A stretch of 64,000 bases of DNA. It comes from Massospora cicadina. Lineage: Eukaryota; Entomophthoromycota; Entomophthoromycetes; Entomophthorales; Entomophthoraceae. A model generated the notes under the pieces. The model was not told where the DNA came from. It ran no database searches and was given only the letters and a program-made list of their open reading frames with translations. Below are positions 1 to 64,000 of this stretch, one piece after another. Made by a program: the position numbers and the translations under genes. The stretch covers positions 142,503 through 206,502 of the forward strand of contig JAKSZP010002727.1 of the NCBI GenBank assembly GCA_022478985.1. Reading direction: 5' to 3'. Numbering within the stretch: position 1 is the stretch's first letter; every line of letters begins with the position of its first letter.

Positions 1-151
1 GCTCATGGAGAATTCTAATGGTGTGGTACATCTGACCTCCACTAATAATCCTCATTCTTATATCCATGTGATGCCACCTAGACCCAAACCTAAACTGAAG
101 AAAGAGCCGTGCACTTATTGTGGTCTTGTGGATCATGTGGAATCTCAATGT
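1..151 (+). pseudogene. Gag C-terminus with CCHC zinc knuckle (element A)
   Basis: Residues coded at 110-151 give C-X2-C-X4-H-X4-C (CTYCGLVDHVESQC), the retroviral nucleocapsid zinc knuckle that binds element RNA. A TAG follows at once at 152-154. Upstream is a proline/lysine-rich stretch typical of the Gag C-terminus. The start lies outside the window. The frame continues after the stop as a low-complexity Ser-rich linker up to about 370, so Gag was probably fused or frameshifted to the protease. Only the knuckle identifies it, but the spacing is exact. Confidence 0.75.
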
Positions 152-402
152 TAGAAAAAACAAGCGCAGGAGTTGAAAAAAGAGGAGTCAGCATAGGGCA
201 AGAGGCTCCCTGTGCTGACCTACCTCCTATGCCTCAATCAAAACGTTTTAACTCTTATACAGATTGCTATGTGATATCTGCTCCTGGTGAGCTTGATATT
301 CCAGATGAATTAGCCAACAAAGATACTATTTCTGCTTATGCTTCTGTCTCTTCTTCTTCTAATTCAATTTGATCAATTAATTCCTCAATGTTTTCAATTT
401 CA

Positions 403-807
403 AACTTTGGCACTTATGTGACCCAGGTGGAAGTCATCGTGCATAAGGTGAAAGTTTTGGCTATTATTGATATGGGATAGCCCATCAATGTAATCTCGTC
501 CAGGCTTATGAAAAAAATCTAATTGGCGCCGTACTTAAACCATTCTCAAGACTATGGAACTGCTGGTCCTTCCTCCACTAAATCTATAGGAGCTTATTCC
601 TCTCTTTCAATGCGCTTTGGAAAGGTGAGTGTATCAGCCCCTGCTTTGGTGTTGGACAACAACTGCTATAACCTGCTCTTGGGAACCAAATCTCTCATTG
701 ATTTTAATGTGATAATTAGTCTTAAGGACAATTACCTTTCTTTAATTGGGTACCAAGTACCTTTAATATCACAAGATGTTCCCAATAGCAAAGGCAAACT
801 TAAATGA
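403..807 (+). pseudogene. Aspartic protease (retropepsin) fragment, element A
   Basis: The active-site region at about 466-490 reads IIDMG, then a stop, then PINVIS. The family form is DTGAPVN, so the catalytic Thr has become Met and the Ala codon a TAG. The downstream part (523-807) keeps the GAYSSL motif and the N-[YC]-N-LLLGTKSLIDF segment found in the other copies here. In an active element this enzyme cleaves the Gag-Pol polyprotein; this copy cannot. It is followed by a linker that ends at the internal deletion. Confidence 0.75.
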
Positions 808-959
808 CATGTTTGCTTATTGGAATAACCCCACTTCTATCTCTCATCTGAAGTACCAAATCTTGGGACCAAAGACTATACTTCCACCTCTTTCAGCTTG
901 TGCCTCTGAGGGAATGCCTTTATATTCTAACTCTCCAATTACCATTCCCCCAAAAGCTT

Positions 960-2270
960 CAGAATTATGACTTTACAATTCAACATCTCACTGGAGCTAT
1001 TCATCAAAACGCTGATGGACTTTGTTGATTGACTATAATGACGTTATTCTCTGCTGAGGAGGATTGCATCTATGATTTAATTGGTAGACCTGAGCTCTGG
1101 TACTGGGAATCTAAGGATGTTATATCGAAGCTACAATACTTAACCAAAGATACTCTAGTTAAAGAAGGTTCATTATACAAGAAGTTAGAATCTAAATGGC
1201 TGCCCTTTATTTGGCCCTCTGTGAGGACTGATACTATTATGGAAGCTCATTAAACTATAGGGCACGGAGATGTCACTAAGACCTTACAGTGGTTGAAGAA
1301 TCATTGTTACTGGGATAACATGCTGGAATCAATACACATAGTGTTGGAGACTTGTATCACTTTCCAACAATAACGTGGTGGAAATCTGATGTTCCAACAC
1401 AAAATTATGGGACCTTCCAAGCCTTTTTCTACTATGAGTATCAATGTGGTGGGCCCTCTCCCTACTGCCACTTATGGACATTGATATATTCTATTAGCTA
1501 TTGACCATTTTACTAAATGGATTGAAGCTATTTCAGTCTCCACGGTCACCGCTAAGGCTACTGCATCCTTTCTTTTCAAGCAAGTTTTCACCAGGCATGG
1601 TAGCCCAAGAGTCCTGTTATCAGATAATGTGACTAACTTCATTTCTCAGGTGGTATCTGAGATTACTAAATTAATGGGTACCTATCAGTCATTTACGTCC
1701 CCATACAATCCTTCTACTAATGGTGTGGTCAAACAAGCAAATGGTACCCTTGTAGCCACTCTTTAAAAAGATAGCTTCCAATGACCCTAGTAGATGGAAT
1801 CTCTATTTGCCTAGTGTGATGTTAGCTTACAGGGTTAGTTACCATTGTATAATTGGAATGTCTCCTTTTAAAGTTTATATGGTTGGGATCCTATTCTCCC
1901 CTCAAGTGTACAACTTATACTTGAATAGGCTATCCCGCAAACTACTGATTTAGCTATAAGGAGACTATCTGATGAAATCATCTGAGTACAAGGTTTGGCT
2001 TCAAGTTCCCTTGCTGCTACCACCTTAAAAGAGGGAAAAAGAACCAACGCTAGTAGACCTACGCTATCAGAATATCAAGTCAGGGATCTTGTACTCTTCT
2101 ATCACCATAGTCTGGGAGGAAGGATTCACAAATTTGACACATTATGGGCTGGTCCTTACTGTATTATCTATCACTTGCTATTGAATACTCCATTGCAGCT
2201 GTTGATACTGGTGCTGTTATCAATAGAGTGCATAGTAGATTTATTTGTAAGTATGTGCCCCCTAGGCAAG
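960..2270 (+). pseudogene. RNase H tail and integrase, element A
   Basis: The stretch begins with the last residues of RNase H (YDFTIQHL...HQNADG). The integrase zinc-binding region follows near 1255-1380: GHGDVTKTL, YWDN, then CITFQQ where the family has C-x2-C, so the second Cys is lost. The catalytic core runs from about 1440 to 1750: the first Asp of the D-D-E triad is replaced (family SIDIIGP, here SINVVGP), LLSDNVTNF carries the second Asp, and SPYNPSTNGVVKQANGT stands where the catalytic Glu should be (NGMVE in D; here NGVVK). Two of the three catalytic residues are therefore changed. Stops and frameshifts break the frame. Confidence 0.8.
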
Positions 2271-2286
2271 ATCTTGAGGGGGGCAT

Positions 2287-2840
2287 TGTTGGGGATTCAA
2301 CTACAATGACCAAATTCTCTTAAGATTGAGATTCAATATCTCAGTCTAATGAGATTGCAAAATCCATGTTGGAGATATCAAATTCTAGGATAGACCAATG
2401 ATCAACCCTTTGGAGTTATCAACCTTCTCTGAAGGATGATCCTAAGCTATCTGATGAGGCAAAAAATCATATAAGAAAATTAGTCTCATCAAATAAGAAT
2501 TTTATCAGATCTGGACATAACAAGTATGGTATTAATAATCAGAAATATTGGTCATCTAATAGGAAAGATATTACCTCAGTTGCATCCCAAAAATCCTCAT
2601 GAATAACTACTAAATCTACCCCTATAAATATCCCTCATTTCTACCAAATAAAGTACCTCTATTTTTGTCTCATGTAGCCTAATTTTGGTCTTCTTCATAC
2701 AGGATTCTTTATTTTCATTTGGAATCAATTATAGCAACAGAACTAATACCTTTGTTGCACTTTCATCTATCTTTGCTAGAGCCATGGAACTAATAATTTT
2801 GTAGCCTTTGTAGCACCTGATTATCATAATTCCTCACGAA
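2287..2840 (+). mobile_element. LTR of element A (3' end approximate)
   Basis: A G-rich polypurine tract is followed by TGTTGGGG at 2287, the usual TG start of an LTR. A TATA-like CTATAAATA lies at about 2622 and an AATAAA at about 2647, in the order expected of U3-R. The element E LTR has a similar CCCTATAAATTATCCC promoter, which supports relatedness. I cannot fix the 3' end from one copy; 2840 is an estimate. No target duplication can be checked because the 5' end of the element is outside the window. Confidence 0.55.
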
Positions 2841-3505
2841 ATTTTAATAAAAATATTCTCCTCCTCTGGTAATTGGTTGTGATATATAAAATCCTCTCTA
2901 ATGGACTGGTCTTACCTAATATTGACACTTCATCAGCCATTCCATTGCATCAAAGTGAGTTTTAAGAGATCCAATAGATCAAATCCCAATACTTCATAAT
3001 TTGGCCATTACTAAGCAATCCAAACTTTGAGCCTTGACATTTTAAATATTAGCATTGACTTATGAAGAGGGTTTTTTTCTTGACCCCAGTATTGCAACTA
3101 ATAAAAACCTATAAAAACTATCTTTTGTTTTATTTGTAGCTTTAATATTTTTAATTATAAAATGGACATCAACCTCCTATTTAAATATCCTGCAGTAGAT
3201 AACTAACTTCTCTTGCAAATAATTGTTGAAATCAGGTGTGAAAAAAGCACCAGTGAGCAAAACAAACCCTGCATTCCAACTCCTTCCAGGTTATTACAGT
3301 AGAAGACCTAGCCCTCTTGTATTGAAATGAACTTATGGACTTCTGCTCCAAGTAAACTCATCCACTTTTCAAAGGGCCATTTAGTGTTGCCAAAGTACTC
3401 CTCTATGGAAACTACAACCTAGAAACTCCTTAACGGAGTGCCATACCAGTCAGCCATCAATGGCAATCATCTCAAACTTTACCAATATAGAACAAATATG
3501 GGGAG
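2841..3505. other. AT-rich intergenic or old repeat sequence, no gene seen
   Basis: There is no open frame of note, no splice pattern and no similarity I can see to other parts of the window. Base composition is AT-rich and CpG-poor like the surrounding repeats, so this is probably decayed transposon sequence. Confidence 0.4.
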
Positions 3506-3866
3506 TGTCAAACAAGTTATTTTCCATAATATTGATTGGAATAGTAATTACCTGTTTGTTAAATATAAATTTTATCTTGAGTTCAGTTGATTCTCTTAGA
3601 ACATTCTAGGCACTGAAATAATGTTAGAAATGGGTATAAATACATATAGTTATTATCATAATAAAGTATCAGATTATAGAGTCTAACTTCCTGTTATGTT
3701 TATTATCCTAAAATTTTAATAGATATCCTTCCCTGTTCATTTTTAGACATAAACACACAGGATGACCAATAATGACTGCTGAATAGTCGACCCTTAAAAC
3801 CTTGAGAGTTATGCTATGCACCAGCTACCTGTTGGGAAATATAGCAGAATCTCTAATTCCCCACCA
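3506..3866. repeat. 361-bp repeat block, copy 1 (LTR-like)
   Basis: This block matches 12062-12422 along its whole length, and both are 361 bp. Shared landmarks include GATTCTC[CT]TAGAACATTC, GAGT[CT]TAACTTCCTGTT and GGATGACC[AG]A. Copy 1 is CpG-depleted relative to copy 2. It starts TGTCAA and ends CCACCA, so TG...CA ends are possible, but I see no target duplication here. It abuts the left foldback arm exactly at 3866. Confidence 0.6.
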
Positions 3867-3929
3867 ATGTTTTAAAATCTAGGCAAGCATGAGACCATAG
3901 CATGGCAAGCTTTGATCATTTTAGATGTA

Positions 3930-4760
3930 TATTATTGTTACATAATTTTACCAATAAAATTGACTAAATCTAATAAAATAAATCATTGTAGATGGTTATT
4001 AATAAATTTACCATGAATTGAAGTAAATCAAAAAATTGATATTATATATACCAACATGATATATGTGTTATGGCTAGGGTATGTTCAAATTCCAGATGAG
4101 TATGAGATCATAGCATGATGAGCTTAAATCATTATAAATGGCTATCTTTTTTTGCATAATTTTATCAATAAAATTAACCAGATTAACAAAATGAACTATT
4201 GAAGACAAGCGGGGTTACCCAGTGTTGCTCAGGTTTATAAGCTTGCACTGACATAGCCTAAAGGCTGTGCCAGCACTATGCTTGAGCCAGAAATATTACC
4301 AGCTTCGCTGTTGCCCTGTGGCTGGTGAGCTGGTTATCATAGATTTACTAGATAATCTACTTAAAATCTAACAGTGGTTTTTGTTCAGTTTTGGGTGAGC
4401 AACTTGGTAGATTATTCAATAATATTTGCCAATTCTCACCCACTTGCCTAAATAGATTGAACCTATCAGACTTGATAGTTTCAGATGTCAGTCAGTAATT
4501 AAGTATGTCAGTACTTCAGTGAATGTGATTTATTAAGTAGTTGGCAATCAGTAAATTTAGCATAAATTGTCAGTAAAATTAACTATTTTAATAAAATGAA
4601 TTATTGTAGAAGCAATCAGTAAATTTAGCATAGAGTGACCAATAAATTCAACCAAATAAATAAAATGAGGTAATATAGATAGATATCTGAAGGTTTACCA
4701 TTTAATTTACCAATAAAATCAGCTAAATAATAGAATCTAAATAAATTAAAAACTGCCAAC
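3930..4760 (-). repeat. Degenerate 69-bp minisatellite, left arm
   Basis: Units carry the reverse complement of the right-arm motif, visible as [AC]CAATAAAATT[GA]ACTAAAT at about 3950, 4165, 4572, 4636 and 4709, with TTATTGTAGATGG-type sequence between. The unit is the same as in the right arm but in inverse orientation and more decayed. Confidence 0.65.
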
Positions 4761-4866
4761 CTTATACCTGAAACATCAAGCAATAAATCAGCTGAACAAC
4801 TATATATATATATTTATATATATTTTAAACAATATCTGTGCCAAGTTTATTTAAGATCAGTAAGTA

Positions 4867-7800
4867 AATTAACTTTATTTGAGGTACGCTGACCAGGGGA
4901 TGGAAAATACCAATAAGCAAAGAGCAAAAGAACCAAACAAATGAACAAACAGAATGATAAAATCAAAAAAATCCAGCCAGGTGGGAAGCAGAAATTGCTA
5001 ACCCATTATGGCAGAGAATGAGGGGAGGTTGGGCAGCTTTTCTGCAGGCATAATTGTCAAAATCTGAGGATTGCTCACTTGATTAATTAAATCCTGCATG
5101 GTAAATTGGGCTGAAGTTCAGCCAGTATTTCCTCAATTTAGTTAGTTGCTTACAGTTTTAGAACTGTTCAGAAATGCTCTAGGCATATGAAAATGGCTCC
5201 AATTTTTCCATCTGACTTTGGGTTCAATTTTCCCTTCTTAATCAGGAACTTCAGCTGAGGCAGGCAAAGTTGCAAGCTGTGGATCCTGAGATCCCAGCTT
5301 ATAAACACTTCTCCAAGGTTAGGATTCAAATAAAAACCAGGAAAAGGATGAAATAAAATAGCTTTTATTAGAAGCTATCTACTAGATAATGGTCATTGGG
5401 CAGGCACCAGTATTTATACCTCTAGGCATCTCTTGGCCACATTCCAGCACAAAATTTCAACAGATATTTTACCACCTCAGATTGGCCTTAAACTGATACA
5501 ACTGAAACCTTTTTTAGGTTTATTGGTAGCAAAATACTCTCAAAATCAAGAGGATTTCAGGTACAAAAATTGTGATAAAAGCATGCAAAATTGTCCTAAG
5601 ATCTTTTTGATTTAAGTTTCATTGTACTGCTGATGAAATACACCTTCTGTGAAATTCTTGTCTCCATTGAAATAGATGACATACCCCTAATTGGGATGTC
5701 AGCAGGCCTCTCCCTCGATAGCACTAGGTACTCCCTTTTGGACAGTCCATATGCAAGTACTATCATGCCAATCACATGGATCAACATACAAATTTTCACC
5801 CTAGGGTGGAAAATTGATTATGTTGTTTGTTTGTTTGATTGTTCATAGACTTTTAAACGTAACTTTGGGTCATCTCCAAATAATTTTGTATACAAATTTC
5901 TTAATATTGGTTTCAATTAATTGGGACTAGTTGCTGAGGATTGGGGCAAAGATAATTGGCCAACTGTGCAAATGTATTTGGTCCGAGCTGCCAATAGAAT
6001 AATTAATTAAATTGACATTGGGTTGATCAATCTGGCTGAGTAGTTGCAGAGAAGTTTAGTCTAAATGTGCAGGGATATTTAGCCCAAGCTTTTAGTAATA
6101 TAATTAAGTCCACATAGCAATAATTAGCCCAAGCCATGTTATTGTAATAGGTTTTAATTATATTACTAGTTCAAGCATTAAGTGGGAAAATTGGCCCAAT
6201 CTGTAGGTTGCTGAAGGGTTTATTTTTGAGTCAACCACAGAGTTTGACAATACTATTTATGACAACTTCATAATGATTGTAGAAATAGACTAAAGCAGAG
6301 AGACAGGGCTTTGGGGCATCAGCATAGTGTGGATGGATGGCAGTTTAAGATGAGTTCTCTTCCTCATCATCAAGATCAGCTTGGTAGACAGCTTCAACAA
6401 ATTTCACTAAGCGATGTTCAGCTTGAATATGGGCATTGGGGAGTGGGCAAAATTGGATAAACTTTGGTAGGTGTTTTTAGCAGATGAGTTGAAATCTGCA
6501 AGTTTAATGACATGCATGACAGCAGCTTCAGCATCATTGAATAATTTACTATTTTGCTTCAGGCTGCTTTGGGAAAATCAGGGGGTAGTAGAGTGTGGTA
6601 AGACCTAGTTGGAATTGAGCCACTGATTGGGCCACTGCTTTATGTAGCTTGTGGCAATGGTGAGAGGCCACCACTGCTAAGGTGAGCTGGTGGTCACTTT
6701 GGTAGGGGGTGGCATTGAGTTTAGGGGTGTAATATTTGGGGAATAGGGTTTTGTCAAAGTCAGAAGGGAAAAATTTGGCCCAGCCATAATTAAACTGGCT
6801 GAGAGGTCCACCAGAATCCTCATTCAAGATAACTTTACCTGATTTGTCAACCTTGGCTAATAGGTTCCATGATTATTGGTTATGAGAATAGTGGATGACA
6901 AATTTAGGTAGAAAATAGTTAAATAGGCTGCTTATGTGCAAATGGTAATCCAAGACTGACTCTGATTGGTGGGGGTGTAATTAGGTGGGTTAATGTGGGT
7001 GGTTGATTTGGTGGAGGCTGATTTCCCACTCTGTCCCATCAAATGAGAACGTTGAGTGGGAGGTGGCAACAAATGCCCTATTTGGAATCTGCTGAATAGG
7101 GCTCCAAAGCTATATCAGAGGAAGTAGCATGGGGGCAGGATTTTTTGGAATGGTCAAACCCAAACAGATAGGACAAATCTAGCAACCATTATCTACATGA
7201 GCCTAAAAAAAGTGCTCAGGTGCCACTGTAATATGAGCATGGGGGATTTGTTGGACTATGGCAGAGTAGCTGGTATTATGATAGCAGTAGTGTGAGGGGC
7301 AGCAAGGCACTCTGCACCAGAGAGAACAGTGAAGACAAGGTTGGGCTGAGCCTCATAAGCCAGAAGCCCCACCATCAACTGATCATATAAAATTTGGGGT
7401 AGGATGTGGGAAGGGAGGGATGCAAAGGACACCATCATTGTGGTGCCTATAGGGAGGCAAGTTTAGGTAGTTGGTATGGAAATATTTTTATAAATAATAG
7501 GAATAGAAGCTGCTGCTGTATTATCCTCCTCTATCTGAAAGCCAATATCAAAGTAGCCCTTAAATGGGTGGAAATCAATAAAGCCAGTGATACAAATGCA
7601 GTGGTAGCCAATTTGATAATTGCCTTGTTGGCATATAGAAATTAATACCTTTAGTCAACTCATAGGCAAATCAGATTGTGGAACAAAGGAGGGCAAGAGG
7701 ATAGGGTGAGAAGGGTGGATATGTGCCAGGTGGAGTGCTAAGTCCCATGGGGAGACAAAATGGCCAGAAGGTGGTAGGCTATTTGACCCCATGCAAATGC

Positions 7801-7976
7801 ATTTTCCCACAGGATAGAAAATGCTAGGTGGTGGGGCGCTGCTACCCCAGATTGGAGCAGCAGGTAGTGGATCTGCAGACGTAAATAGGAAAACTGGTGT
7901 GGCCAGATGGTGGTGGTAAAATAAACTTTTTTAATAAAATTTGCTCAAAAGTGAAATCAAGAGGAACAAAAAAGGA
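4867..7976 (-). mobile_element. Retroposed element X, 3.1 kb, with 16-bp target duplication
   Basis: The perfect duplication TTAAGATCAGTAAGTA lies at 4851-4866 and 7977-7992. The inverted-repeat partner near 14545 is the empty site, with a single version of this sequence, so the insertion is shown directly. The left (3') end, ...CAGCGTACCTCAAATAAAG read on the minus strand, matches the tail of the SINEs at 13433 and 14627, so X is either the LINE partner of that SINE or another retroposon with the same tail. A 14-18-bp duplication and an A/T-rich tail are what target-primed reverse transcription gives. I cannot recognise reverse transcriptase motifs in it. Confidence 0.75.
6549..7438 (-). pseudogene. 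Unrecognised coding remnant inside element X
   Basis: On the minus strand two open segments (7438-7256 and 6827-6549) can be followed with stops and frameshifts between them. The first is 60 aa and ends ...TTAIIIPATLP. A short Cys motif (CPICLG) lies between them at about 7150-7175. The second is 92 aa and starts NEDSGGPLSQFNYGW, with His/Cys-rich SHHCHKLHK further on. I do not recognise the family. The frame agrees with the direction of X (tail at the low-coordinate end), so it may be an ORF of that element, for example an ORF1-like protein. Function is not assigned. Confidence 0.35.
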
Positions 7977-8329
7977 TTAAGATCAGTAAGTAGTTTAGGA
8001 ATAGTGGTTGAAATAAACATATGTTGGTTTTATCTTTAAGATGCTCTACTAAACCACCACAGCTAATAGCTACCTAATTTAATCTAAATTGAATAAATTT
8101 TAATCTTTCCAGCTATCTGCCTGCTGTCACACAGTTTTAGTTTGGCTAATCCAACCTTTAATTAAGTAACTTAACCATCTCAGGTAATATCTTTTAAAAG
8201 TTAAATGACAAGATACAATGATGGGTTCAAAGCAGTAGATAAAACGTTAAGAAAGTTTCTAACAACCTTCAATCATAAGACATATATCATGAAGGTAAGC
8301 TTTTTACCATAAGGTAAACCTTGGAATCA

Positions 8330-8870
8330 GTTTTTAGAAAGTGTGCGGGCTTGCCTAGATGTAGACGTATCCATCGGCAAGCACCATATTTAATTAAATA
8401 CCTTTCGCTGAAACGTGAGCCGAATCCCCCTATAAGGCTCATATCCTATCCAATCATACGCCAGTGGATAAATTTCATGGAACCGATTGAGATTACGAAG
8501 CTTCACGAATGAACCAAGGGTGCTGCGACTCGGAGCTAATCATGTATCTAAGGCTGATGGTAACCAATCAAATCAAACCAGCTCCCTTTAAATTACAGAT
8601 CGGCTTTAACCTATCGAAGCGAAAAAGCTAGCAAATAGGGGTGGGAATTGAGGTATCGAGTATAACTTTGGCCATAAAATCCCATCGGTAATCGGATTTC
8701 TATCGGAGCTCCGATACGCGCCCAACCCCACCGTTTCAGCTGTACCCCACCACGATTGTAGATTGTATTATCCCAAATTAAAACCTCGGTTAAGTTGGTA
8801 CCGCAGTATCTCTTCCCTTCCCCTATTGGCCCAACAGCGGTATCAACCTTCCCTTCCCCTATCGGCCGCC
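8330..8870. other. CpG-rich 5' flank of the Ras gene
   Basis: From about 8335 the sequence changes to CpG-rich (many CG dinucleotides, almost none on the left). A short direct repeat of a CTTCCCTTCCCCTAT block lies just upstream of the Ras ATG (8811-8825 and 8848-8861), a pyrimidine-rich leader as often seen before fungal genes. I cannot place a TATA box with confidence. Confidence 0.4.
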
Positions 8871-9580
8871 ATGAACAAACCCCAACTGTTTCGCGAATAC
8901 AATATCGTCGTAGTTGGCGGTGGCGGTAACCCACTTCTCAACCCATTAATTGCGGGTAGGCGTCGGCAAGTCGGCGCTGACGATCCAGTTCATCAATCCA
9001 CTTCGTGGACGAGTACGACCCCACCATCGAAGGTTCGCCCACCCAACTTAAGTTAACCTACAGATTCCTACCGCAAGCAGTGCGTCATCGATAACGATGT
9101 CGCCAGGCTGGATGTCTTGGACACCGCCGGCCAGAAGGAATACAGGTAACTTACGTAACCAGCTAACCAAGAAAGCGCGATGCGGGAGCAATACATGCGT
9201 ACCGGCGAGGGCTTCCTCGTCGTCTACGATATTACCTCTAGGGAATCCTTTGAGGAGATCTGTACCTTCCGGGACCAGATTCTAAGGGTCAAGGATCGGG
9301 AACTTTTCCCCATCGTCATCGCCGGGAACAAGTGCGACCTCGAGAACGAGCGGCAGGTCTCAACGCAGGGTAAGGTCTATTTTGGGTAGGGCTCACCGTT
9401 TAGAGGGTAGGGAGCTCGCCAAGGGGATCCGATGCCGGTTCCTTGAGACCTCGGCCAAGCAAAAGGTCAACGTGGATGAGATCTTCCACACCCTCGTGCG
9501 CGGATGCGGCGCTTTAATAAGGAGGGCGCGCCTTGCGACCTTTCGCGCGGGGGTTGCGTGTTAGCTCGGCCCGCGACGTA
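8871..9580 (+). pseudogene. ras: Ras-family small GTPase gene with four 30-34-nt introns, frameshifted
   Basis: Ras is a membrane-anchored GTP switch for growth signalling. Start ATG 8871 sits in GCCGCCATG and codes MNKPQLFREYNIVVVGGGG. Introns are 8926-8959, 9033-9063, 9146-9175 and 9370-9403; all are GT-AG, and three hold a TTAAT/TTAAC/CTAAC branch-like motif. They rejoin P-loop GGGGVGKS (G1), DTAGQ (G3), NKCD (G4) and ETSAK (G5), plus [13 protein letters not shown]. Defects: exon 2 is 2 nt short in the switch I region (after IQFI), the last exon lacks 1 nt just before the RRFNKE motif, and Gln is followed by Lys instead of Glu (TAGQKEY). No clean CaaX end is seen; GCVLA occurs near 9555 but reads on. 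Either it is a recent pseudogene or the assembly has indel errors. Confidence 0.85.
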
Positions 9581-11511
9581 AGCGGATCCAACTGCTGTAC
9601 GGTCCTGTAAAACCTTTCAACCCTTCAGTTTGAGGTTAAAGCCAACTTTGGCCAATGTGGGCTTAGATCACTTCGCGGCATTAACCGGTCATTGGGGCGT
9701 TTAAACCTACCGCACCCGCTTTACCCCCCAATATCCCTCGAACCGAACCCACCCAATTTAATATGGTATCGCCACCATAACCGGCGGAGATCCGCAGCCC
9801 ACATTGACGTCGAGGCCGGGATGAAACCTACCCCTATAAAGTTCGTTCTATTACCCCTAACGCCAGACTATAATCCCCCACGCGACGATTAAACCCTTTC
9901 GAGGTGCCACCCATCAGCTCTTGTTTATGCTATGGTCTCCAGTAGGTTCGGTTCGACGATCAAGCTAAACGTTCCGGCAGCTTTACCTCAAACCATAATT
10001 TTATCTTGGGGTGCGCGGCTGAGACAACGCATCCGGGGAACCGAGACGTTTAATCGATATCTCACACTAGCAGTAGACTTACTTTAGCTGGTTAGCATCG
10101 ATTTCGATGGCATAGCAAACCCTACCAAGGTACCTTAGTTGAACATCCGTGAACCGTTCAATATTAACCCATTACGGTATCGCAACCTGTCCCCTCGACC
10201 TTTAGTCTAAGCTAGGATGGTTTAAATATACTTGGTAACGAAGATCTGAACCAAGGGCTAGCCGGTTACCCGCGGTTTAACTGAGGCGGTTGAGACCCTA
10301 GCAAAGTTTTTAACAGGGTGCGAAAGTTTAAGTTATATTAACCGTCCTAAAAGCTTTTGGGGAGCGTAGGTATGAGTTCAACTGTTACCATCTCAGAGTA
10401 GATGTAAACTATACGGATCGGGTAGGTGCAAATAACAGATTTTGGGTTTGGGATAAAACCTTACGCTCCAGATCCACCCGATTAACTTAAATCGCCGTCG
10501 GCTTTGAGATGGGTTTTAAACTTGTAAGGTCCGTCAGCGGAATAAGAGTTTCATAAAGTGGGGGGTAAAGTTTTTTTATACACTTTTATTTAACCCACTG
10601 TCACGTCTGTACGTCTGCCTGGAATCAAATCTTACAAGCTCTATTTCGGGCATTTATTGCCGATAAAAGTTTCTGAACCTTTGCACAGACGTTGGCCTTG
10701 GGTGACAATACAATCCATCAAAAAATTTTAACTTTCATGTTCAAAATAAAAAGTTTTATATGTATCAGGTGAAAACCCTATATATTTTCGATGGTAGTCG
10801 GTATATAGTTATGGCTGAGCGGTTATCTTCAGTTGATTTGATATTTTAAATGTTTAAGTGGTTAGTGGGCATTTGGGTAATTGACAAATTAATCTAAATC
10901 CAAACTTTGAATCCAAAGTCCAATTGATTTTAAAAATCCCTCCCCTAGCGTAATCGGCTCAGCTTTTGGCTCTAAACTTAGATTTTATAAAAAGTCGGTT
11001 GTTCAAATCCTGGCGTAATCACTTTTATCGATAATAATAAAAACAAGTGTGTATATATGTACGATGCCCAGCCAAAACTACAGCTTGTAGAGCCTTGAAA
11101 CTTTGGATATAGGTGGATAGGAAGGGGTCCGTATGAACCTCAAAGCCAGATTTTTTATTTATAATAAAATAAAAAGTTTGATATGTAAGAAGTGAAAATC
11201 GTATATGTTTTCATGGTATATGGTTATAGCTGAGCCGTTTGATATTTGGTTGATTCAAAATTTTCAAGTTTTTTTCCAGGCTGGCTAAAGCTTTGAAATT
11301 TGGCCCATTTATGTATCTCCTATGGTAATATAATAATCTATTTGAAAAATTGTGAAAAGTGTGGCTTTTTGATTATAAACGAAAAATTATTAATCCCTTG
11401 GGTTGGGTGAAGTTATGGGGGGGGGTTTAACCTGATCACATCGTAAAACTATTTTGCTACAGGGTAAAAAATCATTTAAAACATTTACCCTACCCACTTT
11501 CGAACCTTTAA
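9581..11511. other. CpG-rich low-copy sequence, no gene recognised
   Basis: No long ORF and no protein motif. Two stretches around 10730-10850 and 11160-11260 resemble each other (AAAATAAAAAGTTT, ATATGT, TGAAAA, GGTATATxGTTAT, GGCTGAGC/AGCTGAGCC), so a diverged 100-bp duplication is likely. The GC-rich part near the Ras gene gives way to AT-rich sequence after about 10550. Confidence 0.4.
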
Positions 11512-12054
11512 TGTAACGATCGAGACGAATCTCGATCGTACATTTCATTCAGATTCGGATTTTGTGAAACTGAGTCGAATCGCTTTAAAATGTTTTGGTT
11601 TGGTCGTTTTGGGCTGGGTTGTGCCTCACCCGAAGCGCTGCCCATTCCGAAGTTCACTTTGGAATTTTCACCCTAGCATTCCCTTCCTGGGGAGCATTGT
11701 CGGTTGCTCCCCAGATGAGCTCTAGTCGGTGGGCACCTTTGTTTTTATGTTCCTGAATAAAAACAAAGGATGTTTCGGGGTTACCATCTAGTACTAAAAA
11801 AGGATGTTTCGGGGTTAGCATACCTCGCATACCTGTAGTCTTTTTTAAGTTTCATTTCGAGGAAGCTTTCGTGTAGTTGGGTTGGACCAACCACTATTCA
11901 ACCCTTACATAGCCAACTAGTAGTAGGTGATTGTCTGGCACTATCTGCCCAAACCTCTCTCTACTCGGTTAGGCCGCTTTGGTTGCTTGTCGGTGCACCA
12001 AAGCAATATGTAAATATATAGCGGTCGGAACTGGGGTTTTTCCGGTCCGTGACA
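11512..12054 (+). mobile_element. Solo LTR of the TRIM-like family
   Basis: It starts TGTAACGATC and ends GTGACA, and is homologous over its length to the LTRs at 53799 and 55110 (AAGTTCACTTTGGAATT, CCTAGCATTCCCTTCCTGG, GGTTGCTTGTCGGTGCACCAAAG). Flanks TTTAA (11507-11511) and TTTAC (12055-12059) fit a 5-bp duplication with one change. It lacks the roughly 70-bp block holding the TATA box of the other copies, and it contains micro-insertion 1. It keeps CpG sites where the copies near 54 kb have TG/CA. Confidence 0.75.
11769..11818 (+). mobile_element. Micro-insertion 1: 18-nt LINE tail with 16-bp target duplication
   Basis: The insert CCATCTAGTACTAAAAAA (11785-11802) lies between perfect copies of GGATGTTTCGGGGTTA (11769-11784 and 11803-11818). 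The paralogous LTRs at about 54125 and 55440 have the uninterrupted site, so this is an insertion and not an ancestral repeat. The insert equals the 3' end of the LINE copy ending at 63887. Confidence 0.9.
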
Positions 12055-12061
12055 TTTACAC

Positions 12062-12422
12062 TGTTGAACGGATTAATAATTCCATAATAATCCATTGGAA
12101 TAGTAATTCCCCATTTGATTATTTATTTTTTATCTTGATTTCAGTTGATTCTCCTAGAACATTCTAGGCACTTAAATATCCCTAGAAACAGGGTTAAATA
12201 CCTTCAGTCCTTATTACAATGAAGTATCCGATTATAGAGTTTAACTTCCTGTTGCGTTTCTTATCTTTCAGTTTTAAGAAATACCCTTCCCTTAGTGTTT
12301 TAAGTCATAAACCCCCAGGATGACCGATGATGACTGCTGAATTGATGGCCCTAAAAACTCTGAGAGTTACGCTCCACCACCTGCCACTCGGGGAATACAT
12401 CCGAATCCCCTAGTTCCCAACA
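12062..12422. repeat. 361-bp repeat block, copy 2 (LTR-like)
   Basis: Same length as copy 1 at 3506. It starts TGTTG and ends CCCAACA, which gives short inverted TG...CA ends as in an LTR, and is flanked by ACAC on both sides (12058-12061, 12423-12426), a possible 4-bp target duplication. It lies 7 bp after the solo LTR. The element it belongs to is not in the window. Confidence 0.6.
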
Positions 12423-12899
12423 ACACCTGGGGGTTTTAAAATCTGGTGGGGTCACCTTAGATTGAACTTATCTCTATTGAAAAGCTCCACCAGTTGAACT
12501 TTTTTGAACTCCACGGAATTTCATAAGAGGAATTATTTGAAACGATTTAAATTGGTCGATCTACCGAACCAAAGGTTTCTGAGATCCCCATAAGATGGAA
12601 AAGTTTGCCCTCTAAAAGTTTAATCAACCCTCATCCTTGATACCCCAGCTACTCCGATAAATCTGTTATGTAGCGTGAAGGGGGTCTATATGGGGAGGGT
12701 GACGAAAACTCTACTGGGCATCAGCTAGAGATGCAACCTGTTGGACCAATCCGGATATTCTGCCAATCACGTGACACGGTGCGTAGACCTCACGCCATCA
12801 TACAAAGGTTTCCTCCCTCATGTTACGGCATGTCATTGGGTAGCCCAATCCATTGAGGGGTAAGGTACACTCAGCTTTATCCAACCTTTATATTTCTTG
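12423..12899. other. No gene seen
   Basis: This is moderately CpG-containing sequence without an ORF or recognisable repeat, part of the loop between the inverted arms. Confidence 0.4.
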
Positions 12900-12963
12900 A
12901 ACAACTTTATCTTTATTTTATTTTATTTATTCGAGGCAAGCCGACAACAACTTTATCTTTATT
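12900..12963 (-). mobile_element. Micro-insertion 6: 28-nt SINE tail with 18-bp target duplication
   Basis: Perfect copies of AACAACTTTATCTTTATT (12900-12917 and 12946-12963) flank 28 nt (12918-12945). Read on the minus strand the insert is GTCGGCTTGCCTCGAATAAA plus more A/T. This is the 3' end of the SINE family at 13433 (ATTTATTCGAGG on the plus strand). It is a second source of the same kind of minimal insertion. Confidence 0.85.
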
Positions 12964-13418
12964 GAAAACATAATAACGCCAGTGCCGTAACCTTAAACCG
13001 GAAACCCCTTTGAGCGTCGTAGAGTGTTTGCATCGTCAAAAGATATCGGTGGCGGCGTATGAAAATGGTACCGTGCCAAAGTTTGGTCTTCCGTTAAGTA
13101 GGCGTCCATTACAATAAGGGTTCGAGGGCTGGCCTTAAATTCATCAATATTTGGGAGGGGATAGAAAGAGGGTTAAATTGTTCAGATGTGATGCGGATCA
13201 AACCATCCCTCAATGGGTGGTGACGGTGCAAGATCAAGTTAAGCTTGGCTCAGGACCACCCATAGATAAAAAGGTGGTAGGGTGTGCAAAGGTATCACGG
13301 TGTGAAGGGTTTGAAGCAAGGTAGGGATGGTTGGATAGGTTTAAGAGTTGGCACAGTATCGACGTTAAAGGTGATTTCGGAAGGTGGTGGCTTGTATCGG
13401 AACCGGTTTGTAACCGGT
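12964..13418. other. CpG-rich sequence, no gene recognised
   Basis: The open frames that run from about 13284 into the SINE are not supported by any motif and cross the SINE boundary, so I do not call them genes. Confidence 0.4.
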
Positions 13419-13432
13419 GGAAACTTATACCT

Positions 13433-13700
13433 ATTTATTCGAGGTGGGCTGACCTGGGGACAATACCGCACCAATTAATGGGAAAGTTGAATGAATTGGA
13501 AAGGAGGATAAAATCCGGAAAACCTCCATGCGCGGCATATGATAGGCCAGGAACTCCATGGACCGCCTTTGCTATCTCGGTTTGGGGCATTGGTGCGCAA
13601 CGCCAACACAGTCATAGTTGTCCCCTACCCAAAGTTCCTGTACCGGAATCGAACTCGGGGAGGCAGCGGTAGAGGTCCCTACCACTGGGGTATCCTCCTC
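13433..13700 (-). mobile_element. tRNA-derived SINE, copy 1, with 14-bp target duplication
   Basis: Flanks GGAAACTTATACCT (13419-13432) and GGAAACCTATACCT (13701-13714) differ at one base. Read on the minus strand it begins with a tRNA-like head: an A-box-like segment around CCCCAGTGGTAGGG and a B box GAGTTCGATTCC (plus-strand 13645-13656), the internal pol III promoter elements. It ends in CCCCAGGTCAGCCCACCTCG plus AATAAAT. The tail is shared with element X and SINE copy 2, so the SINE probably borrows a LINE enzyme through it. Confidence 0.75.
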
Positions 13701-13714
13701 GGAAACCTATACCT

Positions 13715-14196
13715 TTAAGGTTAATTTTGGAAGCGTAGGAACCCAATACCGTGTTTAATAGGGTTGGAGCTGGATTTTTTCTGGGAGTTTACCAATTGCA
13801 AAACTAACCTTTAAAGTTATCAAAAGCTTTGGGGGTAGATACAGTAATGAATAACTGTTGTCAGGTGTGCCAATAGGCCTGAAAATTAAACTGCTGGCGA
13901 TAGGGAAAACTGAGCATCAAGGTGTTTTAAGGGGGACCATCTAGTACTAAAAAAAGGTGTTTTAAGGGAGTCAGGCCTTTACCGACCAACCATTTACAAT
14001 AAGATCATGGATGAGATTTTTTCAAAGTGGATAGTCAACTTTGATTAAAGGATGAAATTAAAACCAAAAAGCGGGCCCCTTATTGAATACTGTCCGCCGC
14101 ACCCACCTCCTGTGGAAAGGGTTAACTGATGTGAGGTTGTTTCCCCCCATAAACTTACCCATCTGAACTATACCCTATGAACCTGGGGGTAATAAA
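13715..14196. other. End of the CpG-rich loop, no gene seen
   Basis: Only micro-insertion 2 is recognised here. CpG is still frequent at 14070-14110 and drops towards the right arm. Confidence 0.4.
13919..13968 (+). mobile_element. Micro-insertion 2: about 20-nt LINE tail with 15-bp target duplication
   Basis: AAGGTGTTTTAAGGG (13919-13933 and 13954-13968) flanks GGACCATCTAGTACTAAAAA (13934-13953). The insert extends 2-3 nt further 5' than in copy 1 (GGACC) and matches GGGACCATCTAG at the LINE end near 63866. Confidence 0.88.
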
Positions 14197-14626
14197 AGAT
14201 GATTCCAAGTTTTGCCTTGGGGTAAAAAGCTTAACTTCATGATATATGCCTTATGGCTGAGGGTTGTTTAAAACTTTTTTAACATATTTAAGGCTGTTAG
14301 GATATGATACTATCAGTGTGATTTGTCATTTAACTTTTAGTATAATAATAACTGAGATGGTTAGGTTACTTAAGCAACGGTTGGATTAGCTAACTAAAAC
14401 TGTGTATGGCAGCAGGCAGATAGCTGGTAGGCTAAAATTTATTTGGTTTAGATTAAATTGTGTAGCGTTTAGTTGTGGTTAAGGAAATTATCTTATGATA
14501 AAATCACTAAATGCATGGTTATTTCAACCTTACTTCTAAACTATTAATCTCAAATAAACTAGACAAATATTCTATGATGTATATAATTGTTCAGCTGATT
14601 TAGTTGACCCAGTGTTTCAGGTATAA

Positions 14627-14767
14627 AAGTAATCGAGGCAGGTCAACCTTGGGACAAATATACCATACCAAGATTTTTTTGTAGCCAGTACAGGTTTCAA
14701 ACATGTGTTGAACAAAACCTGCACTAGAATGGGAGCAGGAATTACCCTGCCTGGCTAACCACCCTTC
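14627..14767 (-). mobile_element. tRNA-derived SINE, copy 2 (short), with 17-bp target duplication
   Basis: CAGTGTTTCAGGTATAA (14610-14626) and CAGTGTTTCAGATATAA (14768-14784) differ at one base. On the minus strand the head has a TTAGCCAGGCAGGG-type A box and GTTTGAAACC as B box. The tail ...CAAGGTTGACCTGCCTCGATTA matches copy 1 and element X. It is CpG-poor and older than copy 1. Confidence 0.7.
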
Positions 14768-14799
14768 CAGTGTTTCAGATATAAGATGGGTAGTTTTTA

Positions 14800-15700
14800 A
14801 TTTAATTGTTTATACTATTTAGTTGATTTTATTGGTCAACTATAGGGTAACATTTCTGATATTGAACTATAGTACATTATTTCATTTATTTGGTTGATTT
14901 TATTGGCCAATCTGCTAAATTTACTGATCTCCTTCTACATTAATTTTTTTATTAGATTTGGTTGATTTTATTGGTCAATTCATGTTGATTTACTGACCAC
15001 CTTTACAATAATTCATTTTATTAAATTTGGTTGATTTTAGTAGTCAAATTATGTAACAGCAATAGGCATCTATAATGATCTAAGCTTGCTACGTTATGAT
15101 CTCATACTTGCCCAGATTTTGAACAACCCCCAGCCATAGGACATATATCATGTCAATATATATGATATAGATTAGTTGAGTTAATTGGTCAATCTAAGAT
15201 AAATTTACTGATTGCCATCTACAATAATTTATTTTATTAAATTATGTTGATTTTATTGTCAATCTATGCTAGAATTATAACTGATCATCATCTACAATAA
15301 TTCATTTAATTAAATCCAGATATTCTAATTGGTCAATCTAAGGTAAATTTACTGATAACCATATACAATAATTCACCTCATAAATTTTATTTGTTTTATT
15401 GTTCAATCTAAGGTAAATCTACTGATTGCAAATTTAGTATTTTTTATTAGCTCTAGTTATTTTATTGGTCAATCTATACTAAATTTACTGATCACCATCT
15501 ACATTAATTTATTTAATTAAATTCAGTTGATCTGTCAATCTATGGTAAATTTACTGATTGCCTTTATAATAGACATTTTGTTAAATTTAGTTAATTTAAT
15601 TGGTCAGATTATGCAAAAACAATAGCCATTTTAGATCATCTAGTACTAAAAAAATAGCCATTTTAGATAATTTAAGCTTGTCCTGCTATGATCTCATACT
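14800..15700 (+). repeat. 69-bp tandem repeat array, right arm, about 11 units
   Basis: TTGATTTTATTGGTCAAT-like motifs recur at about 14824, 14895, 14962, 15031, 15176, 15249, 15320, 15388, 15457, 15525 and 15594. The steps are 67-73 bp except one of 145 bp, where a CAATAGGCAT...CTCATACTTG block is inserted. Between them lie TAAATTTACTGAT and CATCTACAATAATTCATTT segments. Confidence 0.8.
15621..15668 (+). mobile_element. Micro-insertion 3: 16-nt LINE tail with 16-bp target duplication
   Basis: AATAGCCATTTTAGAT (15621-15636 and 15653-15668) flanks CATCTAGTACTAAAAA (15637-15652), the shortest of the set. It sits in the outermost minisatellite unit of the right arm. Confidence 0.88.
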
Positions 15701-15740
15701 TGACTGGATTTTGAACATACCCCCAGCCATATGACATATA

Positions 15741-17039
15741 TCATGTCTGTCATGAAGCATGCTAATAATGAGAAGACCAGCCTGGAACTCAGAGTAAATT
15801 ACCACCCAAAACCAATCCAGAATGCCATTGGCACAGTCATCCAAAATGACATGTTAAGGTTAGCATACCAGCCATGAAGACCAGCCAGGGGGTGCTTGAA
15901 GGTGAGATCATCTCACTTTTTTGATAAAAATGATCACTAAAGGCTAAAATTTGGGGTTTATTTTGTTAAAAAATTTTTATTTAAAATATAAGATGTGGAA
16001 AATGAGAAAAAAAGTGACAGCGGTACCTGTCAGGGACCACTGCTTATAAGTGCACTGGGGAAATTTGCATCACTTGTGCAACTACCATTGGAATAAACTC
16101 ACAACAATACAGCAATTTGGGCTAACAGACTAATTTGAAACTAATTTAGGTTTGTACTGCTTAGCCAAATTTGTTTTAGGCTCATTACTCAAATCTAATT
16201 TTTTTGTTGCACACATGCATTTGCTATGGTAGCGGCATTTTGGGCAGCTAGCAGATTGCACTCAGGGCCAAGCCACATAAAGATGATCCCAGTTGGTGGG
16301 GAATGGGTTAAACACCTATATACCTGTTGGGATGGTTGTAGCTGGGACACAGTGGCAGCATCTTGGTAGGTTTAGGAATTTTGCACAATTCTGCCACCTC
16401 CTGGAAAAATCTCTGAATATTTTCCACCAGCTTAGTGGAAAGAGCACTGGAAGGAGGGCTGCAACCCTCAAGGGGTATGCCATGACCTACCTCTCATCCA
16501 CCACATGGGCTAAATCACCCTGGGAAAATGAGAGGCATAGGTACTAGCTTTTACCCTTTTTAGCATGGAATGGGAAATGGTCCCAATCTAGATGGAGGGG
16601 GTCCTACCCCAGACTTATAATATCAAAAGTTGATTTATTGCTATCACTTCACCAATGCTGAAATTAAGTTTATCCATCAATAAATTATTCTCACAATTAA
16701 ATTTATCACTTCCAGTCCATTTTAATATACATGCTAAATTACTGGTCAGATACTGGAAAATCCTTACAACTGGACTAATACTTACACCAATCCTAACAGA
16801 TACTGGACCAATTCTTACCACCTCTTTTGCACGGTAGTATCACCTCTTAGAAAAAGTAACCTGGTATAGTTTATCAAAAGCACCACTTTTTAGTTTATGC
16901 CTACTGCCCTAATTAGAGCAGTACATGCAACTTTTAACAGCTACAGTCACAAAAGGGAATCCTGACCAGCAGAGCTTAGCTCATAGAGCTGACAGCCTAT
17001 AATAACTTCATTTTATATGAAAAATAAAAACTATCACCA
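15741..17039. other. No recognised gene
   Basis: AT-rich, CpG-poor sequence. A frame at 16293-16547 could be old transposon coding but shows no motif. Part may be 5' UTR of the LINE that follows. Confidence 0.35.
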
Positions 17040-17504
17040 AATCAGCAACCCATCTAGTGAGGGGCATCCACAATACTAATAAAAGTGTTGGCAATGAGGC
17101 CCAAGTAAACCAAACAAACTTGACCAGTAAGAATGCCAGCAATTAGACCCAAGTGCATCATGGAAACTGGAAACTTTGTCACAAATGCCAAAATTGATGA
17201 AACAAAAATAGAAACAACTAGTAAAATGGGGACACAAACCTCTCCAAAGGCAGCACAACCTCAATGGGTACCAACAGCCACTGCTTTGGAAAAGACTGAT
17301 AGTTCTACCAAATGGGCAACTTGTGGTTAAGCAAAGGTGCTAGTGGGAAGCACCACTAAAAAGTCCTTTCTCAGCCCAGTACTCACAATACTGAGCACCC
17401 ACCCTCCTCAGGGATGGCAGAAGCCCTACTTACTAGGGGGCCAAGACCAACAGTTTGTTCTCCATGCAGGGAAATGATAACCCTAAGTTAAACAAAGATA
17501 ATCA

Positions 17505-17998
17505 GGGGGATCCAATATCAATACTACTTTGAGAATTTTTTGGCAATTTTTCCTGACAAAAATGAGTCCATCATTTGACTAACCCCTTATTGAACCCAAA
17601 AAAATTTGATGAGGTTATGGTCACTTTGGGAATCCCCAATAGCTATAAAGCTAAAATAAATTTTTTGGCAGTTCTCCCTATCAAAAATCAGTCCCTCCAT
17701 TTGACTAACCCCTTATCAGGCCCAAAACCTGATAAGGTGCAGTTACTTTGGGAATCCCCAATAGCAGTAAAACTGGAGGAAATTTGTCAGCAATCATCTC
17801 TGAAAAAAATTTGTCCCCCCAATCAAATAACCCTTTATCAAGTCCAAACCTTAATGAAATAACAATCACTTAAGGTGCCTCCAATATCTATAAAACTGGG
17901 AGAAAATTGCTGGCAGGGATTTTAGATAAAATTGGTCCCCTCATTTGACTAACCCCTTGTTGGGCTTAAACCCAGATTAGGTTACAGTTGTTTTGGGA
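17505..17998 (+). repeat. Four tandem units of about 120-125 bp
   Basis: CATTTGACTAACCCCTT recurs at about 17572, 17699 and 17945, with a diverged third unit near 17820 (AATCAAATAACCCTTT). Each is followed by a [CT]TTTGGGAATCCCCAATA-type segment. The array lies just upstream of the best ORF1 stretch, a position where some LINEs carry promoter monomers; that role is inference. Confidence 0.7.
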
Positions 17999-18377
17999 TC
18001 TTACTTGGACTTGTCAGACAACTTAAACCCACTGCCAAAAGAGATTAAAGTAACTCTAAAAACCCCTGAATCTGCTGAACCAATCTAAGAAACAAACAGT
18101 GCACCCTGTAACACTTTGGTGAGATATACTCCAATGCAGGAGGATATTTTGAACCATAGATGCATCTCTGCACATGAGGTGATGCAATGGAAAATCTGAA
18201 GTTCCCATAGAAATAGTGACCCAATTGATTTAAAAGCCATATCCCCTGCTACAGCGGCAACATGGCAAACAAACAATTTTTCTGCTGGAGCCATGAAGCA
18301 GTGGATTGATACTTAAATCCTAATTGGGTTGGCAATAATCTTCAAATCATTGTGCATATGCATAGAGCAGGCCCTCA

Positions 18378-18890
18378 ATGGATGAAACTGCCATGGACCA
18401 CCAAGCGGTGGAGGCAGCAGTCCACAAGGACTTAAAGACTGGGGATTCTAAGGCATGGCTAGTTGTGGACATTGACCTCTACGATGCCATGGAGTTCATC
18501 AAGACAAGTATCCCCGCAAAAATGGCAGCTTTGGTCAAGAGTTCAGAGCTTTTGCTAGCAGAATTAAATGCCTAAATAAAAATGTTCCCTAATGTTTTGA
18601 TAGTGCTTGATTGGGCACACGCTCTTTCTGCTGAAACAGCCCTCAAATGGTACAATACTATCTTTTCACCTGATGAAATGCTACCATAGATTGAAGCAGG
18701 GTTTAAGGCCACTGAAGCCCTGCACTGGTCATTCATGCAGATCTCACCCACCATAGCATCTAACCTGCTACAAGCTGGTTGGAGGAAGGAAAAAGCCATA
18801 GAATGGAAGCCATTATAAGATTGGGCACCAAAAATTGCTATTAAATGGAGTGCCAATGGCTTTACCACAGCCAAGATAAAGTATTAGCTT
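18378..18890 (+). pseudogene. LINE ORF1 (Gag-like), first part
   Basis: The open stretch 18378-18575 (65 aa, starting MDETAMDHQAVEAAV and ending LLLAELNA) is followed in broken frames by text such as LDWAHALSAETALKWYN and HWSFMQISPTIASNLLQAGW up to the TRIM insertion at 18898. No zinc knuckle is seen here. Assignment to ORF1 rests on position upstream of an endonuclease ORF and on continuation after 21669. A family search would be needed to confirm it. Confidence 0.45.
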
Positions 18891-18897
18891 TGTAAAA

Positions 18898-19518
18898 TGG
18901 GCATGTTGAACTGATTGTTACATTTTGACTCAAGATTCAGATTTCCAAATCTTAAGTCAAAATGCTTTTTTGAGGGTTTGCAAATTAAGTGGGCTTGGTG
19001 CTGGGCTGTTCCCCTCCCAAAGCTATTCTTTATGCTCTTAGGGGCCTAAAGACTAGTGTGAGGGCTCCCCAGAAAAGAGACCTTAAAATGTCAGACCTGT
19101 GCAATTATGAACTCAGTTTAGAATTCTTTCTTGTTTTCCACCTTCTGTGGGTCTCTCTAATGGCCTCAGGGACGCCCTTACCATGTCTTACCTGATATAT
19201 TGCAGCAAACCTAGTTTTTTTGCCTAAACAAAAATGTTAGATTTTGGCATCAACTAGATCCACTTAAACCTCTAAGTTTTTTGTGTCGCTCACATTGCCA
19301 TATCTTATTGGGATTAAATTTGTCTGCATGTTTATTTTTGTAAGTATGAAATCAAGGCTAATTTAAGGGTCAAATCCTCACTTACTTGTGTTGTCTTTTC
19401 TCACGTTCAATTTTCATAAATATGAGGTTGAATTGGTTAGTATGATGAGTCAATACACTTATCTTGAGGGAACCTCATTTCAGTCAATTGTTTGGCATAA
19501 AATTGATCTGCCATGGCA
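18898..19518 (+). repeat. TRIM-like LTR 1 of 3
   Basis: This is the most diverged copy. It has TTACATTTTGACTC near its start, as in the 53799 family (TTGCATTTTGACTC), so the two TRIM families share an origin. Confidence 0.75.
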
Positions 19519-19969
19519 ATATGTCATTTGAAAAATTGAGACATTTTTGACCACATTTTTGGAACTTCTTTTGCTGGTAGCATGCCACCAGATCCCTAGT
19601 TTGGCTGACCTTGGTGGTTGCTTCAAGTCCTGGTTTTCAAGTAACTAGCACTGGGGGAGCCAGTGACTGATGGCCAACCCTAGACCTGAAGTGATTGTTA
19701 GCATGAAATCCCGGTAGGGCTACTCCTCACCAAGGATCTGGCTGGCATTGAGGGGACTTGGACCAGCAGGGCTCCCTCACCCCATGGTCAGCCTACCCTG
19801 TGTGGGATAAGCATCCAGCCATGCATTGGGCACGTTTCCTCTCACTGGGTGAACTGGCTCTTGCATTCTGGTTCCAGCTCCATTTTTGTTGCAAAAGCCC
19901 TCACAGTGGTTACCTTCTACTATGGGGCACGCTCTTGTGGGGGCTCCTCCTTAGTAAGCGATGATGTGA

Positions 19970-20590
19970 TGGCCATTTTGAACCAATCATCACATTTTGA
20001 CTTGAGATTTAGAAATCTGAATCTCAAGTCAAAACGCTTTTTTGAGGTTTTGAAGCTTAAGTGGAGCTTGGCTCTAGGATGTTACCCCCCTGAGATAATT
20101 TTTATACTCTTAGGGACCTAAAGGATAGTGGAGGGGCTCCCCAGAAGGGCAACTATAAAAGGTTAGGCCTGTGTGATTCTGAACTCAGTTCAGAATTTAT
20201 TATCTATTTACCACCTTCTTGTGGATCTCTCTGGTGGCCTCAGGGACGCCCTTGCCTTTTCTTACCTGATATACTGCAGCGAACCTAGTTTTTTGCCTAA
20301 ACAAAAATGTTAGGTTTTGGCGTCAACTAGATCCACTTGAACCTCTTTGTTTTTTGTGCGCTTGCATTGCCATATCAAATTGGAATTAAATTTGTCTGCA
20401 TGTTTATTTTTGTAAGTAGGAAATCAAGGCTAATTTCTGGGTTAAATCCTCGCTTACTTGTGTTGTTTATTCTCACATTCAATTTTCATAGGTATGAGGT
20501 TGAATTGGTTAGTATGATGAGTCAATACACTTATCTTGAGGGAACCTCATTTCAGTCAATTGTTTGGCATCAAATTGATCTGCCATGGCA
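19970..20590 (+). repeat. TRIM-like LTR 2 of 3
   Basis: It carries an inverted repeat of about 14 bp (TTTTGACTTGAGAT...ATCTCAAGTCAAAA) at about 19994-20035 around AGAAATCTGA, kept in LTR 3. Confidence 0.75.
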
Positions 20591-21044
20591 ATATGTCATT
20601 TTGAAAAACTGAGACATCTTTGACCACATTTTTGGAACTTCTTTTGCTGGTAGCATGCCACCAGATCCCTAGTTTAACTGACATTGGTGGTTGCTTCAAG
20701 TCCTGGTTTTCAAGTAACTAGCACTGGGGGAGCCAGTGACTGATGGCCAACCCTAGACCTGAAGTGATTGTTAGCATGAAATCCTGGTAGGGCTATTCCC
20801 TCACCAAGGATCTGGCTGGCATTGAGGGGACTTGGACCAGCAGGGCTCCCTCACCCCATGGTCAGCCTACCCTGTGTGGGATAACCATCCAGCCATGCAT
20901 TGGGCATGTTTTCTCTCACTGGGTGAACTGGCTCTTGCATTCTGGTTCCAGCTCCATTTTTGTTGCAAAAGCCCTCACGGTGGTTACCTTCTACTATGGG
21001 GCACCCTCTTGTGGGGGGCTCCTCCTTAGTAAAGGATGATGTGA

Positions 21045-21668
21045 TGGCCACTTTGAACCAATCATCACATTTTGACTTGAGATTTAGAAATCTGAATCTC
21101 AAGTCAAAACGCTTTTTTGAGGTTTTGAAGCTTAAGTGGAGCTTGGCTCTAGGATGTTACCCCCCTGAGATAATTTTTATACTCTTAGGGACCTAAAGGA
21201 TAGTGTGGGAGGGGCTCCCCAGAAGGGCAACTATAAAAGGTTAGGCCTGTGTGATTCTGAACTCAGTTCAGAATTTATTATCTATTTACCACCTTCTTGT
21301 GGATCTCTCTGGTGGCCTCAGGGACGCCCTTGCCTTTTCTTACCTGATATACTGCAGCGAACCTAGTTTTTTGCCTAAACAAAAATGTTAGGTTTTGGCG
21401 TCAACTAGATCCACTTGAACCTCTTTGTTTTTTGTGTGCTTGCATTGCCATATCAAATTGGAATTAAATTTGTCTGCATGTTTATTTTTGTAAGTAGGAA
21501 ATCAAGGCTAATTTCTGGGTTAAATCCTCGCTTACTTGTGTTGTTTATTCTCACATTCAATTTTCATAGGTATGAGGTTGAATTGGTTAGTATGATGAGT
21601 CAATACACTTATCTTGAGGGAACCTCATATCAGACAATTGTTTGGCATCAAATTGATCTGCCATGGCA
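21045..21668 (+). repeat. TRIM-like LTR 3 of 3
   Basis: Nearly identical to LTR 2. Identity with the other copies stops at 21668 (CCATGGCA), where LINE ORF1 coding resumes (AAGATGGCGGTCAAAAAC). Confidence 0.75.
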
Positions 21669-23580
21669 AGATGGCGGTCAAAAACAGGGACGTTTTCAAC
21701 CATTACACTTTGTGCTAATACTACAGTAGAACAATTATCAGACTGGGCCAGATTGGGGGTAATAAAGAATATTTGTGAGAACCTGAACAACCTCTCCTTT
21801 ATAAAGGAAAATGGAACCTCTAGTGGGATCATGCCCCTCTGCCTGCAGCAGCAGACTGGGATGCGGGAGGATTCACCCCTGACAAAGCCACGCTTGGATT
21901 GAACACAAGCTTCCACCTCAAGCAGCAGCGGCCATGTGAGGGGGTATGACCCCTTGAACTTGGATGGAATTGTCTAAAGATGAGCATTTGGATCAAATCA
22001 ATCTGTAACTGGAAACAGTCATTCCATGAGCCTTCACTTGCCACCCCCTACATAGTGGAGGGGTTTAACCCTGCAGAAGCCTTCCAATTGAGAGAAGTGG
22101 AGGTTCCAATGGAAGCAGCATGCCTGTTCACCAATGCTGGGTGGAACAGCATTACTGTCTGAGACTGGAGCCAAAAAAGTGCTCTAAATTTGGAAGAGCT
22201 TCTTAAACATTTGCATGAGGCATGTGGCCCTGAGGCCTTGCTTACCTGGTACTGCTTCAGCTTCTCACCAACAGAAGCATTGGGGTGACATGACCTTGAA
22301 ATAAGTGTGGCTATGGCCAGCGCCATCAACAAATGGGGTATTCATATGCACCAAGTTCAAGCTTTCTTGACCTTAGGATTCAACTTAAATGAAGCTATCA
22401 GTTGGATTCTTAAGGGAAAACCCCAGCAGAGGCTCCAACACCTTGTGCAAATAAGAAATCATATATCGCGGTGACTGCCCCTCATGAGGAGTTGTGGAAA
22501 GGCACCAGAAGTCATGTAGACTTTATTTGAGCATTTATCAGCAGCGGGTATTTGAATGACAGGCCTCAAATCCTATCTTAAGGATGCAATTTGCATCTAC
22601 CACCAATTGGTTGGGGAAAAGGAATATTTATATCTGATAGTCACAATATACAAGGAGTTCAACAGCATACTGGCTGGCAGCGATTTTGACCACCACTGGG
22701 TACCAGTGCATAGCTATATCAACATTTTGCTCCCCAAATTAACTCAACCAAAAATACTGTTAGAGTTAGGAATAAGTATAAGAATCCTACCTGCACACTG
22801 AACCCAACTGATATGTGAACCAGATGGTGAAATGGGTGACTTTTTAATATTTACTGATGGACCATGCCCACAAATGGGTCCACAAGGAAATTTTCACCAG
22901 CCTGTCATACCATGGTGAGGTTTGTAAATTTTGGTAATCTAGAAGCAATTACATCACTAAGTATCTTCATGCCTGTGCAGTGAAAGCTTTATATGAACCT
23001 GCGCGCTATGTCATGGATGTGGCTAAGGAGAACTAGACTGGGCTCTCAGTCAGGGTGCGCGAGCACCCAATGGAGGGCCCAGAATGCCAGAATCATAGTG
23101 GTCTGAGCTACTAAAAGAAGTGGGGATCTACGGGTCATGTGAGGGAAGCAAACATTCAGTAATGTATCAAAGGCCCCAAGGAAAACTAGATGGTTGCGTT
23201 GGGGGCAACCGCGAGACTTATGGGGGCAACCCCCAGAGGCGGGAGAGGCAGGGAGGATGACAACTCCTCTAAGGGGCGTGGTTGCTGGCCTTCAGAACCT
23301 GGGGAGAGGCTTGCGCGCCCGTGGGAGGCAGTACAGGGACCACCTCATTGTTAGAAATGTGGGTGGAAGTAGGGAAAACCCCACAAGAGGGGCTGGAACT
23401 GAGTCTCCTAAAACAGGGACCCTCAGAGTCCTGCTGGTGAGCTGAACCCACAGCAGCGGGGGCAGCAAATGGAGCTGAACCCATGTGTGGTGGGCCAGGG
23501 ATGCCTCAAGATTGCTCTCCCTGGGGAGTAAACTTGGCGGACTCATTGTCTGAATAATTGGAATGGTCTCCACTTAATGG
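21669..23580 (+). pseudogene. LINE ORF1 (Gag-like), second part with basic Gly/Arg-rich end
   Basis: Coding resumes after the TRIM array as KMAVKNRDVFNHYTLCAN and can be followed with frameshifts to about 23445. Around 22556-22801 an 81-aa open piece reads MTGLKSYLKDAICIYHQLVG. At 23194-23445 the product is rich in Gly and Arg (GLRARGRQYRDH), which could bind RNA as the C-terminus of a Gag-like protein does. No CCHC is visible. Confidence 0.45.
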
Positions 23581-24900
23581 ATGTGATGGAACAAATGGAA
23601 CAGTGGGCTCACCTTTGGGGGCAGGCTGGATGATTACATTGGTGATCCACTGCCATGTGGCGGGATTGATTGACCAGATAATCCAGTATGTGAACATCGG
23701 GAAAAGGATCTGGGCAATGGCATATCTCATTGGATCAAATGATGGAATGATGATTTAAAAGCTGTATTGACAATGGGTGGAGTCCGTGGTGAATGGGGCA
23801 GATTCACAGATTTTATTTTTATAAAAAAAAGTCTAAAAAGAATGAACTGAAAACTGCCCTTGGTGGGGCCAGTTGCCTATTAAACAGTTCAATAGGCATA
23901 AGGAGGAGTTGGGGGATTGGTTGTTTGGGGAATGGGGAGGTAATTTGGTTGGCTGACTCGGAGGGGGGGGGGGGGCAAAAAGTGACTCTTAGTTTGGCAG
24001 AAGCTTAGAAAATTTTTGCAAATTTTCCTAACTTCTTGCGACCAAGCCAAATTGATGCTGCCAATCTGGGTTTCAATGACTTGACTCGGCCAATTCACAC
24101 AGCTTGGGCATTCCAGATTCATCTCAGAAAGCAGGGGTCGATGGATCAGGTTTGGTGCAATTTGGGATGATCCCTCAATCGGCCCACTCACATGATCTGA
24201 ACCTCCTGGAACTGCTTTGGAATGTCAGACCCAATGATCTGAGCTGTTTGCACCTGGGTTCCCAATCCAAGCCATATTCCAATCTGACTCCTGAACCCAA
24301 CCAACCCAAACCAGCCTCCCCAGTCTAGAATTTACTGGCTGGCCTCCGACACTGGGATTTGCAATTTTCCCAGTTTTTCCCCATAGATGGCCTGGAGAGT
24401 GGGTGGCCTCTGGACCCCCCAAGCCCCTACTGTGAACCACCTCCTTTACAGGCCTCCTCCTCTATCAATCCTACCAAGATTGAAGAGGAGGAAAGGGGAG
24501 GGAAAGGGGCAGCTTTGGGGAGAAAAGCTGTTACTGAGCGCTCGTCTATCATGTGGGCAAGGTCACCCAACTGTGACAGAGGGTTCACAGGAGCCTTGTG
24601 CCCCCTCTTTGACCGGAAAGGGTGCTGAGCCCTATCCAGCTTCAAGGGCTGGTCACCAAGACTTACACCCTAGGTGAAGACAAACAAGATAGCTCTTACC
24701 CAGTCTATCAATATACCAGGCCTCCAGAAGGTGATCTACATTGAACAAGAGAATGCCAAACAGGTATGTCAGATTTTTACCAGATGGGACGCACAATGGT
24801 GCAGTGTCAGTATAAGAAAGGCAAGTAGCCCTGATATTACAAGTATGACCCTATAGATGGGATCACCAAAGTTGGATCTAAAGCCTTCCTTGCCTCAAAG
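23581..24900. other. Degenerate LINE sequence between ORF1 and ORF2
   Basis: Only short frames. A G run of 13 lies at about 23961-23974. Several frames of 60-100 aa overlap on both strands without motif. One (24674-24856) may belong to the start of ORF2. Confidence 0.35.
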
Positions 24901-24926
24901 CCAATAAATAGATCCCACATAATTTA

Positions 24927-26641
24927 TTGAATATTACAGATATGCAACGCCAGCAGCAGGAGGCAATTGCTTCCCACCAAGAAGCATGGGCACATGAAAG
25001 AGCAAAGAGTTCTGGGGCAAACAATGAGCCATTCATGAACCTGATCCTGGAACATATAGGATGGATAAGGAAATGCAACCAGTGTCTCAGCATGCCCGCC
25101 ACACTCAGGAAGAATGGGCGGAGAAGGAGGAACAACGCTGGCAGAAAGTGAGGCCAAAAAGATCTGAAAAAGGTTATCAGGATAATGTCCCAGAACAATT
25201 GGCCCCCAGTTGGAACAACTTTCCTCTGATAAGTCAAATAACAGAGTGGCTAAAAAACAGCAAAAACCCTGACGTACTCAAACCAAGACCAACTTGCATG
25301 TGCAGTAGGCAACCACAGCTAATCAAAGTGGCATATGTGGGACTGAAGCTGACTCTGCCACTCACCCTCACTCTTAAGAAGCAGCCCCATTTTGTACTGA
25401 AATCGTCTCCCCTCTCAATAGACAAAGTGACTGGGATGGAAAAAGAATACATGGTGTGCTCCATTCTGGGTAACAAAATCTCTGCCCTTAAAAACGTGCC
25501 AACCATACACCTCCAAACTGTCACCCCTTCTCAGTGACACCTGCTGCCAAAAATCCAAATCTGTCTGAGACTCAATGCATAACCCAAACAATCCTCATAT
25601 CTATGGGTTGGGCGGCCATCAATGATCATCACAACCACAAATGCTAGGGGGATAGCTAGCATACAAACATGGTTGAGGAAAATGCACCACTTTAAAAGTA
25701 ACAATCATATTGACCTAATTTTTATATCCAAAACTTGGGCATACACCCATCATGAAATGACCTTAAACTCAAACAGAGACCCTAATTACCACCTGTGGTC
25801 TCAACAGATTAAGTGCCAGGCACTTTGGTCAGACTATGTGGCGATCATCATGCTAAACATAAACATTGAATTGAAATTTGTGGAGGAGACTCATGTCAGA
25901 AGAATCCTGGTGGCCATGGCCCATAACATGATTTTGCTAAAACTCTCTAAGTGATCGCTGTATATGCATCACCCAAACTCCAAGAAAACAAACAAATATG
26001 GCAATTCCTGTTGGAAATACAAACTGAATCTGCAACAATTATAGCAGGTGAGTTTAATTGTTAGAAAAATGAAAGTAGTGACATGCTCCCAACTTGCAGC
26101 TGTGTCCCTATTACAGTGTATGATATGCTGTTATGCCTTGTGATATTGGGGATCCGTTTTACTATTGATGAGGAGGAAAATGACCCCATAAACCTTAATC
26201 AGTGGTAGTACAATTCTAAGAATTAACCAGTAAGAAGCTCCAGGCTGGACTATATATTAGCCTCATTTGACCTCAGACAGGCTATGTTGCATAGTGAAGT
26301 CTCCATAAATGCAAAAAGTGATCACATGATAGTGCAGGTAGCCATTAATATGAGCAACACCCCACCACCTTAGAAGTGGAAAATATTCCCCTTTGCATTG
26401 TGGGACCCAGAGTACGGGCATGGATCCCTTAGACCGCTGGAAAAGAATTAAATAAAATCTTATGCAGGATTTTTCCAAGTACAAGAAGACCAAAACCTAC
26501 AAAAGTAATGCTGCTGATAAATGGCTAAAGGATGCCCTGGCTACCCTTAAGCAAGCTTTGGGAGATTTAAGTATGGTGGGGGAGTATCAGAAATACAAAA
26601 ACAATATAAATTGCTCTATTAAAAGCAGGATTTTAAATGAT
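24927..26641 (+). pseudogene. LINE ORF2 N-terminus: endonuclease (APE-like) domain
   Basis: The frame opens with a Gln/Glu-rich segment (24927-25537) and then shows the order of an exonuclease-endonuclease-phosphatase domain: TTNARGI (25635), IDLIFISKTW where the metal-binding Glu of the usual ETW/ETH is Lys, AGEFNC near 26047 where the usual GDFN has Asp changed to Glu, SRLDYILA near 26240, and SDHMIVQV near 26322 (the catalytic Asp-His pair). In an active LINE this enzyme nicks the target so that reverse transcription can start there. Frameshifts near 25950 and 26210. The ORF is cut off at 26641 by the B-old LTR before any RT motif. Confidence 0.75.
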
Positions 26642-27029
26642 TGTCATGGCTTTATGACATAATTGAGGGCACGGATTTTAAGGATAAAGCTGGTCGTCAG
26701 GAGGCCAAAAAGGATAAGTTGCAGGCCTCCCTGACCTTAAACGTACCCTGGACCAACGCTGGGTACAGGTGATATATGCCAGGTTGGTCCTGGGATTGTG
26801 AATGATGCCCAGCCTGGAATTACAGCCAGGGAGTTAAAACGCATAAGCTATGTTATTAATTCTCATGGCTCATTACAGTTTCTTGAGGAACAGGGTTAAA
26901 CCTGTTCCATTTTTGATATTACTAAATGTAGGTTGAGTACAGTTACAATCTATAACCCAAGTTTGGTCAATTTTGAGTTACTGGACCCTGGCCAAGGTAG
27001 AGTGCGCCTATTGGTTAGCTTAGGCTTAG
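26642..27029 (+). mobile_element. B-old chromovirus: 5' LTR, first part
   Basis: It starts TGTCATGG at 26642, aligned with the B-young LTR start (TGTCATGGTTGG on its strand). It breaks at 27029 where B-young is inserted and resumes at 33857. The two parts add up to 891 bp, equal to the 888-893 bp of the B-young LTRs. It codes a decayed version of the Pol C-terminus (FKDKAGRQEAKKDKLQ) found in all B LTRs. Confidence 0.85.
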
Positions 27030-27917
27030 TGTCAAGAGAGTGTCTGTAACTCTCTTGTTCCCAGCAAGGTGACTTGGGATGCAAACCCACACTGCTAGGG
27101 AACTAGCCGTTAAGAAAAAGGGTAAGAAAAACCTAAAATGGTGCCTGTGCCAAAGATACCCCAGGAAAGGGTGTAGAACGCAACATATAAGACCAGGTAA
27201 GTTAGGAACATAACAGCTTGAGTGGACCCCAGAGGGAGTCCATAATCAAGTGTAACTTGGCGTCAGGGAGCTTGGGTGCCTCGATCTGGAGGGGACCTGG
27301 GCGGCCCAAGGGAGCATCTGGGATTTTGGTAAATTGCGATAGAAGGTAGTGGCCCACATAGTTGAAGACCTCCCCAAAGAGGTACGCCACAAGTTAGCCC
27401 AAGGAACCATAAGTAAAACGTAAAAAATGGGTATTTTTATCTAAGATAGTCAACCAACAAGGAATGTTGGTCGCAAAAACATATTTAAAGTGTACCAGGG
27501 AAATTTGCTTTCTGCGGAAATGTGCCCAAGCCTTGACGCTCCAATAAACAGATGCTTCCATCCGTTTTAGTAAAATACACCAAAAGTGCATTAACTCAAG
27601 TAATCGATTGAAGTCATATTTTACCTGATCTTAAAATTTCATAGCTAGAGCGGGACTCAAACCCTTGCTCTCCAACCAAGCGAATTGAACCATCTTTGTT
27701 AATAATGTAAATCGTTCGTTTAAGTGCCTGGGCCGCGATCAGAGGCTGGGCGTTTGCACCCCTTTAGTATCAACCTGGGCATGTTTGGCTTGCACCCAGC
27801 GTTGATCTAAGGTGTGTTTTAAGTCATGAAGAGCCTGAAGCTTCACCTTCTGGGCCTCCTGTCGCCCATCCTTGTCTTTAGCATCTGTTCCTACTATAAA
27901 GTCATCCAACCATGACA
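27030..27917 (-). repeat. B-young 3' LTR
   Basis: 888 bp. The Pol frame runs into it from the internal region: the polypurine tract itself codes KKEER, and about 60 more residues lie in the LTR before a stop at about 27739. Confidence 0.9.
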
Positions 27918-28641
27918 TTACCCTCTCCTCCTTCTTGGGATCCACCCATCCTCCAGGGGCGTTTGCTAAGGAGAAGTTCTTATGTGCTGGCGGCAACTTC
28001 ATAGCAGCAACGGCTGGCTTAGGCTGAGATCCTGCAGCCTCAGGAAAATGATTATGGAAAGATTTGATCAGGTCTTGGGCATGTACACAATCCCGTGCTG
28101 GCACTCAACTGTTCTCTGCCATGTCAAACCCTTTCCGGGATACCAGGTACTCAAGGCGTCGCTTAACCCAGCGGGAGGCTACTATTTCCTCCACTTCCCA
28201 TTCTGGTGCCCCATTTACAAGATAAGCCTCGGGAGTTACAGGAGGAGGGCCCTCAAACAATGTCAACTTGCTTTCACAAAAGATGGAGAAGATCTGAAAC
28301 GCGGAGGGAAGATCCAACTGGTATGAGGCATGTCCCATCTTTCTAACTACCCGGTAAGGACCAATCCTCTTTGGACCCAGCTTTTTGCATGACTGCTTGA
28401 TAGGGATGTTGCGAGCATTAAGCATCATGAGATCCCCTTCCTTGTATGCTGGACCCACTCGGCGCTTTCCATTGGCATTCTCCTTATAAACCAGCATAGC
28501 CGCCTCCAAACTTGTGGACACCCCTTGATGGACCTTCTTGAGAGTCTTAGCAAAGTCCAATACCGCTTCCACTTTGGAACCACAGCTGGGCTCCATGTTA
28601 AACGCAGGGTTAAAGCCATGGTTAGCAAAAAAGGTGAACAA
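27739..28641 (-). pseudogene. B-young integrase C-terminus, chromodomain and LTR-encoded tail
   Basis: Frame 28641-28105 (178 aa) holds the integrase C-terminal segment (GDLMMLNARNI, LGPKRIGPYRVV) and at its end a chromodomain: PEWEVEEIVASRWVKRRLEYLVSRKGF, in pieces PEWEVEEIVASR and LEYLVSRKGF. Chromodomains of chromoviruses bind histone marks and steer insertion into heterochromatin, which fits the nested pile seen here. The family's W-K-G-Y ends as R-K-G-F, so one aromatic cage residue is changed. A stop at 28105 is followed by a further frame (28104-27739) that crosses the polypurine tract into the LTR. Confidence 0.8.
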
Positions 28642-29330
28642 CTGATTGATGAATGCAAAGTGTTGTTGTAGCTAAACTGGGCCATGGGAAGGTGAGGAAC
28701 CCAATCTGAAAGGTCTGCGGTGGTGTAAACGCAGAAATTGTTCCAAGCACTGGTTCACTCGCTCAGTCTGCCCATCTGATTGGGGGTGATAAGCATTTGA
28801 ATGGCAGGGGCGGATCTAAAAAGTTTTACACAACTCTTCCCAAAAGATGGAGGTGAACTGGGGTCCCTGGTCACTAATGATTTCTTGAGGAACCCCATGA
28901 AGATCAAATACATGGGCGACGAAGATCCTGGCCATTTCAGCGCCAGTTATAGTTGTTCTGCAAGGAATAAAGTGGGAGAACTTTGTAAAGCGGTCCACCA
29001 CCACCATGATTGCATCATACCCATCTGAAACGGGTAACTCCACAATAAAATCCACTGATAGGGAAGTCCAGGGCCCTTCAGCCTTTTGGACTGGTATCAG
29101 CAACCCTGCTAAAGGTTGCCGATTGGGTTTCATTTGATTGCAGATCAGGCACTCTTTACAGTACCGCCCTACCTGAACAGGAAAGCCCTTCCAATTGTAA
29201 GTGCATTGTATCAACTCCAAGGTTTTTGCTTTTCCAGGATGACCAACGGTGATTCCGTCATGATGGTCCTGGTTGATCTCCAGGCGCAGTGGTTCAGCAG
29301 GAACCCAAAGCGCCCCTGAAACCACACCAT
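28642..29330 (-). pseudogene. B-young integrase zinc-binding region and catalytic core
   Basis: Frame 29325-28816 shows HHDGITVGHPGKAKT, then CKECLIC (the H-H-C-C zinc site), then the core with SVDFIVELP (first Asp), IISDQGPQFTS (second Asp) and, after a frameshift near 28800, [12 protein letters not shown] (Glu). The D-D-E triad residues can all be read, but in two frames. Integrase joins the cDNA to the host chromosome and makes the 5-bp duplication seen. Confidence 0.85.
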
Positions 29331-29465
29331 CTCATCCTCCACGTGATAACCCCTGGATAAGTCCTCCTGATTCAGGGCGCTCTTAGCGAGAATAACAGCA
29401 TATTCAGCTGATAACAGCTGAGAAAGAACTAATTTCTTAAACATGCTATATTCTGCTGCATTTTC

Positions 29466-30035
29466 CTAAGGCATGAGCGCTGGCGTATGTACCATGGACT
29501 TAGTAAGTTGAGGTAAAATCATACTCAGTGGAATCATCAACTGGGTGTTGTGAATCTCTACCTCTTTTGGATTGGGAGCCAAAGCAGGGTTGCGGCTCAA
29601 AGCATCCGCCAAACCATTCTCCTTGCCCTTGATGAACTCATAAGAAAATGTAAATAGGGCAAGGGTCTCATGCCAACGGGTCTGACGTGGTGTTAGAACA
29701 TGTGGAGCATGGTAGTACAACAGGGCTTGGTGGTCAGTGTGTACCCAGAATGGTTGAGAAGAGCCATGTAGGTGGTGACGCCAATAAATCAGCGCCTCCA
29801 CCACTGCTAATAACTCCTTGTCATATACGGCGTAGTTTAACTCATGCAGAGACATTTTCCTAGAAAAATATCCCATGGGATGCTTGGACCCATCTTCACC
29901 CACCTGTAACAGGGCAGCCGCAATGGCAAAGTTGGAAGCATCTGAGGACACAATGAACTCCTTTTCAGGATCAACATGGCGAAGGATGGATGTGGATAAC
30001 AAGGTGCACTTCACCGCTTGGAAAGAATCCTCCAA
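29466..30035 (-). pseudogene. B-young RNase H domain
   Basis: A 189-aa open frame with DAS (SSDASNFAIAAALLQ), the KELLAVVEAL Glu, TDHQALLYY and ADALSR motifs, so the four acidic catalytic residues are present. It degrades the RNA strand of the RNA-DNA hybrid. It was originally continuous with the RT upstream and integrase downstream. Confidence 0.88.
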
Positions 30036-30790
30036 AATGGGGGGACCACTGAAGCACCTTGGCCCTGCTAGCCTTATATAAGAGAGCTGCCACCTCAGAG
30101 AGATTGGGTGTGAACTTCTTGAGGAACGTACATGTCCCCAAAAAGCTCCTCAGTTCCTTGACAGAGGTGGGGGTAGGCCACTCACGAATAGCCTTTTCCT
30201 TGTCTGGAGTTATCATATGGCCCTGTTCAAAAACGACGTTGCCCAGAAAAGTAACCTGGGACTTAAAGAATTCGCATTTACTAATCTTGAGGGTAAGGCA
30301 ATTGACCCTCAATCTCTCCACTACTTGTCAAAGGTGTACTGCATGTGACTCCTGATCAGGGGAAAACACCAGAATGTCATCCATTTAGGCAACTGCACAT
30401 ACCCCTCAATAAGTCTCCCAATGCAGCATCAATGCGGCGTTGAAAGATGGCAGGGGCATTCTTAAGCCCAAAGGGCATAACCCGAAACTAGAAAATTCCT
30501 TTTCTGGTGTGGAATGCAGTTAACCACTCCTGGCCCTTCTTTATCCGTATTTGATTGAACGCATTGAGGCAGTCCAGCTTGAAGAAGACCTTCGCCTTCT
30601 CCACATAGCGCGCAATCTGGGAATCCAAAGGGATGGGATTGAGGTCTGGTACAGTGACATTGTTAAGGTTCCCATAGTCCACACATGGGCATAAAGTACC
30701 ATTTACTTCCCCACAAAGAGAAGTGGGGAGCATACAGGGGAGGTACGCTGAAAAATCGCACCTTTGGCTACCTGTTCCTTAACCCACACA
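30036..30790 (-). pseudogene. B-young reverse transcriptase, catalytic Tyr replaced by stop
   Basis: Motifs in order: CVDYGNLNNVTV..PDLNPIP, KLDCLNAFNQIRI, VMPFGLKNAPAIFQ, then the active site where AVA-stop-MDDILVFSP replaces Y-M-D-D: the Tyr codon is TAA at about 30393. Further on come KISKCEFF and VTFLGNVV. A second stop (GIF then TAG) lies near 30487. The polymerase is therefore dead by at least two stops. Confidence 0.85.
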
Positions 30791-31794
30791 TCCAACGCAT
30801 CTTCCTCCTGTACGGTCAATGGGTAAATGGGGGAAGAAATATGCACCAGATCCACAGTAAGTTTAAATTCACAATCAAACTCAGAATGTTCTGGTAGCGT
30901 ACTAGCTGAAGCTGCATCAAAAGAAGATGCCAACTCCTCCAGACAGGAAGGTAAGGAAAGTCCCACAGTGGGCTTCAGCAAAGGGGCAAGATATGAACTG
31001 GGAACATTGGGCCAATGGGGTAATTTGCCTGGGGCGTTATTCTCAGACAGAGGAACAATCAACTGGTGACCATTTGTTAAAGACAAGGATAAAGTGTTTT
31101 CTTTAAAATTAGTTCTGACGTCAAACTTCCGCCACCACTCAACACCCAAAATGATGGGAAACAAGAGGTTTCTGATAGCTTGAAACTGGTTAGACAATAG
31201 ATAAGAACCTACCTGGAAATTGACTGACTCCATGATGTTTAGTGTGGGGATACCTTGAGAAGCCCCACCTCTAACCATACCACCTGGTGAGTAACTCAAC
31301 TCAAGGTAGTCAGCAAGGTTTTGGTCAATAAAATTATTTGAGGCACCAGTATCCACCAAAATAGTTGTGCTGAACTTTCCATAAGAGGATGTAAGGGTTA
31401 CAGTCAACAAGAAGTATCCAGAATGGGATTTATTCAACGCAGAAAACGCCATCAACTCACCAGAAAATTCTTCCTCTGGCTTGAAAAAGCCATCAGAGTA
31501 TGTTTTGGAATCATAGAAGGAGAAAGGATAGTGGGCAACTCTTACTACTGAGGCCACATATCCTACCACACCTTCTGCAGGTGCATATACATCTTTATAT
31601 TTGTGGCGAAGTTCCTTTTCCAATTCCTGAGAACCCCTAATCATGGTAGGGGTCAAACGAGGGTTCTCAGGAGTAATCTGATAAACTGAAATTGAGTCCT
31701 CATCCAGACCATATGAGCAAATAAACGGTTCATTTTGGGATAAATTGCTCACGTTATAAAACAAATTTTTTGATTTGAACAAACCACCTCTCAT
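30703..31794 (-). pseudogene. B-young protease and N-terminus of RT (363-aa frame)
   Basis: This is the longest intact frame of the window. Retropepsin active site TTILVDTGASNNFID lies at about residues 143-157, followed by the flap region and ILGVEWWRKFDV, the usual end of chromoviral protease. The last 70 residues are the RT start (ELTVDLVHISSPIYPLT, VCSPLLFVGK). The protease looks intact. The frame ends by frameshift inside the first RT motif. Confidence 0.85.
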
Positions 31795-31829
31795 TCCAAG
31801 GGTTCAGTGCACATTGTTATCCAGGGCTA

Positions 31830-32484
31830 TCACCCCCAAGCCTGGAGCCAATGCCTCAGCATGCACCTCAGAAACGTGTTGGGGAGAAAAATAATAATGG
31901 AATCATTTTTGTTAGATTCAGGTTTGGACCCTTTGATGTTCCCAATTTCCGCCGAGATAGGGAGAATATCAGTGGGAAGCTTCTCACGATTCAAGGAAAT
32001 CTCACTAGTTGAGGAGGCGGTAGTTATAGGGATGACCATGGGTGACATCATCGCGGTGGAATCATCTGAAACCTTTACTTCATTCTCAGGGATAGACCCT
32101 TGTACAATTCCAAATTTAGAAGAAGTAGAAGGATTTGAAGGATAAGATTCCCTCATTTCCAGAGGCGCGCATGACTTTTCAGCCTCCATATTTATATGAT
32201 TCAATCCAATGATGGCCAAATTACCTGGCCCCTTCCAGGTTGGGGCAGAGAAACTACCCCAAAGAGTTTTGACAAGATGATCAAATTTGGAAGGAGGCGA
32301 CTGCCAATTGGGGAGTTTCGAATTGATATGTCCAAGGTTGAACAGGAAAATGACGTTTTTACCTCATCAGTTAATGGCAAAGCCTGGGCTTTTTTGCAGA
32401 ATTCAATCAAGTATACTTTCATTGAATGCCCACTTGTCGCAGAGAAAAGAACTCAAAGAAGGAATGGAGGGATGCTTCATCAGG
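31830..32484 (-). pseudogene. B-young Gag remainder (no zinc knuckle visible)
   Basis: Two frames (32422-32201, 73 aa, and 32219-31830, 129 aa) continue the 285-aa ORF after its stop. The first is capsid-like in position (MKVYLIEFCKKAQAL), the second is Ser/Thr/Pro-rich. I find no C-X2-C-X4-H-X4-C here, which is unusual for this class. Confidence 0.55.
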
Positions 32485-33342
32485 TCAATTCTGCTCCAAG
32501 ATTTGTTCCAAACCCCCTATTGCTTGCCACAAGAGCGGCTGTGTGCAGAGTACCGCAAAAACCCAGTCACCCGCCTTGGGAGACAACTGGGACAACAGAT
32601 CCACTCCTCGCAAAAGTGGATGTAAAATAGACGAATTGTTTTTTCCTAACGAGGGTTTTGGCTCAAGGGAAGATAAGGCCTGATGAATTTCTGAATAAAT
32701 CTTGGGAGAAAGGTGGGGAATAATGACATTAGGATTGCAAAAAGTCCGAGACCACCAGGTATGAGCAGGAAGAGTGGGCACTTCCCAATTGGTAGTTGCA
32801 AGAATAATGCTGAGATGCACCAATACAAAACCAAATGAGAAAACTGTGGTGAGCACCATTGTGGCAGTGACAAATGGCCAGCGCACCCAATTTACTAATA
32901 ATGAAAGTCCCACATGGATAATTCTTATGCACGTATAATAAAAAGGTTGGTCAACTAATGTCAAGAGAGTGTCTGTAACTCTCTTGTTCCCAGCAAGGTG
33001 ATGTGGGATGCAAACCCACATTTCTAGGGAACTAGCTGTTAAGAAAAAGGGTAAGAAGACACCTTGAATGGTGCCTATGCCAAAGGTACCCCAGGCAAGG
33101 GTGTAGAATACAAAATATAAGATCAGGTAAGTTAGGAACATAACAGCTTGAGTGGACCCCAGAGGGGAGTCCATAATCAAGTGTAACTTGGCGTCAGGGA
33201 GCTTGGGTGCCTCGATCTGGAGGGGACCTGGGCGGCCCAAGGGAGCACCTGGGATTTTGGTAAATTGCGATAGAAGGTAGTGGCCCACATAGTTGGAGAC
33301 CTCCCCAAAGAAGTCCGCCACTAAGTTAGCCCAATGAACCAT
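32485..33342 (-). CDS. 285-aa hydrophobic ORF that starts inside the 5' LTR (B-young)
   Basis: Residues 1-128 are coded by the LTR and the rest by the internal region, with no stop at the boundary. Three hydrophobic stretches are candidate membrane helices: about 69-100, 137-153 and 160-188. An N-terminal conserved block reads PGAPLGRPGPLQIEAPK; after the helices the chain is polar and ends ...GGLEQILEQN, running into Gag-like sequence. A decayed but clearly related protein is coded by B-old (33982-34587, plus) and, for the LTR part, by the solo LTR at 53432 (GCPGSLQP, NKRVINALLT). I know no family name. It may be an N-terminal extension of Gag or a separate membrane protein. It could also be an accidental frame conserved by common descent. 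Confidence 0.5.
   Translation of the reverse strand: MVHWANLVADFFGEVSNYVGHYLLSQFTKIPGAPLGRPGPLQIEAPKLPDAKLHLIMDSPLGSTQAVMFLTYLILYFVFYTLAWGTFGIGTIQGVFLPFFLTASSLEMWVCIPHHLAGNKRVTDTLLTLVDQPFYYTCIRIIHVGLSLLVNWVRWPFVTATMVLTTVFSFGFVLVHLSIILATTNWEVPTLPAHTWWSRTFCNPNVIIPHLSPKIYSEIHQALSSLEPKPSLGKNNSSILHPLLRGVDLLSQLSPKAGDWVFAVLCTQPLLWQAIGGLEQILEQN
32946..32956 (-). promoter_or_regulatory. Probable self-priming primer-binding site, B-young
   Basis: Two bases inside the 5' LTR end the minus strand reads AGTTGACCAAC. It lacks the TGG start of tRNA-type sites. It can pair over 11 nt (two G-U pairs) with GTTGGTTGACT at 33391-33381, which lies about 31 nt after a TATA-like TTTAAATATG, that is, at the expected 5' end of the transcript. 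This is the arrangement of Tf1-type self-priming elements. Confidence 0.6.
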
Positions 33343-33851
33343 AAGTAAAACGTAAAAAAATGGGTATTTTTATTTAAGGAAGTCAACCAACAAGGAATGT
33401 TGGTCACAAAAACATATTTAAAGTGTGCCAGGGAAATTTGGGTTCTGCGGAAATGTGCCCAAGCCTTGATGCTCCAATAAACAGACGCTTCCATCTGTTT
33501 TAGTAAAATACACCGAAAATGCCTTCACTCGAGTAATCAATTGAAGCTGTATTTTACCTGAGCTTTAAATTTCATAGCTAGAGCGGGACTCGAACCCTTG
33601 ATCTCCAACCAAGTGAATCGAACCATCTTTGTTTATAACGTAAATCGTTCATTTTAGTGCCTGGGCCGCGATCAGCGGCTGGGCGTTTTGCACCCATTTA
33701 GTATCAACCTGGGCATGTTTGGCTTGCACCCAGCGTTGATCTAAGGTGTGTTTCAAGTCATAAAGAGCCTGAAGCTTTACCTTCTGGGCCTCCTGTCGCC
33801 CATCCTTGTCTTTAGCATCTGTTCCTACTATAAAGTCATCCAACCATGACA
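32959..33851 (-). repeat. B-young 5' LTR
   Basis: 893 bp against 888 bp in the 3' LTR. The two copies differ at scattered positions and small indels, so insertion was not very recent. Confidence 0.9.
33381..33422 (-). promoter_or_regulatory. B-young LTR promoter (TATA) and self-primer
   Basis: TTTAAATATG starts at 33422 on the minus strand and the putative self-primer GTTGGTTGACT occupies 33391-33381. The upstream GACCAAC and the GTTGGT form a small inverted repeat. The same layout is found in B-old (TTTAAGTATG at 33892, GTTGGTTGACT at 33925-33935). Confidence 0.6.
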
Positions 33852-33856
33852 CTTAG

Positions 33857-34359
33857 CACAACTTCTGCCAATTGATGACTCACCCCTATTGTTTAAGTAT
33901 GTTTCCATGAGACCAACTTTCCTCGTTGGTTGACTTCCTAATAATAAATTCCCCATTAGTTTACATTTTTTGAATGTGGTTCCTTGGGTGAAGCTGTTAG
34001 TGGACCTCCTTGAGGAGGTCTCTAACAACGTTGGTCATTTTATTCTAATAAAAATATCTACCATATCTGGTGCACCACTTGGCCGCCATGGTCCCCTCCA
34101 GATTGAGGCACCCAAGCACTCTAGCACAGATCTCCACTTGGTCATGGACTCCCCTTTGGGGTCCAAACAGGTTTTGTTGTTTATTTTCTAGCTACTACTA
34201 TATACCGCCTTGTATACCCTTGCTCTGGGTCCCTTTTGCTCCAGAACCCTCTGCGGTGCTCTTTTTAAAATCTTGCTAAAAACTAGTTCATTGGCAGTGC
34301 GACTTTGCATCCTGCACCACCTCTCAATGAACAAGAGAGTTACACACAATCTCATGACA
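33857..34359 (+). mobile_element. B-old 5' LTR, second part
   Basis: It continues the LTR interrupted at 27029 and ends CTCATGACA at 34359. Directly after it TTAGTTGGCCAAA (34360-34372) is the primer-binding site, which pairs with GTTGGTTGACT (33925-33935) at 10 of 11 positions if G-U pairs are allowed. Confidence 0.85.
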
Positions 34360-34587
34360 TTAGTTGGCCAAACCTTTTATTTTATGTGCACTAAAACTAA
34401 TCATGTAAGGCTTTTTCTATGTGTTATTTGGGTGCGCCAGCCATTTGTCATGGCCTCTATGGGGCTCACCATTTCTTTCTCATTTGAAAAATGGTTTGTG
34501 CATCTTGGCATTATTCTTGCTACCTCCAACTGGGAAGTCCCACCCTTTTTGCTTGTACCTGATGGATTTGGATGTTTCACAATCTAA
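33980..34587 (+). pseudogene. B-old version of the LTR-spanning hydrophobic ORF
   Basis: Two frames (to 34188 and 34210-34587) align with the B-young 285-aa protein. They share SGAPLGR.GPLQIEAPK, MDSPLGS, NKRVTHNLMTLV and a WEVP motif after the helices (ATSNWEVP). The hydrophobic pattern is kept although many residues differ. One stop near 34189 and one frameshift. Confidence 0.6.
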
Positions 34588-34599
34588 GTGTTGTGATTT

Positions 34600-35030
34600 C
34601 TAAATTTCCCTAAAATTAATAAAAAAAATTTAACAAAAATGATTTTTTTCTTAGTACTGCGTTCAGATGGTGCAGGTGGGATCATCAATTAAGGGCCTGG
34701 TGGTGATGACCTTGGATAACAATGCACAAACTGCCGCCAAATTGGGTATGGAGTGTTTAAGCCCTAAATCACATTTTATAATGCTAATTCTTTTAAAATG
34801 AGCCAAATACCATCTCATGTGGCTCTAGTTTGGAACCCAATTTAGTATACAAGATCACCCAAGAGAGATCACGCTTGAACCCTACCTTAATTTGAAAAAC
34901 ACAGGCGGTGGAAAAGGATTTACTTTTACAATATAAAATAATTATGAAACTGCTCAAGGTATGGTGGAATATGTGGCCTCATTAGTAATAGTGGCCAATT
35001 ATCTCTCTCCATTCTAATATGCAAAACATA
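34600..35030 (+). pseudogene. B-old Gag to protease spacer, decayed
   Basis: The end of this stretch (GMVEYVASLVIVANY) matches the segment before the protease of B-young (GVVGYVASVVRVAHY). The sequence is cut by element C at 35036. It is shorter than the B-young counterpart, so part of Gag is deleted. Confidence 0.6.
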
Positions 35031-35035
35031 CCCTG

Positions 35036-36191
35036 TGTAAAGATTTACTTAGGTGTTTATTATCGGTAAACAACCCCAGTAGTCTTTTTACTGCACAGGT
35101 TCAGTTTCTTGTGCACTTTGTCTGCATTGTATAGTGTATTAGATTATCAGTTGATAATAGTATGACGACTATTATCTGTAGTTGAGTGTGAGTTCTTATA
35201 TCTTGGCCCAACGCTCGTCCAGTATTCCTGATTAAATATTTGAGATGTCATGATCTAGGGATTCTTTCCCTTGTTCTGTCTAACCCAATCTTCTTTGAGA
35301 TTCCCTGATGACAGTCTCTTCAGTCCAACACACAGTCAGCAGAAATCCCTAATTGTGCCTCCTTCTTCTCTAGATCCCCACTCAGATCTTTACTCTTTTC
35401 AATAAGAGTCTCCTAATTATTGGACACAGCAATAGTATCCTTGAGAAGAATAGCACAATTGAAAGTTAATAATAGTTTACTACTTAAACTATATACTGTA
35501 TGAAACACTATAGAACTTCTTTTCTAAGTGCTGTTCTCATAAATACTGTTTTTTATCATAAGTGAATTCCATTGAATTTATTGTGGGGATTCAGTCATCT
35601 AACCCTCAGTTGACACTTTTTAATGAAACGGCAGCCATTGCCATTGAATCACTCATCCTCCTCTTGGCAGCAATGGTCTTCCCCATCCTGGCTAGGATTC
35701 CATCATTGGACATCCTCAAGACCTAAACGGAAAGAGTTGGAAAACGTGTCCCTAACGTTTTTCTATCAATCCAAGTGAACCAACCATATTTGGCTAGCGA
35801 CCTGCTTAGGTAATGGGACTTATTACACATTAAGGCAGGTCACGCACCAACTGATTGATTTGATAGTTGCAGATGGCATCACTCGCCTTGCAACTTGCTA
35901 TTCATTCCCGATCAGTTGGTGATGAAACCTGACCAATACTAATTGGTACACCTGATAGTTAATCACTATCAGATATCCCTATTTCGTTGGCAGCTCCACC
36001 TGACAAGATCACAAGTATTTATACAGATCAATCCCTGACGGATACAACCAGGCGAATATCCCAAAATCTCCTGAATGTAGTTAGTCTGAAACTCAGGCAA
36101 ACCAATTTCCAATTCACTTCGCCTTAGGTAATCATCCCCTAGCGATTCCTGGTAATATAGCAGGCTGGGAATATGGGCAAAAATCCCAACA
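35036..36191 (-). repeat. Element C 3' LTR
   Basis: It contains a perfect hairpin GATAATAGT (35153-35161), loop ATGACG, ACTATTATC (35168-35176), conserved in the other LTR. Confidence 0.88.
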
Positions 36192-38240
36192 CATCCCCCT
36201 CTTGCCTAGATTTCCATCAAGAAAAGGACCGGGGCATGAGAACACCTCTTTGAACACTCAGTTGAATACTTCATTGGCTCAATTGGAGTATGATTATAAA
36301 TATTTAATGCTGCTTGGGATGACCTTTGGCATGCGGCGCTCTTTCTCTTCCTCCTCACTACTGCCTACTCAGAGCGCGGTCCCCATGATCTACTATTGTG
36401 CCAGGCTGATCAATTTACTTGTGACTATATTAGTCCCACAATCTGGTTCCCCCCATCAGGGCATATGACCCACTGTCATATTCAGGATTCTTGGTCCGGC
36501 ATCCTTGGTTTACTGATTTTCTCCTCATCCTAGACAGAGACTCTTGCCATCAATGGTTGTTTTGTGGTTCAAAAAAGAATACTTGTTTATGTTTGCCCTC
36601 ATTATTTCTCTCATAACCTCTTGACTCAAGTCATTCCTAATTCTTCTCTTGGAGAACTTATCCCATTAATTTTGAGATTAATTTCTCCAAAATTGTAGCT
36701 TAATGGATTGTACAGTGCATAATGTCGACTTCCATATAAGTCCAACATCCCCCTCTCATCCAGTTCATATGTCAAATTCCAAGTTGTGATACCAGCAGCT
36801 TCTAAATAGCTTGTATGATCAAGACTTCCGGCTCTTCCAGCAGATGAGTCAGGATTCATGGCAGAACCTCTTCTATGGTCCTTCCAGGACTCATACGCCT
36901 AGTATGGAACCAGCAGCTAGTCCTTCCATTGAATTACTTGAAATGGTAACCAATCCCTCCAAAACCAGGCTTGCAATTGTTTCGAATAACTCTCAGCAAA
37001 TTCTTCCTCTGTCATCAATTCCAGAGTTTGACTTCAAAACTCTCCTGGATTCAGCCCCTTTTGCAGATGCACTGACCATTGTCATAGATGCTCTGGAGAT
37101 TATGCCATTTGCTCTTGATTGCTCTTTTCTTGCTGGGTTGGACCTGCTTCCTGAGTTCCTCTTATGACTTGGACAATACTACAAATCTGCTTTCCTGGCT
37201 ACTGAGCTCACCATCAGTAACAATATTCATTTCAAGCTATCCTATGCTGAACTATGGGCCCAAGTCACCGAGGCTTTGTCCCCAGCGCTGAATCCCTCTG
37301 ATCTTGAGAACATCCTAGATTGGGATACTGCCGCTTATGCTCTTTGCTTTTCTGGCCAAGTTCTCTGAAGTCAGTCCATGAATCTTCCAGCCTCTCCTGG
37401 GTTTCACCGCTCCTTCAGCTTCAGCTTCCAAGAAGCCCATAGTCATCTCTTGCAGGATTTCATTCATTCCCTGCATGACTATCTCTTTGCCAGCGCTTTC
37501 CATCAATATCTTCCACTGATGGCGTTAGTAGGGGGCATGATTTTGGAAACCCCCATCAAGCATCCCTTGTTTGCTGCCAGCCCATATGTCCGGTGTTCTT
37601 GCTGAAGCCCATCATCAGGCGCACAAGACTAATCTTCTAGCTCTGGTACCATATCATGATTACTCAGGGTTATTTTCTGACTGCCTCTTCTTATACTGTT
37701 GCTTTCCTCCACACTCTGAGATTTCGTGATTGGCTTCTTTTAACATTTAAATTTCCCTTCCCCTAGTTGCTTTCTTGCAGGGTTCTGCATCCACTCAAAG
37801 AATGTGGTTTCATGTAGGTCTAGCTTTTGCTAGCATCCAATCTCACATCAATTTTGTTAGGCTGTTCATTCCTACCGCGATCCATCCTCCCTCCCCCAAG
37901 AGGTGACATAAGCGGAATCATCCCTGTATCAAGGACAATTAATAAAAATAAAAATTATAAAACTATATCAGCTTTTTCTATGCGGTTTGTATTAAATTTT
38001 TTCCCAATATCTTTTATCAATTTTTTATTTTTATTCTTCTTTTTTCCATGGGACTTGACTTTGTTTCAGTTCAGCGGTACATCTTTTTATTTTTTTCCCC
38101 AAACTGGGTCCTGGGTACTTAAACCTGCCAGTTTTCTATGGTTCAGAGGTATTTTTTTCGTATTTAATCATCTAGATTGGTTCAGAGGTCCTTTTTTCAG
38201 ACTTGATTTATTATCAGGACATCTACAACTTAATGGTTCA
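36192..38240. other. Element C extra region between integrase and 3' LTR
   Basis: About 2 kb that the related element D does not have (in D the integrase C-terminus almost reaches the LTR). On the element's own strand no ORF is recognisable. On the opposite strand a degenerate reading can be followed (next entry). This is an accessory segment of unknown origin. Confidence 0.6.
36811..37605 (+). pseudogene. Antisense ORF remnant in element C, unrecognised
   Basis: The plus-strand frame 36811-37167 (118 aa) contains the phrases SIPEFDFKTLLDSAPF and ALDCSFLAGLDLLPEF. It goes on after a stop as LGQYYKSAFLATELTISNN and LSYAELWAQVTEALSPALN, and ends in 37378-37605. The mixture of hydrophobic and acidic helices looks like protein sequence rather than chance, but I recognise no family. 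It runs opposite to gag-pol. Antisense accessory ORFs next to the 3' LTR are known in some plant gypsy elements; whether this is one is inference. Confidence 0.35.
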
Positions 38241-39404
38241 TTGGTCCTTTGAAAACTCTTTTAATTTTTTCATTGATCCATCACTTAAGATACTTAGCAT
38301 GGACTTGATTTACAACTCTTCCATCCATGAGATTCTTGATGGAGTAGGCGTCAGTTGCTGTCTTAGTGATTACATCAAACAGACCCAACCACAATGCATC
38401 TTGTTTGTTTCTTCTTCCAAAACCATACATATCACAATAGGCAACTCTTTCGCCTATTTGATATTCTGCTAAGGCCGGTCAGTTCTTATTGTCTGTTGAT
38501 TTTGCTTGTATCCTTTTCTTCAACATAGTATTGAATGCTTGCAATTACATATCAATCAGAATATTCATCAGTCAGTTCAAGTAAAGTTTGGAGCTCATCC
38601 CCGATGTTAGTTCCACCACTGAGTATAAAATTGGCAGCAACGCGGCCTTCCTCATGTACAACAACTCAAACGGCGTTTTTCCATCGATGTATGATGACTG
38701 ATATTGTAGGAGAACATCGCTGAACTCAGGTACGTTCCCCATGCAGAAGTTCTTCCTGCGACCAGCTTCCTCAGCATTGCGTCCAGCATTCCATTTACTT
38801 ATTCTACCAGTCTGTTTGTCTCTAGCCAGTAGGGTACTTACACAACTCCTCTGATCCCCATTATCTCATTCAATATCAGGATCGCATGAGACGTGAAGTT
38901 TGTCCCATTATCTCTAAGCAGGACCTGTGGACATCTGTGTCTATATACTACTTGATACAGGATTAACCTTGCGGTGCTGGTAGCATTTACTTTTGTTAGG
39001 GCCTTCATCTCGACCCATCTCATCAGATGGTCAATAGCAACTATGATGTACTTGACTCCCCCTGTGCTCATCGTCAACAGCCCCATTATGTCAATGGACA
39101 CCATATGCCAGGCAAATAAATGACAGACTAGTCAGCATCCAGTTGTATTCTTATGTGGCTTGTGCAGCTGGCACTCCACACAACAAGCTAGATAGTCTGC
39201 AACATCATAGTTGATTGACTCCCAGTAGTAGTACTGGCAAATATGATCAATTGTTTTTCTCAGGTCTCCATGCCTAACAACCTTATGAGCTGCTTGCACA
39301 ATAGATGCTCTTTCCGACAGCTTCAGGAATAATAACTGCTTCCTGTTAATCATCTTAAATACTTTTCCATACATGGTTTTGGTGTTTTCCATAACTTTCC
39401 GCAT
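38241..39404 (-). pseudogene. Element C integrase
   Basis: Zinc region: AHKVVRHGDLRKT and CCVECQLHK (39404-39132). Core: SIDIMGLLTMSTGGVKYIIVAIDHLMRWVE (here only in part: SIDIMGLLT, AIDHLMRWVE), then VLLRDNGTNFTSH with the second Asp (frame 39104-38838). Downstream fragments (SSYIDGKTPFELLY, GERVAYCDMYGFGRRNK) continue to about 38290. The third catalytic Glu lies in a region of frameshifts near 38800. Confidence 0.8.
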
Positions 39405-39842
39405 TGAACCTTGGATTTCTCAGGGCTCATTCCCAATTTCTCCGTCGACCATTCTTTGGAATAGCTCATCCACCTGTGGGTATACCATTTGGACCATTGG
39501 TAACTGCAATAAGCCATCCACATTCTGGTGAGAAGCCCCCACTCAGTGGACAATCTCATAATCATAAGCCTGTAGCTTAAGTGCCCATCAGGCCAGTCGT
39601 CCTTCTGGCTCTCTCAAATTGTGAAGCCAACGTAATGAAGAGTGGTCTGTCACCACTTTAAAGTGCGTTTCGTGGATGTACACCTGAAACTGCTTACAGG
39701 CATAAATGACTGTAAGGCATTTTTGCTCAGTTATGGTGTAATACCTCTCAGCGGCTGAGAGTGTCTGGATCACATATGCCACCAGATGTTCATCCCCAAG
39801 TTCGTCTACTTGGCTTAGTATGGCACCAATTGCCGTCAACAA
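39405..39842 (-). pseudogene. Element C RNase H
   Basis: Frame 39842-39588 carries LSAAERYYTITEQKCLTVIYACKQF and VVTDHSSLRWLHNLREPEGRLA, the usual Glu and TDH motifs, then LKLQAYDYEIV..HQNVDG in a second frame. The N-terminal DAS region is missing from this frame. Confidence 0.8.
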
Positions 39843-39904
39843 AGCATTGGTCTTTATAATAAACTCTCTATCAAAATTTGGATATTTCAGAATTGGAGAA
39901 TCTA

Positions 39905-41110
39905 TTAAATACCAGCATGGCTCATCAAAGGATTCATGAGCCTCTTCATTCCATATGAATCTTTTTTCAGATTTTTTAACAGATGGAATAAAGGCTCAGC
40001 TATTTGGGCAAAGTCCTGAATAAATCTTCTGTAGTATCTGACCATCCCAAGGAACACTTGGAAGTCTTGGACACTCTTTGGCACAGCCATCCATTCTATG
40101 GCTTCTATTTTCTGGGCTTGCGGATGCAATCCACTGGAGTTAATCACGAATCCCAGATATTCCAACTCTTTTTTGAAGAAGTGACACTTCCTTGTCTTAA
40201 TCTTCAGGTTAGCTGCAGACAGTCACTTGAATACTTCTTCCAAGTGGTGTAGGTGATTAGTAAATGTCCTACTGAACACTTATATCATCCAAGTATACCA
40301 GGATGCATGACAACTTCAAGTCGCTAAGTATAGCGTCCATGGCCCTCTGGAACGTCGCAGGCGCATTGCAAAGAACCTGGGGCATCCTCATCGGCTGGTA
40401 TAACCCCTGAGCAGTAATAATCACGCTTTTTATTGGTATTCTTCTGGCAAGTTGATCTGCCAATATCCCAAGTTCAGATCCATCACGTAGAAATACTTCG
40501 CTTCTCTCAATCAGTATAGCACATTGTCAATTCTTGGAAGAGGATACGAATCCTTCTTCATAATCTTATTCAGCTTTCAGTAGTTGATCACCACCCAGTT
40601 GGAGCCATCCTTTTTCTCCATGATTAGAATTGGACTCGCCCAGGGACTCAACAAAGGAACTAGAAGCCAATGCTTCACTAGTTTGCTGATTTCATCTTCC
40701 ACTAACGCTTCAGCTGCTTTCTATTATCAGATCAGTCTCATTCTGATTGACATATTTTCCCCAGTGTCAAACTTATGTATCACATCTCGTGTGCATCCCA
40801 AATCGTGGTCATCCTGAGCAAATACTTCCCGGTATTTTTCAAATAATTCGAGCACCTCCTCTTGCTGGTCTTCCAAAAGATCAGCAAGTTGCTCTTGATC
40901 AACCAATAGGTTGATGCTCTTGGTTACCCCAGTTTGTAATCCCATCTCATTGAGAGTCCCAAAATCATGGAATCTCCTCCATTTGGACGTTGGGATCAGA
41001 TGAACAATTGCAATGATCTGATTCTTCCTAATCTTCATCAGTTTTTCACTTAAATTTGCCAGGAGAACTCGAATTTCTCCATGGCCCAACATTATTATCC
41101 CAGGAGCCAC
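39905..41110 (-). pseudogene. Element C linker and reverse transcriptase
   Basis: Frame 41110-40727 is the linker with ELFEKYREVFAQDDHDLG, found in all elements of this group. RT motifs follow in broken frames: SPWASPILIMEKKDGS, KKDSYPLPRID, NAPATFQRAMDAIL and VYLDD at about 40290 (catalytic YLDD intact), then LEYLGFVINSSGLHPQAQKIEAI and FLGMVRYYRRFI (40165-39905). Confidence 0.82.
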
Positions 41111-41301
41111 TCAAGGCTCCACTCTGGACTTCTTCCAGGGGCTTCTGACCTCCCCATATAACAGCTCAGGTATCTCCAATGTCAACCCCATGTTGACTAT
41201 CATCTGCAATCCTGGCGTTATGGTCTTCTCATTCTTGATCCTCAGTGGAATTCCACGGTTCTCTAGGGTTTCCACTGGCATTTTTTGTCACTTCCTACCA
41301 A

Positions 41302-41890
41302 CTAATTGGTAAGAATTGGGACAATGCCGTCATTGTATATTAGATTGATGGAGTTGTTTCTCCTATTTAGCGGAGCTTCACCATCCTTTTGATATACCAA
41401 TGATAACGTCTGACCCAATATGGTCAATGTATTATCCTTGAAGTTACATTTAACTCCATACTTGCATAGAAACTCCGTTCTAATCAGAATTTCATAGTTT
41501 TGGTTGGCTAAAACTATTGCTGGTGCAGATACCACCAATGACATGAATCATAGTGCAAAGTGCTATACGCTCCACAGGAGATGGTGGTGTTTGGTCCAGA
41601 TGTCCCGTATTCCTTCTTATGTTCCAAGTCTGACGAGATCTTCATCCTCTTTACCAGCTTAGTTAAGACAATGTTGATGGGTGCTCCGCTGTTGACAATT
41701 GCCCTCATCCGCACTTGATTCACTTGTATGTCTATATACGTACACTTGAGGTATTGCAATATAGTGTTTACTGAGTGAATAGTGGCGTTATTAGCTAAAT
41801 TGAGGGTGTGAATAATTTGTACTAACAAATCAGGAAATGATTTCTTTATCGTGTTGAGGGGGATTGACAAATTGGCATCATCTAATCAGA
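41302..41890 (-). pseudogene. Element C protease, catalytic Asp changed to Asn
   Basis: The active site reads RAIVNSGAPINIV: the catalytic Asp of D-[ST]-G is Asn, a G-to-A change on the coding strand. The CTYIDIQVNQVR segment upstream and the YGTSGPNTTISCGAYSTL segment downstream are family hallmarks. A frameshift near 41530 leads to a second frame (41544-41302) with APAIVLANQNYEILIRTEFL. Confidence 0.82.
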
Positions 41891-41921
41891 CTTCAGATAA
41901 TTCTTCTAGATTCTAAGCAGT

Positions 41922-43440
41922 TCAAATCTTGTCTGCCAGTTGTTGGGCATATGGCTGGGAAACTTCCTTGATTATCTCAGGGTCGATTCTCTTTGCCCCA
42001 GCTCTGGTCACGGCATTTACATCCAAATTAACCACTTGATACAGCTGATCCTGTTTGTCATCGTTCAAAAACAGATCACTGATATCAATTTCCTTGGTCA
42101 TGATGTTGGGAGAAACAGGCTTCTCCACAGCTCTAGACTGTTCCCCATCTAGGCCGCAGGCTCTTTTCATGATTCCTTGGTGGCATATAACTCTTTCACC
42201 TGGACCACGTTGATCTGATCCTTTGGCTTCTTACAGTGCATGGCGAAATGTCCTTTTTCCACCACATTGGTAGCAGACCTTTTCCTTCTTATTCAACCAT
42301 CTGAATTCTTTGGGCTTTTTCCCTGGCACGGTTCAGTTGGCCGTTTCTTTAGCACCTTTGTTCCCCTTTGTGGGGTTCAAATTGCACACTGGATGAATTT
42401 AAAGCTTCTATTTGGGGCATCAAATGGCGCTCTTAAAATATTTAAATTATCTACCATTTTTAAGGTAGTTATTTCTGTTGCAAACATGGAAGATATCATG
42501 CAATGCAAATCGTGATAGGGCCAAAGGGCCACTTGTAAGGCTTCTGGCATTGAAGTCATCCAATACTTTCGCTCCAACCAGGATATGCGACTCCTGGTAA
42601 AACTGATCCGCAAAGCTTGCTAGAGACTTATCTTTATGGAACTGGATTCCCATAAACTCCTGTTTGCGCTTCAACATGCATGTCAGACTCCTGAATTCTT
42701 TCATGATGGCCGCCTTTGCTTCCACATATGACCAGCTGTCCCCCTCCAGGTGAGGTAATACTAAATTCAAACAGTCAGTATCTAAGCAATTCATGATTGT
42801 CAACGTCTTTTGACAATTCCCGTAGCCATACATGGTCATATTGATTAGTCTGAAAAATGCTGGGGCGTTATCCTGATAGAACGTTGGAAATTTCAGCATT
42901 GCCTTAAATTTCTCTGATTTTCTATAGCCAATTCTCTAAGTTTGGCCACTTGGCTAACTTGAGGAGTGACTTCAGGCGTCATCTCTGAAATGGTAGCAAA
43001 AGCAGGTGGCATGTTCCTTGGGGTATTAGACTTCCCAAGTATTATGCAAGGACTTCTTTCTTCAGCATCGCTTGCCATATCTGGCTCACAACCGCATTTG
43101 TGAGGTTTAAGTTCCTCCACCTGTTTGATCAGTTGCTCTATATCCGCGTTGAATTTTTCTCAAATGAACGCGATCTTCTTCTCACTCCATTTTCAGGTAT
43201 AAGACCTCTTGAACGAGGTCCCCTTCTTTCTTCTTCAATGAAATTACTTTCCTAAGTAACTTGTTCCCAAAACTTGCAACATTATCTATCCCTTTCTCCA
43301 CCTTGGCGACTCATTCTTCCAAGGCTGCAATTTCTAATGATCTGCTGAGTTTAGGGAATTCTGATTCACAGTGGCTAATTCCATCCACAGTTTGCGTAAC
43401 TTGTCTTTGTATGATATTCTTATAAATTTATTAACTCAAC
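41922..43440 (-). pseudogene. Element C Gag with zinc knuckle
   Basis: The capsid part is frame 42899-42447 (150 aa; FYQDNAPAFFRLINMTMYGYG, and EFMGIQFHKDKSLASFADQFYQE, each matching elements D and E). The zinc knuckle near 42280-42235 reads CYQC then, one frame on, EKGHFAMHC, so a 1-nt shift lies inside it. A charged linker (42170-41922) leads to the protease. The N-terminal part (to about 43440) is frameshifted. Confidence 0.78.
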
Positions 43441-43445
43441 TACAC

Positions 43446-43463
43446 CCCTGTAGTGAGCACAAA
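43446..43463 (-). promoter_or_regulatory. tRNA-type primer-binding site, element C
   Basis: TTTGTGCTCACTACAGGG on the minus strand, 2 nt from the LTR. The D copy (TGGTGCTCACTACAGGG) has the TGG start complementary to a tRNA CCA end; here two bases have changed. Confidence 0.65.
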
Positions 43464-43465
43464 CT

Positions 43466-44621
43466 TGTAGAAGTTTACTTAGGTGGTCATTATTGACAAA
43501 CAACCCCAGTAATCTTTTTACTGCACAGGTTCAGTTTCTTGTGCACTTTGTCTGCATTGTATAGTATATTAGATTATCAATTGATAATAGTATGACGACT
43601 ATTATCAGTAGTTGAGTGTGAATTCTTATATCTTGGCCCAACGCTCGTCCAGTATTCCTGATTAAATATTTGAGATGTCATGATCTAGGGATTCTTTCCC
43701 TTGTTCTGTCCAACCCAATCTTCTTTGAGATTCCCTGATGACAGTCTCTTCAGTCCAACACACAGTCAGCAGAAATCCCCAATTGTGCCTCCTTCTTCTC
43801 TAGATCCCCACTCAGATCTTTACTATTTTCAATAAGAGTCTCCTAATTATCGGACACAGCAATAATATCCTTGAGAAGAATAGCACAATTGGAAGTTAAT
43901 AATAGTTTACTACTTAAACTATATACTGGATGAAACACTATAGAACTTCTTTTCTAAATGCTGTTCTCATAAATATTGTTTTTTATCATAAGTGAATTCT
44001 ATTGAATTTATAGTGGGGATTCAGTCATCTAACCCTCAGTTGACACTTAACAATGAAACGGCAGCCATTGTCATTGAATCACACATCCTCATCTCAGCAG
44101 TAATATTCTTCCTCATCCTGGCTAGGATTCCGTCGTTGGAAATCCTCAAGACCTAAATGGAAAGAGTCAGAAAACGTGTCTCTAACGTTTTTCTATCAAT
44201 CCAAGTGAACAAACCATATTTGGCTAGCGACCTGCTTAGGTAATGGGACTTATTACACATTAAGGCAGGTCACGCACCAACTGATTGATTCGCTAGTTGC
44301 AGGCAGCAAAACTCGTCTCACAACTTGCTATTCATTCCCAATCAGTTGGTGATGAAGCCTGACTAATCCCAATTGGTACACCTGATAGTTAATCACTATC
44401 AGATGCCTCTATTTCGTCAGTAGCTCCGCACAACAAGATCTCAAGTATTTGTCCAGATCAATCTCCAACAGATATGACCAGGCGAATATCCCAAAATCCC
44501 CAAAATGTAGTTACTCTGAAACTCAGGTTAACCGATTTCAAATTCACTTCGCCTTAGGGAATTATCCCCTAGCTATTCCTGGTAATCTAGCAGGCTGGGA
44601 ATATGGGCAAAAATCCTAACA
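43466..44621 (-). repeat. Element C 5' LTR
   Basis: 1156 bp. A perfect 16-bp palindrome ATTATCAATTGATAAT lies at about 43573-43588, with one change in the other LTR. Confidence 0.88.
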
Positions 44622-44626
44622 CCCTA

Positions 44627-46385
44627 AGGCAGGCTTATTCCTGATGAAGAGTTTTCTGATGAGGTGTTGCATTTTAGCTTTTAAAGGTCATTCTGGATAT
44701 TTTTTGTTGACTTCTACCATTTCATCCCTTTAAGGAAAATCAGCACAACTACCTTGGTGGATACTGGAGACTCTGAGAATTTTACTACCAAGACTTAGCT
44801 GACTACATTGAGTTGAATTACTTGCCGATGGTATGGTTAGGAGAGGGGCTTCCCAAGGCATTTCTACATTTAATGTTCTGGGGTTAGTGGATTATTAAGT
44901 TGGCAAATATCATTTGGCGGACCACTTCCAAGAAATCAAAAACCTTCTGTACCCATTATTTTGGGAGTAGAGTGTTGACAAAAGTTTAACATTAAAACCG
45001 AATTCTAAGACAATAACTTGTCCCTAACTTTGGAGAATAATCATATAAGTTGTCCCTTTGTCTAAAGGAAACTATTAGGGTAATATGCCCTACAGGCCTA
45101 AGATCCACACTCTCAGTCTTGCTCCGCTGCTGAAGCCCTCTCTGGAGGTACCCTTACCTTCCTGTTTAGAGAGGCTGAAATCTTCTTTTGATGCAGCTTC
45201 AGCCAATGTACTTCCAGCTCATTCAAAGTATGAATACGAGATCAAGCTCACTGTTGATCTGGTGCATATATCTTCCCTAATTTGCTATTTAACTTTATGT
45301 GAGGAAGCGGCATTAGATGTGTGGGTTAAGGAGCAGTTAGCCCAAGGTCCAATATTCAGCCTATCTCCAGTATACTCCTCACTTCTAACCATCTAGTACT
45401 AAAAAAATACTCCTCACTTCTCTTTGTGGAGAAGGCTGATGGTACCTTACGCCCATTCATAGATTATGGAATTCTCAATAATGTCACAGTACCAGACTTG
45501 TATCCCATTATGTGGGCCCACAGATTTCATGCTATGTGGAGAAGGCGAAGGTCTTCTCCAAACTGGAATGTTTAAACGCGTTGAATCAGATCTGGATTAA
45601 AAAGGGCCATGAGTGGCTAACCGCATTACATACCAGAAAAGGAATTATCCAGTTTTGGGTTATGCCCTTTGGGCTTAAAAACGCCCCTGCTATCTTTCAA
45701 CGCCATATTGATGCAGCTTTGGGGACCTGCTGGGGGTATGCGGTAGCCTACATGGATGATACCCTGGTGTTTTCATCTGATCATGAGTTCATGCAGTAAA
45801 CCTTTGGCAAGTGGTGAAGAGGTTAAGGGCAGTCAACCTTGTGCTGAAAAAAGTATGTGTGAGTTATTTAAGTCCCAGGTCACCTTCTTGGGCAACGTCA
45901 TGTTTGACCAAAGCTATATAAAAACTCCAGACAAGGATAGGCAATTTGTGAGTGGCTGACCCCAACTTTGGTCAAGGAATTGAGAGTTTTTGGGACATGT
46001 AAGTTCATTAATAAATTAACGCCCAACCTTTCTGAGGTGGCAGCGCCCTTATATAAGGTGAGTGGGGAAAAATGCCCAGTGGTCCCCCATTTTTCAGGAT
46101 GCCTTCAAAGAGGTAAAGTGCACACAGTCGTCCAAGTCCATCCTTCACTAAGTAAATCCAATAAAGGAGTTCATTGTGGCTACTGATGCCTCTAACTTTT
46201 CCATAGCGGAAGCCTTATTACAATTAGAAAAAGATAGAATAGAGAATCCGGTAGGGTGTTTTTCCTGAGAGGTGTTTCTTTATGAGTTAAACTACGCCGT
46301 TTATGACAAAGAGTTATTGTCAGTGGTTGAGGTGCTTACCTATTGGCGTCATCACTTGCATGGCTCATCCCAACCATTCCATGTT
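44627..46385 (+). pseudogene. B-old protease, RT and start of RNase H
   Basis: It resumes after element C with EEFSDE and STTTLVDTGDSENF (protease DTG kept), then RT motifs: LTVDLVHISSLI (45250), CYVEKAKVFSKLECLNALNQIWI, VMPFGLKNAPAIFQRHIDAAL and AYMDDTLVF near 45748-45774 (catalytic YMDD intact), then VTFLGNVMF, and RNase H up to HHLHGSSQPFHV at 46385, where element D is inserted. Broken by many frameshifts and by micro-insertion 4. Confidence 0.85.
45372..45421 (+). mobile_element. Micro-insertion 4: 20-nt LINE tail with 15-bp target duplication
   Basis: ATACTCCTCACTTCT (45372-45386 and 45407-45421) flanks AACCATCTAGTACTAAAAAA (45387-45406). It lies in the N-terminal RT coding of B-old; the B-young counterpart (VCSPLLFVGK) is uninterrupted, which gives the empty site. 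The 35 added bases shift the frame. Confidence 0.9.
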
Positions 46386-46948
46386 TGTTATAAAATTGGA
46401 TGGTATTGTTAGGATCTGTCATATTTTTTGTACAGGTTGAACCCACTGAACAACAGACAGACAATGTGGGGATCGTCGGTCCTTCAGACACACTTGAAAA
46501 TATACTAAAAATTAGGAGCAATCGCCCCAATCGACTTTTTTATATATCTTAATAATTACAGCGATCTTCCGCTGTTCTGCTCTCTCTATTATTAACAACC
46601 TTCTTTATATCAATCACCCATCTTGCTTATATACAGCGGCTTCAGACAATGCCACTCTAATAGCTTGGGATATTCTATTCTGCCAATTTTCCTCAAATTT
46701 GGCTTATTATTCTCTAGCTATCTATCGCCCTAATTTTAGGCGATTTGATTCATATTTGTCAATTGTTGACATCGCCTTATTGCCTAATCGCCTTATTTAG
46801 AGGTGATCCAATAACAAACCATTATATCCAAATATTGCCTCGTCTCAAAGCACTCAAATAATCATAACTGATATCATGTTTGGTGGATTCTTCCCAATCC
46901 ACCCTAACTGTCCCAAGATTATTGTCCAGTCATATCGGAATTGTGACA
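46386..46948 (-). repeat. Element D 3' LTR
   Basis: It contains short inverted ATCGCC/GGCGAT motifs around 46720-46800, present in both LTRs, of unknown role. Confidence 0.88.
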
Positions 46949-46964
46949 TTACCCCCTCCCTGAC

Positions 46965-48123
46965 TGGACAATAAGGCTCCTATTGATTGTATGGTCAGAG
47001 GAACTTCGTGTGCGCTCAGTTAATGATCTAACCACTTGCGGGGTCCTTGATAGTATACACATCAGCCCATGTTTTTCTATAGCTTCGAAAGGACCAATCC
47101 AAATACTGGCTAGCTTATGTTTCCGCCCAATCCCATGTTGGTCTTGGAAGAGAACCATATCTTTTTTTTAGTACTAGATGGTTGGAAGAGAACCATATCA
47201 TCTCCTTTGAACTGTGCCAAACCGCTATGATGTACTTGATTGGCAACCTGATTCCTGATCTTCTTGGCTAAGCTGAAGCTATATGATTCAGTTTGTAATT
47301 TGATCAGAGTGTTCACCAGGTTAGTCAAGTAGCAATGGGGTTCTATTCCGCTGGTGTCTTCTACACACAAATAAAGTAACGCTGGAAGAGCCAGGTGTAG
47401 GCCATATAGTAGTTGAAAGGGGCTCTTTTTTATGGCGGAATGGTTACTAATGTTATAGATGAACACAGCAGTGGAAAGGAGGGAGCTCCAATCGGAAGGG
47501 TAATCCATTACTAATTTTTGTAGTATGTTCACCAGAGTCCCGTTCAACCATTCAACCATTCCATTGGATTTGGGGTGGTATGGGGTCATCAGAACCCTAC
47601 GGATTCCCATAAGCTCATTCAGTTTGGGGAGGATGTGCGAGGTGAAGTTGGTTCTATTATCAGTGAGAATAAACTGAGGGCAGCTGTGTCACTGAAAAGT
47701 TTATTCCATCACAAAATTAACCACTGTAACTGCCCCCAAATCTCGTATTGCCAATACTTCAACCCATTGGGTCAAGTGGTCAATAACCACAAGCATGTAT
47801 TTACACCAGTTGGCTACTGTTGACAAGGGACCAATGATGTCAAGGGAAGCCATGTGCCAAGCAAAATGTGGTTTCACTACCCGGTATGAAGTCTTATGGT
47901 GGAATGGCTTCTCCACTTGGCACTGATGGCAACAGGAAATAGTTTTGAGCACATTGAAGCTCATGCTTTCCCAATAATACTGAGGGCGCAACAACTCCAT
48001 TGTCTTATGCACCCCACCATGTCCGACTGCCTTGTGGGCACTCATAATAATTCCTGGCCATGTTGAGGGTCGCGGAAAATTCACCATAGAATTAATAATC
48101 TGCTTGTACAGTTCCCCATCCAT
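46965..48123 (-). pseudogene. Element D integrase
   Basis: Zinc region AHKAVGHGGVHKT and CCHQCQVEK, core SLDIIGPLS (first Asp) in frame 48123-47701, then RVLMTPYHPKSNGMVEWLNG with the catalytic Glu in frame 47610-47110. The segment with the second Asp falls in a frameshift near 47650-47700. The C-terminal GDDMVLFQ motif is interrupted by micro-insertion 5 and resumes as MVLFQDQHGIGRKHKLASIWIGPF (frame 47158-46949; the parts read MVLFQDQHG and LASIWIGPF). No chromodomain is seen. Confidence 0.82.
47144..47199 (-). mobile_element. Micro-insertion 5: 20-nt LINE tail (minus) with 18-bp target duplication
   Basis: Perfect copies of TTGGAAGAGAACCATATC (47144-47161 and 47182-47199) flank 20 nt (47162-47181) whose minus strand is CCATCTAGTACTAAAAAAAA. 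It interrupts the integrase C-terminus of element D, so it is younger than D. Confidence 0.92.
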
Positions 48124-48482
48124 TGGAAGTTATTTGTTCGCATCTCATTTAATGCTTTGATCACTTGGGGCAGTTTGTCATCATATTTTCCGCAGAGCAC
48201 CTTATTGTACATTACGTCACTGAGGTCCACCATCACAGCAACTGTCAGAAAATGAGATAAATAGTCAGCGTTCTGATGCTTTACTCCTGGGCAATGAAGG
48301 ATCTCGAAGTTATAAGCCTGCAGCTTAAGAGCCCATTGGTACAACCAGCCTTCAGGTTCTTTGAGGTTCTGCAACCAGCGTAATGACGCTTGATCTGTTA
48401 CGACTTTGAACTTTACCTCATGTAAGTAGACTCTAAATTGCTTATATGCATAAATCACTGCTAAGCACTCCTGCTTGGTCAC
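48081..48482 (-). pseudogene. Element D RNase H
   Basis: Frame of 133 aa with MTKQECLAVIYAYKQF (catalytic Glu), VVTDQASLRW (TDH changed to TDQ), LKLQAYNFEILH and HQNADYLSHF. The N-terminal part up to about 48640 is frameshifted. Confidence 0.82.
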
Positions 48483-48639
48483 AGTATAATTACGCTCATG
48501 GCATTTCAGACTTTGACTACAGTATGCTACAGGATGCTCCTCTCCCTCATCATCTTTCTAAGAAAGTACTGCCCCAACGGTGGAAAGGGACACATCCATC
48601 TGAACAATAAACTCTTTGTCAAAGTTCAGATAGAATAGC

Positions 48640-49463
48640 ACCGGTGCACTGGTTAGTGCCATATGAAGTGTATTAAAAGCGTATTGATGACGTTCATTCA
48701 ATTGAACACAGCATCCTTTTTTAACAACTCAAATAGTGTCCCACCAATACAGCTAAAGTTAGGGATGAAGCACTGGTAGTAACCAACCATTCTCAAAAAT
48801 ACCTGTATGTTGCATTTACTATTAGGTGTAGTCATTTTTATTGATGGCCTCCACCTTAGCCAGCTGTGGTTTCAGCCCCTTAGAGTCTATCACAAACCCC
48901 AGGTATTCCAACTGATCTTTGAAGAAGCTGCATTTTTGAGGACTTAATTTCAATGTTCGCCTCAGCAAGCCAGCGGAATACTGCTTCTAAATGATTGAGG
49001 TGCTCCAAAAAGGTTTGAGAGAAAACGTTAAAATCATTGAGGAATTCAAGGATGCATGACAGCTTCAAGTCACCAAGAATAGTGTACATGGCTCGCTGAA
49101 ACATAGCCGGGGCGTTGCACAGCCCTTGAGGTATCTGCGTTGTTTGAAAAAGGCCTTTGGAGGTGATTACAGCTCATTTTTCCTGTTCTGCCACAGGTAA
49201 CTCGATTTGCCAGTAACCATATATCAATTCCATCGTTGAAAAATAAAGGGCTCCCCTAACCAATCCAAAGCATCATCAATCCTTAATAAGGGGTATGAGT
49301 CCTTTTTTGTAATACTGTTGAGCTTCTGGTAGTCTATTACTATGTGGTTGGTGCTGTCCTTCTTTTTTACAATCAGAACGGGCGAAGCCCATGGACTCTT
49401 GGATGGTTCAAGCATCCCTTGCTCCAGCAACTTGTCAATTTTGTTAGTGACAACATCTTTCAC
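48640..49463 (-). pseudogene. Element D reverse transcriptase, active site mutated
   Basis: Motifs SPWASPVLIVKKKDS, VIDYQKLNSITKKDSYPL and RIDDALDWL are in frame 49463-49224. After a frameshift comes MFQRAMYTILGDLKLSCILEFLNDFNVFSQ (49104-48880; key part EFLNDFNVFS): YLDD has become FLND, with the first catalytic Asp now Asn. Later FLRMVGYYQCFI is the connection region. Confidence 0.82.
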
Positions 49464-49514
49464 TGCCTTGATCAGCAGATCAGCTGAGACCTTATAGGGG
49501 ATGATCTCCTGTGG

Positions 49515-50687
49515 CTACTCGATGGACCACCCCCAAGAACACCCTAAGTCATGATTGTTGACAGCGAAAATCCCCTTGTACCTCTGAAATAAAGCTATTT
49601 CTTGGTCTTTTTGCTCTTCTAATAGTCCTATTAGATTACCCCACGGTACTACCATCAGTATGCCAGCTGGTGCCTCGACTGGTAGACCAAATTTTTCCAA
49701 CAACCCAAAGTCATAAACCTAAAGGATCTCTTCTATTGGAATCAAATGTAAATATGCTACTATTTGGTGTTGGAAGATTTGCAGTGGTTCGCTCTAGAGG
49801 TTTGCTAACAAAACTAAATCTCTCCATGGCCTGGAAGTATAATCCCTGGAGCCACATGCGGCTCAAACCACGTTTGATGATAGAGCCCAATGACTTCCCC
49901 ATATAGCCCAATAGGCACTTCCACCTCTAACTCAGTGTTCACTAAGACTTGATGTCCAGAAGGAATATATATGGGCCCTGCATCTCAAAGAAATATCCCT
50001 TGATATTCATATATCTTCTGGAAGGGGCTGAGTCTTGCGCTTTAGTTGGTGATAACAAACTATCATCAGCCCATCACTATATGCAAGGTTGATATGGCTC
50101 ATGTGCACTGGATCCTTTGGTACTCTGCTAGAGGTGAAGTAAATTGGGATCCGCTGTCCCAGAATGGTGAGGGTCTCCTCTGTCATATTAACAACAGCCT
50201 TAAAATGGCGCAGGAAAGCAGTTTAAATTAACAAGTTATAGTTTTTGTTTGGTAGCACAATTGCTAGAGCTATGGTGACAATGGACCCAAAGTGCAGAGG
50301 TAGCGCACTGTAAGCCCCCTCAGAGATGGTGCTTTCTGCTCTAGCAGTTTCATACACCATTTGATGGTCCACATCAGGTTTTAATGTCAACTTCGCCATC
50401 AACTTAGTGGAAACTATGTTGACTGGAGCACCAGTATCTATTATAGCGCGAACTCTATTTCTTGCTACAAAAATATCACAGTATGTACACTCAGAATAAG
50501 AAGAATATTGACTGTTTAATATGTGGACATTTATGGGATCTCTTTTTTCAAGAAAACTCATTATCCTCTCACCAACTTGGGGATATTCTTTGACAATGGC
50601 ATCTACCGGAAGGGCGACATTTACTCCTTTCAGAGTTGGTGCATCCGTGGCAGAATCCAGTTTGTCCAAGGAAGATTGATCAAGCAT
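49515..50687 (-). pseudogene. Element D protease and linker
   Basis: Frame 50687-50223 (154 aa): YSECTYCDIFVARNRVRAIIDTGAPVN (in pieces YSECTYCDIF and AIIDTGAPVN) keeps the DTG triad, then ISEGAYSALPLHFG and NYNLLI. The linker follows in two frames (49911-49515) with PAGILMVVPWGNLIGLLEEQ and QRYKGIFAVNNHDLG. Confidence 0.83.
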
Positions 50688-50939
50688 TTGACAGGCATAT
50701 GGCTTCAGTTGTTCTGGGGATTCTTCATCTGCCGCAGCCTTGGCTTGAGCTCATGTTACTACGTTTACTCCTCCAACTGGCTTCTGGTATAAAATTCCAT
50801 CATTGTACTGAGGGACTTCCACAGGATATACTACTATTGATTCAGGGACGTTTTGGGTTGGAATCGCGGAGGTAGAGGGTCCCATCTCTACTCCGCTCCA
50901 TCTTTTCCCTGATAGTATTGATCTTGGTGTACGTAGTTC

Positions 50940-52320
50940 ACACGGCGGTTATGGCAGAAATTTTTGCCAAGTGACCAGGGCGGCTGCATTCATAGCAGTT
51001 AACCCCATAAGAGCCACATCCTTGATTGTCATAAGAGGGTCCAGATTGGAAAGTTTGGGGTCATTTGGCGTAACCAGGCCCAGGTCAGTAAGATGATTGT
51101 TGATGTTTGAAGTAGCTAGGTCCTGGTCAGTAGCTAGGTTACTGACAGTTTTTGTGACCAGCCCATTGACGCTGATCAAACTGTTGAGTATAATTCAGCT
51201 GAGGACGAGGCACAGAGTTATAGTAAGGCCATGGATTGCTAAATGGAACCGTAGTTGGACAAGAGTATTCTCCTGAATAAGAGGGTACAGTAGAGGCGAT
51301 AGTCTTCCGTTCCATATTCAGTGGCAGAAAGTTAGGGGATATGTGACGCAAAAACTGTACAATCTTGAGCAGAGGTACGTCGTCATCCAGAAGCGGCGAA
51401 AACATTGTGAAGCTCTTGGTATAGCTTCACTGTGGAGGTCATGGCAATGCACACGTTGGCTTCCTCTAAGTATCCTGCCCCAATTAACACGTGGGCTTCT
51501 ATTGTGAATTGATCAGCAAACTCCAGGAGAGTCTCGTTTTGGTGGAATTTAATATTAATAATTCTGATTTCTGCTGTGACATCTTTGAGGTACCCCCAAA
51601 CAGGTGAAGCACAGTATATTTTACATCCCTATAGGTGACAGAGCTACTTGGGAGGTAACAGGTGACTTGATTAGCACTTCCAACATTCAAGGCGGATATC
51701 AAAAGCTTAGCCTTCCATCTATTGGAGTCACCTTCTGCTGCAAATTCAAACCATCTGAAGAACCATGGATATTCCCATTTCAATCAAATGGAGGTAGTTT
51801 CTTGATGTTAACCTCCTCATCCCAATCACAGTTTTTTGGCCCATACTGAGGAATGGGTCAAGATCCAAAAGCAGTTTCCCAATGAGAAGCTGGACCAGTA
51901 GAAGTTGTTATGTACGCTGCTTCAGGGGTAGCGTGGATCTTCTGCCATGGGTGGCACAACCATTACTTGAGGGAATTGGTGCTCTGAATCATATTCATAT
52001 CCAGTACTACCATCCTGGGTGTAGTAGCTCCGACCAGCGTCATATTCTTCCTCATATGATGCCCCCTCTTGATGGTCATCCTCATCCCAGTGAGAAGACT
52101 GAGAGGCACTGGTCAATTTTTGCTCTGCGCACTGCAGCCAATTGGTAGTATCATCCAACCAGTTGGCAAGTTCCTTATTTTTGTTGTCCCAAAATTTGCA
52201 TTTGGCTAAACGTGCTATCAAGCTGGTGTATGACAGCATTTCGTACTTGAAGGAGTTCATCCTTATTTTTGAGCACCACATCTAAGGTAAGTTTGAGTTC
52301 CTCATACCCAGCTGGTGCAG
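50940..52320 (-). pseudogene. Element D Gag with damaged zinc knuckle
   Basis: The N-terminal part is frame 52281-51922, acidic and rich in Asp/Glu/Tyr. Capsid frame 51783-51499 has WFFRWFEFAAEGDSNRWK and a conserved LLISALNVGSANQVTCYLP region. The knuckle at about 51005-50965 is CYECSRPGHLAKIS: the fourth ligand Cys reads Ser. The rest is a Pro/Asn-rich linker. Confidence 0.75.
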
Positions 52321-52410
52321 TGTTTCATGAAGATTCCCCAGCAACACAGGATGTGTAAGACATGGCTGGCGACTGGAGTTTCTTAATACTTGGTGGTTGA
52401 TCAATGGGCC

Positions 52411-52427
52411 CCCTGTAGTGAGCACCA
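52411..52427 (-). promoter_or_regulatory. tRNA-type primer-binding site, element D
   Basis: TGGTGCTCACTACAGGG, 1 nt from the LTR, complementary to a tRNA ending CCCTGTAGTGAGCACCA. It is shared with element C, so both probably use the same host tRNA, which I cannot name without the genome's tRNA set. Confidence 0.75.
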
Positions 52428-52428
52428 C

Positions 52429-52989
52429 TGTTATAAAATTGGATGGTATTGTTAGGATCTGTCGTATTTTTTGTACAGGTTGAACCCACTGAACAACAGA
52501 CAGACAATGTGGGGATCGTCGGTCCTTCAGACACACTTGAAAATATACTAAAAATTAGGAGCAATCACCCCAATCGACTTTTTTATTTATTTTAATAAAT
52601 ACAGCGATCTTCCGCTGTTCTGCTCTCTCTACTATTAACAACCTTCTCTCTCTCAATCGCCCATCTCGCTTAAATATAGCGGCTTCAGACAATACCACTC
52701 TCATAGCTTGGGCTATTCTATTCTGCATTTTTCTCAAATTTGACTTGTTATTCTCTAGCTCTCTATCGCCCTAATTGTAGGCGATTTGATTCATATTTGT
52801 CAATTGTTGACATCGCTTTATTGCCTTATCGCCTTATTTAGAGGTGATCCAATAACAAACCATTATATCCAAATATTGCCTCGTCTCAAAGCACTCAAAT
52901 AATCATAACTGATATCATGTTCAGCTGATTCTTCCCAATCTTCCCTAGCTATCCCAAGATTATCGTCTACTCATATCAGAATAGTGACA
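52429..52989 (-). repeat. Element D 5' LTR
   Basis: 561 bp, very similar to the 3' LTR with scattered mostly C/T and A/G differences. Confidence 0.88.
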
Positions 52990-52994
52990 GTGTT

Positions 52995-53426
52995 TGTACA
53001 GATCACCGTGCCTTGTTGTACTACTACACAATTCATGTCTTGACTCCACGGTAAACCCACTGGCATGAGACCCTTGTCCAATTTGTGTTTTATTATGAAT
53101 CTACAAAGGACAAGGAAAATGGTTTGACAGATGCTTTGAGCCAAAACCCTACACTAGCTCCCAATCCTAAGGAAGTAGAGGTACAAAACACTCACTTGGT
53201 GATTTCACCAGGTAAGATTGTGTCTCAAATTCCTTCTCCATTGGCACACAGCCAGCGCTTGCTCCTCTGGAAAATGGGGTGGAATATAGTATGTTCTGAA
53301 AGGTAGTCCTTTCACAGCCTTTGGTGGCCAAGTATACTATGGTCCTTGCCAAGAGTGACTTAAATCAGGAGGACATTACTAGATGTTATTACTTGAAGGA
53401 TGAGATAATGTTGTTTCAGAGGCGCC
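52995..53426 (+). pseudogene. B-old RNase H end and integrase start
   Basis: After element D the frame resumes with CTDHRALLYY, then DKENGLTDALSQNP (ADALSR motif) and PNPKEVEVQNTHLVI, matching B-young (PNPKEVEIHNTQLMI). The last part, AKSDLNQEDITR..DEIMLFQRRLW, matches its NQEDLSRGYHVEDEMVWFQG. Cut at 53431 by the solo LTR. Confidence 0.82.
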
Positions 53427-53798
53427 TATGGTGTAAGGAGAGCGTTTATAACTCTCTTGTTCCTAGCGTGGTAGTGAAGGGTGCACAGAGCTAACGCCAT
53501 GGAACTAGTCATTAATAATAAAGTTACTAGAGCCCCACAGAAGGTGCTTGAGTTGTAATAACTTAGGTAAGGGTGGTTGGCAGTAGAGGGAAGAACTAAA
53601 ATTGAACTAACAACAAGGTGGGAGTGAACCCCAAAAGTGGGTCTCATACACAAGCGGTGCTCTGAATGGGAGTGTATAGGAGGCACAGGTTGGAGGGAAC
53701 CTGGGCAGCCCAACAGTGCATGAGCGGAGAGATTTACAGTTGTTAAAATAAATAGCTAACATTGTGTAAGACCTCCTCAAAGAGGTCCACGCACAGGT

Positions 53799-54375
53799 TG
53801 TAACAATCAAGTACGTTTTTGATTATTGCATTTTGACTCAGATTCAGATTTTCCAAATCTGATCTGATTCGCTTTAAAATATTTTTGGTTTGGTCAATTT
53901 TTGGGTGCTGGGTCATGCCTCACTTGAGCTGTAGATTAGGCTTGTGTGTGCCTAATTAATGACTTGGGTGAGGCCCCCAAAGGGCGGCCTTTATAAGGTG
54001 CGCCTGCCAATTCTGAAGTTCACTTTGGAATTCTTACCCTAGCATTCCCTTCCTGGAGAGCATTGTCAGTTGGTCCCTCAGATAAGCTATTGTCAGCAGG
54101 GCCTTCTTATGTCCAAAATAAAATAAAGGTTTTTCAGGGTTAACATACCTCACTTACCTGTTGGTCTTTTACCCAGTTGAGGAGCTTTTTGAGTGGGTTG
54201 GGTTGGACCAACCCTCCAGAGGACTTTTCATAACCAACCAGTAGTAGCAATGTTTGGTGCTGTTGGTGCCACAAACCTCTCCCTACTCAGTTAGGATGCT
54301 TTAGTTGCTTGTCAGTGCACCAAAGAATTATTTTAATATATGGCGGTTGGAACTGGGGTTTTTCTGCCTGTTACA
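53799..54375 (+). repeat. TRIM-like 5' LTR
   Basis: Perfect 6-bp terminal inverted TGTAAC/GTTACA. CpG-poor compared with the solo copy at 11512. Confidence 0.85.
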
Positions 54376-55109
54376 TTATTCCAAATTCAAATTTGCGTTG
54401 CACGCTTCAAATCCCCAGTTTGGCCGACCTCAATGGTCACTTGGTCCCAGTTGTCAAGGTTCCAGCGCTGGTGGGAGATGGTGAATGATGGCCAACCATA
54501 GATATGAAGTGACCATTGGTTGAAAATTCCAATGGGGCCTCCCGCTCACCAGGTATTTGGTTGGCACCAAGGGGACCTGTCCCAGAAGGGCTCCTTCACC
54601 CATGGATGGTCCACCCAGAAAGGAGATGGCTGTCCATCTGTGCTGTACCGTGCGCCCCTCTTAATTCTGTTGGAGAAAGCGCCTTCCTGGTTGGGATGGG
54701 AAGGACATCACCAACAGTAGCCTGCAAGGGGGTGTGCAACACAGCCTAGTGCTGGGCATGCATCCTTGGGTCGGGGCTGTCCAGCCACACTTGACTGTGT
54801 GCCCCTCTCACACTTCTTTTAGCAAAAGCGCCTTCCTGGTTGGGATGGGAAGACCATCGCCAATGGGAGCCTGGGAGGGAATCGCAACACAGCCACATGC
54901 TGGGCATGCGTCTTCATTCCAGGTGGGCTGATTCAGGCAGCCCAGTCCCATTTTGCCCCTGCCATTTATATTTTCCCTCAAGGGGCCCAGAGTTTATCTG
55001 GGCTAATTTTCCTGGGCTCAAGGCAACTCGTCCCAGGAAGCCCTCATTGTGGCAGCCTTCTTCTGTGAGGCCCCTTTTTGGGGAGGGGCCCTTCTCTAGT
55101 GGGGGGTAA

Positions 55110-55680
55110 AGTAACAATTGAGTTTGTCTTGATCGTTGCATTTTGACTTGAATTCAGATTTTCTAAATCTGAGACGATTTGCTTTAACATATTTCAGTTT
55201 GGTCATTTTTGGCGCTGGGTTGTGCCTTTCCTGAGTTGTAGATTAGGCTTGTGAAAGCCTAAATAATGACTCAGATGAGGCCTCTGAAGGGCGGCCTTTA
55301 TAAGGCGCACCTGCTAATTCCAAAGTTGACTTCAGAATTCTTACCCTAGCATTCCCTTCCTGGGGAGCATTGTCAAAGCCCCCAGATGTGCTATTGTTGG
55401 TAGGGCCTTTTTATGTCCAGATTAAAAATAAAGCTTGTTTTGTAGTTAGCATACCTTGCTTACCTGTTGGTATCTTTCCTGGCCGGGGAGCTTTTGAGTG
55501 GGTTTGGTCAGACCAACCCCTCAGAGGACTTTACATAACCAACCAGTAGTAGGCAATGTTTAATGCTGTCAGTGCCCCAAACCTCTCCATACTCGGTTAG
55601 GCTGCTTTGGTTGCTTGTCAGTGCACCAAAGAATTATTATAATATACGCGGTTGGAACTGGGGCTTTTCCGTCCATTACA
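55110..55680 (+). repeat. TRIM-like 3' LTR
   Basis: It is clearly diverged from the 5' LTR (many single-base changes and small indels), so the insertion is old. Confidence 0.82.
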
Positions 55681-56224
55681 CAGGTTTGTCCAAAATAACA
55701 TATAGAAAAGGTATACTAGCGAAGTGTTTTTTATTATAAGGGAAGTTGACCAACGTGAGAGATTGGTATTGAGAAAACGATTTTAAAGGAATTTGGGGGA
55801 ACAATCAATTGGTGGAAGTGGTGCTATGCTGAGGTGCACAGTTATGCGCACGCTTCCATCAGGAAGTGTGCTGTACTTGGTAATTGACTTAACTTGGGTT
55901 ATTGATTGTAGGAGAGGCTGACCTGAGCTGGAAATTTCAAAAACCAAATGGGTTCCGAGACCCTATACACAGAGAAACTGAATCAAACTGTCATTTACAA
56001 TTATAAAGCTGGTTCGTTTTATTGCACTTGCTGTTATACAGGGCTGAACTTCACTTACATCCCTAGGACCAACCTGGTCATACCTTGCCTTCACCCAGCG
56101 TTGATCCAAGGTATGTTTGAGGTCAGGGAGGCCTGCCAACTTCACCTTCTTGGCCTCCTGACATGCAGCTTTGTCCTTAGTGTTTGTCTCCATTATGATG
56201 TCATCTTTAAGCCATGACATATGG

Positions 56225-57134
56225 GTTCCTGCCGGACTACTTAACCTAGAAATCATCTGGGACTATCATGATGGAATCACCTTTAGCCATCATGGGAAAG
56301 CAAAGATTCTGGAGTCAATTTGCCACACTTATAATTGGAATGGTTTAGCCATGCAGGTGGCCAGGTATTGTAAGGAGTGCCTGGTCTGAAACCAAATGAA
56401 GCCAAATCGCCAGCCAATAATTGGGTCGTTGGTATTAGTTCAAAGGCTTAATGGCCTTGGACTTCTTTATTGGTGGATATTATTGTGTAATTGCCTTTAT
56501 CTGATGGCTACAAAGCCATCATGGTAGTGGTGGACTGGTTTAAATAGTTCGCCCAGTTTATATCCTGTGGGACCACAGTAAAAACAGCTGATATGGTAGG
56601 CTCTTTGTCTCTTTTGTGCTTTCTCTCCACGAGGTCCTCCAACAAAATAATTAGTGATTGTGGTCCCCAGTTTACCTCTGTTTTTTGGGAAAAGTTGTGT
56701 AAGACTCATCATATTTGCCCCTACCATTTGACTGCCTAACACCCCCAATCAGATGGGCAGACTAAATGAGTGGACCAGTGCTTGGAACAGTTTCTGTGGT
56801 GTTACACTGCCACAAATCATTCAGATTGGGTTTCCCATCACCCCATGGCCCAATTTAGCTACAACAACGCCCAATCTTCATATATTGGCTGTTCCCCTTT
56901 TTCAACAACTATGGCTTTAACCCTGCCTTCAACATCGAGCCTAGTTGTGGATCCAAAATGGAAGCAGATATGCTTTGCAAAGACAATCAAGAATGCACAC
57001 CAGGGGTGAACATAAACTTAGATGAAGATATGCAAGCTTATAAAGGGAATGCAGATGGGAAAAGATGGGTAGGTCCTGCGTACTAGGAAGGGAATCTTGT
57101 GATGCTGATGCTAGTAACATCCCTATAAAGCAGC
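56225..57134 (+). pseudogene. B-old integrase
   Basis: It continues as VPAGLLNLEI..YHDGITFSHHGKAK and YCKECLV (the last zinc Cys is replaced: CLV then stop instead of CLIC), the core in decayed form (about 56470-56790), then AQFSYNNAQSSYIGCSPF and the start of the C-terminal segment (NIPIKQ, out of frame at 57115). It stops at 57134 where element E is inserted. The chromodomain is therefore expected beyond the window. Confidence 0.82.
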
Positions 57135-58160
57135 TGTTGAGTTGTTGACTGAATCTAATTGTTGAATATTTGTTAGTGACATAATAATGTTAACATTCTT
57201 AAAATTTTTATGGATTATATCAGATATCAGTGACTATAGATCAGAAAGATTTTAAGCTTATGTGAAGCTTAAGATCCGTGGCCTAGCAATTCCACTTAAT
57301 AATATTTGACTATGATGACATGGGCTTGGGGGCTTTGTTGGTTTGGTTGGACCCAATAGTAATAGCACTCTAAATGACTTGGGCACGTGGGCTTTTTTGG
57401 TCTATATTGAAATTAGTTTTTAATGTCAATTAAGTTTTTGATCAAATTAATTACTAATTAGTGGTAAAAATCGCCTTGGTATGTGCTGCTGATTGCTTGA
57501 GATGAGTATCAGTTCAGCTATTTGCAGACACGTTAGAAATGCTGTCTTGAGAATATTTCCAAGTTTAAGACCGACTCTTAGGCGTTTGAGAGGACTTGAG
57601 GCGAATGGATTGTAGACTCTCAAATGAACTCGTTACTTTCTCTGGCCAAGTGTCATTGAAATTGAGGCGTCATGGGTAAGATGTGGTGAACATCAAACCC
57701 TATAAATTATCCCAAGTTGATACTAATAAATCATCAACTATTAACACAAGTTTATAATTCAATTTATAAGCTTCTTTGTATTTAATACTTCACGTTGTAT
57801 TTAGTTAAGAATTTACTTGTGATCGCTGATGCCCCTAACCCTATGTTGTCCTCCATGGTCCGCCAGCTAAAGTGGGCGCTAGACAAAAATTTCCCCAAAG
57901 TTTCTTCACCTTCTGATATGGCTTCCTACGCTGAATAACCTAGGGGCTATATTAGGAATTTTTAATTCATATTTTTCCTTTGTTTGGCCCATTTGCAAAT
58001 AAAGATGCGTGGTGGCTCCCCCTTTTGGGTTGGGCACCACTAGTGCTAAAAAAGAGAATTTAACTGGGATCAGAAGAATCAGGACAGCATGCCATCATCT
58101 AAGTAACGACAGAAGAATACAGCTTCAAGTATAATTACCAAGGAGTTATATCTTGGACTT
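57135..58160 (+). repeat. Element E 5' LTR (end uncertain)
   Basis: TG start at 57135 and a TATA-like CCCTATAAATTATCCC at about 57698. The LTR is interrupted by a LINE fragment. Its 3' end is not determined because the second LTR is not in the window; 58160 is a guess from where Gag begins. Confidence 0.5.
57825..58053 (+). mobile_element. 5'-truncated LINE fragment with ORF end and tail
   Basis: Imperfect duplications AGAATTTACTTGTGATC (57808-57824) and AGAATTTAACTGGGATC (58055-58071) flank it, 14 of 17 matching. Inside is an in-frame ORF end (QLKWALDKNFPKVSS...MASYAE, stop TAA near 57939), an AAATAAA signal, and the end GGGCACCACTAGTGCTAAAAAA. That tail is a relative of GGGACCATCTAGTACTAAAAAA at 63887, so two related LINE subfamilies are present. 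Confidence 0.75.
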
Positions 58161-58178
58161 TAGTCACCGACTGGTCTA

Positions 58179-60300
58179 TTGTCGCCATATAATAGATGTT
58201 CAAAACTCCACCTTACCACAAAAGAAGAACCAGCCATCCTTAATAGACCTAAAATTCAACAAGTGGTGATCATGTCTGGGAATGTAGATGGTGACCATGC
58301 CGAGTATGGGAGTAATCCAAATCAATTATTTAGAACTATTACCAGGCCTAATGGGAATACAGAAATGACTGTGGTTAAGATAATTTAAATGACGTACTTA
58401 TTATTACCTACCCTGATGAACCCATTTCACCTGAAGAAAGGGAACGTCTTAAACATCAGTTGTTAAGAGGGTATCAAATGGGACAAGGGCCTGTGGAAAA
58501 TAGTAGTAACCCTTTTATTGCCAACGACAGCAAGATGTGTTGTGGATGAGATATCTAGCTCATCATCAATTGAGCATAGCTCAAGTCCAAAATAATATAA
58601 AAAGGGAATGAGAATATCGCCCAATACTTAATTGCATTTGTACACCCCACTTCCAGAAATTCTCAGATGACAATTGCTCACCATCACGCGGCCATTACTG
58701 AGTTGGTAAACTTCTCCCGCACCTCCAGCCAGGCAGCCCAAATTTTAAATGAGTAATTAGAGACCAACTTCACTGAGGTCCATTCTAGTTTGGAAGCAAA
58801 CTATAATCTAGCTACTTGGGCTAATGACAGGGTAGCAGAATTAGCACAAGAGCTAAATGACAGATTGCATCCTATATTTGACAATTTCTTAGAGGAAAGA
58901 GGAGTTATCAAATCTTGGGTTAGCAATATCACTCAAATTTCCATTAATGTTTCAGAGTTCATGAGGCTTAATCACAAAGCTTAATAGGCACAGCAAAACC
59001 ATAATAATGAATTTCAGGATCAGCATCGATGACTGTGCGCCCAAATCTCGCAGATGAAGGATGAATACACCAAAAAAATCAACTACTGGAACACACAATT
59101 TGAAGGCCAATGGGCGGAAAACAAAAAAATTTAAGATTCTATTGATCATCTTAATTGACAGATCAATAATCTTAATGAGGAGGTCACCAATATTAGCGAG
59201 TCAAACAATATTCTTCATGGAGAAGTAAAACAGTGTAAGAAAACTTTTAAGGAAAAGGACCAAGTGATTTCCACCTTGCAATTACAAACTAATATTTTGA
59301 ATGAGGAAATTGCGAAATTATAGTTAAAAAATCAAACTTGTGTCAATTGGGAAAATGAAATTAGTGATCAAATCTGAACTTTGGATGATGGGCGTTGACA
59401 ATGTGCCATAAACCATTCAACTGAAAATTCTTTCAAATACTATGAGGATGAAGCTTCAGAAGTAGCTACTGAAATGTATGCTGTGCCACGTCAACACATG
59501 CCTAGTAATATGGTTGCTTTGGCCAACCCAACACCTCAAACCGTGATACAACGCCTCAGCGCCCTAGTACATCTGGCCCAAGCCAACTAAGAAGTGATTC
59601 TGATAACCATGGATGGGAAAGCGATAATTACAAACCAGCAAACATGACTGCATTTGACAAGAATGGAAGTATACCACATTTGTCAAACACTTTGAATTGG
59701 CTATGTATGGAGCCAGCGACTTCAACAAAGAAGCCAGTATGATTAAATGTTTGGATGAGTGTAGCATTGAATTGATTATTCCCCATATTAATGAAAACCC
59801 AACTTACGCCAAAGTCAAAGAGGCTATGCTTTATGAATTTGGAGGCCCAGAATGGATGTCAACTAGAAAATCTAAATTTATGAATATTCACTTTAAAAAA
59901 GATGAAGCAATTGACAAATTCGCATATTGATTCTATTGCAAAGCACAAGTACTCCTAGGCACAAAGGCTATGGTCAATTTTGACGCTAAGATTGTGTTAG
60001 AACATGCGGTATAACCTTACCAGATTTTGTCAAACGTTTTAATACCTGCTTTTGTAAAAAATCTTGCAACATCTGAACTAGTTGATTATTTGTGCAAGTG
60101 TTCACAGAATTACGGCCCTCCTAATACTGGGTACAAATCAGGACCTGCCTCTGTTGGGAAACCCTTCAAAACCAATAAGAAATTTAATTATGATTCACCT
60201 GTGAAAACTGAACAAAACTCAAATAAAAAGACCTCACTCTCAATGAATGACATTATCTGCTATAATTGCAACCGTAAAGGACACTTTTCTACTTAATGCC
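58179..60300 (+). pseudogene. Element E Gag
   Basis: A degenerate long frame. A coiled-coil-like N-terminal half is much broken. The capsid part at 59697-59930 (MAMYGASDFNKEASMIKCLDE and FMNIHFKKDEAIDKFA) matches C (FMGIQFHKDKSLASFA). The zinc knuckle at 60258-60299 is CYNCNRKGHFST-stop-C, spaced correctly but with a TAA before the last Cys. Confidence 0.75.
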
Positions 60301-61490
60301 AAGCGTAATATCAATGTATTCCTTCTCAATAACGTTCAAAAAGAAGGGAAAAGAAACAAGCACAACAGATGCGGAATGCTCTATTGTGCTGGAAAAATAA
60401 GCCCACCTGAACGACAAGATTATGCAGGCCACGGAGCCTCATTTAACAATGAAACAAACTCTATTTTAGTACCAAATGAAGGTTCTACAAATGTACATGC
60501 GGTAACTCAAACTCAGAGTAAGGTTGTCATACCTGAAGCCTCTGTAGTAGTCACTAAACCGCATGTGCAACAAGTAATTGCAAAAATTCCACCAGAAGGG
60601 CCAAGCAATACATCAGATACCCCAAGCCTGAAAGGGGTCAATATAGCAATGCCAATTGACACATTCATCCATGAATGTCCCAGTATTGGAAATACTCTGA
60701 AGAACACCATTAATTGGATTCTTCACATATTCACTTAGTAAACTCTAATGATTCCTATTACTCTGAGTGCACTTATGTGGACATTATGGTCAACAAGATC
60801 AGAGTTGTAGCTATTGTTGATAGCGGAGCACCTGCAAACATTGTTTCCACAAAGTTGGTGAAGAGAATGAAAATTGCTCTGGACATTGACCACCATTGGG
60901 AATATGGAACTGCAGGCTTCAATAGCACTAAGAGTGAAGGAGCTTACAGCTCCTTGCCACTGAAATTTGGAGCTTTAGTAGTAGCTGCACCCACAATAGT
61001 TCTGCCAAACACCAATTACAACATCTTAATCAGAACTAGTTTTTAAGAACCTATGAGATCTCATTTGAGTTTAAAGAGAACATCTTGACGATATCAGACC
61101 AATCACTTCCAATTTATATCTCTTGTGATAATACAAAGCCCACAAGCCGTCATAAAAACTTTTATCAATATATCTTATTCTAATTAATAATACCAGTAGG
61201 ATATATTCAGCGGGGAAACCGAAGACATCCCATGCCAATTGCTATAAATGAAAATTTAGGAATACCTCTATGTGTGAATAAGGATGTGACAATAGCTCCA
61301 GGCCATCAACTGGTTATGAAGACTGGGACCACGCTGGATATTCCAGAAGGACTATATGGGGAAGTTGTATCCCTGTGGAATCATTCTCAAATGGAACCTA
61401 GTGTGGCGCCTGGAATACTTATACCATGGCATGGGGAAATTGATGTCATATTAGCAAATTTGACCAGCCAGAAGTATTGAGGTCAAAAAA
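60301..61490 (+). pseudogene. Element E protease and linker
   Basis: Frame 60714-61046 contains YSECTYVDIMVNKIR, AIVDSGAPANIV with the catalytic Asp-Ser-Gly at 60819 intact, then SEGAYSSLPLKFG and NYNILIRTSF. A frameshift follows and the linker (61232-61480: MPIAINENLGI..., PGILIPWHGEIDVILANL) leads to the RT. Confidence 0.82.
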
Positions 61491-61659
61491 TATCAAATAG
61501 CCGCATTTGTGCATCTGTTTCTGAAGGACAAATTAAAATTAGCTGTTAAATTTGGTGATTTATCTTACCTCAGTTTACCAGACCAAAACCCTTGGGGCAC
61601 ATACTGTAATTCCTCAAGAATTTTTTAACGGATTAGCAGAACAACAGAAGGATGAAGCA

Positions 61660-62530
61660 CTAGAGTTGTCTGAATGATACTCGAAATACTTTTGCGAAAG
61701 ATGATCAAGATTTAGGTTGTGTAAAAGGAGTAAAGCATTTTGTTGACACTGAGGACCATGCGCCTATTAGAATGAGGCTAATACGTCACCCCAGGGCTAG
61801 CAACAAAATAGTCAGAGAAGAGCTATAAAAATTGCTGAAAAGTGGAATGATTGTGCCATCTAAGATCCTATGGGCCCATCCAGTTTTAATTTGTAAAAAA
61901 AGATGGCAGCAATCGAGTTGTGATTGATTATTGACACCTTAATGCCATTACAAAAAAATTTGTATCCGTTGCCCAGAATTGATGATGCTTTGGACCATCT
62001 GAAAGGGGCGAAGTACTCTATTGCAATGGACCTTATCTCAGGATATTGTCAAATTGAGCTTCCTCAAGAGGAGCAGGAGAAGTGCGCAATAATTGCTACT
62101 CAAGAGCTGTTACAACTGAAGTGCATGCCACAGGGGCAGTGCAATGTTCCAGCAACTTTTTCAATGCGCAATGGACTCAATTTTGGGGGACCTTAAATTA
62201 TCCTGTGTAATGGTTTACCTGGATGATACCAATGTCTTTTCATGAAGATTTTCCAAACATTTAAACCTTGAACAATTGTTTGAACGACTGTTGAAGGCTA
62301 ATATGAAGATATAACCTAGAAAATGTCAATTCTTTAAAGAACAATTGGAATACCTTGGGTTTGTCATTGATTCCAAAGGCTTGCAGCCTCAACCTTAAAA
62401 GGTGGAGGCAATTAACAAAATGCAACCTCCTATGAGTATGAGGGATGTTCAAGTATTCTTAGGAATGATATGATACTAATGAAGATTTGTAGAAGGGTTT
62501 GCGAGGATTGCTGAACCCCTATTTCATTTG
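61660..62530 (+). pseudogene. Element E reverse transcriptase
   Basis: The linker end DDQDLGCVKG at about 61700 is followed by RT motifs: WAHPVLI.KKDGSN near 61870, YPLPRIDDALDHL, YSIAMDLISGYCQIELP (frame 61924-62196), CNVPATF, and in another frame MVYLDDTNVFS at 62213-62240 with the catalytic YLDD intact. The thumb region (YLGFVIDSKGLQPQ) follows to about 62400. Several stops and shifts. Confidence 0.82.
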
Positions 62531-62539
62531 CTACAAGGA

Positions 62540-63010
62540 GGAGTTCTTTTTGCTAGGCAGACGAGTGCCAACAGGCCTTTGAGGCTTTGAAAACCAAAAT
62601 GAGCATGGCGCCTATCCTCCAATCCAGTTTTCAGCAGGCCTTTTATTATACAAACCAACGCCTTGTTTATTAGATTGGGGGTGTGCTATCTCAGATTGGG
62701 TAATATGATGAGTAGCATCCAGTCACTTATTGCAGCAGGACTCTGAATAATAATGAGCGTATTTATACAGTGACTGAATGAGAGTGTTTGGCTGTCATCT
62801 ACGCATGTAAACAATTTTGGGTTTATATTCATGGCACCAAGTATCAGGTAGTGACAGATCACAGCTCGTTAAGATGGTTCCACAACCTCAAGGAACATGA
62901 GGGATGATTAGCCCGCTGGGCTCTAAAATTAAAAGCGTGTGATTATGAAATTATTCATAGAGCTGGAGCAGCCCATCAAAATGCAGACAAATTATTGTGA
63001 CTTCCTATTG
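62540..63010 (+). pseudogene. Element E RNase H
   Basis: ECQQAFEALKTKM, then SRTLNNNERIYTVTE-stop-ECLAVIYACKQFWVYIHG, VVTDHSSLRWFHNLKE, ARWALKLKACDYEIIH and HQNADKLL: the catalytic Glu and TDH motifs are readable. The usual D-A-S near the start reads TNQ, so the first Asp is lost. Confidence 0.82.
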
Positions 63011-63218
63011 TAGCTTTCCTGAGCAGTTTGGCCAATGAGCTTAATGAATAGATGATTACCTGGAATTATGGAGATGAACTAACTGAAGTGCAAAAAGCGA
63101 TCTAAAAAGCATTAACCAACACCAGATATTGGAATGGAGTTTTATACAAGCTCAAGCCCGATGGGCAGCACCGAGTTTTCCCAAAACCTTCTGACTGAAT
63201 GGATATTATTACACAAGC
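63011..63218 (+). pseudogene. Element E integrase, start of zinc-binding region
   Basis: It reads ELTEVQKAI and GVLYKLKPDGQHRVF up to ITQA, cut by the LINE copy at 63219. The frame resumes at 63903 with AHKAMG, the first zinc-ligand His region, and the join is exact when one copy of the target duplication is removed. Confidence 0.75.
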
Positions 63219-63887
63219 CCAAGACTCCTTGAGCTCCTCCCTCCCTCCGTGAGATTCGACCTTAAGGAATTGTGGAAGGACGTATATCACCCCATCCTGT
63301 CAGCAAAGGTGTCCAACACCTTATGGAGGGTGCTCCACTGTTCATACAGGACAGGGGACCGGACTGGCCCTACCTTCCACCGCTGAAGCTGCCCCCACTG
63401 TGCGGAGCCTATTGACTCCCACCTCCATCATTTTTTCACCTGTTCAGGTGTCACTGCATTTTGGCCAAAGGCCCGTGCGCTCTTCCATGCTCAGCCCTTG
63501 TCTGGACACCCTGTGCAAGACCTCATGTTCGAGCAGACATTGCCTGGTTGCCACCAACCCCTCCGTGTCCTCGCCTATGCCACAGCCATCTGGACCATCT
63601 ATAACTCCTTCTTTCGTGCTGCCTTTGACCAGCAGGTGTGGACCCTTCCACACATGATCACCCACTTTCAGGTACACTTTGAGATGGCCCTGAAGGTCTG
63701 CACTATGTCGCCAACCCTCTCCCACTCAGTTGTCACTGCAGCACGGCTCTAGCGCGCAAACCCCCCTCCCTTTCTCGATGCCTCACCCTCCCCTTCCCTC
63801 GCCTCAGGCTCTTAGGAGCCCAGGCGTGATTCAATAAACATCAATGAATCCCCCCCTCAGGTTGGGACCATCTAGTACTAAAAAAAG
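63219..63887 (+). mobile_element. 5'-truncated LINE copy: ORF2 end, 3' UTR and tail
   Basis: TATTATTACACAAGC (63204-63218) and TATTACTACACAAGC (63888-63902) are a 15-bp duplication with one change. The copy is 669 bp. Its 3' UTR (63753-63887) has CAATAAA at 63832 and ends GGGACCATCTAGTACTAAAAAA. This is the only copy in the window with coding sequence attached to the tail used by the micro-insertions. Confidence 0.88.
63222..63752 (+). pseudogene. LINE ORF2 C-terminus with zf-RVT type Cys motif
   Basis: The frame reads LWRVLHCSYRTGDRTGPTFHR, one TGA, then SCPHCAEPIDSHLHHFFTC and VTAFWPKARALF. The C-P-H-C ... H-H/H-x3-C pattern near the end of a LINE ORF2 is the zinc-binding domain that follows RT. 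It ends in a TAG at 63750. GC-richer than its surroundings, so it is a younger arrival. Confidence 0.75.
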
Positions 63888-63902
63888 TATTACTACACAA
63901 GC

Positions 63903-64000
63903 ACACAAGGCCATGGGTGTAAGTCCGAGGGAACATCCCTTGGGCGTTGATTGGGCCATTTTCCCATCCCCAAGCAAGAAGGTACCAAAGAGGATGGCTG
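63903..64000 (+). other. Element E resumes, then unassigned sequence
   Basis: AHKAMG is readable at 63901-63918; after that the expected HGGVxKT motif is not present. Either another insertion starts at about 63918 or the copy is diverged. Confidence 0.4.

What the first reader, a model, noticed from the sequence alone, without database searches (positions are those of the whole stretch)
11769..47199. Five minimal LINE-tail insertions (16-20 nt) with 15-18-bp target duplications
The same core CATCTAGTACT plus 5-8 A occurs at 11785, 13934, 15637, 45387 and (reverse strand) 47162, each between near-perfect direct repeats of 15-18 bp that differ from site to site. Two sites have an empty paralogue in the window (the LTRs near 54125 and 55440; B-young RT near 30700). 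The sequence is exactly the last bases of the LINE copy ending at 63887. The simplest reading is target-primed reverse transcription that stopped after copying only the poly(A) and about 11-16 nt of LINE RNA, yet was completed as a normal insertion. Five in 64 kb, more numerous than the two longer LINE copies that carry this tail, suggests a LINE that very often aborts, or one whose RNA 3' end is processed to a tiny product. I do not know a description of such uniform 'tail-only' insertions. Annotation tools would miss them because they are too short.
Basis: seen in the sequence. Interest (0 to 1): 0.92.

Follow-up and report, generated by a model that had tools for sequence, protein, structure and literature searches.

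The report
Swarm of 20-letter LINE tail insertions
A jumping gene in this large, unidentified genome has left, by estimate, over twenty thousand tiny insertions that hold only its last dozen or so letters plus a few A's, which suggests that its copying usually stops almost at once yet is still sealed into the chromosome.

Summary
All five tail-only inserts in the window sit between exact 15-19 bp repeats; three have empty paralogues. No repeat of 13 bp or more flanks 105 chance copies of the motif or 312 other A-runs. The 1.47-Gb genome holds 33,786 exact copies of CATCTAGTACTAAAAA, the reversed pattern 2.

In the first 100 listed places, 86 have a duplication by a score that 6 of 500 mispaired flanks reach. 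Lengths are bimodal: 67 hold 11-28 nt of LINE end, 0 hold 29-35, 19 hold 36-43. Nine are longer copies, five unclear. Extrapolated, about 23,000 insertions are tail-only.

Best explanation: target-primed reverse transcription that stops within the last 11-43 nt of the LINE RNA body, then premature second-strand synthesis with a normal duplication. Shown: tail, duplications, nick-site bias, two stop zones. Inferred: the cause of the stop (a hairpin, weakly supported) and the completing step. It is an extreme variant of 5' truncation; ten full-text searches showed me no description of it. Species not identified.

The parts
11765..11817 (+).
13919..13968 (+). Tail-only insertion 2: repeats AAGGTGTTTTAAGGG at 13919-13933 and 13954-13968 around GGACCATCTAGTACTAAAAA; no paralogue covering it found in the window
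15621..15668 (+). Tail-only insertion 3: repeats AATAGCCATTTTAGAT at 15621-15636 and 15653-15668 around CATCTAGTACTAAAAA; empty paralogues near 4.1 k (minus) and 15.1 k
45372..45421 (+). Tail-only insertion 4: repeats ATACTCCTCACTTCT at 45372-45386 and 45407-45421 around AACCATCTAGTACTAAAAAA; inside what reads as a gypsy-type reverse transcriptase relic; empty paralogue near 30.7 k (minus)
47144..47199 (-). Tail-only insertion 5 (tail on the minus strand): repeats of 18 bp at 47144-47161 and 47182-47199; inside a stop-free frame (47110-47688, minus) that I read as the end of a gypsy-type integrase, without a Pfam match
63219..63886 (+). 5'-truncated LINE copy of about 668 nt that ends in the same tail; C-terminal zf-RVT motif with one in-frame stop; target duplication of 15 bp with one mismatch at 63204-63218 and 63888-63902 (base 63887 unassigned)
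63844..63871 (+). Candidate last hairpin of the LINE RNA (AUG..UCCC / GGGA.C.CAU), followed by CUAGUACU and 7 A; stop zone 1 covers its 3' arm and loop
   Evidence: predicted in folds of 45-58 nt only, not stronger than shuffles; other pairings in the 70- and 135-nt folds

Best explanation
These are genuine LINE insertions made by target-primed reverse transcription (TPRT) that end almost at once. The LINE endonuclease nicks the bottom strand at T-rich sites (top strand roughly T(Y/G)|AARA); the 3' end pairs with the short A tail of the LINE RNA (about 7 A); the reverse transcriptase copies the A's and then usually stops 11-28 nt in, in a stretch that a short-range fold places in the 3' arm and loop of a last hairpin (GAUG..UCCC...GGGA.C.CAUC-UAGUACU-A7). 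If it passes that stretch it next stops 36-43 nt in, at the 3' edge of an AAUAAA. About 1 in 11 goes on to a longer copy. The second strand is nevertheless cut 12-23 bp away (range of the duplications that I could score) and second-strand synthesis completes the insertion, so that a 20-nt insert carries a normal duplication. Shown: identity of the tail with the end of longer LINE copies, duplications, empty sites, two stop zones, nick-site composition. Inferred: the hairpin (or a protein bound there) as cause of the stop, and premature second-strand synthesis as the completing step.
For: Exact 15-19 bp duplications at 5 of 5 window sites; 0 of 105 chance copies and 0 of 312 other A-runs reach 13 bp. 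Three empty paralogues. 33,786 genome copies against 2 reversed; 18,943 extend to GGGACC, 12,051 to GGTTGGGACC, and AATAAACATCGATGAATCC, one subtype of longer end, occurs 2,278 times. Of the first 100 places 86 have duplications at score 9 (6 of 500 mispaired) and 81 at score 12 (0 of 500). Lengths: 11-28 nt 67, 29-35 nt 0, 36-43 nt 19. Counting bases shared with the duplication, the commonest end is 13 nt, 17 of 67, just 3' of GGG. Nick site, 81 places: first base of the duplication A in 78, second A in 72, second base before the nick T in 46 (the A's, and the lack of A just before the nick, partly come from how I extended the repeat). Junctions, 67: no microhomology in 29, 1-4 nt in 19, extra nt in 19. 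Passages of PMC7617806: human LINE-1 ORF2p was seen with the top strand already nicked just after TPRT initiation, and the authors propose that premature second-strand synthesis gives 5' truncation. Passages of PMC2104539: a fungal LINE reverse transcriptase switches template at preferred positions.
Against: The hairpin is weakly supported. Its fold is no more stable than shuffles (z 0.41, 0.11, 0.23, -0.42); in the 135-nt fold of the 3' UTR (z -1.68) and the 70-nt fold the same bases pair elsewhere, though GGG stays paired; I did no covariation test. The mode at 13 nt depends on counting shared bases: measured from the duplication's edge the lengths are spread, 8, 9, 8, 3 and 9 at 11 to 15 nt. 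Stop zone 2 lies a few nt beyond the hairpin, which the hairpin alone does not explain. One clear and one doubtful short insert with unrelated tails (12900-12963, 38139-38189) hint that early stopping may not be specific to this RNA. Five of 100 places show no duplication by score (L120, L136, L141, L144, L163); nor did the nine longer copies within the 60 nt that were scanned, as expected for longer inserts. The search pattern needs 11 nt of tail, so shorter inserts are invisible to it; one with 4 nt (TACT plus A's) turned up in L144, so the left edge is not measured.
Confidence: 0.7

Rival explanations
1. The template is a short RNA. The LINE transcript is cut near its 3' end (for example next to AAUAAA or at the hairpin), and the reverse transcriptase copies these short 3' pieces to their ends, in the manner of a minimal SINE.
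Against: The 11-28 nt class has scattered ends, which a single cut does not give; no RNA data were available; how an RNA of about 20 nt would reach the LINE protein is unclear.
Confidence: 0.18
2. Host end-joining or another host factor captures the nascent cDNA early, whatever its sequence, so any LINE RNA in this genome gives tail-only inserts.
For: A short insert with an unrelated A-rich tail and an exact 18-bp repeat (12900-12963) and a weaker one (38139-38189). Passages of PMC2666801 report longer ZfL2-2 inserts in Ku70 and Artemis mutants and propose that Ku can obstruct reverse transcription.
Against: It predicts a smooth length distribution, not an empty 29-35 nt zone; junctions show no strong use of microhomology (19 of 67), although I computed no chance expectation.
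Confidence: 0.1
3. They are remnants of longer LINE copies that lost everything but the tail by deletion.
For: None found; deletions are common in old repeats.
Against: Duplications lie next to the short insert at both ends in 86 of 100 places, and empty paralogues match the site without the insert. Divergence between duplication copies is low: 27 of 1,137 bases in motif class A, 11 of 292 in class B.
Confidence: 0.01
4. The motif is a chance A-rich string, an assembly or adapter artefact, or a DNA transposon footprint.
For: Short A-rich motifs are easily over-read.
Against: 33,786 against 2 for the reversed pattern; duplications of variable length (12-23 bp), which DNA transposons do not make (recalled); the tail continues into LINE coding sequence in the window's longer copy.
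Confidence: 0.01

Closest known systems
5'-truncated LINE insertions (human L1, ZfL2-2; PMC2912911, PMC2666801, passages seen)
   Same: A tail, duplications of 12-23 bp as scored here (peak 14-16 bp for full-length L1 in PMC2912911), fixed 3' and variable 5' end, T-rich nick site akin to TT/AAAA, extra nucleotides at some 5' junctions (14.6% of truncated L1 in PMC2912911; 19 of 67 here).
   Different: Here 86 to 91 of 100 inserts hold about 43 nt or less and lengths cluster in two zones; microhomology is seen in 19 of 67 against nearly 80% of truncated L1 in PMC2912911. The ZfL2-2 construct in PMC2666801 carries its marker cassette in the 3' UTR and so could not see tail-only events (my inference).
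Premature second-strand synthesis model from human LINE-1 TPRT structures (PMC7617806, passages seen)
   Same: A top strand nicked at initiation would allow very early completion.
   Different: The paper argues from human ORF2p structure; here the extreme product that the model allows is seen in the genome of an unidentified eukaryote.
Fungal MGL-LINE / WEIRD / Mg-SINE chimeras of Magnaporthe (PMC2104539, passages seen)
   Same: LINE reverse transcriptase leaves its RNA at preferred positions; 10-20 bp repeats.
   Different: There it jumps to another RNA after 230-5461 nt; here the stop is at 11-43 nt and in most inserts nothing further is added.
SINEs with a LINE-like 3' tail (recalled)
   Same: Short, numerous, share the LINE 3' end.
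   Different: No promoter part and no body: the insert is the tail alone.

Membership tests
LINE (non-LTR retrotransposon) insertion by TPRT | Fixed 3' end with A-rich tail, shared with longer coding copies | tested here: met
   C-terminal zf-RVT match E 8.4e-6, 26.8 bits, just under the 27.5 cut-off, read with X at the stop; no match when the piece after the stop was scanned alone
LINE (non-LTR retrotransposon) insertion by TPRT | Target duplications of variable length | tested here: met
   5 of 5 in the window; 86 of 100 in the genome, 12-23 bp
LINE (non-LTR retrotransposon) insertion by TPRT | Empty site at a paralogous place | tested here: met
   3 of 5 window sites; no paralogue covering sites 2 and 5 in the window; not tested for the 100 genome places
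LINE (non-LTR retrotransposon) insertion by TPRT | T-rich nick site of the APE-endonuclease kind | tested here: met
   81 places; partly favoured by the way ambiguous A's were assigned
LINE (non-LTR retrotransposon) insertion by TPRT | Reverse transcriptase and endonuclease of the source element | not tested
   only the C-terminal part of the element was read, in the window; no full-length copy was looked for or assembled
SINE | Own promoter-bearing body (tRNA, 7SL or 5S derived) | tested here: not met
   only LINE-tail letters and, at some sites, a few extra nt lie between duplication and tail; no tRNA or Rfam match in the window
DNA transposon or MITE | Fixed-size duplication and terminal inverted repeats | tested here: not met
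   repeat length varies 12-23 bp, one-sided A tail

The most novel reading that the evidence does not exclude
In this genome the main product of a LINE is not a copy of itself but a 20-nt scar: its RNA ends in a device (a short stop region, perhaps a hairpin, plus a short encoded A tail) at which reverse transcription halts, and the protein cuts the second strand so early that the scar is sealed with a normal duplication. Tens of thousands of such scars form a hidden class of insertional mutation that annotation misses.
Probability: 0.42. Interest if true: 0.9.

Novelty: new variant of a known kind. Interest (0 to 1): 0.82.

Why it matters
Marker assays with the cassette in the 3' UTR, and ordinary repeat annotation, would miss tail-only events, so the ratio of aborted to completed LINE insertions is hard to know. 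Here a genome keeps the record: about ten short inserts (up to 43 nt) for each longer one in the 100 places read, at two stop zones, with ordinary duplications. That makes an open question testable from sequence alone: whether second-strand cutting needs a long cDNA. These sites suggest that it does not. It also adds a class of mutation (a gain of some 30-40 bp, insert plus duplication) that could be mistaken for an ordinary small indel.

Tried and rejected
Species: not identified. The 85 bacterial or archaeal and 20 viral stretches with the motif behave as chance and all 105 served as the control. Rfam at gathering threshold gave nothing in the window or in 18 of the 20 longer loci. The Rfam family search of the genome did not complete.

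Short edge: ATCTAGTACTAAAAA, which would help show whether inserts stop before 11 nt, did not complete. Nor were ACCATCTAGTACTAAAAA, a gapped longer pattern, CTAGTACTAAAAA, CATCGATGAATCC and CATCGATGAATCCCC.

Longer copies: of five with about 4 kb upstream (L109, L111, L113, L121, L122) only L113 gave a duplication (16 bp, one mismatch, insert about 502 nt); L165, L172, L188 and L193 had only about 300 nt upstream and gave none.

Papers: ten searches answered, open-access library only. Of PMC2912911, PMC2666801, PMC2104539, PMC6895275 and PMC7617806 I saw passages; of all others listing entries.
Full report
WHAT IS IN THE WINDOW. CATCTAGTACTAAAAA occurs six times without mismatch; allowing two mismatches, shuffles average 0.09. 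Five copies are isolated and one ends a LINE fragment. Around the five the longest exact direct repeats are 19, 15, 16, 15 and 18 bp. As controls, 105 chance copies of the same 16-mer from bacterial, archaeal and viral contigs have no repeat above 6 bp, and of 312 other A-runs of five or more in the window (the LINE's own included) none reaches 13 bp and one has 12; this second control tests inserts of 11-19 nt only. Outside three masked repeat regions the window has 8 exact repeats of 15 bp or more with a gap of 10-60 nt; five are these sites; 100 shuffles give none.

EMPTY SITES. Self-comparison shows related copies of the host repeats without the insert for site 1 (near 54.1 k and 55.4 k), site 3 (near 4.1 k, minus strand, and near 15.1 k) and site 4 (near 30.7 k, minus strand). 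Alignment places the extra bases at the insert plus one repeat copy; gap totals at the site are 34 and 36 for site 1, 31 and 32 for site 3 and 33 for site 4, where 34, 32 and 35 are expected. No window paralogue covers sites 2 and 5.

THE SOURCE. The longer copy at 63219-63886 has its own 15-bp duplication with one mismatch and encodes, with one in-frame stop, a C-terminal zf-RVT motif (E 8.4e-6, 26.8 bits against a 27.5 cut-off, read with X at the stop; the part after the stop alone gave no such match).

THE GENOME. The window lies in an unnamed assembly of 1,469,884,898 bases in 16,968 contigs. The motif occurs 33,786 times, the reversed control twice. Longer patterns fall off fast: 18,943 with GGGACC, 12,051 with GGTTGGGACC; AATAAACATCGATGAATCC, which marks one subtype of longer copies with or without an exact tail, occurs 2,278 times. 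So 21,735 of 33,786 tails lack an exact GGTTGGGACC upstream; some of these will be longer copies with a mutated end.

ONE HUNDRED PLACES. I fetched the first 100 listed places (contigs C1-C7; loci L106-L203) and scored duplications allowing mismatches. 86 of 100 pass a score of 9 and 81 pass 12; right flanks paired with the wrong left flank pass in 6 of 500 and 0 of 500. By motif the script filed 73 as tail-only, 19 as mid-length and 8 as longer; by eye L111 belongs with the longer ones, making nine. By measured length the 86 with duplications fall into 67 with 11-28 nt of insert before the A's, none with 29-35 and 19 with 36-43. Five places (L120, L136, L141, L144, L163) show only weak repeats; by their letters four look tail-only and one mid-length, which would make 71, 20 and 9. 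Scaling 67 to 71 per cent to 33,786 copies gives about 23,000 tail-only insertions: an extrapolation from the first contigs, not a count. Divergence between duplication copies is 27 of 1,137 bases in motif class A and 11 of 292 in class B; the A-run averages 7.6.

WHERE COPYING STOPS. Counting bases shared with the duplication, the LINE match of 67 tail-only inserts ends at 11 nt in 7, 12 in 5, 13 in 17, 14 in 6, 15 in 6, 16 in 5 and 17-25 in 21. Measured from the edge of the duplication there is no single mode: 8, 9, 8, 3, 9 and 5 at 11 to 16 nt. The zone covers GGGACCATC and the bases before it, which short-range folds place in the 3' arm and loop of a hairpin. Of the 20 mid-length places 18 begin at or within about three A's of CATCGATG or CATTGATG, at the 3' edge of AAUAAA. 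Junctions have no microhomology in 29, 1-4 nt in 19 and extra bases in 19. The nick site reads roughly T(Y/G)|AARA in 81 places, with the caveat that shared A's were given to the duplication.

MECHANISM. TPRT is shown by tail, duplication, empty site and nick site. Early stopping is shown by the lengths. The hairpin as cause is inferred and weak: the short folds are no better than shuffles, and in the 70- and 135-nt folds the same bases pair elsewhere. How so short a cDNA is completed is inferred from work on other elements: PMC7617806 (passages) reports the top strand nicked just after initiation of human LINE-1 TPRT and proposes that premature second-strand synthesis truncates inserts; PMC6895275 (passages) proposes a branched intermediate for R2. 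Ordinary duplications around 11-nt inserts suggest that cutting of the second strand does not need a long cDNA.

AGAINST. A window insert with another A-rich tail and an 18-bp repeat (12900-12963) suggests that early stopping may be broader than this RNA. In L144 an insert of only TACT plus A's lies between 16-bp repeats, so stops before 11 nt exist and my search pattern misses them. A short-template RNA remains possible, above all for the 36-43 nt class. The species, the full element and its RNA were not seen.

NOVELTY. Truncated LINE copies are classical; a LINE most of whose sampled insertions are tail-only, in two sizes, I did not find in ten full-text searches of an open-access library, of which I opened five papers for passages. 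I file it as a new variant of a known kind.

Noticed in passing
window 12900-12963 (minus strand): 28-nt insert GTCGGCTTGCCTCG plus an AATA-rich tail between exact 18-bp repeats: looks like a tail-only insertion from another A-tailed RNA; its tail occurs once in the window.
   Followed up: partly
window 38139-38189 (minus strand): Insert ending GATTAAATACG plus A7 between 12-bp repeats; could be a third kind of tail-only insertion or an old tandem duplication.
   Followed up: partly
window 8812-8862: 15-bp exact repeat around 21 nt without A tail; with one mismatch the repeat runs to 20 bp, so a small tandem duplication is likely.
   Followed up: partly
L144:32-74: Insert of only TACT plus A's between 16-bp repeats: a 4-nt LINE tail insertion met by chance in a stretch fetched for another site.
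   Followed up: partly
mid-length class, for example L116, L123, L131, L138, L146, L150, L162, L186: Second insert class of 36-43 nt starting near CATCGATG just 3' of AAUAAA; the sharp end may mark a bound protein or an RNA end.
   Followed up: partly
L122, about 40-75 nt upstream of the core: Longer LINE copy in which the coding end runs straight into GGCGTAATTCAATAAAC, with most of the 3' UTR missing when compared with the window's copy: internal deletion or template jump.
   Followed up: no
window 28105-31803 and 48081-50750 (minus strand): Degenerate gypsy-type LTR elements (aspartic protease, RNase H, integrase, Tf2-1-like SH3 by Pfam); further relics by motif near 40.3 k, 45.7 k and 62.2 k.
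   Followed up: no
window 14700-15700: AT-rich tandem array of about 66-71 bp units, related to 3.9-4.8 k; similar repeats in L107.
   Followed up: no
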